64,000 bases of DNA, taken from Owenia fusiformis (taxonomy: Eukaryota; Annelida; Polychaeta; Sabellida; Oweniidae). Both the position numbers and the translations under genes were made by a program. The stretch is from positions 12,010,932 through 12,074,931 of the forward strand of contig CAIIXF020000012.1 of the NCBI GenBank assembly GCA_903813345.2. Reading direction: 5' to 3'. This document shows positions 1 to 64,000 of the stretch, piece by piece. The notes beneath the pieces were generated by a model. That model did no database searches. It was given only the letters and a program-made list of their open reading frames with translations, and was not told where the DNA came from. Numbering within the stretch: the first letter of the stretch is position 1; each line of letters starts with the position of its first letter.

Positions 1-1820
1 TCCTGATTTATATACATTTATGATCGTGCTAAATGGATCCTTGAAAGAAGGCCAATAACTGCAGTGATGTCGGATGATGACAATATCTTAGTTTGATTTG
101 TTATTCTAATTCCTGGCATTTCTCTGTCATCTTACTTAAATGCCATCCATGTATTGGATTTATTTCTGTAATAGCCATTGCGAATTCACATTTATTTCCG
201 AGATGTCTACTTGAAACTGTCTTGCTCAACGACTTGCTGATCTTGAGAAATCTTTTATTGACACGTCTGGACATGCCAAGTCGTGCAGAACGGGCCAAGG
301 AGCTTATGTTTCAATGACCTGTCTAGTGTTATGATGTTATCATGACACGCTTGGCAGGCGTCGAATATGCTACCCTTGTTAGGATGGATATGACCCACGA
401 ATAGTACATTGGTGTCCGTCATTATATTAGAAGCAGAAACTGCGCCTTAACGTTGTCCTTGAAGCTGTCTCTGCAAATGGACTTGTTTGAATTTATTTGT
501 CTCGTCTTGTTGAACCTTGTCACAGGATATTAAATTTGTCGAACTTTGTCTGATCTTGCAAAGATCTTGCAGATTTTCTGTGTTTTTGTAAATTGTCAGC
601 CAGATCTTGCCTGATCTTGTCAACTTGTCCTCTCATATTATCCGATAATTATGCAACTCGATCTTTTTATTTTGTTGCGTTGTTCTGTATTATCATATTC
701 GAAGTCTTGACTGCAACAGTTTTAGTCCTGTCGTGTCTTGTTTGACATCGCTTGGACATGTCTGGTCTTGCACAAACTTATCTAGATCTCATTTTGCCCA
801 TTCTTACATATCTGATTTTATCATCAACTACATGTACATGATTTTGAGCCGTCATATCTGTAGCTTCATGCGGAACATCATATTTCCTTGTTAATCATTG
901 TCTTGGCTGATCTTACATTATTACCTTAACCTTCTCGGTTGGTTTCGCCCTGTCGTGCCTGGTCTTGTCAGAACTTCATATGTCAATCACCGTGACAAGT
1001 TTGGACACGCTCAGACAAGCATATTATATCATCTTAAGAGAATACCTCAACAGACATGCAAACTCAATACGTTGTCTTGAGTTTTACATATTTAGAATCT
1101 GCATCTTCTGTTTAGGTTTTAATACTCATTTTATTTGTCAGTACATGAACATATAATCATAGGCCTTCTTTGTGTGATGGTTCACGTTTTGGTGTGTTTG
1201 CATTGTTAGTCAAAGAACCCAAATAGTAAACATCTTGACCCATCAATTGCAAGGTATTACATACTATGTTTGAAGGAATATAGCACACTGGTTTTAAAAG
1301 TACAATCATGTATAGATCATAAAATAAGGTATTTTCTCAAGTGTACAATTGATTGTTTGCTACATGACAAGCGAATTCTTATTTATAATTGGATTTCCAA
1401 TCACTCTGAAGTTAAACTCATGATCACTCGTAGAAAACTACTATCACGTACCATTAAAGCACGCCATAATGCATTTATTACCATTGTTTACGTTGACATT
1501 TTGTACTACTTTGGGAATATACAGTAAACTACCGGTAATAATACGTTCAGAACTAGCACCTTTCATCTCTCCCGATGGATTTTATCTTTGATTAAAAACA
1601 GCAAACTGGTTATTTTCTTTTTTTTGCAATGTAAGTGAACTTGAGGTTAAATCAACCAAGTCATTGTAGATGCTGGGTTTGAAATAGAACCTCACTCGAA
1701 AGTGTTTCGTTTGGGCTATATCTGCAATGTTATTCCATAGATTCATGTGAATAGTGTGAGTTTTGGCTTTGCTTTCGAGCTCTTAGAACCTCAACATGTG
1801 GTTGGCGATTGCCATTCTGG
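1..1820. other. No recognisable gene; CTTGTC-rich low-complexity DNA
   Basis: No open reading frame here looks like a protein domain. Between about 200 and 1000 the plus strand is unusually rich in short CTTGTC, GATCTTG and GGACATG words repeated at irregular spacing. This looks like a decayed repeat rather than coding sequence. Overlapping short frames on both strands near 93-317 are what chance gives in AT-rich DNA. Confidence 0.5.
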
Positions 1821-2274
1821 TTTATTTACAAGCTCTTTGTAATTCTACCTCCAAACGAAGCTGTAAGGTTGACTTGCCGAAGTGAAACTTGAAATGAGAA
1901 ACCCATCCTTCGAACTCGGAAAAAGAAGGCCGGGGGAGAAAGAACACGTGTGGATGATGTTTGGAGCCCTGTGTTTGAAGGATGGAAAAACCGCAGAGGG
2001 CCGAGATTTTCGGATAACACAAAGCAACTTCATTGTGACGTGAGAGCACAGGTGCACCATAACCGAAAATGTTTAAGTCACGAAGATAGCCGAAGATGCT
2101 TTGAGGAACCAATCAAATTGCTTAAAGGTTTACGGTAAGATCTTCACTCATCTTCGGCCATCTTCGACTGCTGTCATCCCTACTGTAAGAACCAAATATG
2201 TGTACTCCAAACCACGAGAGACGACAATTAGTGAGAAAACACAAGGAGCAATAATTTTTGCGTCTTGAACTCAC

Positions 2275-2352
2275 GATATCTAGGTTACGAGGTCTTTTAC
2301 GACGTCCTCTCGCGTAGCTTGACGTACCACGTGACCTAGACTGTTCGGCCAT
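2275..2352 (-). CDS. Candidate first coding exon of an unknown minus-strand gene
   Basis: Read on the minus strand, an ATG at 2352 in a good Kozak setting (purine at -3, G at +4) opens a 26-codon frame. It is rich in Arg, Ser and Lys and contains the basic run RGRRKRPR. It ends exactly at a consensus splice donor GTGAGT (2274-2269). The surrounding 1850-2350 block is visibly richer in G+C and CpG than its neighbours, as at a promoter or first exon. The exon would be phase 0. No downstream exon was found towards position 1, so the gene, if real, would continue outside the window or in exons too short to see. The basic run resembles a nuclear localisation signal, but no family is recognised. 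It could be chance. Confidence 0.22.
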
Positions 2353-2384
2353 TTCGATAACCCCAAAAGAGTGATACAGCATTT

Positions 2385-4686
2385 TTACTAATCTTTCTCG
2401 TAAAATCGAAACCTATGTCAACTCTAGATTAGAAAATAAAACATCCCAAAACTCATCTAGTGAATACACAAAAGACACTTTCCCTAATTCTGATGCAAGC
2501 GACAAGCATCTTGAATAAATCTATCTCAAAAATCGCAATATCTATCATCCCTACTGAACAATATAGCCTAAAGCTGCAGATTATAGCATATCTGGGCACA
2601 GTGTTTTAACAACTTTACCCAATTCTTAGCTTACAATGGATCAATCTTACAGATAGGAAAAGCGAGATAATCCAACCGGCTCGATATTTGGCTGGAGACG
2701 ATAACTGGTAATGAAATGCATTGATATATATTGTTATAATGCAGGAATTAGTTTTCTGACATTGGTCCTATTACTCGTATACGTTAAGATAATTCGGTTA
2801 ATAAATTATATTTGAAACGTGAACAGAAGCAGTGACCGAATCGGATTGTTACGCTCTCTCTGATAGACTGTAATTTACATGTAGGCAGTTCCTGCATTAC
2901 AATAGAGAACACAATTTGGAAATCGGAGAGAATCACATCCCCTTGCACGATTAAAATTGAGTCGATTGGCTAAGATATGTCCTTAAATCAGACCCCCTTC
3001 TGTTTTAAGAAATGGCGTGTGATTAGTATCAGAATGAAATATTCTGGACAATTATGTTTCTACAAATGTCACAATAACTGCACGTATGTGTATGTGAGGT
3101 CCTCGTGATAAAAGATCAGGGAAAGTATTAACACTCCACAAAATGAGATTGTCAGTTCTTTTTAAATTTGTGATAAACGAAGAAAGTGAAAGTGTTTTTT
3201 CTCTTTGAGAAGATGAACGATATTGTATAATTATAAGTGATAAGTAATGATAGAGCTTTGGTTAATATATCACCATGGGAACCCTGCGTTAATTGGGAAA
3301 ACAAATATTCATATTGGAAAACGATGATACTTTTGCAGTAATCTTCTAAACACTCCCAAAAGACACAAATTAGTTTAAATTACATTGGATTCAATCTTTG
3401 CCAGACTATATGATAATGACGTTCACAACTACGGCTATAGGCTTAATGCTATACTTTATGTTGACATCACTTATTGCACAATGCTAACTAAAGTTTTATG
3501 ACGACATAACTCACTGGAATGATCTCTACTCTTTGCCTTTGCATTGGATGCTTCATTTCAATTATCTCTTCAGATATTGTCGTCTGATTAATAGCAGAGC
3601 TATTAGACTTTTTTTTAGTAGTTTCCGTCGGACCGAAGTTTCGTAATAAATAAGAGGAATTTTGTTTCGCTAATGTAGTTATAGCAGAAAGGTGTGAACC
3701 GTTTGAGTTCATACGCGGTTCCTAACCTTTTTAATCTTGCTGAAATTAAGTTCAAGAAAAGCGTGTTGCTGTAAATACGAGTGAGACACCTGATAGCCAT
3801 TGCGTCATTCAAATACATCTCTAGTCAAAATTAATATTTTGCCTTGTAAGACACTGTTCACGTCACTCCCACAAGTGATGATTGTGACATATTAATGTTT
3901 GTAGACAGTGTTCGGCGGTCGTCGTCTGTAACAAATGACAGGTGGTGTCATTTTGCATGCTAATGCCTTGTGTAGGTTTTGTCATGGGTTGTCGGGTAAG
4001 GGATTGTTTCTGTATATTTGATCGTGCATTCAGATATCTATATTGATACTGTTTTTATACTTTATATTTGTACGAATTGATAAATCATAGGCCCGTTCTC
4101 CCAACTCCGCTTGGCCTATGGGAGTATGCACTGGAACTACAAGTAAGTGATCGCTAACTGGAAACACGCTATGCTTGAAATAACCGCTTTTATGATCCTT
4201 GGGTTAAACTTGTCAGTAGTGTTGGCAACAGATGTAAACATGGTGTATCGTATTTTAAAGTTCTCGTTACTATATTGAGAATAGTTGGTATATTTGATGG
4301 CCTCGTGGTGTAATTACAGGTGTTCATCATTTGCAATCGCATTCCTTTGAACAGTTGGTCTAACCCTAGTCTCCTTATAGCCATCATCATTTGCATTAAA
4401 ATCCCGAACAACCAGTTACTTCAAATCATCTGCTTACTTTCAATATTTTACATTTCTGAGAAGTATCATTTCAAGCCAGTAGACAGTTTTCCCAAGGGGT
4501 CCACATTTGACAACTTTGGCCGAAAATGGCTTGAAAAATTCTCAGAATTGTGAAAAATATCTATCAACGGAATCAATAACCAAATTGCAAGCAGAGATAA
4601 TTCAAAAAGGTTGTGTCAACGAAACAACAAAATAACCCTAGACTCGGACTCTCCATTCCTCCTCGCTTACACCATTGACTTCTAGA
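2385..4686. other. No gene seen
   Basis: AT-rich sequence without convincing exons on either strand. Short frames near 3488-3818 (-) and 4320-4553 (+) have no domain-like composition or splice context. A small hairpin formed by ATAGGCC and GGCCTAT lies around 4089-4122. Confidence 0.5.
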
Positions 4687-4695
4687 AAGTAAATT

Positions 4696-4959
4696 CATGT
4701 TAACATGCAACTCTATTTTGAGACTTACTTTTGTCTGCTTTTAATCTCATATATGTTGACATGCAACTCTATTTTGAGACCTTTACTTTTGTCTGCTTTT
4801 AATCTCATACATGTTGACATGCAACTCTATTTTTGAAACCTTTACTTTTGTCTGCTTTTAATCTCATTCATGTTGACATGCAACTCTCTATCTACACAAC
4901 TTGTATGAGCCTAAAAGCAGACAAAAGTAAAAGTCTCAAAATAGATTTGCATGTCATGC
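4696..4959. repeat. 57-60 bp tandem repeat with an inverted copy
   Basis: About 3.3 direct copies of a 57-60 bp unit (ACATGCAACTCTATTTTGAG ... TTTTGTCTGCTTTTAATCTC) occupy 4696-4888. One further copy in reverse orientation follows at 4905-4959 (AAGCAGACAAAAGTAAAAGT ... TTTGCATGTCATGC). The block can therefore fold back on itself. It may be the remnant of a foldback element with reiterated arms. Confidence 0.85.
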
Positions 4960-6345
4960 TTTGAAGACAATTCAGAAAGCCAAAGAACTATACCCTATGA
5001 GTGATGATAAAAGGCACAAAAGCCTTGATTGTAATTGAAGTTGATTCCATCTACAAATCGCATTATGTTTACGATAGTGTTCTTCCCGGGTCGATGTATT
5101 TTTAGTAATAAAATTACGCTCCATTAAAATAGGAACAATTTTTATTTCACTCGAATTGATCGTATTACGGACCCAAAGTCAATACAATATATCAAATTTA
5201 GTTAACGACTCTCCACCGTCCATTGAGCAGGCAAAGTCCTTGTAAGTGTACTTACTCCATCAAAAGATCTGCAATTTAAAAATCATCTATCAACCTTATA
5301 AAATCTATACAATTTTCAAATTAACTTTTCCCGATAAGTAACTTGCTAATAGGTTCAACAAGTACACGTGATTAGCCATAAAAAGGGGCTCATCTGTTTT
5401 TTATCTATTCCGGGGAATCATACAAATGGCAAATGATTGATATTTTCATATCGGACTGTATGTTCACTTCATTAGTTAGTACTCATTGATTTATCAATTC
5501 CTTGAGTACACTTCAATAACTACATCATATTGAAGATTTCTGTATCAATGGTTCCCTCGTAGATCTCTCAAAATTGTTTCTCTACCCACTGAGGAAATGT
5601 CACACTGGTGTTGATGTCATGAATTATAAAATAGAAGAGAGTTAAATCTACTGAACGAGATAAATTAAAGCAGACAAGTGTCCAATACTCGAAGTTCCAT
5701 AGATCAGAAAATGCCAAAATAACAGGCCGGCAGTTCATCAGAAATCGAGAGAAAATATAAAATAGGGTGGTAGTTACATACCTAAAGTTAATACATAGAA
5801 ACTTCTAGAAAGGAAAAATGTTCAACTGCGATATATTTAACGTAAATTTTATTAATCAGTCAATGACAGATAATAATCCCATGTATGATTTAAAACCGAA
5901 CTATTGAGTATTATCCGATCATATTGGTTATATGCATAGGCCTATCATTGTTGATGTAAAGTCGTTCAGCCTCTACAAATCACATATTCTTATGGCAAAA
6001 TTGAATAAACTGAATGATATTAAATATTTTAAGGCGTTCAATGGAATGGGATATTCTATAGCTTAGATCTAATACAAACCAAAGCTGGGAGATGAAAGGC
6101 CTTCGATGCAAGACCATATACTTTGAAGGAATATGGCATTTGACGTTTAAACAATCGTTCCACCCTTATCGACCAAAGTTGAACATCAAAGACGGTTAAA
6201 AGGAGATGGTTGGTATTGTCGTTAATGAGGACAAATATATGGCAGCGTGGGTGAAACAAATGGCATAGACATATTAGGTTTGAATAATCCAATGGACAAA
6301 GTTACAGTTACATGTAACCCTTACTTAATTTGATGTCATATCACC
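4960..6345. other. No gene seen
   Basis: AT-rich, no supported exon. The minus-strand frame at 6056-6292 has no recognisable motif. Confidence 0.5.
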
Positions 6346-6612
6346 GGTATGGTGCATATCCTCGATATGATTTCCAATGATCGGTATATGCTGTCACGTC
6401 TATGGTTGCTTATAATCAGTATGATGTCATGTCATAAGATACGATCGGCATATGCTGTGATATCATCAGTAAGATTGCATAATATAATCATTATGATATC
6501 ATATCATAAGATATGTTCGGCATATGCTGTCATATGACATCAGTAAGATTCCATATAATCAGTATGATGGCATGTCATATCCTTCCTATGATGTCATGTC
6601 ATCTGAATGATG
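6346..6612. repeat. Degenerate ~70 bp tandem repeat built from ATGATGTCAT words
   Basis: About 3.5 diverged copies of a roughly 70-bp unit. Each copy contains ATATGCTGT, ATCAGTAAGATT and ATAATCAGTATGATGTCATG. The unit is rich in short palindromes such as CATATG, GATATC and ATGATATCAT, so the array has many small potential stem-loops. The plus-strand reading frame across it is a product of the repeat, not a gene. Confidence 0.75.
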
Positions 6613-7214
6613 CCATATTATAACTCAGAATAAATATAACTTTTGCATTTGATAATTACAAGTGAAAATCTGTGTCAAAGATTAAAACAATTGAACTTGC
6701 ACTAGCTACTCAGGAATTGAACGTATAAAATCACATAATTATCTATAACTAAAGTACACGCTTTCTACCGTTAGGCATGCCATAAGCAAGATGTTTCTTT
6801 CCCCAAGAATAAACCCACCAGAATCCTTGAAATCTTTTTGAACATTTGTGATATTCTAAAGACTAATTTGGGTGAACAAGACATTATTTTATTTCATTAG
6901 AAATTAAACACCACTTAGGCAGCAACACAGAATGAAATGTAGTTTATTTTAAAGAATGTACAGTTGAAACAAAGAAAATCGCATAAATAGTATTAGTAGT
7001 TACAAAACAACATTACACATCTATTGATACCTTTTTACATTGTAATTACTATAAATATGAAGCTCCCTTTCCTATAAACTATGAAGAAATTACGATTTAT
7101 GATAGCAATAAAACAATGATTGCCCAAATATGATCCTAACTTGTTTTACGATCGCGAGTTGTAATATATATTTCTAATATCTTTGATATATCGTTGTAAC
7201 ATCTGTATCGGTAA
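6613..7214. other. No gene seen
   Basis: Plain AT-rich sequence with no feature found. Confidence 0.5.
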
Positions 7215-8219
7215 CTGGTCAACTCAACCCCAAGTCAACTCAACCCAAGTCAACTCAACCCTTAGTCAAGTCGACCCCAAGTCAAGTCGACCCTTAGTCA
7301 AGTCGACCCCAAGTCATCTCGACCCTTAGTCAACTCGACCCAAAGTCATCTCAACCCTTGGTCATCTCAACCCTTAGTCAACTCGACCCCACCATAAAAA
7401 ACAAATAGATATACTATTTTCATGGTATGATATTGATGAATTTTGAAAGAATGAGGGACTAAAATGCTAATTTTCCGAAATAAAATTATCAACTACATGC
7501 TTAACGCATTTATAATTTTTATAAATAACAAAATAATATTTGATTAATCTTAATAGGACTATTCACGATGCTAACATATATTTCACCCCTTAATATTTGA
7601 GCTTGTTTAATCTCTCTGAAATAGAAAAATTATCTATACACTTTTCTGTTATACCGAAATTGTTGCAACAGTATTTTTGACAACAGGTAACTTATACAAC
7701 ATGTGCATTGTGCCAACATCCATCCATTACTTTGTATTGAATGATTTTATATTTTGATAATAATAATAAACAATATGATCCGGTTCAAATCTTCCTTCTG
7801 ATCTACAGGCGATAGAAATGTTTATTTTTTTGAAGTAAGATTTTAAAACAAGACTGAACAAACAAAGGGATTTATGTTTTTCTATTTTCCATTATCTTAC
7901 TCATATGTCAGGTGTCATAAACAATCAGATTGGGATTTTATGATCCAGTTTAAATCTTCGTTTTGATCTATAGGTGACAGAAATGTTTTTTTCTTTGAAG
8001 TTTGATTTCAAATCAAACTGCACAAATAATTGGATTATATTGTATTTTAATCTACTTAAAACAAGTAAAATCATTTGGGTCGACTTGACTAAGGGTTGAG
8101 TTGACCTAGGGTTGAGATGACTTGGGGTCGAGTTGACTAAGGGTCGAGATGACTTAGGGTCGACTTGACTAAGGGTTGAGTTGACTTGGGTTGAGTTGAC
8201 TTGGGGTTGAGTTGACCAG
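7215..8219. mobile_element. Foldback element with arms made of a short minisatellite
   Basis: The two ends are inverted copies of each other. The left end begins CTGGTCAACTCAACCCC, and the right end read in reverse begins CTGGTCAACTCAACCCC. Each arm is about 140-180 bp and consists of 12-15 bp units of the type AAGTCAACTCAACCC / TTAGTCAAGTCGACCC. The element is about 1.0 kb with an AT-rich core and no transposase frame. It is flanked by the near-identical words CTGTATCGGTA (7203-7213) and CTGTATCAGTA (8226-8236), which could be an imperfect target duplication. Foldback elements classically have reiterated arms like these; assignment to a superfamily is not possible from this copy. Confidence 0.85.
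7775..8050. repeat. Internal ~105 bp direct duplication in the foldback core
   Basis: The sequence starting ATGATCCGGTTCAAATCTTC at 7775 recurs diverged, starting ATGATCCAGTTTAAATCTTC at 7939. The shared stretch includes GATCTA(C/T)AGG(C/T)GA(T/C)AGAAATGTTT. The two copies are about 164 bp apart and in the same orientation. Confidence 0.8.
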
Positions 8220-8893
8220 GAAGCTCTGTATCAGTATAAGTAGCGATTCAAAAAGTCAAGAATCGAAGATTAACAAATAAACAAAAAGTCACAGATGTGT
8301 TTTAATGCCCTATTCTGAAATGCCTACCAATTCTACCTTCTTCTAACTGCATATTATGGTTTTGGATGTCGATAAATGAGTGATTTAGAATTTAACTCTC
8401 TTGACATTTTATGAACTAGTGTGGGAAATGAATGTCAGCATCAGAATCAGCATCAGAAAATGCAGCTTGGTGATATCATACTCTTATGTTAAATAAAATA
8501 ATTATTTTCAATCTAAATAGTTTAGACTAGTCGATCTCTTGTTAAGGGTTTCAGCATTTAAATGGTGAATATGGAATTATGACATTGTGGGGGAAACACA
8601 TAAATATTCTTATGCTAAATACGATGTGAACCCAACCAACCGGAACGGCGATCTGAAGATAAAGTGTAGCAATGTACTTGGTAGAACAAGTCATCGATTG
8701 CTATAAAGTTTGAACTATTGATTCTCTCATATTAGTAGTCATTCACAAATCCAAATGACCCTTGACCGGAATCCAAAAGTCCCGTACCTTCATTTAGCGC
8801 AAAATAATCGATATCAAATCTAGGTTTGTTAACTTTTAATAACTTGTCGTCAGTTACGGGTGCTTTGCGTCACTTTAATCTTCTATTCTGGTA

Positions 8894-9211
8894 TTAATTT
8901 GCTATCTGGCAATTTCGCAGAGTATCTGGTGTGTATACCGTCATCTTCAGAGCTAATGAAAAGGATATCATTTTATGCAAAGATGTCAATTTTCCAGCAA
9001 TTAAGAACTCTAGTGAGTTATTATGGAAATGAATATTTTCGAATATTGACATGTGGAATACTGAAATTCGATTTCGTTTCAACTCAAGATTGTAGTAGAC
9101 ATCAACATTAGATTCCGCTGAGACCGAGACATTTGCTGTAGAATGGAGAAAAACGTTACCAATTGCGCCATGTACAGAATGTATCAAACTGGAGAGGGTT
9201 ATTAAAAACAC
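8894..9211 (-). CDS. Unassigned ORF with a signal-peptide-like start
   Basis: A 105-codon minus-strand frame begins MFLITLSSLIHSVHG, a hydrophobic stretch followed by small polar residues that could be a secretion signal. It continues with alternating polar and hydrophobic residues as in a beta-rich extracellular segment. No cysteine pattern or named domain is recognised, it has one candidate N-glycosylation site (NVS), and there are overlapping frames on the plus strand. It could be a chance frame or a single exon of an unrecognised gene. Confidence 0.2.
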   Translation of the reverse strand: MFLITLSSLIHSVHGAIGNVFLHSTANVSVSAESNVDVYYNLELKRNRISVFHMSIFENIHFHNNSLEFLIAGKLTSLHKMISFSLALKMTVYTPDTLRNCQIAN

Positions 9212-11343
9212 GATGCTCTTTATCGCTTTGCTCGTTGGTGGTTTTTACTTGTATCGTAAAAAAACAAACTTTTATCATGACTGTCATCATTTTCATTTTC
9301 TTCGTTACATTTTTTGTTATACGAATAGTTTTATTCAAGATCCACACATACACGTCAGCATAGCTAACCAATCGTGCATTACTACTTTCTAACCGTTCAT
9401 AAAGAAGATCTGCTACCTATATAATATGTTATCAAGTTCCAAATTAAATTGATTTTTTTATATACTAACCAGGAACAACTTTTTTAGAAGAGCATGTGTC
9501 TGCCTTGAAAGTTAATTGATTATGTAAGTTAAATATCATAAAAAACAAAAAAACTCTACGGATGACAATACAGCTATATGTTTTTTTAAGAATTGCTACA
9601 TAATTAATTATAACATTTTATATAGTCAATCTAAAGAAGACATTTGAAGTTACAACCGCCCCCAAAAAGAGAGTCAAGAATTGCAACCAATAACTGCAAC
9701 AATTCAGTATATTTGCTTTGTCTTGCTATTTCAGCGTATGAGACGTTTATCGAACTTGGTTTTTATCCAATGGGATATAAATCAACGTACTTTCAAATAT
9801 TCGTTAGTTAACGTATTTTTACAATTAGAATAGTGTTGTAACGCAGGCTCTGATTAAAGCTGTACCATTAATCAAATTAAAGGGGGATTTCCTGAAATGG
9901 ACCAAAATAGAATAAAGATAGACTATAGATCGTAGCTAGTGGGTAGTTCTTGAATTCTTGGGTTTAGAGAAAAATTAGAAAAGGCATATTGGATTTTGAT
10001 GATATGGGAAGAAAAGTTTAGTCTAGTTCAATAAAGTTTATGGTTTGGGATAACAGTTAATCTCCTCTTTCGACAGATGATCCATCCCTATCGTTAATAG
10101 CAACTCTTCCAGGATGTTTTAATTGAATTCTATCTTTTCACAAAATCACGCCCGGGTTTAACGATTCATAAAGACAATCAATGTGGCAATTAGTATGCCC
10201 GTATCAGGTTCACAAGAATAAGAGGAGCACAGTCCGCGGAGATACATGCTGTACCTTATGAGAACATCTCGGATAGGAACCACTTCAACACTTAATTGCA
10301 AATGATTCCAGTGAAGTCTGAGGGAAACAATACAAAATACTTATTTTCGTCATATAAAAAGTAGTTTAATTATGTGCGTAATGGTTTGCTGGCCTGAGCT
10401 CAACTTAAAGCGATGATAATGTAGTTTTTGAATCAGATAAGTTCAATAAATTTATCTTAATAAAAAAAATAAGTTCAATAATTACATTTTTGCAGTCCTC
10501 TGATTATTATAGAGTAAATCATATTCATCATATAAAGTCCCGACGCTTTGAAGTAGGTCAAAAATGTGTTCAGAAAATGTATATATCAGGTATATTGCAT
10601 GTTTCAAGATTTTATCTTATGGTCATTTTGGTTTGTCGTAGTTCTGTTCTAATGGGCGGGTGTGGGGAAGGTTAGTCCAATAAGTATTGCCTTTGGCATG
10701 GGGATGGAGTAAAGAATTCGAACTTCATCTGTTCGACTAGAATTTTTTAGTTTTACGGAAGATAGTAGAATAAACTATACGAAACTAGTTTCATTCCTCA
10801 ATACCTCGTGTAAAGGAAGCAAAGCTGATCTGATTGAGTTGTGAGTTTCAAAGGTACAGTGACCCGCACGACGTGTACTTTAGGCTAACTGAGATGTTAT
10901 TTATCTTGTAAAATATATTTCAAAAAGTTATCTTGAATTATCAACGTGTTATCCATTTTACAAACGTAAACAAACGAAGCTATGGTTGTATATTATATTC
11001 GACTTTCAAATCCCCCTTTTCTGGGTGACCTAATGATTTCTATAGGATTCGCGTTCAGTTTCCTAGAGCATGCGTTACTATAGTATAAGTACCGTCCAGG
11101 GGACCTCTATAAGATTATTTCATCTCCTGGGATTTATGCTCAAGGTCATAACGTTATGCGTGGCGAACTAGGCTCTGGCCTCATTAGGTCATCTAATAAC
11201 GTACCATTTCCAAACGCAGAATATATCGGCACATATCTCAACAAAAAATGAAACTGATGAACAATATCAAGGAATGTTGATTAAGGTGTGTAGGGATACC
11301 GGGGATACGAATAAGGATGGGGATTCATGTCTTGGATCTGGTA
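9212..11343. other. No gene seen
   Basis: No convincing exon on either strand. The short frames near 9163-9371 overlap on opposite strands and have no domain features. Confidence 0.45.
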
Positions 11344-11676
11344 CACAGGGAGATATGCCGAGTACTAAAATAGTACTCATGGCATTTTATTAAATGAGCA
11401 CGTATGACATGAGTACTGATTTATTGCATGTTTTACTACTAAATGAGTATATGATGAGTGACAAAATAGCAGTAATTTCATTGAGTTTTTAGCGCTAAAT
11501 GAGTACTCATATCATGAGTGATAAAATAGTACTAATAAAATTGTTTTTCAGCACTAAATGAGTACTCAAATCATGAATTAGTACTAAATTAGCACTCGTG
11601 ACATGAGTGGTCATGGGTGCACCTTTGCTAGAGTGCTAATTTAGTACTGATTGAGTAATCAGCAGATTTCCCTGTG
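11344..11676. mobile_element. MITE with TA duplication, rich in AGTACT repeats
   Basis: The ends are inverted: CACAGGGAGATATGC on the left and CACAGGGAAATCTGC on the right read in reverse. Each is flanked by TA (11342-11343 and 11677-11678). The 333-bp interior is built from 60-70 bp diverged units with CTAAATGAGTACTCATATCATGAGTGA-type words, themselves full of the palindrome AGTACT. There is no coding capacity. TA duplication plus this end type suggest mobilisation by a Tc1/mariner-like transposase. Confidence 0.75.
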
Positions 11677-13565
11677 TATATATAAAATATATTTGGAGTG
11701 GCCTTGACCCTTATTTTGTCTGGGAGCTTATTTTAGTCAAATCCCGTACATATTTCAGAGCACTTCCATGGACTTCGTTAAAAAAAGATGGGGAAAATTC
11801 CCAGCTTCATCCAATCCATATATACGCATACAGATTAAGACCGTTCAGCAACACTTTTCAAGAACGTTGTTTGGTGTGACTGGGTACCCATTTAAAATGC
11901 GTTCACACCTTTGCGCTGATTTGGTTAAATCATAAATGATGCATTTGTCATTATTGCATACCGTTATCAGAACTTTCATGTATAACTCAGAATAGGAAAG
12001 TAATTACTAGAATACACTCCAAAATCAATGCATTCTATGACAAAACAAATGTATCCTGTTTCAACACAATTAGTAATCAAAATATTTAATAGAAAACTTC
12101 ACAGAAGCTCAATTCGATATTTTATATTGAATTCGTATCAAATAATTCAGATAATGATCGCGTCTTCCTTCTAGCTACGGACGGCAATATGTGAATCCAA
12201 ATGATGTTGCCATGGTGATATCAAAATGGGATGTTTTTGAACTTCCACGTGTCATAATTAACAACGTTCTTGCACACAATGTTTGAATCATACCACAAAA
12301 AGGATAGATATAAAATTTAAAACGTTCTCAGTGAATGAGCAAGATGCAATATAGAAATTGCACAAATATCTCTACATAGGCTTCATTTTTAATTTATTTC
12401 AGTATGTAAAGTACATTATTGTAACATCAAAATCTATCCGTTTTTGAGTTTTGAAGTGTTCGCGGCCAGCTTTCTTGTAAGTTCCTTAGAAAGTAGAGAA
12501 TATGACTTATATTTGTGCAGTAGCAATACAAAGGAGAAACACCTCGTCACCCGGCACTTTTGAAAAATGATTTCCTAAGTGCTTACACCCTGTAGGGATT
12601 CGACTGTGCAATACCGCGTGCTAAATGTGTCTACCACTCTTCAAAGTAAATCAATCTTCGATAAATCCGACCCACACCTCGGTACGCCGCTAATGCTGAA
12701 ATTCCAAGAGCTTATTAGGCCTCCTTCCCACCTTTCCATCGGTCTATCAAACCAAATGTTAGTATGCTTTAAGTTTTCGAAAATAGCACGACCTGTTTGC
12801 CGAGACGCGGGTCGGTATTCCAAGATTGATATTTTATAAAGTTCAAGGCTTGAAGTATATCTCAGATTAAATAAATCCTAGTGTTTCAAAGATTGATAAA
12901 AAGTAATTGCATATTCGTTCACTAGCATTGAAATTAAAACGTACAACGGTACCCTGTCCGATGTAATACCACTTTCTTTACAATTTCAGATAGTTTACAA
13001 TATTTTCACGGCATTGTTGTGAGTAATTCAAAAAACTAAATTAGAATAGTTATGGAAATTTATATACTTTATCGAGTAACCTAATGTCAACAACTTAGTT
13101 TTCAAAAACAAATTCTATTACTGCAAGATCTCTTCGATTAAGCATGTCATAAGTTGTGGAAATTGTTTTAGGAACCATCACTTACAACATGGGTTCTTAG
13201 AATATCAGTATTGTATAATGCAATACACACTATACGCGCCAATTCAGTTCCCTGATTGATTTGTTTAGTCTACCTCTCAGTTTTGACAGCTATACTTATT
13301 CCAAATTATATCTCTATAATCTTATGCTCTCCAGTGATGTCTCTCAATATGTTGACTGAAGTATTTACTTTTGTGGTATTTGTGTGCATTTAACTGTCAT
13401 AACTCTTTCGGCTTTTCAATTTTTCCCTGGCTCCTACCTTTTTAGCTCAACTTTGTTTTCTAAAATAAAGGCCTAATACGTTTCTATTTTTTGTTTTAAA
13501 ATGGGTTAACTGACAGTCTGTTTTAGAGCTTACGTAACATTAAGCTTTGTTTATTGTTCTTGCAG
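11677..13565. other. Probable intron or 5' flank of the K2P channel gene
   Basis: This stretch precedes the splice acceptor at 13565. The missing 5' part of the channel (N-terminus, M1, first pore helix) should lie upstream on the plus strand, but no exon encoding it could be recognised here. A slightly G+C-richer patch at 12560-12840 has frames on both strands with no domain. Confidence 0.4.
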
Positions 13566-14368
13566 GTTATGGACATATTGCTCCCAAGACCGGATGGGGA
13601 AGAGTCTGTACCATGTTCTACGCCCTAGTCGGGATTCCACTCAATTTTCTCTTCCTTGCAAACATAGGCAGCTTTCTCGCTAATGCGTTTCGTTTTCTCT
13701 ACAAGAACATTTGCCTAGATAGGATATGTTCGCCATTTTGTCGTTGGTTACAGACGAAGACTATGAGACGGCCCAAGGGTGTGACAACGACGGTTAGTTA
13801 TGATACCAATGGTATGGAAATGGGTGAAAAGACGGATAAAAAACAACAGGATAGTATAAAACAAGATTATTCCTCCATCAACAAAAAGACAGGAAAGAAA
13901 AAGAAAAAAGTGACAATGCAAGTATCAATAGAAGATTTCGAACCTAGTATTTCAAATTGTAACCAAACGAGAACCCATGATTACAAACACCGCATATTGA
14001 AAAACCATTTGCAGTCGAAGGGGTCAGAAAAGGTGCGCGTGCCACTGACCTTGAGTTTCATGCTTATCGTCGGTTATATATTCCTAGGAGCTGCCCTCTT
14101 TACAATGTGGGAAGACGATTGGGATTATCTCATTGGATCCTATTTTTGTTTTATCACTCTCACCACTATAGGCTTTGGGGACTTTGTGCCTGGAACGCGG
14201 GTTGATTCTTGGGACGCACAACAGCGCCTGATATTTTGTTGTTTATACCTCGTTTTCGGGCTCGCCCTAATCGCCATGTGCTTTGATTTGATGCAGGATG
14301 AGGTGCGACAAAAGTTCCGCTGGCTGGGACAAAAGATCGGGTTGTTAGACAGACCGGACCAAACCTGA
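13566..14368 (+). CDS. Two-pore-domain potassium channel (K2P), 3' terminal exon
   Basis: K2P channels are dimeric membrane proteins that carry background K+ current; each subunit has four membrane helices and two pore loops. The exon opens at a TTCTTGCAG acceptor inside the first selectivity filter (codon split G|GT, giving GYGHIAPKT) and runs 267 residues to TGA. Visible parts are M2 (about 14-40), a long basic cytoplasmic loop (about 45-158, with KKTGKKKKK), M3 (about 160-180), the second pore with TTIGFGDF (GFG at about 203-205) and M4 (about 221-243). GYG followed by GFG is normal for K2P. The long M2-M3 loop with a short C-tail recalls TRESK and nematode TWK channels more than TREK/TASK, but the subfamily is not certain. 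M1 and the first pore helix are on an upstream exon not found. Confidence 0.92.
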
Positions 14369-14433
14369 TGAATATACTTGGAGTGGATTGAATTCAATAT
14401 ATTAGGTTTGGAAAGATACATGAAGGTCAGAGA

Positions 14434-14439
14434 AATAAA
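14434..14439 (+). terminator. Poly(A) signal of the K2P gene
   Basis: AATAAA lies 66 nt downstream of the channel stop codon, a usual distance for a short 3' UTR. No closer canonical hexamer is present. Confidence 0.7.
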
Positions 14440-16390
14440 TTACCAATAGGAAAAGTCGCACTGGTTACATTCTGTTTGCATTAGGGTGCCTCGACTGGAA
14501 TAAACTAATCTTTGATTAATGGGAACATTTTTCACTAAAACATCGGATTTACGAATTTTGTTATATCATTCTATTACAAGTGAAATATTTATACATTTGA
14601 TACATAGAAGTGTATGCTGGATAAAAAACGTCATTCTGTGTTCTGGATCCAAATGACATTAACAGAAGTTGTTACCCGCAGTTTCCTATAAGATCAAAAT
14701 GTTCTTGCATTCAATACCAAGGCAACGCACGTCTAATGATCATACATTTCGACATACCAATAAGCAGAATGGGCCACTATATATCTTGGTGTATCACCAT
14801 AAAACGACCTATATGTATATCATATTGCGATAGGACCGATGAACTTAAATGAATTGTGATCAGCATTTCCATCAATGATACTGCCAATGCCAGTTAAATA
14901 ATGCAGTGATATTAACCATAGAATTAAAAGATGGCGTTACCTGGTAGACACCGAGTTTGAAATGAACAACTATCCCGAAGTGAATACTATTTTCCGGCGG
15001 AGAATCATATCAACATTGAACTATGAAAGTTATTCTCCGAACTCAGGGCTACAGAACTCGCTCCTTTATTGGAGCCCCGCGGTCGAAGGATTATTAAAAT
15101 ACAAGGCTAAAATGTTAAACTGTGCACTCAGGCACTGTACGTTGTTGTTACCGTTTTCATTAAGCACATTCTCGAATCAAATTTTTGACATTATATATGC
15201 TGGTAAAAAACATTAAAAAGTAACATTGATTATGATCAGGCAGTGTAATCTTTTCGCATTTACATTTTTGATTGCTGTGGCAGCCGGAAGTGGGGATATT
15301 CGAAGCAATTGTGTCACAAGTATCACGTGACTGGCAAGTGTTTCATTCTCCCTGACATCTTACTTATTGTACTATACAATACAATTATACAATTTACAAA
15401 ATCCGAATAAATACAGCCGCCATCTTGTCCACTTCAGAATGTGGTCTTATTTCCATACAAAAATTCCAAAACACACAAGAAGTGATCGAGATATTGGCTG
15501 AAATCTTTTAGACTGTTGATTTTGAATTTATAGTCAGTTGTAATTTCAGAAAATAACGAAATTCTGACATTTTCCTTGTTGGGAAATATTGACTTGCGTC
15601 CCTGGGAGCCAATCCTCCTTGATCTGGAATTAAAAATAGAGTAGATCTTCTTTGAAGCATTCAGAAGTCCCAAAGCTATGTGTACCATCAATTTGATACA
15701 TATCAGATGATGTTGTTGATTTCGAATACGAATATCTTAATACACTATTGCCGTTGTCATTTCCGAACTAGTTCGCATATTCAAACATATCCCACTTGAC
15801 AAACTGACAATGTAAACACGCTTTGGGACACTTTTCCTATCGACAACACCCAATAGATGTCTCGCTTGCGCTTGCTTGTCAAATGATAGTTGTTTGACGA
15901 CTGCTTAGGATATTTCCGGTCAGCAATACCAATCAATTATTATTCAGACTCTATCTGGTAACATATGAACTAGTTTTTGATTGTTTTAAATTGTTTCTAT
16001 GTAACTGAACTCTCTAAACAAAATGAAGATCATTTTGTAACTTAGTTAAGTACAAATGTCTATAATTGAACTTCTCTTATACAATGACATACGATTTGTT
16101 GCAGGTGGATGTTTAAAACTTGGTGATTCGAAGAGCGACACGAGTATATGTCAGTATAATTTAAAAATGTTACAGCTTCTATTTTATTCAATATTTGTTT
16201 TTGATCGTTAAATTATATGAAAAACATGCGAAATAAAAATGATCAAGAATAGGCTGGTTTCTCTAGTTTGTTTTATTACGTTTGTTCTGAACTGTATATT
16301 TCAGTATTGTGAAATTATTTAAGATTGTGTCACATGTGGCAATTGGAAGATTTGGTTATGCATGGCCATCTCATACTCGTTTCCCAGTTT
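14440..16390. other. No gene seen
   Basis: AT-rich spacer. Frames at 14962-15216 (+) and 15434-15691 (-) have no recognisable domain or splice context. Confidence 0.45.
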
Positions 16391-16588
16391 GATTAACATC
16401 ATACCTTGAAAATAAAAGATCTGGTCATCTAGGGATTTAATGGTTCTGAGTCTACTTTGTAGTGTTTAATTATTTGTCCGATTGTCCGATTAACATCATA
16501 CCTTGAAAATCCAAGATGTGGTCATCTAGGGATTTAATAGTTCTGAGTCGCGTCTACTTTGTAGTATTTAATTATTTGTCCGATTGAA
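16391..16588. repeat. Tandem duplication of ~97 bp
   Basis: The stretch beginning GATTAACATCATACCTTGAA at 16391 is repeated directly at 16488 with only a few differences. One is a short GCG insertion in the second copy's GAGTCGCGTCTAC. High identity suggests a recent local duplication. Confidence 0.9.
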
Positions 16589-17147
16589 GAAAATAGTAAT
16601 TATCAGGCATCTGCCGGAAACAGCAATTGAGAGGGCACAGTAATCCCTGGGGTACATGATCCTACACATTCGTGTTCACGTTACTTGGAAATCGTGTAGC
16701 GTTACGCAACCTCTTAATTTTCTATGTTAGCCACTGTAAATCGGTTTGTATATCTAAGAAACTCTACCACGGCTCATAAAACGATGGATGTTTTTACCAA
16801 CGACGATGACAAAATTATTCGATGCTTTATCCATGGACTTTCAATTAGTTGAAAGCCCATGCGTCGATTGTAATAAACAATGCGACGTAATAAGATTTAG
16901 AAGTGCCGAAAGGATAACCGGTGACTAGGATGGGCCAATAACCTAAACCGTAAACCGACTCTCACTTTGCCAAAAACGAAATCTAAGGCTCAATCTTAAC
17001 TTTCGGCAGAGAGATGGCGGTTGTCGTCTTGAAAATTATGCCGTCGTACGTACAGTCTCACGCACAGGCCTCAAACGCCATCTTTCTGTTAACCTACGGT
17101 CTATAATTCGAAACCAAATTATTATGTTACGTATGTATGTTTACATA

Positions 17148-18444
17148 CAAGGTGACCCCAAAAACAGAACCCTCTAAAAGTATCATTATTTCTCAAATAC
17201 TTAACGTATTAACCCATTTTTATGTGCATAAACTAGAATCAATAGATTATAAAAGGATTTTAAATTTATTACACAATATTGATTATTTGTGATATCATGG
17301 ATATTCTTGGTAGTGTCCAATTTCGGAAAATCAACGTGAGACATAGAGGTTGCTTAATGGGAGGGATGGAATATGAATTTTATTCCCGGGGGAAAATATG
17401 AAATTGGCCAAGGAAATATCATATTGACCGGGGGCGATAGCCCGAGTGTCAATATGATATTTTCCGAGGCTAATATCATATTTTCTCAAGAAAAAAAATC
17501 ATTTTCCATCACGACCATCAATAACCTATTTATTCTGTAATAATTTTCTAAAACGTATTTATTTTTAATTTTTGTATGTCATCACCCAATGATTGTAACA
17601 TAAAATGATAAAATCTATCATACAACATTATTAGAAATTAGAAATTACCGGGATTATTTCTGATATGGGATTTGATACGGGATTTTAGGTGACACGGGAT
17701 CTGATACGGGATATTTTGTATATCAATTATATTCCGTTATTTTCCCGGGGAAAACATGTTATTATGGAATAAAAATCATATTTGAGATTTTTTAAGAAAT
17801 TCAGAAGGAAATTCCAAAGAATGCATGAAATCAATTAATATTTTAATTGATAAATGAAGAACGGGTATTTGCAAAATATCTAAAAAATCAAATGACTGAA
17901 ATTCCTGGCCTCTGAGCGAGAACACCTCAAACGCTGAAATTCCATTGGAAATCATTAAGACAGCAGAATGATTAGTTAAAAGCACTGTGATATCAAAGTC
18001 AAATATTTAATATTGAGTTGGAAGATGTAGAAAAGAGATATGTTAAACACCTGGATGGAAAAAGACCAACTCATCTATCCAGGGGGTTTCTTACAATTGG
18101 GTGTGAAAACACCAGAAAGCATTGTTTGTGATTGCATTGAATGCTAAGTTCCAAAATATCACCCAGAAGGTGCAGCCATACCTAAAGATGGCGTAAGGGT
18201 TGCTTGGACACTTCCTCATCAATGATCTCAACCTCTATACTCACAAAATGCAGAAGCAAAATGAATGTGATGGATTATTTAAACAAAGGATGGGCAACCC
18301 TTTGGTTGACACGAACTTTTCAAAATGTTCTTACATCCAAGGCCATAATTGTAGTTTCTGGACGTGAAAATTGAAGATGATTACATTATGTATTTAAGAA
18401 ATTATTACATTTTTGGAGGGTTCTGATTTTTGGGTCACCCTGTG
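17148..18444. mobile_element. Non-autonomous element with CAGGGTGACCC-type inverted ends
   Basis: The left end CAAGGTGACCCCAAAAACAG and the right end (read in reverse CACAGGGTGACCCAAAAATC) are inverted copies with about 60 bp of similarity. TA lies at both outer borders (17146-17147, 18445-18446). The 1.3-kb interior has no intact transposase. A related fragment lies at about 33402-33880 and another end at about 61087-61135, so this is a local repeat family. TA duplication and a CAGGGTG end fit the Tc1/mariner superfamily. Confidence 0.75.
17417..17466. repeat. Hairpin in the 17.1-18.4 kb element
   Basis: GAAATATCATATTGAC and its near-perfect reverse GTCAATATGATATTTTC surround a GGGGGCGATAGCCCGAGT loop that itself pairs GGGC/GCCC. 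It is the only strongly G+C-rich stem in the element interior. Confidence 0.7.
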
Positions 18445-19324
18445 TATGACGTGTATTTATCATACTCGTATACTTTTTATATGTTTTCTAGGCTGATAAA
18501 TGTTAAAAACCTCATTTGCTCAAATAACAGACGTATAGAAACGGCAAAAGAGTAGTATTTGCATCAGTAAGGGTATCGTATTTTTGAATTTAAGCATACA
18601 TGTAAATGAAGTCCTTTGAAGAAGGATGAGTCTTTGGAAATCTGGATATTTTACTTACTAAACCAATTGACCCTAATGTCTGCAGAAGGGGGGGGGGGGC
18701 AATCCGAACCCTCAGCTTTTTTCGTACCTTCGTTATTTTTTTAGCTTGAGCCACAAATATGAGACACCTTTTGGCGTAAAAATCAAGGTGATTGAGAGTA
18801 GAGAGGCAAATAATGAGAGTTGAAACTTGGTGCCAATAGAACTGAAATCCATAAAATATTGATTCTTAATTTATTTCTAATACTCTAGAACATTTAAAAA
18901 GATGATGATTGCTCTGTTTGATAGAAAATCATTTAGCAGATTGAATTCTATTTCCAATATCCTTTATTTCATGAAAATCGAGCCGCTATTGACTATATTA
19001 TGCTTTTTTTTAAATGTAAAACACGACAGTTAATCGCGAAACGTGTTCAGAATTATGATGATGCCTTCTTCGAAATTTTAGATATAATCTTTTTATTGTC
19101 CCCTTTCAATTTCACTAATTTGATGTTTATGCCATTGCCAGGTTGTTGCTAGGCAAAATCATAAATTAAAATTATATTGAAATAATATCAAGCCAAGCAT
19201 CTACCTATTTTTTTAAATTAAATACTGATTCGTATTTGTTGTACCACTTGAAATATGAAGGCGAAAGACAAAAAAAGTTGAACTTGATATTGTTGATTAT
19301 TCAATTTCGTGTTGCATTGGCTTC
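18445..19324. other. No gene seen
   Basis: AT-rich, with a run of nine or more G at about 18690. No exon supported. Confidence 0.5.
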
Positions 19325-19329
19325 AATAG

Positions 19330-19856
19330 CACTGGTGATCCGCTCGATTACGCTGGTTACCGAAACGGTTCGTTTTGGTAACAAAATGTCGGAACGTCGA
19401 AGGTACGATTTTTCTTTTTCCTTATTTCACGCGTTGTAGGCAGAATCCCAACGACGTTTTTCTCAAAAACGTGTATCAGCATTATATGTTTTAGAAAATA
19501 TACATGTTTGCGAAAAAATAGCTCAGAAAACAACAGAATCGTCGATTTAATTCCTCACTTAAGTTATATAAACGGTTTGAGTTAAAAGTACAGATCTTAA
19601 CTGTTTTTCGAAAAACCGTTTATGTAACTTAAGTGAGGAATTAAATCAAGGATTCTGTTGTCTTCTGAACTATTTATTCGTAAATATGTATATTTTCTTA
19701 AACATATGATACTGATACACGTTTGTGTTAAAATGTCAAGGGAATTCTGCCTACAACGTGTGAAATAAGGAAAAAAAACTTACCTTCGATGTTCCGACAT
19801 TTTGTTACCAAAACGAACCGTTTCGGTAACCAGCGTAATCGAGTGGATCACCAGTG
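19330..19856. mobile_element. 527-bp near-perfect palindromic MITE with AATAG duplication
   Basis: Almost the whole element is one inverted repeat. It starts CACTGGTGATCCGCTCGATT, and the reverse of its right end starts CACTGGTGATCCACTCGATT. Pairing continues through the arms (about 260 bp each) to a centre near 19593. Perfect 5-bp direct repeats AATAG lie immediately outside (19325-19329 and 19857-19861). The reading frame across the left arm is not a gene. A transcript of this DNA would form a long hairpin RNA. Confidence 0.92.
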
Positions 19857-19861
19857 AATAG

Positions 19862-20661
19862 GATTTCGCAATACCTGCTATATTTGAAGTTCAGTTATAT
19901 AAGCTTACCTTCATTTAAGTTTCATTTGAAAGAACAGATTATTCTTTTAGAAAGCGTTGCATTTTTGCACAAAAACATTATTTTGAAAGAAAATTGAATT
20001 TTTTTTAAAATGTCAAAAATGTACACCCCTAGGTTACGTTGACCTCGATTTGACCTTTGTTATTACTTTTTCAAAGAATGCAATATAAGGTTGAAATCAA
20101 CGAATGAAGTAATGAAAAATCGCAGAGAGAGGGGAGGGGTCCAAGTGACCCCCCCCCCCCCCTTGCGACTAAGTGTTATGAAAAAAAGTTACAGACATTA
20201 GAGCTAATAGGTTGTTTGTCCAGCTATTTCTCAACTTGTCGTCAAACGGGTACCGAACGAGGGTTGTCGACCGTTGTAATGATTAATTGTATCCTTTGTT
20301 ATATCAAGGTCGGAGATGTCATGAAAGAATACATGTTACGTGTACCTCTCCTTTTGAAGACACTAGGTGCTGAAAAGGCAAGATTAAATATAAACAAGGC
20401 CTAAAACAAGTAAACAAGTCTAATGATTTTAAAATTCTTGGGATTGGTGAAATTTTTTAGGTTAATTTGAGTAATCATTTTCGCGGACTATCGGACCGGG
20501 ATTATGTATATTAGCAGAATATAGAGCTGCATATCCGATAAACAATAAATCGACAACTTATCTGAAAGAAAATTCTTCATTGAAAAAGAACAGAGAAGGG
20601 GGTATTTTTAACCATGGATAAATACATGTAGCAATAAGACATCAACTTATCTAAAATAGCA
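19862..20661. other. 5' flank of gene A; no conserved promoter block
   Basis: It contains a long C-run (about 20150-20162). At about 20027-20090 it carries a copy of a dispersed repeat with CCTAGGTTACGTTGACCTCG, related to 47140-47345 in reverse. Genes B, C and D share an upstream block with CACTGTGGTTGG that is absent here, so gene A seems to have a different 5' region. Confidence 0.45.
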
Positions 20662-20974
20662 ATGTATTCACGTTTGGCTCAGCAGTTTATGACTTCTTTG
20701 GCCTTGGTCGGTCTTTCATGGACATTATCATCACCATCTGGAACTTTTTTTGAAATGGGAGTACCTGGCCAGTCTTTGGATGATGTATATACCCTAGAGA
20801 GTATAAATGTGCGAAGTTTAGCTGAATGCAGCCGATCCTGTAAACTAAACGATGAGTGTTACTCGTTCAACTTTGAGCATGGCGCAACGGGAATGGCACA
20901 ATGTGGTCTTGTGTATTGTAATGCAGAAGTAAATAACTCTGCATTGGTTTCTAACACCGCAATGACATACTATA
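20662..20974 (+). CDS. Gene A exon 1: signal peptide and PAN/apple-like domain
   Basis: It begins MYSRLAQQFMTSLALVGLSW, a hydrophobic secretion signal. A PAN/apple-type pattern follows: LAECSRSCKLNDECYSFNFE and then two cysteines in CGLVYCNA, ending near MTYY. Identity with exon 1 of gene B is high throughout. Known PAN modules bind protein or carbohydrate; the ligand here cannot be told. Confidence 0.85.
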
Positions 20975-23900
20975 AACTTCATTGGAAGAGACTGATTAAA
21001 AACACAATCGGTAATTACCAGAGAAACGGTTACAAGGCAACATGTTCGTTATATAGACGCCATGATATATGTGTTAACATTTCCGATGTAAATATACGTG
21101 TCGGATCCCTTGGATCTATGAAACCCTGCGTCTGGTGGATCTTGGCAAGGAAAAAACCACAATATACCCCGCAGTGTAAAACAATGATGAGACTAGCCAC
21201 TGATTGTCACGATCTACGCGTAAAAAATTCAGGTGTAAATAGTATTTGTATTGTCTGTAACAGGTTCGAAACAGAAACAATTGATCACTTTATCATGAAA
21301 TGTCCAAAATGGCAAGAACATCGTAACCAAATAGGTTTAATTACAAGAAAATACGGTGCTTTTAAAGAACTAGATAAGATATTTGCATATCCCGAGTGTG
21401 AAATTGATGACGATGATATGATAAGTATTGCATGTATAGTGCATAAAATGACTATTGTTAGATCAAACATTCTGAAAGAATACGTTGGCCAGTCGATTAT
21501 TATATTATAAAGACACTCTTGAAAGAACCAATGTCCTATAAAACATAAACAGTATTCATCCATTTAAAATGGAAGCTTTTTATTTAATTGTGTGATGTTA
21601 CCAAATGTAAATATGTTTGTAAAACCACTCTGTTTAAATACAGGTAAATAAATAATTAAATTAAATATAGACAGGTAACAAAGACAATATTTCCTAAATA
21701 TTGTTCTAATCTTATTAATCTGCATTTTTGGTCCGTTTCCTTTGGTACCTTTGCGTTCATAATCACATTTATCATATCATTTTTAAAACGTACTCCACAA
21801 AGAGGAAGAATGAATTGAATTTTCACACTCATGAATATTATAATGAGCCGCTTAAAAATCTGTGACGTCAATGAGAGAAACTTTTTCCCGCGAAAAACAA
21901 ATGCATTTGAGTTTACATGTAAATCCTTGGTTGATAGCTGTAAGTTTTACCTCTTCAAATGTGGAAGTAATCAGTAAATTATGGATAGATTTTTATTGAA
22001 CGTCAAATTGACATTTATTTACGCCTTCTAAGCGATTTTAATATTAAATTTCTGTTCATAATGAGTAAATAAATTGAAGAGAATTACTCCCGGTCAGTTT
22101 TCAATCATAATGGGAACTACATGTGAACAGGTGAAATTATCATAATCATTGGTTCACCAACATTATAACATGTCTCTCATGCATAAAAATATATAGATAG
22201 ACAATCTATTTTAAGTTATCTTCAGTGTCATTTGATGATATGTTCAAATTAAAAAAAATTGCTCATTGACTTCACTACTCCCATAATTCAATCAACTAAA
22301 CACGATTACTTCCTGTTTATTTCTGTAAGTCATATCAGATCGTATCTTGAAAATATAATACATGAAAGCATCGGGATATAGAATTGATATATTCCAATGT
22401 CTATTTCCCGCTGTGTATCTCCCGATCCAAATATTCCCTGGGAAATGTTTTTATTCAGCGTAGAAACAATCAATTTGTTAGAATATCTTGCATAAGCAAA
22501 ACGGTCAAAATAGATCCAGCACACCGCAGAATTTTTTTAACCAAAATGATGATGGATTTCTCGAAAATAATGAGAACGCTTAGAAAACGAACCTGAATAT
22601 GCAGGGTGTCCTGAAAACTTCACTTGTGAAACCTCACTGGTCATAGGATAAATTAGTTATATGATGATCGGTTTTGAATAATGATCACTGAAAAGATTTC
22701 AAAGAAAGAGCGTATATCATATAATATTTATTGATGATATGTTGACATTGCTGATCGCTGATGTTGAATTAATACCAATGGTAACGATATCGTATACGTA
22801 CTATGAACAAATTTCATTTGGTAAATAATAAAGTAATGGGTTAAGTCTAGCTTCTTGGATATAACATTTGGCTTCGAAGTTATCTTTTTAATAGCCAATG
22901 AGATAATTTAACCGAGTTGTTTGTAACTTCACAATTTACATTTTTTGTTTACAATCGCACGAGATATGTGAGCCCGGGTATGTGGAGCTGATCTCAGAAG
23001 TCTTAATAAACAATAGTTCTGTCAAAAATGATTAATTTAAATTACATAAGGTTCGGAAATAAAGTGCCCCGTCCATATTTCATAATTGATTAAAAAATAT
23101 AGTGCATTGGGCAAATAGAATCCTTTTTATTGTAGTTTATTCAAAATATTCCTATGCTGGCTGTACTAATTCTTCAAAACTTTCAGTCATTGACGTCATT
23201 GATTTGACTCATTTGCATACAACCAATCAGCGCGCCGGAAATTATCGATTTTCTTTACTTTGTGGAAAGGTGAATAGACAAAAATTATACATCATTGTAA
23301 AAATCTTTAGTTTTCCTGAAATAAAGTGACTTTGCACTTTGGGGATTCTTAGAAATTAGACATGAAAAGGAATGACACAAGCCAGAAATATTCTAAAATT
23401 GAAACATTTTTTTGTTAGGCTGCTCGCTAGATCCGATTCTCTCTCTTTAAATATTTTGAAATGATAAATCATAGTGTCATCGGATGATCTTTTTTGGCAG
23501 AATACGAAGTTACCTATTTTAATCCACTCCCCCTCCATCCAATATTAATTTATTTCGATTATTTTTTTGTATAACGTATGGAAACTAACTTTAAAAAGTG
23601 AGCAATGTCATTAGTGTTATGATAATAACGTCCCTTATACCTATTTATTACAGGTCGTGTAGACCATTGTTGCCTGATTTATAGCAAAAACATTGACTTT
23701 TACACGTTGGTGATGATGCGCCTTTTTTAATAGATCTCATATCTTAGAAGCGAATCAGTTCAAAAAAAATACTAGAAGACCTAACATATTTTGCCATGCA
23801 CTGCGCCTATTCATTTGGCAATTCAGTTGTCAATTTTTTCTTGAAAAATAAATCTTAAATTTGTTGATTTTTTGCAGAAATCGCCTACTCCCCCTCCATC

Positions 23901-26900
23901 CATTTTGTTCGACCACCGGGCGTGTTATTGTAATTAACGGAAACATTTAGAAAATTTTGAGGTATAAGAAATAAAGTCAAGATACATCTCCACCTGCATT
24001 ATTAGTTTTTTATTTGCAGCTTATGAAAATAAAAATATAAACACAGAGTCAGAGTAACACGTAAGTCTATGGGGAAAAGGTTGGCAAACTTATGGAGGGG
24101 GAGGGGAGTGTACTTTTTCTTATAATATTAAGGGTGTGGCCTTACAGACACGTCAACAGACTACAACAAATAACATTGATTTATAATACCATTATGTTAT
24201 CACAACCTTTCTTTTCAGGTGTCACAGGTACCAGAAAAAGAAGCTCCTTTGTGTAGTAAGTATAGATTATTGGAAAATATATTATATATATTGACGGTCA
24301 ATATCATGTGTAATTGGAGATAAAGAAAAAATATCTAACGAGGTTGACGTGACAATATGAAACAATATATGAATCAGGTGTAATTGGTTCTTCAGATGAA
24401 GTCAGTTCCAAAAGAAGACCATAATATCGGATCATAATGTATCCTTTATTTTCGTAGCATGAATAATGTTCAACATAAGTGTCTTAATCCGTGATACCAG
24501 AATAAATCTAACTCCAGAATTGTGTGCATCTTTATAAAGAACGTCACAATCCGTCATGCTGAAATGTAGTGATCCTATGGAAAGCTCCTTTAAACAGCTT
24601 TTCGATCTAGACAATATAGATTTCCCATAGCTAGTGTTTTACTTTGATTCTTTGAATGAGAAACAATCCTTTAGTCTAGATATAATCATTAAGAATATTA
24701 AGAATACGGTCGATAAAATCCAGCCATCCTATCAAAAGTTAAGAGCGTTCACTTAAATTAATTTATTTGATGCCTTTTAAAATATCCGGCATCCATGACA
24801 AAGAACTCTTATCAAGGGCCATGCCAGTCATTCATAACTTATAAGCATCAAAACCTTATATTATTACAAGTATTACATACCTAGCGAAGCATTTGTATGG
24901 AAGTCAATGGGAAAGTTAGCGAGCTATATCCACCGATATTGCCCGATTACCCCGATATAGCCCGCTTACCTCGTTTTGATATTAGATTTCTTTAATAACC
25001 ATGATAATATCATGACGTCACGTCCCGGGCGTCACGTCATTGATACAAAGTAACCATGGGAACAAAGGCATGTAATACATCAGTTATGTCACTATGACGT
25101 GAAATATGCCTTCGTTCTTGCCCAAATATGCGTCATAGTGACATAACCTCTAAGTATTTCATATCCAGAGTGGTATATGTAGCTAATGCCGTGGTCACAT
25201 TTGCTCCGATTTTTAGTACGGCGCCCGGCCGATCGGAGCAAATGTGACCACGGCAGTAAGTGGGTCAAATCTTTTGAGCGTTACAACGTTTGCTCTAAAA
25301 TGTCGTCCATTCCTTTGCAGACATATATGGATTCTACACAAAATATGCCACCCAGCTTTTGTAACATTACTTTGTAAATACTATATTGATCTTGGCTTGT
25401 ACTTTCAGGGAAATGAAAGCCATTCAATTAAACACAAAATAATTATTGCTAATTTTGCTATAACTTTTGTTTTGTTTGCTTTTTCTCCATGGAACTTTCA
25501 CAACACAAGGTACATATATTTGACTTTATTCTATAAAAATTTAAAGTCATTTAATTTAGTATTAACAAAGTTATAGTACTAGTTACTAAGGTAGACAGTG
25601 TCATGGATACGTGGGGCAAAGTTCTGACGTCACTTTGGACGACATTTTGAGTGTTGAAAGCAGTATCATTAATACTCTTGGATATGCAGTGCAGTTACAA
25701 ATAATCCATCCCAGAGTCACTTCATAATCCATCACTTCATGAGGGGCTCAAAATAGGCACCATTAGCATTAATTAGCATTAGTTGCTGTCTGGCGACCCA
25801 CTCGTGGTACACGTTTTTGAAGCCACCCTTGAAGTGTGTGGCGAGGGAGGTGGTCACTACAGACATCAGCTGATTGAGATTCCGGTGTGATATTCCTCTC
25901 AGATCTCTTTTCACTGGGGCGAATACAGCGAAACCATGTGGGGCCTTATCTGGGGATATATTGAGTGGGGCAATGCTTCCGTGCCGAGCTCTGTTTATGT
26001 ATTTTGGACAATGGATCTAGAGGATCTGTGAGCAGGCCGTTATCCTGGTGGAACCCATTAGATCGATATTGCTTGGCAGGACAGCCTTTCTATCAGTCAT
26101 TTTGTTTCAGGGGGGTATGACATCATCATGCGATTATCATCTACTCCTTTGATAATGTACTATACATATAGTATATTGTGACAAAGAATTTCATCAGCTA
26201 TTGCCCCGAACCGGTCCGTCTTCTCGCTACAAGCAGATTGCCCCGAACCGGTCCGTTTTCTCGCTGCAAGCAGGATGAAATTCTTTGTCACAAAGTTTGG
26301 CATTTTTTATAAAATCAAACGCGCGTCATTGAAACTCAGAAGATGTAAATAGCATGTCATTTACATCATACCTTGATGGGGAAAAATAGATCTTATATGT
26401 TAGAAGTACTAAATAAAAGTTATCGTGAAAATGAGACAGTCGTTCTCGAGAGAAAAGAGCATAAATGCGCATTTAGAGAGTTTTGGTCTGTTTAAAAATC
26501 TGTAAAAAATTGGGGTACTTAAAAGCATCGGGAGGCATCATATATTTCAAATTAGACACGAGGAAGTCAATATTCAGCAAGTTATGGCTGTTTTAAATTC
26601 AAATAAAACCGTGAACCCGTACCGGTCCAGCTTTTGACCCGTACCGGTCAATTTTCGTTAGCTGCGTATACCAAGGGTGAAATATTATGTTACAAAAGGT
26701 GGGTGTCATTTTTGCGTAAGATACAATTCGGCCAGCAAATGCTCGTAAATGTGCACCTAGGTGAGCTAGTCATCTAATACTTCTTGTGGAGTTGCAAAAT
26801 GGTTTGTAGGTTCAATGTGCGAAAAGACAAATCAGCATTTCTCAGACTAAAAAGTTATGAAACATTATGCGGGTGGGTGTCATTTTTTGTGTCACGGCCA

Positions 26901-27834
26901 AAACTGCAAATGTGCAGTTCAAGATCGGCGCAGTTTTGTATTTTTGTAACATATTTATACCATGTATGTAAATGTGTTTTTCTTTGGGAAATAAAGAAAA
27001 AACAAAACAAAGAAGCTATAATAAAGTGTCAAAGGTAATGAATGGCCATACCAATTGCAAGATACCTCGACATTTTTGTAAAAAAGAGTATGAAGGCATT
27101 AATTTCGTACTATTTGTGAAAATGTAGTATCTAAGGTATTTGAACTTAATCATAATATTCACCATATTTGTTATGTAGGTGTAGATGAAGATTGCGGAGT
27201 AAATCCCACATTTACGGGTTTGAAGCAGCTCAAGACCTCGGATGGAATGATCTTCAACGCCTATTGTGAACAGGGATGGACTTATGTTCTTAAGAGATTT
27301 GATGGAAGCGAAGATTTCTACCGTAGCTGGGTTGAATACCAGCAAGGCTTTGGTGAACGTAATAAAGAGAACTTTATAGGACTGGATAACCTTGCTAGCA
27401 TGTTGAAACAAAGGAGTTATAAAGTTCGATTTGATATAACAGCTTTTCCTTCTGACACCTCTACTCTAATAAGTGGCTTCGCGGAATACTCAACGTTTAA
27501 TATGGCTGACGAGAGTGACAAATATCGGATCGCCATCAGTGGGTATTCCGGTAATGCGGGAGATTCGATGGCATTTCAAAATGGGCAACAATTCACAACA
27601 TATGACCAAGACAATGATTCTGATGCGGGTAACTGCGCTGATCAATACAAGGGTGCATGGTGGTACAATGCTTGTCATCAAAGTAATTTGTTCGGTTTGT
27701 ATGTGAATAGTGCAATTTGTCCAGCGTATGGCCAGTGTGTTAACTGGTTTGCATGGCCCGATGCTCTTGCCTCACCGAATGATAACTCCTATATATCTTT
27801 CAAAGAGGCATCTATGAGAATACATCGCAATTAG
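20662..27834 (+). CDS. Gene A: PAN + linker + fibrinogen-related domain protein, interrupted by a LINE
   Basis: Predicted parts are exon 1 (20662 to donor after 21674, with a LINE fragment inside), micro-exon 2 (24228-24255) and the FReD exon (27179-27834). Without the LINE, exon 1 would end in phase 0, the micro-exon carries 28 nt, and the FReD exon begins with two bases completing the split codon, so the joined frame is open. F-type lectin exons present in paralogues B and D are missing between 24256 and 27178. The intact gene would make a secreted protein with an N-terminal PAN/apple-like domain and a C-terminal lectin-like FReD. As it stands the LINE introduces a stop at 21510. The locus is therefore a recent pseudogene, encodes a truncated chimera, or splices around the insertion. 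Confidence 0.7.
20975..21665 (+). mobile_element. 5'-truncated LINE 3' end inserted in gene A exon 1
   Basis: After the exon codons for MTYY the sequence diverges abruptly from the paralogues. It stays open in the same frame to 21510 and contains CIVCNRFETETIDHFIMKC, the zinc-ribbon CX2C...HX4C pattern found at the C-terminus of many LINE ORF2 proteins. It ends in an A/T-rich tail (AATAAATAATTAAATTAAA). The PAN exon then resumes with TATAGACAG|GTAACA at 21666, the same as the paralogues' TATAGACAG|GTAAGA. TATA is present on both sides (20971-20974 and 21666-21669) as a short target duplication. About 690 bp is a typical size for a truncated copy. Confidence 0.85.
21675..24227 (+). other. Intron 1 of gene A
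   Basis: No coding sequence supported. A right-arm fragment of the CACTCCCCTCC MITE family lies near its end. CAGGGTGTCC at about 22606 resembles a mariner-type end, but no partner was seen. Short frames on both strands (22330-22596, 23102-23538) look like chance. Confidence 0.5.
23930..24112. mobile_element. Right-arm fragment of the CACTCCCCTCC MITE family
   Basis: It shares with the complete copies the order TTTGAGGTAT, AAATAAAGTCAAG, AACACGTA and GGTTGGCAAACTTATGGAGG, ending GGGGAGTGTA. No matching left arm was identified, so the copy is partial. It lies in intron 1 of gene A, as related copies lie in intron 1 of B and D. Confidence 0.7.
24228..24255 (+). CDS. Gene A micro-exon 2 (linker)
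   Basis: The 28-nt exon encodes VPEKEAPLC plus one base, between acceptor TGTCACAG and donor GTAAGT. It aligns codon for codon with the 28-nt exon of gene B (VLDEQGPLC). A second acceptor nine bases upstream (TTTTCAG before 24219) would give a 37-nt version and add three residues in frame, so a tandem acceptor choice is possible. Confidence 0.7.
25083..25148. repeat. Hairpin: 17-bp inverted repeat
   Basis: GTTATGTCACTATGACG at 25083 and CGTCATAGTGACATAAC at 25131 are exact reverse complements separated by about 31 bp. It sits in intron 2 of gene A beside a second hairpin at 25187-25255. Confidence 0.85.
25187..25255. repeat. Perfect 24-bp-arm hairpin
   Basis: The left arm (25187-25210) begins TGCCGTGGTCACATTTGCTC. 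The right arm (25232-25255) is its exact reverse complement. The loop is 21 bp and G+C-rich. There are no mismatches, in contrast to surrounding decayed repeats, so it is young or maintained. It could be a very small MITE. Confidence 0.92.
25732..26110 (-). pseudogene. Mariner/Tc1-type transposase remnant
   Basis: On the minus strand the 3' part reads in one frame through VKRDLRG ... GGFKN ... and ends INANGAYFEPLMK before a stop. The ending resembles the C-terminus of mariner-like transposases, where a basic-aromatic stretch precedes a GxYFE-type end. Upstream, in another frame, is FHQDNGLL, like the second catalytic aspartate motif (QDNA.PH) of DDE transposases. Frames shift between the two parts, so it is not functional. 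No flanking terminal repeats were identified. The family call rests on short motifs only. Confidence 0.45.
26177..26292. repeat. Inverted-repeat-flanked duplicated CCGGTCC motif
   Basis: TGTGACAAAGAATTTCATC (26177-26195) and its exact reverse GATGAAATTCTTTGTCACA (26274-26292) enclose two tandem copies of a 35-bp unit starting ATTGCCCCGAACCGGTCCGT. A related pair of CCCGTACCGGTC words lies at about 26615-26652. G+C-rich direct repeats inside an AT-rich stem are unusual here. No function is assigned. Confidence 0.85.
26293..27178 (+). other. Remainder of intron 2 of gene A; no F-lectin exon
   Basis: Searched by eye for the F-type lectin exons of genes B and D (the AWWMVDL and CTHT coding words) and none is present. 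GGTGGGTGTCATTTTT occurs twice, at about 26699 and 26872, as a small dispersed repeat. Confidence 0.5.
27179..27834 (+). CDS. Gene A fibrinogen-related domain (FReD) exon
   Basis: A single exon opens after TTATGTAG at the codon split by a phase-1 intron and encodes 217 residues to TAG, a normal FReD length. Hallmarks in order are DEDCGVNPTFTG, AYCEQGWT, RFDGSEDFYRSW, GFGE, FIGLDN, YSGNAGDS, the DQDNDSD...NCAD calcium-site region, GAWWYNACHQSNLFG and the end FKEASMRIHRN. The CHxSNL segment lines the acetyl-group pocket in ficolins and tachylectin-5-type lectins, so ligand binding of that kind is plausible. The product is probably secreted with the PAN domain of exon 1. No frameshift or stop interrupts it. 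Confidence 0.93.
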
Positions 27835-27852
27835 AATGTTCACCAGTTGAAG

Positions 27853-28966
27853 ATGAATCCAACTTTGAACGTTATAGGCAGAAAACAATCATAACAATGA
27901 ATCCAACTTGAACGTTATCGACAGAAAACAATCATTACAATGAATCCAACTTTGAGCGTTATAGGCAGAAAACAATCATTACAATGAATGAAACTTTGAA
28001 CGTTATCGACAGAAAACAATCATTACAATGAATCCAACTTTGAACGTTACCGACAGAAAGCAATCATCACAATGAATCCAACTTTGAGCGTTATAGGCAG
28101 AAAACAATCATTACAATGAATCCAACTTTGAACGTTATCGACAGAAAACAATCATTACAATGAATCAAACTTTGAACGTTATAGGCAGAAAACAATCGTT
28201 ACAAATGAACCCAACTTTGAACGTTATAGACAGAAAAATTGCAGTCATTACAATGAATCCAACTTTGAACGTTATAGGCAGAAAACAATCATTAAAATAA
28301 AACCAACTTTGAGAGTTATAGGCAGAAAACAATCATTACAATGAATCCAACTTTGAGCGTTATAGGCAGAAAACAATCATTACAATGAATCCAACTTTGA
28401 ACGTTATAGACAGAAAACAATCATTACAATGAATGTAACTTTGAACGTTATAAGACAGCGAACACTCATTACGATGAATCCAACTTTGAACGTTATAGGC
28501 AGAAAACAATCATTACAATGAATCCAACTTTGAACGTTATAGGCAGAAAACCATTACAATGAATCCAACTTTGAACGTTTTAGGCAGAAAACAATCATTA
28601 CAATGAATCCAACTTTGAACGTTATAGACAGAAAACAATCATTACGATGAATCCAACTTTGAACGTTATAGACAGAAAACAATCATTACAATGAATCTAA
28701 CTTTGAACGTTATAGGCAGAAAACAATCATTACAAATGAATCCAACTTTGAACGTTATAGGCAGAAAACCATTACAATGAATCCAACTTCGAAGGATTTA
28801 GGCAGAAAACAATCATTACAACGAATCCAACTTTGAATGTAATAGACAGAAAACAATCATTACATTGAATCCAACTTTGAACGTAATAGGCAGAAAACAA
28901 TCATTACAATGAATCCAACTTTGAACGTTATAGGCAGAAAACCATTACAATGAATCCAAATTGTCG
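27853..28966 (+). repeat. 44-bp minisatellite directly after the gene A stop
   Basis: About 25 copies of a 44-bp unit (GAATCCAACTTTGAACGTTA / TAGGCAGAAAACAATCATTA / CAAT) fill 1.1 kb starting about 19 nt after the stop codon. Copies differ by single bases (TATAGGC/TATCGAC) and a few deletions. The paralogous 3' UTR of gene B (45302-45343) has the same lead-in sequence and just one shortened unit (AAAGTTATAGGCAGAAACAG). The array therefore seems to have expanded in place from a 3' UTR unit. Confidence 0.97.
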
Positions 28967-29721
28967 CGTTGTAAAATAGTTTATTACATTTTACATGTAC
29001 AAGGTGATCCAGAAGTAAGGTCAAAGGTATTGTCATTACAATACTGCCTGACTGATTATCTTTAAACTTGGTACAAAGGACCAGGTGCGATGATGTGCGA
29101 ATATCCCCATGATCAGAATGAATTACTCAGATGCGAGTAGGTAGTTACCAGTTTCGCCACCAGGTGGCTGAGTCGGGGGAAATAACATGGCAGGGTATTA
29201 CAGAATTCCCCTAAACTTGCATATTCATCAGTTTTAGTGGTTCACTTTTCCATATCACCCTTTTGTATCTGATAGTTATACAAATTAAAATATGCCCAGT
29301 ACAAGAAAATATAATCTGCCGAACACAAGAAAAGATATTTCACTTTATGTGATTTTACAACATGGGCTCTATGGGGAATCTCCCCGACCTATAGCTAGAA
29401 GTCACATTTTCAAAGGAAATTAAATTTTCAAAGTTGATAAACTCTTTTCAAAACCACATTTTTAGATGTAAATCTACATGTAGATTCCAAATATGACATC
29501 AGTTTGACTGAATTTTTATTTTTTGATGACTTAAATCAAGATTATTTCTACTCGCATCTAGTCTATTATGTCACATAATAGTTTTGAAAATATTTAAGCG
29601 TTTGGACCCACATGGACTCAGGTTGGGGTCATTAAGTGCAGTGACCCCATAATGCTACACAAATAGTCAGAGTTCCTTTGAGCAGAAATGAGATTTGATA
29701 TTTTAAAATTGTGTATACATA
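28967..29721. other. Spacer between genes A and B
   Basis: No gene. ACAAGGTGATCC at about 28998 looks like an isolated mariner-type end. A tandem 22-bp repeat (GTCATTTAGAGGGCAATTTC) lies further on at about 29898-29941, inside the next element. Confidence 0.45.
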
Positions 29722-30532
29722 CAGGATATCCTATGATTTTGAGGGTTATCATTTTTATAAATGGGTGGGTATCGCTCATATCAAGAAGTGAGATTCATTC
29801 ACATAAAGACTTCCCTTTGGAAAAATCTTCAAAGTTTCAGAATCCAGGGGTGCCCTTGAGAAAAGATACAGCGTATCAAAGTATGTAAGTGCAGGGTCAT
29901 TTAGAGGGCAATTTCTGGTCATTTAGAGGGCAATTTCTGGTCATTTTGAACGCAATTTCAAGGATAAAAGTTTCCACATTGCACTTTTCTAACAATTGTC
30001 ATCATGACAGAGTTCAATCCACATGTCTTTGACTGTCATGCACGAAGATTTAAAGACACGTTTCGTGTAGTGGCTCATAAGGAGACCAGGGACGACATGA
30101 ACTTGCTATCACTTAAATTGGACAGGGGACAAAGTGAACAGATCACCGGACTGGGTCCAAAAAACTTTATATAACAAATCTTATAAATGGCCCCGTTCTC
30201 ACCAGCGGATTTAGACGGGGGCGTGGGTGGCGCACGCCCCCCCCCCCTCCTAAAAGTAGGAAAATACGTGTTTTGCCTCATCGTTTTTTAACAAAATTTG
30301 ACTCTTTAATTCGCTCACAGTTCTTATCACACGCCCCCCCCCCTAAGACAAAATCCTGGATCCGTCCCTGGTTCTAGCATACTTTGATACATCATTTTTC
30401 AGAGACTGACCCATTGATTCTGAAACTTAGCAATCCCATATTACTTTTCAAGAGATACAAAATGATTTATAACATGATCAGTTGGCAGTACTACATGAGT
30501 TTAGAGGGGATGAATACATATGAAACACCCTG
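29722..30532. mobile_element. TA-flanked element with subterminal inverted repeats
   Basis: The outer ends CAGGATATCC and (reverse) CAGGGTGTTTC lie inside TA duplications (29720-29721 and 30533-30534). Matching inverted words occur at similar distances from each end: AAGTTTCAGAATC, and GTATCAAAGTATG at 29872 with its reverse at 30378. The end similarity is modest, so the exact borders are less sure than for other elements. A second, hAT-like element is nested in its right half. Confidence 0.55.
30203..30370. mobile_element. Nested small hAT-like MITE
   Basis: The left end CAGCGGATTTAGACGGGG and the reverse of the right end CAGGGACGGATCCAGGAT are related and both lead into runs of C/G. The adjacent 8-mers GTTCTCAC (30195-30202) and GTTCTAGC (30371-30378) match at six of eight positions, which fits an aged 8-bp duplication as made by hAT transposases. 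It has no coding capacity. Confidence 0.5.
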
Positions 30533-31142
30533 TATATTCGGCTTATCGGAAAACACGTAGATGATACAACATCTCAAAAATCCTTGATATGTTTTTAATT
30601 GGTGAAGGTATTAAAGATTTAAAGTGCAAAACTTTGAAGAATGTGTAAATGTTCCCAAATAATAACAAAAAAATAAAAATGATAACCATACAAATAGAAA
30701 AATAACACATTATTGTAAATATCTTAAATTTTCGTGGAATCTTTGAGGATTTTAAGAATAAAGACATGACAAGGAGCGATGTAAGCCATACATATTCTAA
30801 AATTGAAACACATCTGATTTTCTCTAAGGTTACCGATAAATAGGCACTACTAATAATTGCTATATATTTATTCTACACTACTATTTAATTAATACTCGTA
30901 TATGCCGTTGAAGTTTAAGATTATGGTTCATAACCAGATCAAAAGTTTTGAATTCGACAATGGTTGCTTAAAGGTGGGCTAACAATAAGTCAATTAGCAA
31001 CGAAAGACAGGAGTAATTGATTTTACAGAAATAATTCAACATTCTTTCGGTTAGACGGCCTTTTAGGTTTATTGGAATAAAACGGTAGGGATATTTCCGC
31101 TGATTTCCCGTAACGATTAATCGACAATATTACATACAATTT

Positions 31143-31250
31143 TGCGGCGCTTTAACGAGATAGAACACACCCTAATAATCTATTAGGAAGTTATACACTG
31201 TGGTTGGAAGGAGCTCTGGACATTTAACGCCTAGAGGCAACTGAAAAACA
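31143..31250 (+). promoter_or_regulatory. Conserved upstream/5' UTR block of gene B
   Basis: The roughly 108 bp before the gene B ATG, starting GCGGCGCTTTAACGAGA, is nearly identical to 47738-47844 before gene C. Its second half (CACTGTGGTTGGA... and TTTAACGCC) recurs before gene D at about 58178-58233. Gene A lacks it. Conservation outside the coding region indicates a shared promoter or 5' leader, or simply the extent of the duplicated segment. No TATA box is obvious. Confidence 0.55.
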
Positions 31251-31568
31251 ATGTATTTACTTTTGGCTTGGTTTTTCATGACTTTTCTGGCCATAGTTGG
31301 CCTTACATTTGCCAAATCATCGCCATATGAAACGTTTTTCAAAAGGGGAATCCTAGGTCAGTCTTTAGATGATAGATATACTTTTGAGAGTGTACCTGTG
31401 CAAGGTCTAGCTGAATGCAGTAGATTATGTCAACTGAACGACCACTGTTATTCGTTCAACTTTGAGCATGGCGCAACGGGAATGGCACAATGTGGTCTTG
31501 TGTATTGTAATGCAGATGTAAATGACTCTGCATTAGTTTCTAACACCGCAATGACCTACTACAGACAG
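31251..31568 (+). CDS. Gene B exon 1: signal peptide and PAN/apple-like domain
   Basis: 106 codons end at CAG|GTAAGA. Residues 1-21 are a hydrophobic leader (MYLLLAWFFMTFLAIVGLTF...). The mature part has the cysteine pattern ECSRLCQLNDHC ... CGLVYC and the NFEHGATGMAQ core shared with genes A, C and D. Two N-glycosylation-type sites are not obvious beyond NDS. Confidence 0.88.
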
Positions 31569-34500
31569 GTAAGACAATATGTTATACAATGTGTTCGTTC
31601 TCCAAATAATAGATACATACTTCATATTTCAATTAAAGAACCGCGAGTTGTTTGCAAAATGAATTGGGGGAGTTTTTGTTCATGCATTTCGCTTGTGTTT
31701 TCATATTTTTTCACCTAGTAAGTATTATTAAAACACTTTAAACATTTTATTGACTATAAGGTTGCACCATATAATCCGAAAAACATATTTTTCATTTTCA
31801 AGGATTGTCTATGGATTAACACCCAGGTATTTTTATTTTTCAAACTTCAGAGGACTGGGAATCATTGGTTACGAAAGCTTTAAACATACACTCCCCTCAA
31901 TAAGTTTGGCAACCTTTTTTCCCCATTGAACTACTGTACGTGTTAAAGCCTCTTTACGTTTGAATTTTTATTTACTTAACCGGCGATGAAATAACTTATA
32001 ATATTGATGGAAACGTAACTTGACTTTATTTTCAATACCTTCAAATTTTCTCAATTTTTTCCTGAATTACAATAGGTCGAAAATTGATGATAAATTTGAT
32101 GAATTTTTGAAAATCGTCATTCCCATGTAATGTAAAAATATTTTTATATAGAAAATTGAATTGTCTAACTTTTTTGAACACTAAGTGTTTAGTTTATTTG
32201 ATGAATATTAAAGATACAGCGCTTCAAAGTCATTTTTGAAAATAATTTTCCGCCTCCTGTGTTATTTCGATGGGTGAGGTTTTTTGAAAAACAATTTTGA
32301 CTTTAAAGCCCTATAACTTTGTTGAACCTGAAGAAACATATCAATTTTTTGTTAAATAAAGTTAGCAAATTCAACTGCCACCCTAACTCGTATTTTTGCA
32401 AGGACTCGGATGGATGGATATTCTGTCATATGACTTGCGGCAAACCTACCATTTCCCATTGGTTAACATGGGAATGTCGATTTTCAAAAATTCATCAAAT
32501 TTATCATCAATTTTTGACCTATTGTAATTGAAGAAAAAATTGAGAAAATTTGGAGGTATTGGAATTAAGGTCAAATTACGTTCCCAGCAATAGTTTAAGT
32601 ATTTTCATCGCAAGTTAAGTAAATAAAAATTCAAAGGTAAAGAGGCTTTAACACGTAGTTCAATGGGGGAAAAAAGGTTGCCAAACTTATGGAGGGGAGT
32701 GTAAATGCTGTTTTAAGTAGGGTTCATGTATGACAATAATTTTTCAAATTGTGCAAATCCCTTCCTTAATCCCTATTATTTCTCTTTGAGGAATTTCCCA
32801 TAGTAATCCAATGTTATAGTTCAAAGCAGATTTTTGAGATAACAGGAAAGTAAATCATTTATACACACCCATTGGGTTGTGATATGAACCAAAACAACCG
32901 AATACTGGGTATTAATGATGAAAACTCAGGGCAAATCAGATTTCTGGATATCTTTTCAGTAAATGCCTCACCAAAAAAATATTTTTAGATAGAAAATTGA
33001 ATTGTCTAACTTTTTTGAACGCAAAGTGTTAAGTTTACTTTGTGAACATTAAAGTTGAGCTTCAAAGTCATTTTGAAAACCATTTTTCGCCTCCTGAGCT
33101 TCAAAGTCATGTTTGAAAATCATTTTCGCCTCCTGTGTTATTTCAATGGAAGAGGTTTCTTGAAAAATAACTTTGACTTTTAAGACCTATAACTTTGTTG
33201 AACGTGAAGACACAACTCATTTTTTTGTTCCAAATTCAATTTGTTACCTAACTAGTGTTTTGCAGAACTCGGTTAGATGGATATTCTGTCATATGACTTT
33301 CAACAAACCTATCAGTTCCCATTGTTTTATTGGATAAATTTTCAAAAAATCATTAAGAGAGCACAATGATCAGTCAAGGGCATTGCATGGCATATAATAT
33401 CAGGGTCAAATATTTAATACTGCGTTGGAAGAGAAAGATAGAATTCGAAGGACTGTTAAACATCTGAACTGAAAAAATGATCACCTTACATATTCAGGGA
33501 GGTTTCTTAGAATGGGGGTATGAGAACACCTGAAAGCACAATGCGTGTGATTGCATCCGAAATATCACTCAGAAGGCGCAGCCATACCAGAGGATGGATT
33601 AAAGGTTGCTGGGACACTTCCTCATTAATGATCTCAACCTCTGTACTCACAAAATGCAATTAACAAGAGACCAAATTAATGTGACTGGTTTAAACAAACG
33701 ATATGTAGTTCGCTTTGGTTGACACGAATATCTTACATTTTCTTTTCTTTCAAAAATTTTTTCAAATTGAGCAATATCGAAAGTTTCATAAAGAATTTAA
33801 ACTCATACTGTCATCCAAAATTGTAGTTTTTGTACATGAAAAATGAAGCTGATTGCATTTGCTATCACACCTTGAATTTTTAATCTTTGTTCAGTAGAGT
33901 TATCAAAAATGAATATTGACGAGGATGATTTGTCCATGTGTTTGGAAATATCGGAGTTACAATTCAATCAAAAATGTTATATGTAAAATAGTCGTGGAAT
34001 AATCTGCTAAAACAGGCATATTAACCCGATATTCAGGTCGGCGTTTGGGTTTGACGCGATATCTTTCAGCTTCCGGGATGCACGGCAGGTACTCTTTAAG
34101 GAATAGATAATGATAGAGGCCATTTAATATGGTGAAATTCAGCACGATTTGGACAGAATGTCGTAAGTGAGTGCATTTGTACTGACATTCTGTCCAACGA
34201 GTGTAGAATTTCACCATATTGAATGGCCTATCGTTATTTATTCCGATTTAAGCATTAAAATGAAAACATTGTTCGGATAATAAGGGATTGATGTCTATAA
34301 AATAACGACATTCGAGCAGCATATGTTTTCTCAATCATTTACATCATCGGCCTTTGCACCAAGAGGGAAACATCGATTCATTATAACAAAGTTATTATTT
34401 TCAGGTATTGGACGAGCAGGGTCCTTTATGTAGTAAGTATACATATTGTGTATTGATCGTTGAACAAAAGGCAGGAAATCATTTACAGTATGCCATGATA

Positions 34501-37500
34501 ATATAGACATTATATTTAATATCCGTATATATATTCACTCAGGCGAAGTAAAACTTTGGAAATTTAAAATTGAATGCTTTAACTTGGTTCCACTTGCATT
34601 CTAGGTCAGTATGTATGTGTCCACTACTTTAAACCACCCCTCACATATACAATACTGATATTTCTAATTTTTCAATCGTGATGAAGTAAAAAAACGATTT
34701 GGATACGTTTCTCTTTCGCAGCACATTTGGCGTTGAAGTCCACTAACCAATCATCAACAGCCATAAACGGATACTCACACCGAGCCGTTGATGGGGATTA
34801 TACGATTGAATGGAATGCTGATGCGCCATGCACACACACAAATGCTGAAGAAAAAGCATGGTGGATGGTTGATCTTGAGGGAATGTTCAATGTCAATGCT
34901 GTCAGACTTGTGAATCGCAAGGAGGTACCAGGTAAAAATTAAAGCATTTAAAGTGACAGCATTTTGATCAATTTTAGTATGGTTGATATAAGAACTCTAA
35001 CATTAAGGTTAAAACTATCATTAGATTTTAGTTTATTTGTAATATTTATCTCAAAATTATACATATTATTCTACTCTCTTGTGATTATTATGATGTCATT
35101 ATAGTCCATTTTTAGTGAAAACTGTATGCTGTTACTAACACCATGAAATTTATTGTGTACCGCTGGTTTCCAATATCATTGGTTTTAGAAAATTTGGGGA
35201 GTCTCTTTTCTATTGTTTATATTGTTCCACCAGTGTAATTCACTGTAAATTGAATCATTATATTATTTGACGCAAGCGGTATGCACTTATTTTTTACAGA
35301 AAGGCTAAAGCACTTTAAAATAGAAGTGAGCAACGACACGGTTGCGTGGGATCTTTGTGTTTACCACCAAGATGTACTCGAAAACAATCAGTCCTGGCAG
35401 CTGTTTAACTGCCCCAATCACCTTGTCGGAAGCTATTTAAGAGTTCAACTTGACCACATTGGTGTTCTAACGTTGTGTGAGGTTGAAGTGTATGGCTTTT
35501 TGACAGGTAAATTGCATTTATAGGTGACATAAATACTCTGTGAACTTATTAACAAGAATCGTGGAAGGCCAATAATTAAATCAACATTACTTCATAAACT
35601 CTATATTCAAAATGATTTTAAATAGCATCGATTTTATCAACGGTTTGATGTCAACATGATGAATATGATAAATCGCATCTTCGAGTTCCAGGCAAATCAC
35701 TTAAAACTCATGTATGATAACATTTTAGCTGTAGAACCAGAGGTGCCCAAATAAGGGCAAAAGTTCAATGGGCTGAAGAAGGTGAAAAAAGTTCCAAGTA
35801 TTTTTTAGGTTTAGGAAAAAGCAGAGGAAAGAGTAAACTAATGAAATCATGTAGAGTAGAAAATAATTTGTACACCAATCCCAATAATATCATTGGTGCT
35901 CAGGTAAACTATTATAAAAATATTTTTAGTGTGAACAGTAAGTACTCCAGAAACAAACTGAATGAATATTTACATGGAGTAGTACTGCCCTCTTTAAATG
36001 AAGAGGAAATGCAATCTTGTGAAGGACAAATAACTTTAGCTGAATGTACTCAGGCACTCAAAAATATGTCAAATACTTCAAGTCCAGGTCTTGATGGACT
36101 CACTACATGTTTTTATAAATGTTTTTGGAACAAGATAAATGAACTTTATGTATCAGCTATAAATGATTGTTTTAATAATGGACAGTTGTCTACTTCCCAA
36201 AGACAAAGAGTAATAACTTTATTATATAAAGGCAAAGGTCTGCCAATGGAGTGTCTACCAACTTGGAGACCAATATCATTAACAAACACTGATTATAAAA
36301 TTTTAGCAAAATCATTAGCAAATAGGCTCAGAAAAGTGATTGGAAAAATAATTAGTCATGATCAATGTGGATATATACCAGGTCGCACACCAGCTACTGC
36401 TTTAAGACTCATTGATGATGTAATAGAACATTTATGTAACAATAACGATGAAGGTGTACTTGTAGCACTGGATTATTCCCGTGCGTATGATAGTTTAAAT
36501 AAAGAGTTAATGTATGACACATTCCAAATTTTTGGTTTTGGCCCTGATTTTATCAAATGGATAAAAACACTTAATTCAAATGGGCTAAGCTGCATTAATT
36601 TTGGAGGTTGGCTCTCCGAGTGGATACCACTAAAGTCAGGTTTATCTCAAGGGTGCCCTGCATCTGCTTTTTGCTTTATTTTATGCTGTGAACTAGTGTC
36701 ATGTAAAATAAGACAGACTAATAATGTGGAAGGTATTGTAATATCTGAAACAGATGAAATTCAACTAGTTCAATACGCTGATGATATGTCACTTATACTT
36801 AAAGATGTTGCATCTGTCAAAGAGGCAATCAATATTATTGATGCCTTTTCAAATATATCTGGGTTAAAACTAAATAAACAGAAATCAGAAGCAATATGGT
36901 TAGGCAATAACAAATTTTGTGTTGAAAAACCAGTAAACATCAAATGGAATATTTTCCCAAATAATAAGATTAAAATATTAGGCGTAACATTTTGCACAAC
37001 CAATAAGGTGGTTGAATTAGATGAGAATGTTGACTGTAAATTCAAGAAATGTGAAGAAATAATGAAAAGATGGGCAGGTAGATGTTTAACCATGTTTGGT
37101 AAAATTACTCTTGTAAAATTACTAATGCTCTCACAATTTGGATACATTATGCAAAGTTTTATTTTGTCAGATAAGATTATTAAACGGATAATTTCAATTT
37201 CAATTTATTTCCTTAATAATATAATAAAATACAGTACATATAAAGGTTTAACAGGTGACATCATTTCTGATGTTTATACCCGTACATGTTAAAGCATAAT
37301 ATTACGAATATTAAGAGCAAGGTAAGGTCAAGGAATTATCAAACATATCAAGATTAAGTTTTCTCTAAGAGAAGATCGAGAGGAAGTGTTGGTGGGGGAG
37401 GTGCATCACAGATATAAATATTTACAGGTTTAGTGTCCAGTACCCAGGCTTCGAGTTATATTTGTATATCATTTTTATATAAAATACATGAATATGAAAA

Positions 37501-40500
37501 GTGTAAAATGAAATCATGTATACAAAGCCAAAATTTGTTTCTTATATTTCGATTTAAGGCATTTACTCGACCTTGAATTTTTAATTTCTGAAGGGAGGCC
37601 ATTCCAAATAAATGGTCCGGAAAATGAAAGCATCTTTCTTCCAAAGGATTCTGTTTTAAATTGGGGCAAGGCATAGTTGTATTTACCTCTTGTATCATAC
37701 CTATGTAATTCAATATGCCTTGTAAATAAGTTAGGAAATATATCATGGATATTGTTTTCATTATTTTGCCACTTAAAGAAAAATTCAGCCACGTTAACTT
37801 TAAATATATCATGGATGGTTAGAATTCTTAATTCTTTAAATAATGGTGAACTGTGATCTCTATATCCACTGTGAGTAACTATTCTAGCAAATTTCTTTTG
37901 TATTAAATGAAGTGAATTAATTGAGGTGATATTGGCGTTTCCCCAAATGATATTACTGTATGTTAAATAGGAATGAATTAGAGAATGATATATAGTCATG
38001 CAGGTTTTCCTATCTAATAAATGGTTAATCTTATACAAAATGCCAACTATTCTCGATATTTTCATTTTGACTTTACTAATATGGTCATTCCATGTAAGGT
38101 GTTGGTCAATGATCAATCCAAGAAAATTAGTATGTGTTACTCTTTCAATCTTTTTACCATCAATAAATATATCTAAATTTGCGGTATTTATCTTTTTTTG
38201 CTTAGAAGAAAATAATATGTACTTGGTTTTATCTATATTAAGAGAAAGTTTATTGGCTACAAGCCAATCTCTAATTTGATTAAGTTCAGTATTTAAAGTA
38301 TCTTTAATTTCATTAAGGTTTTTTCCACTGATTAAAATATTTGTATCGTCGGCAAAGAGAACAAAGAGAAGTGTTGGAGAGGCCAGGTAGATATCATTAA
38401 TATAAAGGATAAAAAATAGGGGCCCTAAAACAGATCCCTGTGGAACACCACATTTGATAGTTTCAAAAGATGAACTTGTATCATGATATTTGGTACATTG
38501 TTTTCGATTTGTTAAATAACTCGAGACCCACCTAAGAGCAGGTCCCCTAAATCCATAAAATTCTAATTTTTGTAACAGTATGCTATGATCGATGGTATCA
38601 AATGCTTTTGAAAAATCCAAAAAGAGCCCAATGCTGAATTCATTGCTATCAACAGATTTCTTAATTTTTTCAACAAATTGTAGAATTGCCATATAAGTAG
38701 ATCGTTTTTCTCTAAAGCCGTATTGATTCAAGTACAGAATTCCAAATCTAACAATAAAATTACTCATCCGTGCATACATAAGTTTCTCTAGGATCTTTGA
38801 AAAAACAGGAAGAACTAGTACTGATATAGGCCGATAATTAGTAAATAAATTGAGTTCATCTTTTTTATGAATAGGGGTAACTTTAGCAATTTTTAGTTTA
38901 TCTGGAAAAACACCCTTTAAGAATGAGTTATTGAATATATGTAAAAGAGGTTTAAGAAAATTATCGCTGCATTGCTTAATGATATTAGGTTTAAAGTCAT
39001 CTACTCCAGCAGCCGAATCTTTTAGTTGTTTAAATTCCCTGAGTAGTTCATTTGAGTCAATAGGATTTAAGAATATACTGGTTAACTGTGGGTTGAGATT
39101 TGTCATAAATTTTAAGGGTGTTTTATCTGAAGAGGGGATTTTTGAAGCAAGATTTTGACCAATTTCAGATAAATAGTTTGTTTTTTAAATATATCTGGTC
39201 AGGTAACAAAGGTGTGTATGAAGAAGAAGATGTAAAAGGTGTAGTAGAATGTATTAAAAGAAATATATTGATACAAGGCAATGCAAAGGGAGGTCTAAAT
39301 ATGATAGATGTGAAACATTTTCAAGATGCTTTTGCAATTAAATGGATTAAACTTCTACTTGATAGAAACAAAGCAAACTGGAAAAAACTACCAACCTATC
39401 TCATTGACAAAATTTGTAAAGATTTTTCTATTTTACTGTCTAATGTTGAATTTAATCAGGTAAAAGGACTAGATAGAATTAAGTCCTCATTTTGGACAGG
39501 TGTGTTGAAAACATGGATTATGTATAATTCAGTTAAAAGTAGTCCATATATATCAAATAACAAATACTTGCTACACAAGAACAATCCTTTATATTTTGAT
39601 AACTGGCATCAAAAAGGTGTATATAAAATAAATGATGTATGTAATGTAAACAATGAACTATTAAGCTATGACCAAATTGGGCAAAAAGTAGGTTTTAATG
39701 GCCAGACTTTTTTTCAATACAATTTACTCAAAGAAGTTTTTAACAAGTTAGGTAGAATTAAGGTTGGGGCATTAAAAAACAGTGAATGCAAAATATATTT
39801 TAATTGTATTCCTGTACAGAAAATCAATGTGCAATCAATAAGAAAAGGGTTTGTAAAAAACAGTTTAACAGAATCCAAATCAGAAGAGTATTGGTCTGAG
39901 CAGTTTGCTCAAACGGATTTCTCAGATTTTTACAAGATTTTGTTTAAATGTGACATTAGCAATAATGTTATAGCATTTATATTTAAATGTTTTAATGGAG
40001 CCATATGGAATTTGTAAAATATGCAATGTTGAAGTAGAAAGTCATAAACACTTATTTGTCAATTGTACGAATGCAAAGGAATATGTAAATACTCAAAATT
40101 TAAAGTTTTCTGAACAAGAAATTTTATTTTATAGCAATGAAGGAGATTTTGAGAGCAAATGTCATAGAAACCAGCTAGTGTTTAAACACAAGTTTGAAAT
40201 TTGGAAAATTAGAAATAGTAAAATCTATATCCAATAAGTTCTGTATTCCTGTATAAGTACCAATGTAACCATTGTATATTATGTAAAAATTGTATAAATG
40301 TTTCAATGTTAATAAATTAATTTTAAAAAAAAATCTTCGAGTTCCAAGTGGTTATATTACCTTTGAAAATCAAGATGATAAAGCGTAGACAACGAGTTTT
40401 GTTTTAGATTGAAACACGTTTACTGAATAATATAACAAATCAACATCGTATTCATCTCTCTATACGTTAGCTTATATTGTATACGTGAATCAAACATTTT

Positions 40501-43500
40501 GGAAAATGGCATATATTGGTAGATTACAAACTTATAGTGTAAGAATGAAAAAGACAAATTATATTGATCTGTATTGAAATTACTATAGTATGCAAACTCA
40601 TGTTCAAAGAAATACATTCACTGTTTCTATAGCAGGAAGTCGAGGTGACGAGGGTTATTGACGTTGATAAATTATTAGAGGACCCCAGTAGGTCCTCTAT
40701 TAGCTTTTTATGGATCATCGATTTTTTAAATATTCTATCAAAGCATGTTTCTCCCATTTCCAGATAGTTTTCAGTAATCTACTTTATGGCCCTTCGCTTA
40801 ATACACTCTGGGGGGGCTAAAGGTCAAACGTTAAAATCTAGGTCAAATTCTTTTCGATTCTACTTTTCCAAAAATGGTCAACAAATGTTTAATATTTTTG
40901 ATCCGAAACTTCGTATGCAGGTTCGTAAGAGTATGCTAATATCGTTGCCCGAAAGTTACCCACTGGACATTTTGGCCAAGTTTTGCGTTGTTTGGCTTCC
41001 AAAAAATCGCTCAAAATTATAATTTTCAATTTGCTTCAAATCGACTCAATTTTTAAAAAAAACTATCTATAAGTTACCAGGAGATCAGATCATGCCCGTC
41101 GTAGCCCTTCAATTGCCCTTCGAATTTTGAAAAAAATCACATCGATTCAACAAATTTACATATAGGTTAAATAGACCTCAAATGGCCTCAAAAAGTCAGC
41201 AGAGGCCAACATTTTCAAGATTAATGTCGATGTCACTTACGTACATGGCTAATGTTTCTCAAGATTAGAGACTGCAAATTAATATTTGTGTCCGAAATTC
41301 GGGGAAAGCATTTCTTTAAAGCTGCTGTATGTAAATACATTTTTTCAAAGATTTACTACCTGTTTTCACATATAAGAGCTCGATCAAAAATAGCAAATTT
41401 GTCAAATTTCGAAAATCGAATAAATGTTTAGGGTAAATGTTTAAGTTAGGGTAAAGACGAAGTTTGGGTTAAAGCTAGGGTTAGCGTTAACGCTGGGGTT
41501 AGGGTTAAAGCAAGTGTTAGGGTCACAGCAAGTGTTAGGCTTCAAGTCAGGGTTAGGGTTAGAGTAAGCATTCGGGTTAAAGTCAGAGTTAGGGTAAGAG
41601 CTAGGGTTCGAGTTAAAGCCAGAGTTAGGGTTAGATCTAGGGTTAGGATCAGGCTTAGGGTTAGAACAAGGGTTGGGGTTAGCTTTGGGTTTCGGTATGA
41701 GGCGAGCTTAGAATTAGGGTGATTGAGCAACGGGTCGTTGTACTACGGGATAGGGTTAGCTTACATTTCAATGTGAACGGATAGCACTTCGTATTTTCAC
41801 AATTTCAACTTCAAGGGCCTCCTTAAAAAATCAAATTCATATTCACATTTATTGCTTCTCGAGTTAAAAGCTTTAAAGTTCATGTACGACCAATTATATT
41901 ACGAGAAAGTCGTCACCTCTGTGAACGACCAACAGATCACCGAGAATTAAAAGAAATAGATCGCAATTGTTTCTCAAACTAATAACAATTGCTGAATGTA
42001 GAACGATGATGTTTATGTTTATTCTATTAATCTAACAATGTAACTATTTATATGGAATCCGATTTGAAATCGGGATAATAAGATACATACATATATACAT
42101 ACGCCAGTCTCTTTATATGGATGTCTGAAAGGGCTTTGATTTTAAGGACTATTTACTTTTTTACCCGACGGTGGGCTCTCAATGCACGTCTTTAGGAGCC
42201 CTCTGTTAGATCTGAAATTTTTGATTAGTGTTATATCGTGTCAATGGTAAGAAAGTAAATGATAGATATTCCTCATGGGTAATCACAAATCAAAGGAAAA
42301 ATCCAATATCACCCTATTTCATTTTATCAATGTATTTTGTTGACATCAATTCGTTCATAAAAGAGATAGGATTCAAAATAATGGTTTCATGGTGATAAAT
42401 CAACGAAAATCCCAAAACAAAACTTTTTTCTCTTTTCTATTATTTATTTATTTACATCACAATTCAAAAAACAAGTATATTTTTCACGGCTATTGTCAAA
42501 GTTACATTTATAAGGTATATGTACCCATTTGAAATCATCCCAATCACACGACATTCACTCACAGTCGAACCACGCATACACTACCTTCAATAAGTTTGGT
42601 AACCTTAGCTCCACCATTGAACTACACGTATGTGTTAAAGCCTCTTTACCTTTGAATTTTTGTTTACTTAACCGGCGATGAAATAACTTATAATATTGAT
42701 GGAAACGTAACTTGACTTTATTTCCAATACCTCCAAATGATCTCAATTTTTTCCTCAATTACAATAGGTCGAAAATTGATGATAAATTTGATGAATTTTT
42801 GAAAATCGTTATTCCCAATGGCATGTAATCCAATTGGAAATGGAGGGTTCGGGGCAAATCAGAAATCAGGATACCTTTTCAGTAAAAGATTCAGCAAAAA
42901 ATGTTAATATAGAAAATTGAATTGTTTAACATTTTTGTACACTAAGTGTTTAGTTTATTTGATGAATACTAAAGTTACATCGCTTCAAAGTTATTTTTGA
43001 AAATAATTCTTCGCCTCCTGTGTTATTTCAATGGGAGAGGTTTTTTGAAAAACAATTTTGACTTTAAAGCCCTATATAACTTTGTTGAACCTGAAGAAAC
43101 ATACCAATTTTTTGTTCAATAAAAATAGCAAATTCGATTGCCTGCCTAACTGGTATTTTTTGCAAGGACTCGGATGGATCGATATTCTGTCATATGACTT
43201 GCGGCAAACCTACCATTTTCCATTGGCTAACATACACCCCCCTCCATAAGTTTGGCAACCTTTTTCTCCATTGAACTACGTGTTAAAGCCTCTTTACGTT
43301 TGATTTTTTATTTACTTAACCGGCGATGAAATAACTTATAATATTAATGGAAACGTACTTGACTTTATTTCCAACACTTCCAAATTTTCTCAATTTTTTT
43401 CCTCAATTACAATAGGTCGACAATTGATGATAAATTTGATTAATTTTTGAAAATCGTCATTCCCATGTAATCCAATGGGAAATGGAGGGTTCGGGGCAAA

Positions 43501-45293
43501 TCAGAAATCAGGATTTCTTTTCAGTAAAAGATTCAGCAAAAAATATTTTCATATAGAAAATTGAATTGTCTAACTTTTTTGAACACTAAGTGTTTAGTTT
43601 ATTTGATGAATATTAAAGTTACAGCGCTTCAAAGTCATTTTTGAAAATAATTTTTCGCCTCCTGTGTTATTTCAATGGGAGAGGTTTTTTGAAAAACAAT
43701 TTTGACTTTAAAGCCCTATAACTTTGTTGAACCTGAAGAAACATATCAATTTTTTGTTAAATAAAGTTAGCAAATTCAATTACCTGCCTAACTCGTATTT
43801 TTTGCAAGGACTCTGATGGATGGATATTCTGTCATATGACTTGCGGCAAACCTACCATTTCCCATTGGTTAACATGGAAATGTCGATTTTCAAAAATTCA
43901 TCAAATTCATCATCAATTTTCGACCTACTGTAATTGAGGAAAAAAACTGAGAAAATTTGGAGGTATTTGAATTAAAGTCAAATTACGTTTCCATCAATAG
44001 TATAAGTATTTACATCGCAGGTTAAGTAAATAAAAATTCAAAGTAAAGAGGCTTTAACACGTAGTTCAATGGGGGAAAAAGGTTGCCAAACTTATGGAGG
44101 GGAGTGTAGGAATGTCGATTTTCAAAAATTCTTCAAACTTATCATCAATTTTCGACTTATGGTAAAAAAATTTGGAGGTATTGGAAATAAAGACAATTTA
44201 CGTTTTCATTAATAGTATAAGAATTTTCATTGCATGTTAAGTAAATAAAATTTCAAGGGTAAAGAGGCTTTAACACGTAGTTCAATGGGGGGGGGCTAAG
44301 GTTGCCAAACTTATAGAGGGGAGTGTACGTGCATTCATCCATCTACTACATTCTCAAAAGAAATCTTGAAATCCCGCACAGGTCAGTGGCATGTTGGAAA
44401 ATAAGTTCTATGTACATAAACCTTTAATATTAAAAGAGAAAAAAATGTACTTTCTGAAATGTTTTCTTTCAAAATAACCGACAATGAGGTGTTTCTCATT
44501 CACCTGTATATCCTATTCTTTCCTCAAATCTCCGAAATATTTGATAATACTCTTATGTTTTGCATTCCAAAATCGGTAGACAAACTTCTATTCTTTAGCA
44601 TGGCTTCATATTTTCAGAAATCATTGATTTTTAGTTATAGATGAAGATTGTGGTACAGATCCTACATTTACTGGTGTAAGAGGACTAAAACTAAAAACAC
44701 CAGACGAGAAATTTATCCGTGTTTACTGTGAACAGGGTTGGACCAATGTGTTCAGGAGGTTTGATGGAAGCGAAGATTTCTACCGCAACTGGGTTGAATA
44801 CCAGCAAGGCTTTGGTGAACGTTACAATGAACACTTTATAGGGCTGGATAACCTTGCTACCATACTGAAGCAAGGGAGTTATAAAGTTCGATTTGATATG
44901 ACGCCATTTCCTTCTGACACCTCAACTCTCATAAGTGGTTTCGCAGATTACTCCACATTCAACATGGCAGACGTGAGTGACAAATACCGGATCGACGTCA
45001 ATGGGTATTCCGGCAACGCAGGAGATTCGATGGGATTTCATAACGGGAAACAATTCTCAACATATGACCGAGACAATGATTCGAATCCAGGTAACTGCGC
45101 CGAGCTAAGCAAAGGAGCATGGTGGTACAGTACTTGTCATCGAAGTAATTTGCTCGGTTTTTATGTAAATGAGACAATCTGTCCAGCATATGGGGAATGT
45201 GTCCAATGGTTTAATTGGCCCGATGCTCTATCCCCAAACGGTAACTACTTTTCATCTTTCAAAGAAGTCTCTATGAAAATATATCGCATTTAG
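31251..45293 (+). CDS. Gene B: PAN + linker + F-type lectin + FReD, complete five-exon gene
   Basis: The exons are 31251-31568, 34405-34432, 34722-34931, 35300-35506 and 44635-45293. Their lengths (318, 28, 210, 207, 659) sum to 1422 nt, an uninterrupted 473-aa frame with stop. All introns are GT-AG. Intron 1 is phase 0 and introns 2, 3 and 4 are phase 1. The protein is predicted to be secreted: signal peptide, PAN/apple-like domain, short acidic linker, fucolectin-type F5/8C-like domain, C-terminal fibrinogen-related domain. Two different sugar-binding folds plus PAN suggest an extracellular recognition role, for instance in immunity, adhesion or mucus; the target is unknown. Intron 4 (9.1 kb) is swollen by a nested LINE pair, MITEs and telomere-like repeats. 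An alternative transcript ending in intron 4 (five further codons then TAG) would give a PAN-lectin form like gene D. Confidence 0.85.
31889..32701. mobile_element. Complete CACTCCCCTCC-type MITE, 813 bp
   Basis: The inverted arms are about 235 bp. The left starts CACTCCCCTCAATAAGTTTG, and the reverse of the right starts CACTCCCCTCCATAAGTTTG. Both are bounded by TA (31887-31888, 32702-32703). Shared inner words include AACACGTAGTTCAAT and AATTACAATAGGTCGAAAAT. The interior contains short frames that are not genes. It lies in intron 1 of gene B and is the best-preserved single copy of a family with at least six members in this window. Confidence 0.9.
32940..33350. mobile_element. Diverged internal fragment of the CACTCCCCTCC MITE family
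   Basis: It repeats the interior of the complete copies (TAGAAAATTGAATTGTCTAA, CGCCTCCTGTGTTATTTCAA, TATTCTGTCATATGACTT) with about 10-15 per cent visible differences and a local duplication of the GAGCTTCAAAGTCAT segment. Both end arms are missing. The same subfamily recurs in intron 1 of gene D (about 59740-60330). Confidence 0.75.
33402..33880. mobile_element. Partial copy of the 17.1-18.4 kb element
   Basis: It aligns with about 17979-18400: AAATATTTAATACTG, GGAGGTTTCTTAGAATGGGG, AGAAGGCGCAGCCATACC, GGACACTTCCTCATTAATGA and ACAAAATGCA occur in the same order and spacing. Both outer ends are missing. No intact frame is shared by the two copies. Confidence 0.75.
34405..34432 (+). CDS. Gene B micro-exon 2 (linker)
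   Basis: Twenty-eight nucleotides between TTTTCAG and GTAAGT encode VLDEQGPLC plus one base. The final cysteine may pair with a cysteine of the lectin domain that follows. Micro-exons are easily missed by gene finders; here three paralogous copies support it. Confidence 0.8.
34722..34931 (+). CDS. Gene B exon 3: F-type lectin domain, first half
   Basis: 210 nt between TTTCGCAG and GGTAAA. The reading is LALKSTNQSS ... SHRAVDGDYT ... APCTHTNAEEKAWWMVDL ... VRLVNRKEVPG, the classic order of the eel-fucolectin/tachylectin-4/pentraxin F5/8C-like (FTP) domain. His in CTHTN begins the fucose motif: exactly 26 residues separate it from Arg in NRKE. Confidence 0.9.
35300..35506 (+). CDS. Gene B exon 4: F-type lectin domain, second half
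   Basis: 207 nt after TTTTTTACAG. The reading is ERLKHFKIEVSN ... WDLCVYHQDV ... NCPNHLVGSYLRVQL ... LTLCEVEVYGF, then donor CAG|GTAAAT. The first residues ER complete the motif R-X-E-X4-R begun in exon 3. CEVEVYG is the usual last strand of F5/8C-type folds. The exon ends in phase 1 and joins the FReD exon in frame. Confidence 0.9.
35731..37190 (+). pseudogene. L1/Tx1-like reverse transcriptase, N-terminal part
   Basis: It reads from CRTRGAQIRAKVQWAEEGEK into the RT domain: SSPGLDGLTTCFYKCFW, WRPISLTNTDYKILAKSLAN, CGYIPGRTPATALRLIDD, ALDYSRAYDSLN, SGLSQGCPASAFCF and the catalytic QYADDMSLI. The YADD tetrad and finger/palm order are intact. The frame runs on artificially into the nested element to a stop at 37290-37292; the LINE's own coding stops at the junction after KIIKRI. 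It is non-functional because it is truncated and split. Confidence 0.9.
37191..39167 (-). mobile_element. CR1/L2-type (Jockey superfamily) LINE nested in the L1-like LINE
   Basis: Inserted in opposite orientation at a GATA site, duplicated at 37187-37190 and 39168-39171. Removing it and one GATA rejoins the host frame exactly (KRI + NSLFFKYIW). Its 3' end on the minus strand is AAATTGAAATTGAAATTAT, with a short reiterated TTGAAA tail rather than poly(A), as seen in CR1/L2-like elements. It is 5' truncated, lacking the endonuclease domain. Confidence 0.9.
37514..39166 (-). CDS. CR1/L2-type LINE reverse transcriptase, open frame
   Basis: The frame is open from the truncation point (EIGQNLASKIPSSDKTPLKF) through the annotated-style ATG at 39106 to the stop at 37514, about 550 codons. 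Motifs are AAGVDDFKPNIIKQC, KVTPIHKKDELNLFTNYRPI, QYGFREKRSTYMAI, LDFSKAFDTIDHSIL, GVPQGSVLGPLFFILYIND and the catalytic LFADDTNI, then the thumb (KLSLNIDKTKYILF) and the C-terminal DTRGKYNYALPQFKT...SFSGPFIWNGLP tail. No stop or shift was seen, so this copy is young. It cannot move by itself because the endonuclease region is missing. Confidence 0.9.
   Translation of the reverse strand, partial: EIGQNLASKIPSSDKTPLKFMTNLNPQLTSIFLNPIDSNELLREFKQLKDSAAGVDDFKPNIIKQCSDNFLKPLLHIFNNSFLKGVFPDKLKIAKVTPIHKKDELNLFTNYRPISVLVLPVFSKILEKLMYARMSNFIVRFGILYLNQYGFREKRSTYMAILQFVEKIKKSVDSNEFSIGLFLDFSKAFDTIDHSILLQKLEFYGFRGPALRWVSSYLTNRKQCTKYHDTSSSFETIKCGVPQGSVLGPLFFILYINDIYLASPTLLFVLFADDTNILISGKNLNEIKDTLNTELNQIRDWLVANKLSLNIDKTKYILFSSKQKKINTANLDIFIDGKKIERVTHTNFLGLIIDQHLTWNDHISKVKMKISRIVGILYKINHLLDRKTCMTIYHSLIHSYLTYSNIIWGNANITSINSLHLIQKKFARIVTHSGYRDHSSPLFKELRILTIHDIFKVNVAEFFFKWQNNENNIHDIFPNLFTRHIELHRYDTRGKYNYALPQFKTESFGRKMLSFSGPFIWNGLPSEIKNSRSSKCLKSKYKKQILALYT
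39172..40237 (+). pseudogene. L1/Tx1-like LINE, C-terminal part with zinc ribbon
   Basis: It continues the split RT ORF from NSLFFKYIWSGNKG to 40017. After a frame shift (the two frames overlap at 39995-40017) it runs to 40237 with GICKICNVEVESHKHLFVNC, the CX2C...HX4C zinc ribbon of LINE ORF2 C-termini. The conserved segment GGLNMIDVKHFQDAFAIKWI is typical of L1/Tx1-type proteins. The 3' UTR of about 80 bp ends in the poly(A) run. Confidence 0.88.
40347..41419 (+). other. Intron 4 of gene B, no gene
   Basis: A short exact hairpin GAGGACC...GGTCCTC lies at about 40678-40698. No exon is supported; the frames at 40420-41022 have no domain character. Confidence 0.5.
41420..41760 (+). repeat. 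Degenerate interstitial telomere-like (TTAGGG) array
   Basis: About 340 bp of GGGTTAGGGTTA-type sequence with interruptions of the sort AAAGCAAG, AAGTCAG and GAGTAAG, giving a 6/12/24-bp layered periodicity. TTAGGG is the usual metazoan telomere repeat. The repeated LTLTLTLT peptide on the minus strand is a translation of this array, not a gene. It lies inside intron 4 of gene B. Confidence 0.9.
42579..44325. mobile_element. Outer CACTCCCCTCC-type MITE, split by a second copy
   Basis: The left end CACTACCTTCAATAAGTTTG and the right end (reverse CACTCCCCTCTATAAGTTTG) are bounded by TA (42577-42578, 44326-44327). At 43233-43234 the copy is interrupted at a TA in the word GGCTAACATA. It resumes at 44107 with TAGGAATGTCGATTTTC, the expected continuation seen in the uninterrupted copy at 31.9-32.7 kb. 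Confidence 0.88.
43235..44106. mobile_element. Inner CACTCCCCTCC-type MITE nested in its own family
   Basis: A complete 872-bp copy starts CACCCCCCTCCATAAGTTTG and ends GGAGGGGAGTG, inserted at TA in the central part of another copy with TA on both sides (43233-43234, 44107-44108). Its sequence is very close to the 31889-32701 copy, so it is younger than the outer copy. Confidence 0.9.
44635..45293 (+). CDS. Gene B fibrinogen-related domain (FReD) exon
   Basis: It opens after GATTTTTAG in phase 1 and runs 218 codons to TAG. Order: IDEDCGTDPTFTG, YCEQGWTNVFRRFDGSEDFYRNW, GFGERYNEHFIGLDN, VRFDM, YSGNAGDSMGFHNGKQFSTYDRDNDSN, NCAELSKGAWWYSTCHRSNLLG and the end FKEVSMKIYRI. It keeps the D.DND calcium-site region and the CHxSNL ligand segment. 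It closely matches the gene A exon, differing mostly by conservative changes, as expected for a functioning paralogue. Confidence 0.93.
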
Positions 45294-45349
45294 ATATCAA
45301 AGAATGTTCGTCAGTTGAAGACGAAAGTTATAGGCAGAAACAGGTATAT

Positions 45350-45355
45350 AATAAA
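45350..45355 (+). terminator. Poly(A) signal of gene B
   Basis: AATAAA lies 57 nt after the stop codon, just past the single TTATAGGCAGAAA unit that is the seed-like counterpart of the gene A minisatellite. Confidence 0.75.
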
Positions 45356-45382
45356 GCCAAACAGTTTTGCTGTATAAAGCTA

Positions 45383-45815
45383 GCCGTACACCATTGGGAC
45401 AATGTCCGACTTTGTCCCTTTGTCCGTTTTGTCCTAACTTGTCCGCTCTTGTCCCCCGGACAGCATGGGACATCATGGGACAATGTCCCACGTAGTCCCA
45501 TTTTGTCCTATGGTGTCAGATATGGCCATATAATCATCACGTGATGAAATGCCCCTCATTTGCCATGCAATGTCCCTAGAAAAGAATCAACATGTTCATT
45601 ATTTTCTTTGGGACATAGAGAAAAAATCGGACAACTTGGTATAATGTCCCAGGGACAACTTGGGACAAAATGAGAAAACGTGGGACAATGTCCCCTGATG
45701 TCCCAAGGATATCCCATGGGAATGACCGAACTGGCGAACTTGTCCCTTCGTTTCCCATGAAAATATTTTACTCAATAACTCCATTGATGTCCCATCATGT
45801 CCCATTGTGTACGGT
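45383..45815. mobile_element. GGGACA-rich foldback MITE just downstream of gene B
   Basis: Ends GCCGTACACCATTGGGAC and (reverse) ACCGTACACAATGGGAC are flanked by TA (45381-45382, 45816-45817). The 433-bp body is saturated with GGGACAATGTCCC-like palindromic words in both directions, making many alternative stems. No coding capacity; overlapping frames on both strands are artefacts. It begins about 28 bp after the gene B poly(A) signal. Confidence 0.85.
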
Positions 45816-46307
45816 TAGCATAAGAGGTAACTATTGCATTTATACATACAGTTTGTTTACTTCCTGTGTAAATAAACAATAATTCGCCAGTGCTGCCTAT
45901 GATTTGTTTTTGAATTTTAGAGTTCATAACATTAATCACTTATATACAATAAGATGAACAATATCAAATAAAGCTTTATACAGGAAAACTATCATTTTCA
46001 TAAATGATGAGTTCATAAGAGGCGCAGCAATCTAAACACATGGCTAGGAAGATTATGAACATTTGTTCAACTGCAGAACGTTTGGACGTTATTTTAAGGA
46101 CGTTGTTTGGACTGAATATGAATGGAACACTTTTTTTCCCAAAATGGGACAATGTACATGTGTAATTGATGTTGTCATCGAGTACACAATACATTACACA
46201 ATCATCCATGTATTCTATACACATGTTATCTCTAAATCGCTTTTCGATTTGATTGAACTAACATCTTATGCATAATTCAAATGATTTGTTAATTGATATT
46301 GGAAAAG

Positions 46308-46920
46308 GGATTTTTTTTATATATTTGATTTATTTCATAGTAAAATAGAATTATTACATACACATGTTGCGGCTTTGCAATGAAGCATTATAAGCCACAA
46401 TTAAATAATAACAAGATTTAAAAAGAAAGTATGACAATGAATTTGCAATAAACAAAAGAATTATTGTGTACAAAATTATACAGTTGGTGGTGGAAGAAAT
46501 ACTTACACGCTTGCACACCTTTGAATAAAAGCTGAGGTGAGCCTTAAAATTTCAATATTAACTTCTTTTGGCAAACTTCTGTCTCCATACAAAAACAATG
46601 ATAATTTGTCTTGCTGGTTTTTAAATGCTGGGTAATTAAAATTTAGAAGAGTAAGTGCATCCTCTAAATCTTTAAGATATTGTGATCTAAGGTTACAAGA
46701 GAACATGACATGAATGGATGTTTCATTGCTATACCCACATTTGCATGTAGGGGATGGTACATTAGTAAAATTGTGGGCGTAAAAATGGGACTGGAAGATC
46801 AGATCACAGCGCACCTTGTTCAGAGAAATTTCTTGGCTCCTTGTCAAGGAGATCTCAGAGGAATTAATGATATAAGTAGTCATTAATTTTTTCTTTACGA
46901 ACATACTGAGGCATGTACTC
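46308..46920 (-). mobile_element. LINE 3' fragment
   Basis: The minus-strand frame (46904-46503) contains KVRCDLIFQSHFYAHNF and PTCKCGYSNETSIHVMFSC, a zinc-ribbon tail of a non-LTR retrotransposon. It is followed by an A/T-rich 3' region ending in a run of A (AATATATAAAAAAAATCCC on the minus strand). The upstream RT is missing. Clade cannot be set. Confidence 0.7.
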
Positions 46921-47119
46921 TTTCATACACATTATAAGTGCAAATGAGAATCAAATAATGTTACTTTTTCTGATAGCTTAACCCTAATTCCTGCAAGTTC
47001 TTTTTTTACACTACGGTGAGGGGGGTAATTTGATCCCTACCACAGGCGATTTTTTATTACTTGTCTCTTGTCTGGTTTCAATAATGTTGGTGTTGTTATA
47101 AACCTTATTCAATTCCCTC

Positions 47120-47345
47120 TTCAGGAAAATGTAGGACAACAGAAGTCATATCGAGGTAAACGTTACCTAGGGGTGAATATTTTTGACATCCCTGCAACCC
47201 TTTTTGCCCCCCCCCCCCTCTGCAATTTTCTTCTCTCTGATTTCACTAATGTTTTATTTTTATTCAATAACTCAGAAAATTATTACATTCTTTGAAAATA
47301 TAGGTCAACAAATATCAAATCGAGGTCAACGTGACCTAGGAATTG
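47120..47345. repeat. Dispersed repeat with CGAGGT(C/A)AACGT(G/T)ACCTAGG, two diverged copies
   Basis: ATATCGAGGTAAACGTTACC and AAATCGAGGTCAACGTGACC lie about 170 bp apart in the same orientation with a C-run between. A reverse-oriented relative sits at about 20027-20090 near gene A, also beside a long C-run. It is probably a small transposon family, but borders are not defined. Confidence 0.55.
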
Positions 47346-47737
47346 TAACTAGGGATTGTAAATTGTGAGATAATATAATGTTTGGTGATCTGTTATCTTC
47401 CAATTGAAACTGTTATTGCTTTTCTATAACTGAACTTATGCGATCTTTCAAAGATAGCATGTATTGTGAAATTCCATTGAAACCAATGTAACGCGAAATT
47501 GAATAATCAATAATTTCAAGATCAAAATTTTTTTGTCTTTAGCATTCGTATTTCAAGATGTACATCAGTTGCCAATCAGTGATTTTAGTAAGAAAATAGA
47601 TAAATGCTTGACTCAGATTTATTTCAATAGGTAATTGGTCAATGATTTTGCAACTACCTAGCAATGGCATAAACATCAAATTCATGAAATTGAAAAACTG
47701 GGTAATAAGTTATCATCATAATTCTGTTACCAAAGCT

Positions 47738-47844
47738 TGCGGCGCTCTAACGAGACAGAACACACCCTAATAATCTATTGGGACGTTTTACACTGTGGTT
47801 GGATGGACCTTGAGTATTTAACGCCTAGAAGCAATCGAAAAATA
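47738..47844 (+). promoter_or_regulatory. Conserved upstream/5' UTR block of gene C
   Basis: GCGGCGCTCTAACGAGACAG ... ACACTGTGGTTGGATGGA ... TATTTAACGCCTAGAAGCAA matches the gene B upstream block closely although gene C is broken. The duplication therefore carried the promoter region along. Confidence 0.55.
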
Positions 47845-48754
47845 ATGTATTCACGTTTGGTTTGGTTTTTCATGACTTTTCTGGCCATACCTGTAGTTTG
47901 CCTTACATTTGCCATATCATCGCGATATGATAATTTTTCATAAGGGGAATCCTTAGTCAGTCTTTAGATGATAGATATACTTTTGAGAGTGTACTTGTGC
48001 AAGGTTTAGCTGAATGCAGTAGATTATGTCAACTGAACGTTAAATAACTTCACAACTTATAGGAACTGTGATAAAGAATTATAATTATTATATACCCCTC
48101 TGCAATAAAATAACATGACCTAATTCTTGTTTGGGCACAGTAGAACTTTATTTAATCTAAATTGTTTACAAATAAACAAAGCTAGTTTCTACTCCCTACA
48201 CTAAACTACAATCAGTTCTACTTGACACAGAGGCAAGCCAAAGTTCAAGGGTAAACTTGAATTATCTGTATAAAGATACAAGTGTGAGTGTCATTAACAT
48301 TTAATAGGCTATAATAGAGTAAGCATAATTGAGTACCATAAAGTAATGATTATTTGATAGTCTAAATCTAATAACCTGCAGGGAGGGTTGGGTGGTATTT
48401 AAATTAGCGAGCAAACATTTATCATTACAGCCAGTTAGCAGGCTAAGAAGCAACTGAAGGGAGCATAGACCAGAACACGTGTCTGGGAATGACATCTGTC
48501 ATAGATAAGGCCAGCCCCCTTGACAAATGATTTGTAGGTTTAATGTTAGAGGCTGGCCCTATCTGAGACGATCTGTTGCTACATAATTTAAATCAAGTTT
48601 AATTAATTAAACTTACAAATGACTGCTATTCTTTCAACTTTGAGCATGGCGCAACGGGGATGGCACGATGTGGCTTTGTATATTGCAATGCAGACGTAAT
48701 TCACTCTGCAAACAGGCAATAGTCACTAGTACTTCTATGACCTAAAATAGACAG
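47845..48754 (+). pseudogene. Gene C: broken PAN exon
   Basis: It begins like gene B (MYSRLVWFFMTFLAI) but shifts frame after AISSRYD and stops at TAA (47941-47943). The remaining codons for GQSLDDRYTFES...AECSRLCQLN can be followed to 48038. There a ~578-bp insertion starts, and the exon resumes at about 48617 (NDCYSFNFEHGATGMARCGF in DNA) with further small damage. A decayed donor context ACAG|GTAACA lies at 48751-48756. No linker, lectin or FReD exon follows, so only a relic remains. Confidence 0.88.
48039..48616. mobile_element. ~578-bp insertion inside the gene C PAN exon
   Basis: It is defined by comparison with the paralogues: AACTGAAC on the left and AATGACTGCTATTC on the right are adjacent in genes A, B and D. 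The insert has no long frame. A hairpin pairs AGATAAGGCCAGCC (about 48503) with GGCTGGCCCTATCT (about 48552). No clear terminal repeats or target duplication were found, so the type is open. Confidence 0.75.
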
Positions 48755-48829
48755 GTAACACAATCTTTTATACATTGTTGATCCTTCTCAAAATAACAGT
48801 TACACACTTCAATTGAATTTAATAAATTT

Positions 48830-49000
48830 AAATAAAATCAAATAAACAAAAACTTTACATAACTGACAACGTTTTGGATAATAGTTTTGAGACAAAACGT
48901 ACATGCGTTACAACCAGCGCTAAAGCAGCTCTTAAAATTGCAAATATTGTTTATCAATTACAAATATTTTGAAGACGCGACGTATAATCCGACGACGAAA
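48830..49000 (+). other. Intron-1 remnant of gene C shared with gene D
   Basis: AAATAAAATCAAATAAACAA, TTTACATAACTGACAACGTT and AAATTGCAAATATT occur here and, in the same order, at about 59229-59355 in intron 1 of gene D. Duplication C/D therefore included intronic DNA. Confidence 0.7.
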
Positions 49001-49229
49001 ATAGATAATTTATTTTAAACAATCAATTGAAGTAAACATTCAACTTAAGTCTAAACTTGTTTCCAGTTTAATTAAAATCATGGAAAAGTTCCAGATAATG
49101 TCGGAAATTATTGAAAAGACGAATTGAAAACACATTATATAATTTATGACGCATATCGAAAATAATACATTCAATAATAATGCTTTTCTATCCGTTAATA
49201 CTAAAGTGCTTAATAAGATAAGATAAGAG

Positions 49230-52170
49230 ATAAGATCTAAATAGCTGTTTGTTATTAAATTGTGTAAACTGTTCTTTAACCTGTCTTATACCAAAAATAA
49301 AATCTACGTATATTTATACGTGTTTCATAGTTGCATTCGAAAAGCACATGGTACTCATCACCAATTTCTTTGGAGTCACATAAATAGCAACATCGCTTTT
49401 CTTTTGCAATTTTGAATCTCCTTCCCATTTCTATATAAAAGTTATGACATGAGATCCTAGTCCTTGTTATAGCCTTTCTGTGGAAATCATTATTAATATT
49501 AAGGTATTTCTCTTGTTTATACATTTTATTTACTGTTCTATACACTCTGGTTTTAGATGGTACATTTTCAGCTACATTAATTTTTTGAAAGAAAAGTTCT
49601 TGATATTTATTAAATAATTTGTTTTTCAAGGTTTTGATTAATATGCTTGCATCTGTTTGATCAAAACTATCTTTATCTTCGATAAAAGTTTATATTCCAC
49701 AGAATTCACAGATAGCCTTTACAACAGTATAATAATTCGAGGTATTGTTGGCAATATCTAGAGTTGTTACTTTCGAAATCAGTGAAGTTTTGGGAGCTTT
49801 CCTAGCATGTACCGAATATTTTATGATCCCAATACAGATATTAATAAATAAGGGATACCTTCCCAATTCAGATTGAGCGAGTATGTTTGTACATTTTGAA
49901 TTAACTTGTAGTGACGTGTTGCAAAAAGCTCGCGCACGCATTGTTACACATTTTGTGGCGTAATCCAGAGGATCCTCGCTTTTAACATGATAGAATGTGA
50001 CGTTTTTGAGAAAAATGTACACACATGAAAATCCTTTCGTCCTCCACATTTACCTCTATATCTCAAAACATTTTAGACGAATAACTCTGATATCATATAT
50101 ATATATATATATATATATTGTTAATGGGCTAGGAGCATCATAAAACACGAACCAATTGATATTTTAGGTGAAATAAATATACGTGTTGCTGTGCTTGAAA
50201 ATAGGCGAATGGCGTAAATTAGCCCTATTTAAATGAATTTTGAAAACCTTTCGTCCTCCACTTTTCCACATACAACAGAAAACACATACTTTTGTGAACA
50301 AAATCAACTATTTATTAATAAACTAGAGTTTAGGAGCAAAATAATCATGTATGATTTATTAAAAATTGATCTCGTATTTTTTGTTTAATGTACACCTGAA
50401 AAGTTGAAGGTACCAAAAAATGAGCAAAAAAGGTCGCTGTCAACAGATTCTATTTTTCAGACTCTATGACGTCACAATATGGGACGCTTACTAAAATTCA
50501 TCCTTTGAAATAAAACTTCCATCTTCCTTTATCAAGACGAAAAGTAAGTATAAAAGTCATATATTGTTTGAGTTATGAGCGTTTAAAGACGAAAAATAAT
50601 TCAAAATGTAACGTGTCAACATGGGATATTTGCCAGATGTTTTGGTAAAAAACCCTTTTTTAAAAACGAACGCGCAAAAAATGTGAACGGAGTGTAGTTG
50701 ATCTAAAATCTTCATCGAAACAGCTTTAAAATGATATATAATTTTAATTAGAATATTATCTTATAATCCGGGGAATCAAAGTTACATTCACGCGATACCC
50801 TTAAAAAACAAATGCGCCACCTTTTTGCGACACGTCAGTATGAATTTGCAAAATTTTGTATGCAGTTGTTCAAATGGGAGTTTGTCATTTAATAACATTT
50901 CTTCTATGGATTTAGATTTCCAATTAAACCCATATGCGCCCCATATCTCTGAGCCATATAATGATATTGGTTTTATGAGGGAATCATACAGCTTCATTTG
51001 TATCCTTACTGGCATTCTATAAAAACTTTGTTTATTAATAGCAAAATGAGCTTTCATTGCCTTACTATTCAGTAAATGCATGGCTGATACAAAAGAACCA
51101 TTTTTCTTAAAGGTGATGCCAAGGTAAACATAACTTTTAGTTTCAATAATCGTATTATTACCAAAATAAAATACATGGTTCATACTAGTGGTATTAAAAA
51201 CCATAATTTTTGTTTTACTAAGATTAACCTGTAATTTCCAGTCAGAACAATACTTTCTAAATGCATTTAAGCAGTTCTGTAGGCCAGACTCTGATGAACT
51301 CATAAGTACAATATCATCGGCAAAGGCCAGAAAGTTTGTGGATACATCATCTAATCGTATAGCTTTACATTTTTTCTTACATAAGAATGATTCTAAATCA
51401 TTTATAAATATATTCAGCATTGTGGGACTGAGACAGTCACCTTGCCTTGTACCAACCGTGGTTTCAAAATATTCTGTAAATACCTTGTTACCATTAGCGT
51501 CAGCATACTTAACTCGTGACTATGTACATGCATACATGTTTTGCACTATTCTGATAAATTGAGAGCTAATATACCACCTTCATACATTTTAAAGAATATA
51601 CCATTTTGCCAGAGTGAATCAAAACACTTCTTTAGATCCTCAAAACATGTGTACAGTTTCTTTTTTCTGAGACTTAAATTCTAATAATAAAATTAAGAAC
51701 ATATATGTGATCCGCACATCTTTTGTTTTTTTTGAAAGCCTATTTGATTGGCAGTCAATACATTTTCCATTGTGAGATATTTGTTTAATCTATTGTTCAT
51801 TATTGAGGTAAATACCTTTCCTAGCAAGCTGGATAAAGTGAGGCCCTTTATAGTTTTTAGGGTCTAATGTGTTACCTGATTTAAATATTGAAACTATATC
51901 TCCTCGTGACCACATTTTGGGAAAATGTGTTGAATTAATGATTACGTTAAAAAGCCTTAGTATGGGAGTTGTCATATGTTCTAGAGCACACTTGATCATG
52001 TTATTGTTTATTCTATCTGTGGCACCTGATTTAGTTAACTTTAGCTCTTTGCACACTTACAAAATTTCACAAGTTTTGATATTTTCATCAAGGACTTCAA
52101 TTTTGTTTTGATCATGTAACATTATATTGAGTTTTTCCTCAACAATTCTGTCTAAAAATTGTATTGTGGT
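49230..52170 (-). mobile_element. I/Nimb-like LINE relic, interrupted by a MITE
   Basis: Minus-strand pieces in order are ELKLTKSGATDRINNNMIKC and FPKMWSRGDIVSIFKSG (52056-51790); FADDIVLMSSSESGLQNCLN, KLQVNLSKTKIMVF and LPFEQLHTKFCKFI (51420 to about 50841); the segment CTNILAQSELGRYPL (about 49880); and a zinc-ribbon tail KRCCYLCDSKEIGDEYHVLF (about 49340). Several stops and shifts separate the pieces. The FADD box and the ...KFCK...ELGRYPL... order fit I-superfamily (I/Nimb-type) LINEs. It probably truncated what was left of gene C downstream. Confidence 0.8.
49911..50838. mobile_element. TA-flanked MITE inside the I-like LINE
   Basis: Left end GTGACGTGTTGCAAAAAG and reverse of the right end CTGACGTGTCGCAAAAAG are inverted copies flanked by TA (49909-49910, 50839-50840). 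Removing the 928-bp element plus one TA restores the LINE frame ...CKFI-QVNSKCTN... on the minus strand, confirming the borders. An (AT)13 microsatellite lies at about 50094-50119. Confidence 0.9.
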
Positions 52171-52611
52171 AATTTATCTGCATATCCATGTTGCTTAGAT
52201 CTTTAAAATAATTAATGCCTCAGATGCATCTATCAATAAATTCCTTTCTAAATTAAAGGGGTTTATTAAAGGCGCTTATCAGCTAATTACCTTTTGTCCT
52301 AATGGCTATATTGTTATATTTCCTTATATAAACATCATGATGCATTACTATATCATGGGAGTACTCGATTAAATCTAATAGTGATAAACGATTTTGTTAT
52401 ATGAGTGTTAATAAGTGTACAAAATGATCGAATGATATTAATGTATGTATATCTTTATTGCCCTTCATGAAAAAGAGATACAATCAATTACGATTAATAT
52501 TAATGCTAATGGAGCAAACTCTGTAACATAACACCTGGTAACGTAATAAACATGATGAATTAAAATATAAAAAATAAATAAATATATGTTAAAACATTTG
52601 TGAAAAATATC

Positions 52612-54096
52612 AAAGGACGATTCTCGGTTTGGAGAACAGTCTCCTGGGCTAATAATTTTTTCATAAAAAACATAGAAATATTACCCAAATTAAACTATGA
52701 ATATTCAAAAGAAGACATTTAGATCTACAAGATGTGAAAATAACAAATTGGTCTGAAGCAGGGATAACGCTCAATTTGACCGATTCAATAAATTACTCGA
52801 TTTGGGGAAATAATTTCATCAGTGTACTGCGCGAATATTTTTTGCGAAAAATCTAGAATTATTACCCAAATTAAATTATGACTATTCAAAAGAAGACATT
52901 CAAATCTACAGGGTGGTCCAAAAAATTGGAACATTTGATAATTGAACTCGAAATCATTATTTTTTCTCTAAAATGCACCAAAACTTTACTGAGTATTGTC
53001 CAATCACTTATTTATCCGATGTAAAGTTTATAGGTGCAAAGAACAAAGTTAATGCATTAAACTAGAGAATGTTTGATATGACCCCTTTTCTCCTGAACTA
53101 CAAGTTGAAGCCTGGGACTCAGTTTTGAAATGATTCATTCACTTTGCTGTTCGTTTTGATTTTGTTCAAGCCATCTTGATAAAAAATTCAGCTTGAACAA
53201 ACTACTTATATATTTGCCTTGGAAGATCAAATATATGAACATATTCCACAATTTTTACCCAAACTGATGGGCATCAAGCATATTTTGATGGCTATTGTTG
53301 GATATATTACTGAATGAATATTCTCTAGAAAGAGGCCAAGCCGCCAGTCTGTTTTGACTGGTAAATGACACCCCCCCCCCCCCATTTCTTCTTCTAAAAT
53401 GAATAATATTCATTGAATATATCAATATGTGTATATCAATATCATAAAGGAGTTTCCCAAAACACAAATGATATTATTACATGTGCTTAGAAGTGGTCTT
53501 TAATAAAGCCTTTTAAATAAACTGGTAAGTTTCCCCTCTACTGAAAAGTGGAAACAATGATTTTGTCAGTTTAGTAGCTGTATGGGTTATGCAATCACTC
53601 ACCTTTGACACATTCTTTCTTTCCTACTCTTAAATAAAAATAATGATTTGGGCTATTCTTAAGTTGACAATAGTTTTCCAGTAAACCATAGATGTTAATA
53701 CCTCATGTCCACTAAATATGATTTTATAAAATGTGTATATTAATCAACATGTTCATTAACGCTTTGAAATAAAGAATACTTGAAAAAATAGCTGTGAAAT
53801 TGACAAGTGTATATTTAAGAAAAGGGGGTCATATCAAACATTGACTAGTTTAATGCATTATCGTTTGTGGTTTGCACCTATAAACTTTACATCAGAGAGA
53901 TAAGTGACTGAACTATGCTCAGTAAAATTTTGGTGCATTTTAGAGGAAAAAGAAAGGTTTTGCGTTCAATTAACAAATGTTCCAATTTTTTTTGGACCAC
54001 CCTGTATATTATGTAAAAAAATCAAATTTGTCCGAAGCATGGATAATGCTCATTTAGATTGATGAACTTAGTTCTCCAAACCGAGAATCGTCCTTT
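52612..54096. mobile_element. Outer inverted-repeat element with AAGGACGATTCTCGG ends
   Basis: Left AAAGGACGATTCTCGGTTTG and right (reverse) AAAGGACGATTCTCGGTTTG are identical over about 26 bp, up to GGAGAAC. The interior has two diverged units with ACCCAAATTAAA(C/T)TATGA and AAAAGAAGACATT. A truncated second copy lies at about 60443-60812 in the other orientation. This copy is split by a second element at 52909-54004. Confidence 0.85.
52909..54004. mobile_element. Nested mariner-type MITE with CAGGGTGGTCC ends
   Basis: CAGGGTGGTCCAAAAAATTG on the left and CAGGGTGGTCCAAAAAAAAT in reverse on the right extend into inverted arms of about 185 bp (for example TATAGGTGCAAA and GATATGACCCC). TA lies on both sides (52907-52908, 54005-54006). 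The related outer element at about 60443-60812 has the uninterrupted site, so the borders are confirmed by an empty copy. A C-run lies at about 53371-53384. No transposase frame. Confidence 0.92.
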
Positions 54097-56281
54097 TAGA
54101 CTCACCAAAGAAGTTACAAATTGTTACGGAACAAGGGGAACATCAATAAATATCGGGAAATTGGATTTTTAATGTATCAAACAGATTTTTTAAATATCCA
54201 ATATCCGTTATATGTAATCATGACCAAACACAGTGACACTGAATCAGACTGCAATACTGAATTCGTCCACATCTTCATGAAATTTGCCTCATTGTGGAGG
54301 GTTTTAAAAATCCCAGGGGTTATTAGACATTGTTTCTTTAAACCCTAGTTCATCATAATTTACGAGATTTATTTTTTCACGAAAAAGTTTCCGAATGAAT
54401 AGGTTAATGAATAGGTGCACGTTATTGTGAAATCTGTTTGGTATTTCATGATTTTTCCACACTACTATAAAGGTATGAGATCTATAAAAGGCGCAACGCC
54501 ACCAACGTGCACAAGTCAATCTTTCGCTGTAAATAAAGCAACGGGTCATTGACTTTTTTCCTATAACCAATCCTGTCCCAATTTTTCGCTCTTCGGAGAT
54601 AATGTACATGTAACAACAGTAATTATTGGTAAAAATATACCAAAAAGCTCCTCCTTATGTAACTTTGACCTATTTTTCTACATTTACCTACGTTTGAGAT
54701 TTTAATACACCCCTCTCAAGAGTTTTGAATGACCTATATTGTACCTTAGTTCTTACTATACCTCTTCAACTCAGAAAACGCTGACCTGTTACCTACCCGT
54801 AGGACTCCATTCCAAAGAACGTCAGCCCGACGGACCTACGTTCCTAGGACCGGAGGTCCAGGACCTCCGGTCCTTTTATAGGCGTTCCTAGTCGGACATA
54901 TATTCCAAGCTTTAATATATATGAATATATACTACGGACGTATTTTCCCGACGGACTTGGATTCCTGCTACAGGAGTTTAGGTCCATGGAACTCTATATT
55001 AATATATAATTCTGTACATAAATATACAAAGAAAAATGCACTTGATCAGCCATCCATGACAGCTCACTAAGTAGATCGTTTTGATAGAGTATTAGTAATA
55101 GATATTTTATTTAATGATTTAGTTAGAAGTACAACCCCTGTTCGACTCCCCTTGGCTCCCTATTTTTCTTTTTTTTATGTTTTTTCATTTAATTTTATTT
55201 TGGCAAGGTCAAAAGGATTTCGTGTGTATTCGCTTCGAAAGACTTTTAGCTTTCTGATTACGTTGAAAGATTCTCGAGCATTGCTTGATTTTTTTCGTCG
55301 TAAATAGACCCCAAAACTTTATCGGTTGGAAAATGTTTTGTTTTGTTCACATTTTTTGTGATAATTTTTCCTGTGTCGCCTAAGAGTGTCAATTATTTTT
55401 ATGAGAATACATTTTCCTCAATTACACAATTTTGGATGGTCGAAGATTTAATAAATTTACCGTATTGGGTATACTTTTTTAAAGAAATAAAAAGTTTTTG
55501 GCATTCTTAAGCTTGGTAAATGTTAAGGCAGCCATTTTGGATTTTCCGTCCTAAAATCTTGTCTGTAAAGTCTTGTCTTTGCGTTTTCAGGTTAACAGTT
55601 TGAGGGATCAATTTTAAATTTTCAGGGATGATTCTTAGTATGAAAATCTTGGAACTGATTTTTTTCTGCATTCTGGGTAAATTCTAAGGTCGTCATTTCG
55701 GATTTTCCATCCTGAAATCCTTTCTGTAAAGTATTTTCTACACATTTCCTAGCAAACCAAATGACAGATCGATTTCAAATTTCCAGGAATGATTCTACTT
55801 GAAATTCCTTAAAACGTGTTGAAAGTTAAGAATTATTACTGTAAAACCAGTGCTGTTAACCTAGATGGCTTCGATGCTTCTAGAAAATTCTACAATTTTA
55901 AAATGCTTGGTGATTTCCGGGCAACATCAATTGAAAAAATAGAATTTTTTAAAGTCCCTTGAGATAATATTATACATTCAATGAATTCAGAATTTTTTCA
56001 AGATGCTTTTTAGTATTTCTGGGTAGTAGTTCAAGGTGTTCGAATAAAGTAAAAAATGATTTTATTTTTGGGGGGTGCCGGACAGGTCTGTCAATTATTT
56101 TCATGTTATGAAATTTTGGGGGAACTCAAAGAAGTCGAACCATAAACTTCTGATTGTCGCTCAGAGTTTGCTTTTAACTTATGGTAACCCTTGTAATTTA
56201 CTAGTTATAGTTGTTTTCCCGGGTTGCGTTATGCTGGCCGGATGGCAGATTATGCCAGACTGCGCTAGGTGTCGGGTTATA
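54097..56281. other. No gene seen; one G+C-rich perfect palindrome
   Basis: At 54846-54874 AGGACCGGAGGTCC and its exact reverse flank a single A, a very tight cruciform-type palindrome in AT-rich DNA, within a stretch repeating GGACCTACG, GGACGTA and GACGGAC words. The rest has no supported exon. Confidence 0.55.
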
Positions 56282-56287
56282 CAATAT

Positions 56288-57813
56288 CAGACTTGCCAAC
56301 CTAAAATGAAAAATTTTCGGGAGATTTAAAAAAAATTGCGATACTTTTACGGGAGTTTTTTTCAAAATCCGGTAGTTTTTGCGGGAGTTTTTTGAAAAAA
56401 AGCGGGAGTTTTCACGGGAGATTTTTGAAACAAACGGTAGTTTTTACGGAAGATTAAAAAAACGGGAGTTTTTGCGGTAAATTTTGAAAAAAATTGGAGT
56501 TTTCACGGGAGATTTTGAAAAAACGGGAGTTTTTAAGGGAGATTTTTTAAAAAAATGTATTTTTCGCGGTAAATTTTAAAAAACGCGACTTTTTTACGGA
56601 AGATTTCAGAAAAAACGGGAGTTTTTGCGGTAGGTTCTGAAAAAACGGGAGTTTTTACGGTAGAATTTGAAAAAACTGGAGTTTTAAAAAAAACGGGAGT
56701 TTTTACGGTAGATTTCTGAAAAAACGGGAGTTTTTACGGTAGATTCTAAAAAGCGGGAGTTTTTACGGTAGATTTCTGAAAAAAACGGGAGTTTTTACGG
56801 TAGATTTCTGAAAAACTGGAGTTTTTACGGTAGATTTCTGAAAAAACTGGAGTTTTTACGGTAGATTTCTGAAAAAACGGGAGTTTTACGGTAGATTTTG
56901 AAAAACTGGAGTTTTTACGGTAGATTTTGAAAGAACGGGAGTTTTTACGGTAGATTTCTGAAAAACGGGAGTTTTTACGGTAGATTTTGAAAAAATGGGA
57001 GATTCAAAGATTCGTAAAATGTATACTATACTATACGTTCACTATATGCTAAGGGCAATCTGCGTGAGGTTCCATTTTTAGGTTCGGTTTTTCGCGCATG
57101 AGCTTTAAATCCAGCGATTGAATTGGTTGAAATTATTATGACGCATGCGCAGTTAATAAATAAATTAGAACTTAGAATCTAAGATAGATGTCACTTACGT
57201 TCATTATTTCACAGCAGTCCCTACCCATAATGCGCCTTATATTGCGGGAATATTTTGTTTAGCGCCATATAAAAACAAAATGTATTCTCCCGACAGAAGT
57301 ATGACAGAATATGAACTGGCCCCGTTTGTGGACATTTGGTGTGCAAACTTATACTCAACTGATCGCAGAAAAGCAATTTGAATCATGGGAATGAAGTACT
57401 TTTAAGTTATTTATGAAAGTATCGATAGTGAACCATGGGAGCCAATCCTTCTTGGAGTAAAAGAAAGAAGCGTGCCTGCAATAATCAAGGTCAAAAATTT
57501 GTCAAATTCCTTTTAAATACGGTAGATTTCGACAGCAAAAAAACGGAGATTTTACGGGAGTTATACCAGAAAACGGGAGATTTTACGGGAGTTATACCAA
57601 GAATACGGGAGATTTTACGGGAGTTATACCAGGATACAAAAGATTTTACGGCCATATTTTTTTTTTAAATTACGGGAGATTTTAGTAGAAATACGGTACG
57701 GGAGTTTACGGGAGTTTTTACGGGAGAAAACGGTACGTAAGTTTGGTATTTTTTACGGAAAAACAAAAAATTTACGGGAGATTCCCGTAAAAAACGGGAG
57801 GTTGGCAAGTCTG
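56288..57813. mobile_element. 1.5-kb transposon-like element filled with a ~30-bp minisatellite
   Basis: Inverted ends CAGACTTGCCAACCT (56288-56302) and AGGTTGGCAAGTCTG (57799-57813) are flanked by perfect direct repeats CAATAT (56282-56287, 57814-57819). Inside, about 25 copies of a 28-31 bp unit (ACGGGAGTTTTTACGGTAGA / TTTTGAAAAA) occupy 56310-57003. A different ~35-bp series (ACGGGAGATTTTACGGGAGT / TATACC) lies at 57515-57790, and a unique stretch with CGCGCATGAGC separates them. No transposase. The end sequence and duplication fit a non-autonomous DNA element; hAT is possible if the true duplication is 8 bp with decay. Confidence 0.9.
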
Positions 57814-58177
57814 CAATATCGTCTTGTGTGCTTCGTGCTATCACGGGTTGTGGCTGGTCGATGCAGTTGATTTGACAGCATTCTCATTATACTTTTCGCG
57901 GTGTGATTCATTTGATTTTGGTGATGAAAAATGCATTTTGGAAACTTTCATTATTATGTGTAAGCCATTCAAAATGGCCCATTGGTATTCACTCTACATG
58001 ATCGTATGTAGGTTTTTGTTTTATTAGGATGTCAGTATTGTACTAAGTTCACAAACATGCATGTCAACCATAGCCAATCAGAGGAGAGCACCCCTTTTAA
58101 GTGATGAGAATAAATCCTATACCCTGAGAAATATCTATATTGAGGGAGAACACATCGGATGAATCTATTGACTGTTT

Positions 58178-58233
58178 TCACTGTGGTTGGATGGACGCCT
58201 GATCATTTGACGCCGAGAAATAATTAAAAAACA
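58178..58233 (+). promoter_or_regulatory. Upstream/5' UTR block of gene D
   Basis: CACTGTGGTTGGATGGA ... ATTTGACGCC precedes the ATG as in genes B and C. Sequence further upstream is not shared, so the common part is only about 56 bp here. Confidence 0.5.
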
Positions 58234-58551
58234 ATGTATTTACGTTTGGCTTGGGTTTTCATGACTTTTCTGGCCATTGTTGGCCTGACATTTGCCATAT
58301 CATCGCCTTATGAAACTTTTTTCAAAAGAGGAGTTCTAGGTCAGTCTTTAAATGGGAGATATACTTTTGAAAGTATAGCTTTGCAAAGTTTAGCTGAATG
58401 CGGCCGATCATGCCAGCTAAACGATGACTGTTATTCGTTCAACTTTGAGCATGGCATTACAGGGATGGCACTGTGTGATTTGGCATATTGTAATGCAGAA
58501 GTAAATGACTCAGCATTAGTGTATGATACTTCAATGACCTACTATAGACAG
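58234..58551 (+). CDS. Gene D exon 1: signal peptide and PAN/apple-like domain
   Basis: 106 codons like gene B, with leader MYLRLAWVFMTFLAIVGLTF and ECGRSCQLNDDCYSFNFEHG ... CDLAYCNAEV. It ends at CAG|GTAAGA. Substitutions relative to B cluster in loops (ITGMALCD, VYDTS); all cysteines are kept. Confidence 0.88.
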
Positions 58552-61500
58552 GTAAGACAATATTTAATACAATATGGTCTTTCTCCAAATAAAAAATACA
58601 TACATCATATTTCAATTAGGGAGCACATAGGTTATCGCAAACAATTTCAGAAGGTTATATATTGGATTATGACTATTTTCTGACAATGAAGACAGGTTTA
58701 TCTTTAAGATCAATTCATTATCTCAAAGAAAATTATATACAGCAATAATTAAATCAAACAAACTCGGAGATATTTAACTAGCAATCAACCCATCAACACT
58801 TTTTCAAAGATGTTGACCCAATTTTCACCAAAAATGCAATCACTTTTTACAATGTTTAATGCATTACTATTCTTTATTTTGATGTATCAAATAGTTCTTG
58901 AAAGAAAAACTTAATTGCTTTAAGATAAGTGTTCCCCATGTTATTTCTCCATTCTCAAAGCACATTCTAATTATGCATTCAACAATATAATAAAAGGTTG
59001 CATTTTTGGTGAAAATTAGGTCAATATTTTTGAAAATGTATGTTGATTGGTCCATTGCCCCTTCAATATCACTTAGGTCTGATTAACTAAATTATCAATA
59101 TATATACTTTCCTTGAAGATAATGAATGGATCTCAAAGATACATCCATGTTCATCATCAGAAAATATTCATAATTCAAGTTAGAATCGTTTGAAATTGTT
59201 TGCGATTACCTACGTGCTCCAAGAACTTTAAATAAAATCAAATAAATAAAAGTTTACATAACTGACAACGTTATCCAAGTTTTAGTTAATATTTTTTAAA
59301 CAAAACATGCATGCCTCTGAACAAGCTCAAACGCAGCTTGTGAAATTGCAAATATTTTTTTTCAGTCAGTCAGTTTTTTACCAGTTTAAATATTTTAAAG
59401 ACGTCTTCATCTTTTGATGGGCGACAAAAATAAATAATTTATTTTAGTGACTCCTGTGTTAGAGGCGAATCGTAAACACATTATAAATTAATGACGCAAA
59501 TTGAACATAGTAAATATGATAACATAATGCCTCGGATAATTCCTTCGATGAATTACTTCCTGCATTTTAAAAGTAAGTGGGACATCGACGTTACGGACCT
59601 CGATCCTAATGGATACATTGTGTTATTCACTTCATCAAATATTGAAAATTCTGTTACATTACTGCTTGTAGTAAACAAGTAATACCTATAATGGATCCAA
59701 GTAGTAATTACGCAAAAAAAATACAAATGCTAAAGGTGGAAATGCATCTTGACTTTATTTCCAACGCCCATTTTTCCATTACAATAGGTCGAAAATTGTT
59801 GACACATATGATGAATTTTTGAAAATTGTCATTCAATGTAAACCAATGGGAAATGGTGGGATCGGAGCAAATCAGATTTCTGGATATCTTTTCAGTAAAT
59901 GCTTCACCAAAAATTGAATTGTCTAACGTTTTGAATGCTAAGTGTTAAGTTTACTTTGTGAACATTAAAGTTACAGAGCGTTAAAGTCATTTTTGAAAAC
60001 CATTTTTCAACTCCTGTATTATTTCAACGGGAGGGGTTTCTTGAAAAATAATTTGGAGACGTTTTGGACTTTGGAGACCTATAACTTTGTTGAACGTTAA
60101 GAAACATATCATTTTTTGTTACACAAACTTTGCAAATTCAATCGGTTACCTAACTAGCTGTATTTTGCGAGAACTCGGATAGATGGATATTCTGCCATAT
60201 TACCTTCGACAAACCTATCAGTTCCAATTGGTTTATTATGGGAATGTCGATCTTCAAAACTTCAGATTTGTCATCAAAATCCGACCTAATGTTATTGCTG
60301 AAAACATTGAGAAAAATTGGAGGTAGACGAAATGCTGTACTTTATAGCTCAAGCCCTAAAGCAGTTTTTTCTTTACAGACTATGCAAATAAGAATTCAAA
60401 CATAAATAGGCGTTTAAACGATTATATCCTATGGGGGGAGTTAACGAAGTTCATCAATCTAAATGAGCATTATCCCTGCTTCGGACAATTTTTTTTACAT
60501 AATATAGATTTGAATGTCTTCTTTTGAATAGTCATAATTTAATTTGGGTAATATTCCTAGATTTTTCGCAAAATAATATTAGTACAGTACACTGATTAAC
60601 TTCTTTCCTCAAATCGAGACTTGTATTTTATTGAATTGGTCTAATTGAGCGTTACCCCTGCGTCAGACCAATTTGTTATTTTTACTTCTTGTAGATTTAA
60701 ATGTCCTCTTTTGAATATTCATAGTTTAATCTGGGTAATATTTCCATATTTTTCATGAACAAAATTATTAGCCCAGGAGACTGTTCTCCAAACCGAGAAT
60801 CGTCCTTTATGAATGGGAGTGTATATTGTTTTAGAGGCAATGAAAAAGTAACACAAATTGTTCCAGAATAATTATTAAATAAACATAGGGGACGGGACAT
60901 CAATATGAATTGGGAAATTTGATTCTTTCAAGTTATCAAATAAATGTGTTATTATCCAATATCCGTAATACTCGTATGCCATTACGTTATCCTGGTATGA
61001 GAGTGCCTGACTTTTAATATTAAGTTGTTTCCCATGGACTTGTTAACCTTAGTCAAATGAAAGTCTTGTGTGGACTTAAACCTACAGGGGACCCATAAAC
61101 ACAGAACCCTCTAAAAGTGTAATAATTTCTTAAATACAAAAACCTGTCAATCCAATTTCGAGTCGAACGAAATGCCTGATATTTGAGCAGCACATGTTTA
61201 CTCTATCCATTACATCATCGGCCTGGGCATCTAGAATGAAACATTGATTAATAATAATAACGTTATCATTTCCAGGTATTGGACGAGCAGGAGGGTCCTT
61301 TTTGTAGTAAGTATACATATTTTACACGAATCGTAATATTTCTTGAACAAAAGGCAGGAGATCATTTGCCTTGTGATTAAGTATTTTCGTACATATTATG
61401 TATTTACCCACACGAAATAAAACGTTGACAATTTTAGAATTGGATGCTTTTACTTGTGTGACCTTAATTCTGTGTCATTATACACCTCTCCTCCATACGT

Positions 61501-63589
61501 TTTGCAACCGTAACCCCCCAATTGGATTACATGCTTAAGCCTATTTATGTTTGAATTTTTCTTTCCCTGTGTGTTGAGAAAAGGGGTTGGATTATGAATT
61601 GTCATCATTTCTAATACCTCAACAAATTTCATTAGAACTGTTCTGGTGTGCCTAAAATTTCATTGATGTCACTTGTCTAGATTACTTCAATGGTCTCCTT
61701 TTTCTGTTCATCTTGTAGTTTATTGTCTTTGTCATTATAACGTCAATACGCCAATTTTCAAAAGCTCATCAAATTTGTCAAATTTCGACCTATTGTAATT
61801 GAGAAAAAATGAAGAAATTAATAGGCGTTGTAAATGAAGTCAAGTTACATTTACACCTTTATCATAAGTTTTCATCGTTATTGTAACTGTATCCATTACT
61901 TTGGGCAGACTCTCTCACATACAATACAAGTGTATATGAAATTATCGGAATATTTCTTTCTTATTTTTCAATCATGGTGAAATAAATGTACATCGTTTGT
62001 ATGAAGAGTTGATTACGAATTTTTTTCGAAGCACACCTGGCGTTGAAGATCACTAATCAATCATCAACGACAATTAACGGATACTCACACCGAGCCGTTG
62101 ATGGGGATTATACGACTGAATGGAACGCTGATGCGCCATGCACACACACAGATCCTGAAGAAAAAGCATGGTGGATGGTTGATCTTGAGGGAATGTACAA
62201 TGTCAATGCTGTCAGACTTGTGAATCGCAAGGAGGCACCAGGTAGTAATTTATAATTAAGGCATTCAAATTGATAGCAATTTCAGTAAATGGTTGATATA
62301 AGAACTCCCACACTAAGGCTAAAAATGTCATTGGATTTTAGTTTATTTGAAATATTTATAGCATAATTAATATGTTCTACTCTTTTGTGAGTATTGCGAT
62401 GTCACAATGGTATATATTGAATAAAAAAGTGGTGATTATATATAATGTCGTCAACACCATAAGATTTATTACGTATCCCTGGTTTTCACGCTTTAGTACC
62501 AACCAAAAATTTCAAGAGGCCTTAGTTAAGGTACAGCTGGAAAATAACAATTTGTGAAAAACTTGCTGTACCTCCACACGTATTTTCTTGTACAAAATTA
62601 AGTATGAAGGCATGTGTGTATTTCCTTGCTTTTTTCAGGAAAGTATCATTACATTGTCTATCTTTAGTAAACCTGGAAACAGGTCAATCGTATCTCCTGT
62701 GTTGTCTAGAAACTTAAAAAGAAAATTTTGGAAAATATAAAGCGATATCAGAATTTTACTGGAGTTCGCATTGACATCTTACCAGATACTTTCCTGAAAA
62801 AAGCAATGGAATTTACACATGCCTTTATACTTTATTTTGTGCGATAAAAATATAACACGACCAGGTATAGCAATTTTCCCCAAATGTTATTTTCCTGCTG
62901 TACCTTAAACGTTAATGTCATGTTTGAGAACCCCTATTTTAACCATTGAAAATGGATTCTAGGAATACTATCCCATATGAATGGACTTGTTGCTTAAATC
63001 CCCATTTTCTCAGAAGAAAACAAGTTGATCGAATTTCAACAAGTAGATTCATGTTGGATTGTATTGCTAGAATCCATTTTTAAAAGTAAGAATAGGGGTC
63101 ATTAAACGGGACATTGGGCCTGCTTTTTAGAACTTTTTGTTGGTACTACTATGGCATTTCATTAGTCTGAGAAAATTTGGGCAGCCTCTTTTATATCGTT
63201 AAAATTTCGCCGACAACTTATTTAATTTCCTGAGAGTATACTGTATAATTTACATTTCGTTCGTTATATTATACCAAGTCATTATTTTTATCACACTTTT
63301 TTCGGATTCACTTAGTCCACTCAATTGAATCATTATAATATTTGACGCGAGCTATGCAATGTCATTTTTTACAGAAAGGCTCAAACATTTTTCAATAGAA
63401 GTGAGCAACGACACGGTCGCGTGGGATCTTTGTGTTTACCACCAAGATGTACTCGCAAACAATCAGTCCTGGCAAATGTTCCACTGCCCAAGTCACCTTG
63501 TGGGAAGCTACTTAAGAGTTCAACTTGACCACATTGGTGTTCTGACATTGTGTGAGGTTGAGGTTTACGGCTTCTTGACACGGAACTAA
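58234..63589 (+). CDS. Gene D: PAN + linker + F-type lectin, ends without FReD
   Basis: The exons are 58234-58551, 61276-61306, 62032-62241 and 63375-63589 (318, 31, 210, 215 nt), together 774 nt encoding 257 aa plus stop. Phases match gene B. The linker exon has one extra codon (VLDEQEGPFC). In the last exon the gene B donor region ACAG|GTAAAT reads ACACGGAACTAA, so the frame ends LTRN-stop two codons past the old splice site. The product would be a secreted PAN plus fucolectin protein lacking the FReD. Exon 3 uses a less common AAG acceptor and the donor GTAGTA is weak, but paralogue alignment supports both. No frame damage was seen, so the shortened gene may be functional. Confidence 0.85.
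59735..60330. mobile_element. Diverged copy of the CACTCCCCTCC MITE family in gene D intron 1
   Basis: It shares CATTACAATAGGTCGAAAAT, CATATGATGAATTTTTGAAAAT, TATAACTTTGTTGAACGT and GATGGATATTCTG in the right order with the copies at 32-33 kb, but outer ends are lost. The subfamily is closest to 32940-33350 in intron 1 of gene B. Confidence 0.75.
60443..60812. mobile_element. Truncated second copy of the AAGGACGATTCTCGG element (empty site)
   Basis: It runs in reverse to the 52.6-54.1 kb copy: GTTCATCAATCTAAATGAGC ... ACATAATATAGATTTGAATG ... TCTCCAAACCGAGAATCGTC. At about 60500-60506 the word TAATATAG is continuous where the other copy carries the 1.1-kb insertion. Confidence 0.85.
61087..61140. 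mobile_element. Isolated end of the 17.1-18.4 kb element family
   Basis: AACACAGAACCCTCTAAAAG followed by TGTAATAATTTCTTAAATAC matches the terminal repeat of that element. The rest is missing. It lies in intron 1 of gene D. Confidence 0.65.
61276..61306 (+). CDS. Gene D micro-exon 2 (linker, 31 nt)
   Basis: Acceptor TTTCCAG and donor GTAAGT. It encodes VLDEQEGPFC plus one base, one codon more than gene B. The flanking intron sequence after the donor (TATACATATT, GAACAAAAGGCAGGA) matches gene B. Confidence 0.78.
61483..61887. mobile_element. Partial CACTCCCCTCC-type MITE in gene D intron 2
   Basis: It starts CACCTCTCCTCCATACGTTT after TA (61481-61482) and retains both arm interiors around AATTTCGACCTATTGTAATT, but the right terminus is eroded. 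The matching place in gene B intron 2 (about 34615) has no insertion, so this copy arrived after the B/D duplication or was lost from B. Confidence 0.7.
62032..62241 (+). CDS. Gene D exon 3: F-type lectin domain, first half
   Basis: LALKITNQSS ... SHRAVDGDYT ... CTHTDPEEKAWWMVDL ... VRLVNRKEAPG. His to Arg spacing of 26 residues is preserved exactly. It is nearly identical to gene B exon 3, with DP for NA after CTHT and Y for F before NVNAV. Confidence 0.9.
62530..62904. mobile_element. piggyBac-type MITE with TTAA duplication in gene D intron 3
   Basis: GGTACAGCTGGAAAATAACA on the left and GGTACAGCAGGAAAATAACA in reverse on the right, with arms of about 170 bp including AAGGCATGTGT and CAGGAAAGTATC. 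TTAA flanks both ends (62526-62529, 62905-62908), the diagnostic duplication of piggyBac transposases. It is 375 bp with no frame. Gene B intron 3 lacks it. Confidence 0.88.
62925..63110. mobile_element. Small hairpin insertion in gene D intron 3
   Basis: TTGAGAACCCCTATTTTAAC ... ATGGATTCTAG pairs with CTAGAATCCAT ... AGAATAGGGGTCA about 110 bp away. It is absent from the matching gene B intron. Borders and duplication are unclear, so it may be a MITE or part of a larger insertion. Confidence 0.55.
63375..63589 (+). CDS. Gene D exon 4: F-type lectin domain, second half, terminal
   Basis: ERLKHFSIEVSN ... WDLCVYHQDVLANN ... CPSHLVGSYLRVQL ... CEVEVYGFLTRN then TAA. The motif R-X-E-X4-R is completed by ER at the exon start. 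The 3' flank still matches gene B intron 4 (TATAGGTGACATAAATACT), showing that the stop arose by change at the old donor and not by deletion. Confidence 0.9.
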
Positions 63590-64000
63590 CATTATAGGTG
63601 ACATAAATACTAAAAAAGGAAAAACTTCCGTGAACTTATTAACAAGAATTATGGAAGACTTATAATTAAACACATATCCTAGAATTCATAACACGGCGCG
63701 GTATTCATACTATGCACGCAGTTTGAAACACTGACAAACTGTGGGCATATTTAAAAATGACAGACGGAGAGTACACGTCTCCCTAAAGGATGAAAAGTAC
63801 TGGAAAAACAAGGTTAATTTTGAATTAATTAATGAATAACATTTATAAATTGTCCTGATGTAAATAAAATGAAAAAAGTATTATTTATCAACAGAAATTT
63901 GAAATTCACCGTGCGGCTGCCGTGGGAAATGTGACTGCAAAAGTATGAGAGCGCAGAAATTCTTTACTGAGTGGCTTCATGAAAAATTAAACAGGGTTAT
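63590..64000 (+). other. 3' flank of gene D
   Basis: AATAAA at 63863-63868 and the variant ATTAAA near 63664 are candidate poly(A) signals. No FReD exon is present before the window ends; one could lie beyond. Confidence 0.5.

Follow-up and report, generated by a model that had tools for sequence, protein, structure and literature searches.

A tandem cluster of PAN-type genes in Owenia fusiformis with a candidate mosaic lectin combining PAN, F-type lectin and FReD domains

Results

Layout of the cluster

Four PAN-type loci lie in the window, the whole 64,000-nucleotide stretch of Owenia fusiformis DNA analysed here, and all are on the + strand, starting at 20662 (A), 31251 (B), 47845 (C) and 58234 (D). 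The whole window was searched on both strands by tblastn with five queries, namely two PAN sequences, two lectin halves and one FReD. These searches placed a lectin at two of the loci (B and D) and a FReD at two (A and B), and gave nothing convincing beyond the four loci, the best remaining E values being 0.12 for lectin half 2, 0.30 for the FReD, 0.95 for PAN and 1.5 for lectin half 1. The GC content is 30–38% across the 16 blocks of 4 kb in the window, and a scan against Rfam at gathering scores returned 0 matches. The window also carries introns, retroelement pieces and LINE-like elements, together with a K+ channel exon at 13544–14368 (Pfam Ion_trans_2, E 2e-26), presumably of the two-pore type. 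As judged from the sequence, the four loci most likely form a small tandem family coding for secreted mosaic lectins, of which B would be the intact member.

Gene B

The features of B are as follows.

31251–31568, + strand: exon 1, a signal-peptide-like start and PAN (Pfam PAN_1, E 2.7e-4, 21.2 bits, just under the cut-off of 21.4)
34405–34432, + strand: exon 2, a 28-nt micro-exon (VLDEQGPLC)
34722–34931, + strand: exon 3, first half of the F-type lectin (Pfam F5_F8_type_C_2, E 2.5e-16; FBP32, E 1e-23)
35300–35506, + strand: exon 4, second half of the F-type lectin (Pfam and FBP32 matches as for exon 3)
35507–44634, + strand: intron 4, 9.1 kb long, carrying retroelements in both orientations (Pfam RVT_1)
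44635–45293, + strand: exon 5, the FReD with its stop (Pfam Fibrinogen_C, E 6.5e-47)

The five exons (31251–45293) join into 1422 nt, that is 473 codons and a stop, with no stop inside the frame. Each of the four introns is GT-AG, with boundary phases of 0/1/1/1, and the 473-aa frame runs from the signal-peptide-like start through PAN and the F-type lectin domain (FTLD) to the FReD. The initial annotation had proposed both these joins (31568/34405–34432/34722–34931/35300–35506/44635) and this three-domain content, and both were borne out. The HMM check that it had suggested finds Fibrinogen_C and F5/8-C strongly on the B protein, with PAN_1 falling 0.2 bits short of its cut-off. An AATAAA lies at 45350, 57 nt past the FReD stop. 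A search of NCBIfam, made for B only, gave 0 matches, and the whole B protein gave two pattern matches, of which none was confirmed, in a collection of virus contigs, where a miss says little. The joins, phases and domain matches support B as a single gene whose PAN, F-type lectin and FReD exons are compatible in phase. It would presumably be transcribed as a single mRNA, and its start may well be a working signal peptide.

Genes D, A and C

D has four exons.

58234–58551, + strand: exon 1 of D, a signal-peptide-like start and PAN (Pfam PAN_1, E 5.9e-5, 23.3 bits, above the cut-off)
61276–61306, + strand: exon 2 of D, a 31-nt micro-exon (VLDEQEGPFC)
62032–62241, + strand: exon 3 of D, first half of the F-type lectin (Pfam, E 5.1e-17)
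63375–63589, + strand: exon 4 of D, second half of the F-type lectin, read to a stop, with the former donor lost (comparison with B)

The micro-exon of D has one codon more than that of B (31 against 28 nt) and yet keeps the phase, a good indication that this exon is genuine and coding. PAN and the whole lectin are present in D, as first annotated; the post-lectin donor of B is not kept, and a stop follows two codons on (63587–63589). That stop lies 411 nt from the end of the window at 64000, so the absence of a FReD from D holds as far as that end, beyond which one may lie.

The remains of A are spread over some further pieces.

20662–20974, + strand: signal-peptide-like start and PAN of A, as far as the insert (tblastn; Pfam PAN_1, E 9.1e-6, 25.9 bits, above the cut-off of 21.4)
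20975–21669, + strand: insert interrupting the PAN exon, bordered by TATA on either side (sequence; blastn matches the donor region of D to 21652–21704, E 3.4e-4)
21670–21674, + strand: the five bases that end the old PAN exon, next to the former donor (comparison with the exon ends of B and D)
24228–24255, + strand: probable 28-nt micro-exon (VPEKEAPLC), phase 0 to 1 (sequence context, local blastn)
27179–27834, + strand: FReD exon, intact, with its stop (Pfam Fibrinogen_C, E 7.7e-46)
27850–28973, + strand: minisatellite with a unit of about 44 nt, directly 3' of the FReD (self-blastn)

The insert, of 695 nt, sits five bases upstream of the old donor of the PAN exon (21674/21675), and the frame read through from PAN hits an in-frame stop at 21508–21510, inside the insert; A was for this reason rejected as an intact gene. 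The insert had been overlooked when A was described as PAN plus FReD, a description that stands for the old layout of the locus and fails for a working gene. The open frame of the insert has a weak match to zf-RVT, a zinc finger of reverse-transcriptase tails (E 0.019; 16 bits, the cut-off being 27.5), and no second copy of the insert was found in the window at E 1e-6; it is probably derived from a retroelement. The insert also holds a candidate phase-1 donor at 21011, which could possibly splice straight to the FReD and bypass the micro-exon.

The micro-exon of A differs from that of B at 10 of 28 positions (18/28 shared). Three other sites in the window also have 10 mismatches, but the site in A alone has AG before it and GTAAGTA after it, and its surroundings match those in B (blastn E 1.8e-4) and in D (E 2.6e-6). 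It ends in phase 1, and the FReD exon that follows starts in phase 1. Candidate lectin relics between the PAN and FReD of A were discarded as chance-level tblastn matches (one at 26.4 kb on the minus strand with E 3.8, another at 22.4 kb with E 6.9), and a third match of this level (E 3.9) falls inside the FReD exon itself. A fragment related to the minisatellite of A is found 3' of the FReD stop of B.

C consists of two pieces.

47845–48038, + strand: 5' part of the PAN exon of C, frame broken (tblastn, alignment)
48609–48710, + strand: 3' part of the PAN exon of C, past a 570-nt interruption (tblastn, alignment)

With a frame change within 47845–48038 and the 570-nt interruption, C is a PAN relic, as it had been called. 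Its first piece is closest to B, from which it differs at 13 of 188 aligned bases, as against 32 for D and 52 for A. A and C are broken, and the copies resemble the products of ordinary gene birth and decay.

The 3' end of gene B

Two features count against a three-domain B. The last intron, at 9.1 kb, is long and rich in retroelements, with reverse transcriptase frames at 35721–37292 on the + strand and 37514–39184 on the − strand (Pfam RVT_1, E 1.6e-31 and 2.8e-31, respectively), and an in-frame stop is met soon after the lectin donor if it is read through (GKLHL*), so that B could end as D does. B would then be a PAN plus F-type lectin gene, and its FReD either a relic left stranded or the last exon of some other gene that went unrecognised. 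In keeping with such an ending, ATTAAA occurs 52 nt past the lectin stop of B and 76 nt past that of D, although the motif is frequent in AT-rich DNA. Against this, the phase-1 donor after the lectin of B is well kept (ACAG|GTAAAT) and the FReD acceptor is also in phase 1. Neither the FReD frame of B nor that of A has a Met upstream of the domain, and a crude scan of intron 4 for an exon with a hydrophobic start and a phase-1 donor gave 0 candidates. In A, too, the FReD comes after the probable micro-exon of a PAN gene, and the FReDs of A and B compare at a dN/dS of 0.19. We therefore regard an end of B at GKLHL* as rather unlikely, and favour the frame that continues into the FReD.

The F-type lectin domain

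The two lectin exons (210 + 207 = 417 nt) form a phase 1-1 unit, and the phase-1 borders do, as the initial annotation pointed out, permit a module to be absent without a change of frame. Extracellular mosaic proteins are as a rule built from phase 1-1 modules, and the phases in themselves are therefore nothing special. The F5/8-C match is strong in both genes that have the domain (Pfam E 2.5e-16 in B and 5.1e-17 in D), and in B it is made by two models (2.5e-16 and 6.8e-14). The PDB neighbours of the B lectin are FBP32, which is the best (E 1e-23), platelet aggregation factor (two sequences), two fucolectin-related proteins and 1k12, which we take to be eel agglutinin.

The His-Arg-Arg triad corresponds to H39, R66 and R72 of the 139-aa domain. 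As set out in the account of PMC5712786, the fucose motif is HX24RXDX4(R/K) and the calcium motif hhDGx. B and D both read H-X26-R-X-E-X3-R, so that the triad is present, with D replaced by E and a loop one residue shorter. The HX26R spacing is the same as that between His52 and Arg79 of eel agglutinin (PMC5712786), and in the alignment to FBP32 the loop is gap-free against the second domain and has one gap against the first. The calcium motif takes the form AVDGD in both B and D. In each gene the FTLD is split by an intron in mid-domain (34932–35299 in B, 62242–63374 in D). From these residues, the domain would be expected to bind fucose-type glycans.

The FReD and PAN domains

The Fibrinogen_C domain is present in B and A (Pfam E 6.5e-47 and 7.7e-46). 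Its best PDB matches are tenascins and ficolins, and the stretch DRDNDS..NCA..KGAWWY..CH of B aligns with DKDTDS..NCA..KGAFWY..CH of tenascin. It may bind acetylated or other glycans with calcium. With the FReD alignment, 28 pattern matches were obtained in prokaryote contigs and 75 in virus contigs, none of them confirmed, in collections where misses say little.

PAN is less sharply defined. The PAN_1 scores of A (25.9 bits) and D (23.3 bits) are above the cut-off of 21.4, with B (21.2 bits) 0.2 under it. Six cysteines are kept in the PAN of A, B and D, counting the micro-exon. An AlphaFold structure prediction for PAN reached a mean pLDDT of 40.6, a PDB profile search with it at E up to 5 gave 0 matches, and the PAN alignment gave 21 pattern matches with 0 confirmed among virus contigs, a collection in which a miss says little. 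With scores that lie around the Pfam cut-off, the PAN assignment is of modest strength, whereas the FTLD and FReD assignments are strongly supported. The best matches of all three domains (FReD and lectin in B, PAN in A with E 9.1e-6) exceed what chance would give.

Constraint and exchange between the copies

Estimates of dN/dS by the Nei-Gojobori method were 0.33 (A-B), 0.25 (A-D) and 0.20 (B-D) for PAN, 0.14 for the whole lectin domain (B-D) and 0.19 for the FReD (A-B). The exons of B and D are also more alike than the aligned introns or flanks: identity is 269/318 against 123/154 for PAN, 27/28 against 182/238 for the micro-exon, 195/210 against 224/291 for the first lectin exon and 185/207 against 104/125 for the second. 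The sequences upstream of A and B no longer resemble each other (39/81). The low ratios (0.14–0.33 in five comparisons), together with the excess of exon over intron and flank identity, indicate that the copies have been constrained as proteins.

One tract stands apart. Over 104 nt of the PAN exon, A and B differ at only 3 sites, as against 57 of 208 in the remainder of the exon, and none of 5000 codon shuffles gave such a tract. The same 104 sites differ at 21 positions between A and D and at 20 between B and D, and the best PAN segments of these pairs were reached by 866 (A-D) and 1135 (B-D) of 5000 shuffles. The tract is consistent with an exchange between A and B that resembles gene conversion. 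The best tract between the FReDs of A and B was reached by 61 of 3000 shuffles and is suggestive only. The A/B PAN tract is the one place that points to sequence exchange between copies.

The initial annotation had gone further and seen here a locus that generates recognition diversity by swapping phase-1 cassettes. The phase 1-1 borders, the differing sets of modules among the copies and the A/B tract are what such a locus might leave. The copies that lack modules, however, are broken or truncated, dN/dS is low, the exchange tract is the single clear one, and no cassette was found in a new context. Because the apparent module losses coincide with disabling events (insertions, a frameshift, a lost donor) and the copies are constrained, a diversity-generating locus is not supported, and we hold it to be very improbable. 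Judging by these paralogues, such modules seem to disappear when a donor is lost, DNA is inserted or the frame shifts, rather than through clean swaps of cassettes.

A different role, in gamete recognition (as for oyster sperm bindin) instead of immunity, is also improbable, though somewhat less so. Bindin, a protein of the sperm acrosome, is itself an F-type lectin, and the account in PMC5712786 describes its FTLDs as split by an intron at which they recombine, in one gene with an upstream retroposon; the FTLD here is likewise split by an intron and has retroelements nearby. Bindin, however, carries 1–5 FTLDs with positive selection at eight sites (PMC5712786), whereas here each gene has one FTLD, constrained overall (dN/dS 0.14) and joined to PAN and FReD.

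Discussion

We consider it probable that B encodes a dual-lectin mosaic recognition protein (signal peptide, PAN, F-type lectin, FReD) and belongs to a small family that evolves by birth and death. On this model the B protein would first be secreted, with its PAN domain completed by the micro-exon. The F-type lectin and the FReD would then recognise glycans, so that one chain could respond to two sugar patterns, while PAN might act as a protein or glycan contact or as an assembly module. The role may be in defence or in another recognition task. D would yield a form with PAN and lectin, and the family would evolve by duplication, occasional exchange among copies, and decay.

A bolder version of this proposal is possible but distinctly less likely. 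B may represent an undescribed class of bispecific animal lectin, in which a fucolectin and a ficolin-like domain stand behind PAN in one secreted chain, a short PAN plus fucolectin form arising through an end within the last intron, and PAN sequence being exchanged between copies. The initial annotation knew of no named family with this architecture, and none combining PAN, F-type lectin and FReD was found in the literature searched; most subscription papers and all animal sequence databases fall outside that literature, which makes this a weak argument for novelty. Should the three-domain transcript prove real, it would unite two lectin folds that mostly occur in different innate-immune families, and would offer a simple setting in which to ask if one mosaic lectin can recognise two sugar patterns simultaneously.

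Among known systems, the pairing of PAN/apple with a fibrinogen domain has been described in molluscs, in Biomphalaria FREP1/Bg179, four Crassostrea gigas genes and some Lottia FReDs (PMC7588048). B is like these in that pairing. Compared by description, they differ from B in that no F-type lectin is mentioned, 'F-type' occurring 0 times in the text of PMC7588048, and Biomphalaria FREP1 has an Ig domain (PMC7588048), which is absent from B (no Ig family in Pfam at E up to 1). The gastropod VIgL proteins (FREP, CREP and GREP) are, like B, secreted mosaics with a lectin-type C-terminal domain, and FREPs are clustered, according to the account in PMC10903818. B has no Ig domain and two different lectin-type domains per chain; it thus lacks the one or two Ig domains N-terminal to FBG that define a FREP (VIgL). 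The ficolins and tenascins, which give the best PDB matches to the FReD, differ from B in their additional parts, as Pfam finds no collagen, EGF or FnIII part in B.

The F-type lectins (FBP32, eel agglutinin and oyster bindin) share with B and D an FTLD with the His-Arg-Arg triad and calcium motif; B differs in having a single FTLD, with the shorter loop, between PAN and FReD. The intron in mid-FTLD of oyster bindin (PMC5712786) has its counterpart in B and D. F-type lectins are known to occur as mosaics (PMC5712786). The partner domains named for them in the Figure 1 legend of PMC5712786 are H-type and C-type lectin, pentraxin, CCP, regulatory and transmembrane domains, and 'fibrinogen' occurs 0 times in the text of that source. 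The three-part combination of B looks unusual, and its parts familiar.

Tract similarity and repeats at the PAN loci

The PAN exons (first coding exons) of A and B, two of the four tandem PAN-type loci, are near-identical over a 104-nt tract (20863-20966 in A, 31452-31555 in B; 3 mismatches), whereas outside it they are mismatched at 57 of 208 sites. From this exon comparison, the tract looks like the product of gene conversion. The other features are as follows.

13544-14368: K+ channel exon (Pfam Ion_trans_2, E 2e-26)
27850-28973: minisatellite, unit ~44 nt, beginning 16 nt past A's stop
35721-37292, plus strand: reverse transcriptase (RT) frame, B's last intron
37514-39184, minus strand: RT frame, same intron
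39109-40017, plus strand: open frame, same intron
23926-24100, 31883-33356, 42575-44330, 59727-60325, 61476-61877: interspersed repeat family
56200-57000, 57430-57870: short-period repeats, visible as KTPVF- and REILREL-like frames

The channel exon is likely part of an adjacent gene. Within B's last intron, the minus-strand RT frame lies between the plus-strand RT frame and the plus-strand open frame (which matched no family in a Pfam scan), suggesting that 35721-40017 possibly represents nested retroelements. Copies of the interspersed family, all intronic (genes A, B and D), are 72-95% alike, in both direct and inverted orientation. Since a fragment related to A's minisatellite is also present 3' of B's stop, the array may have expanded out of the gene's own 3' end.
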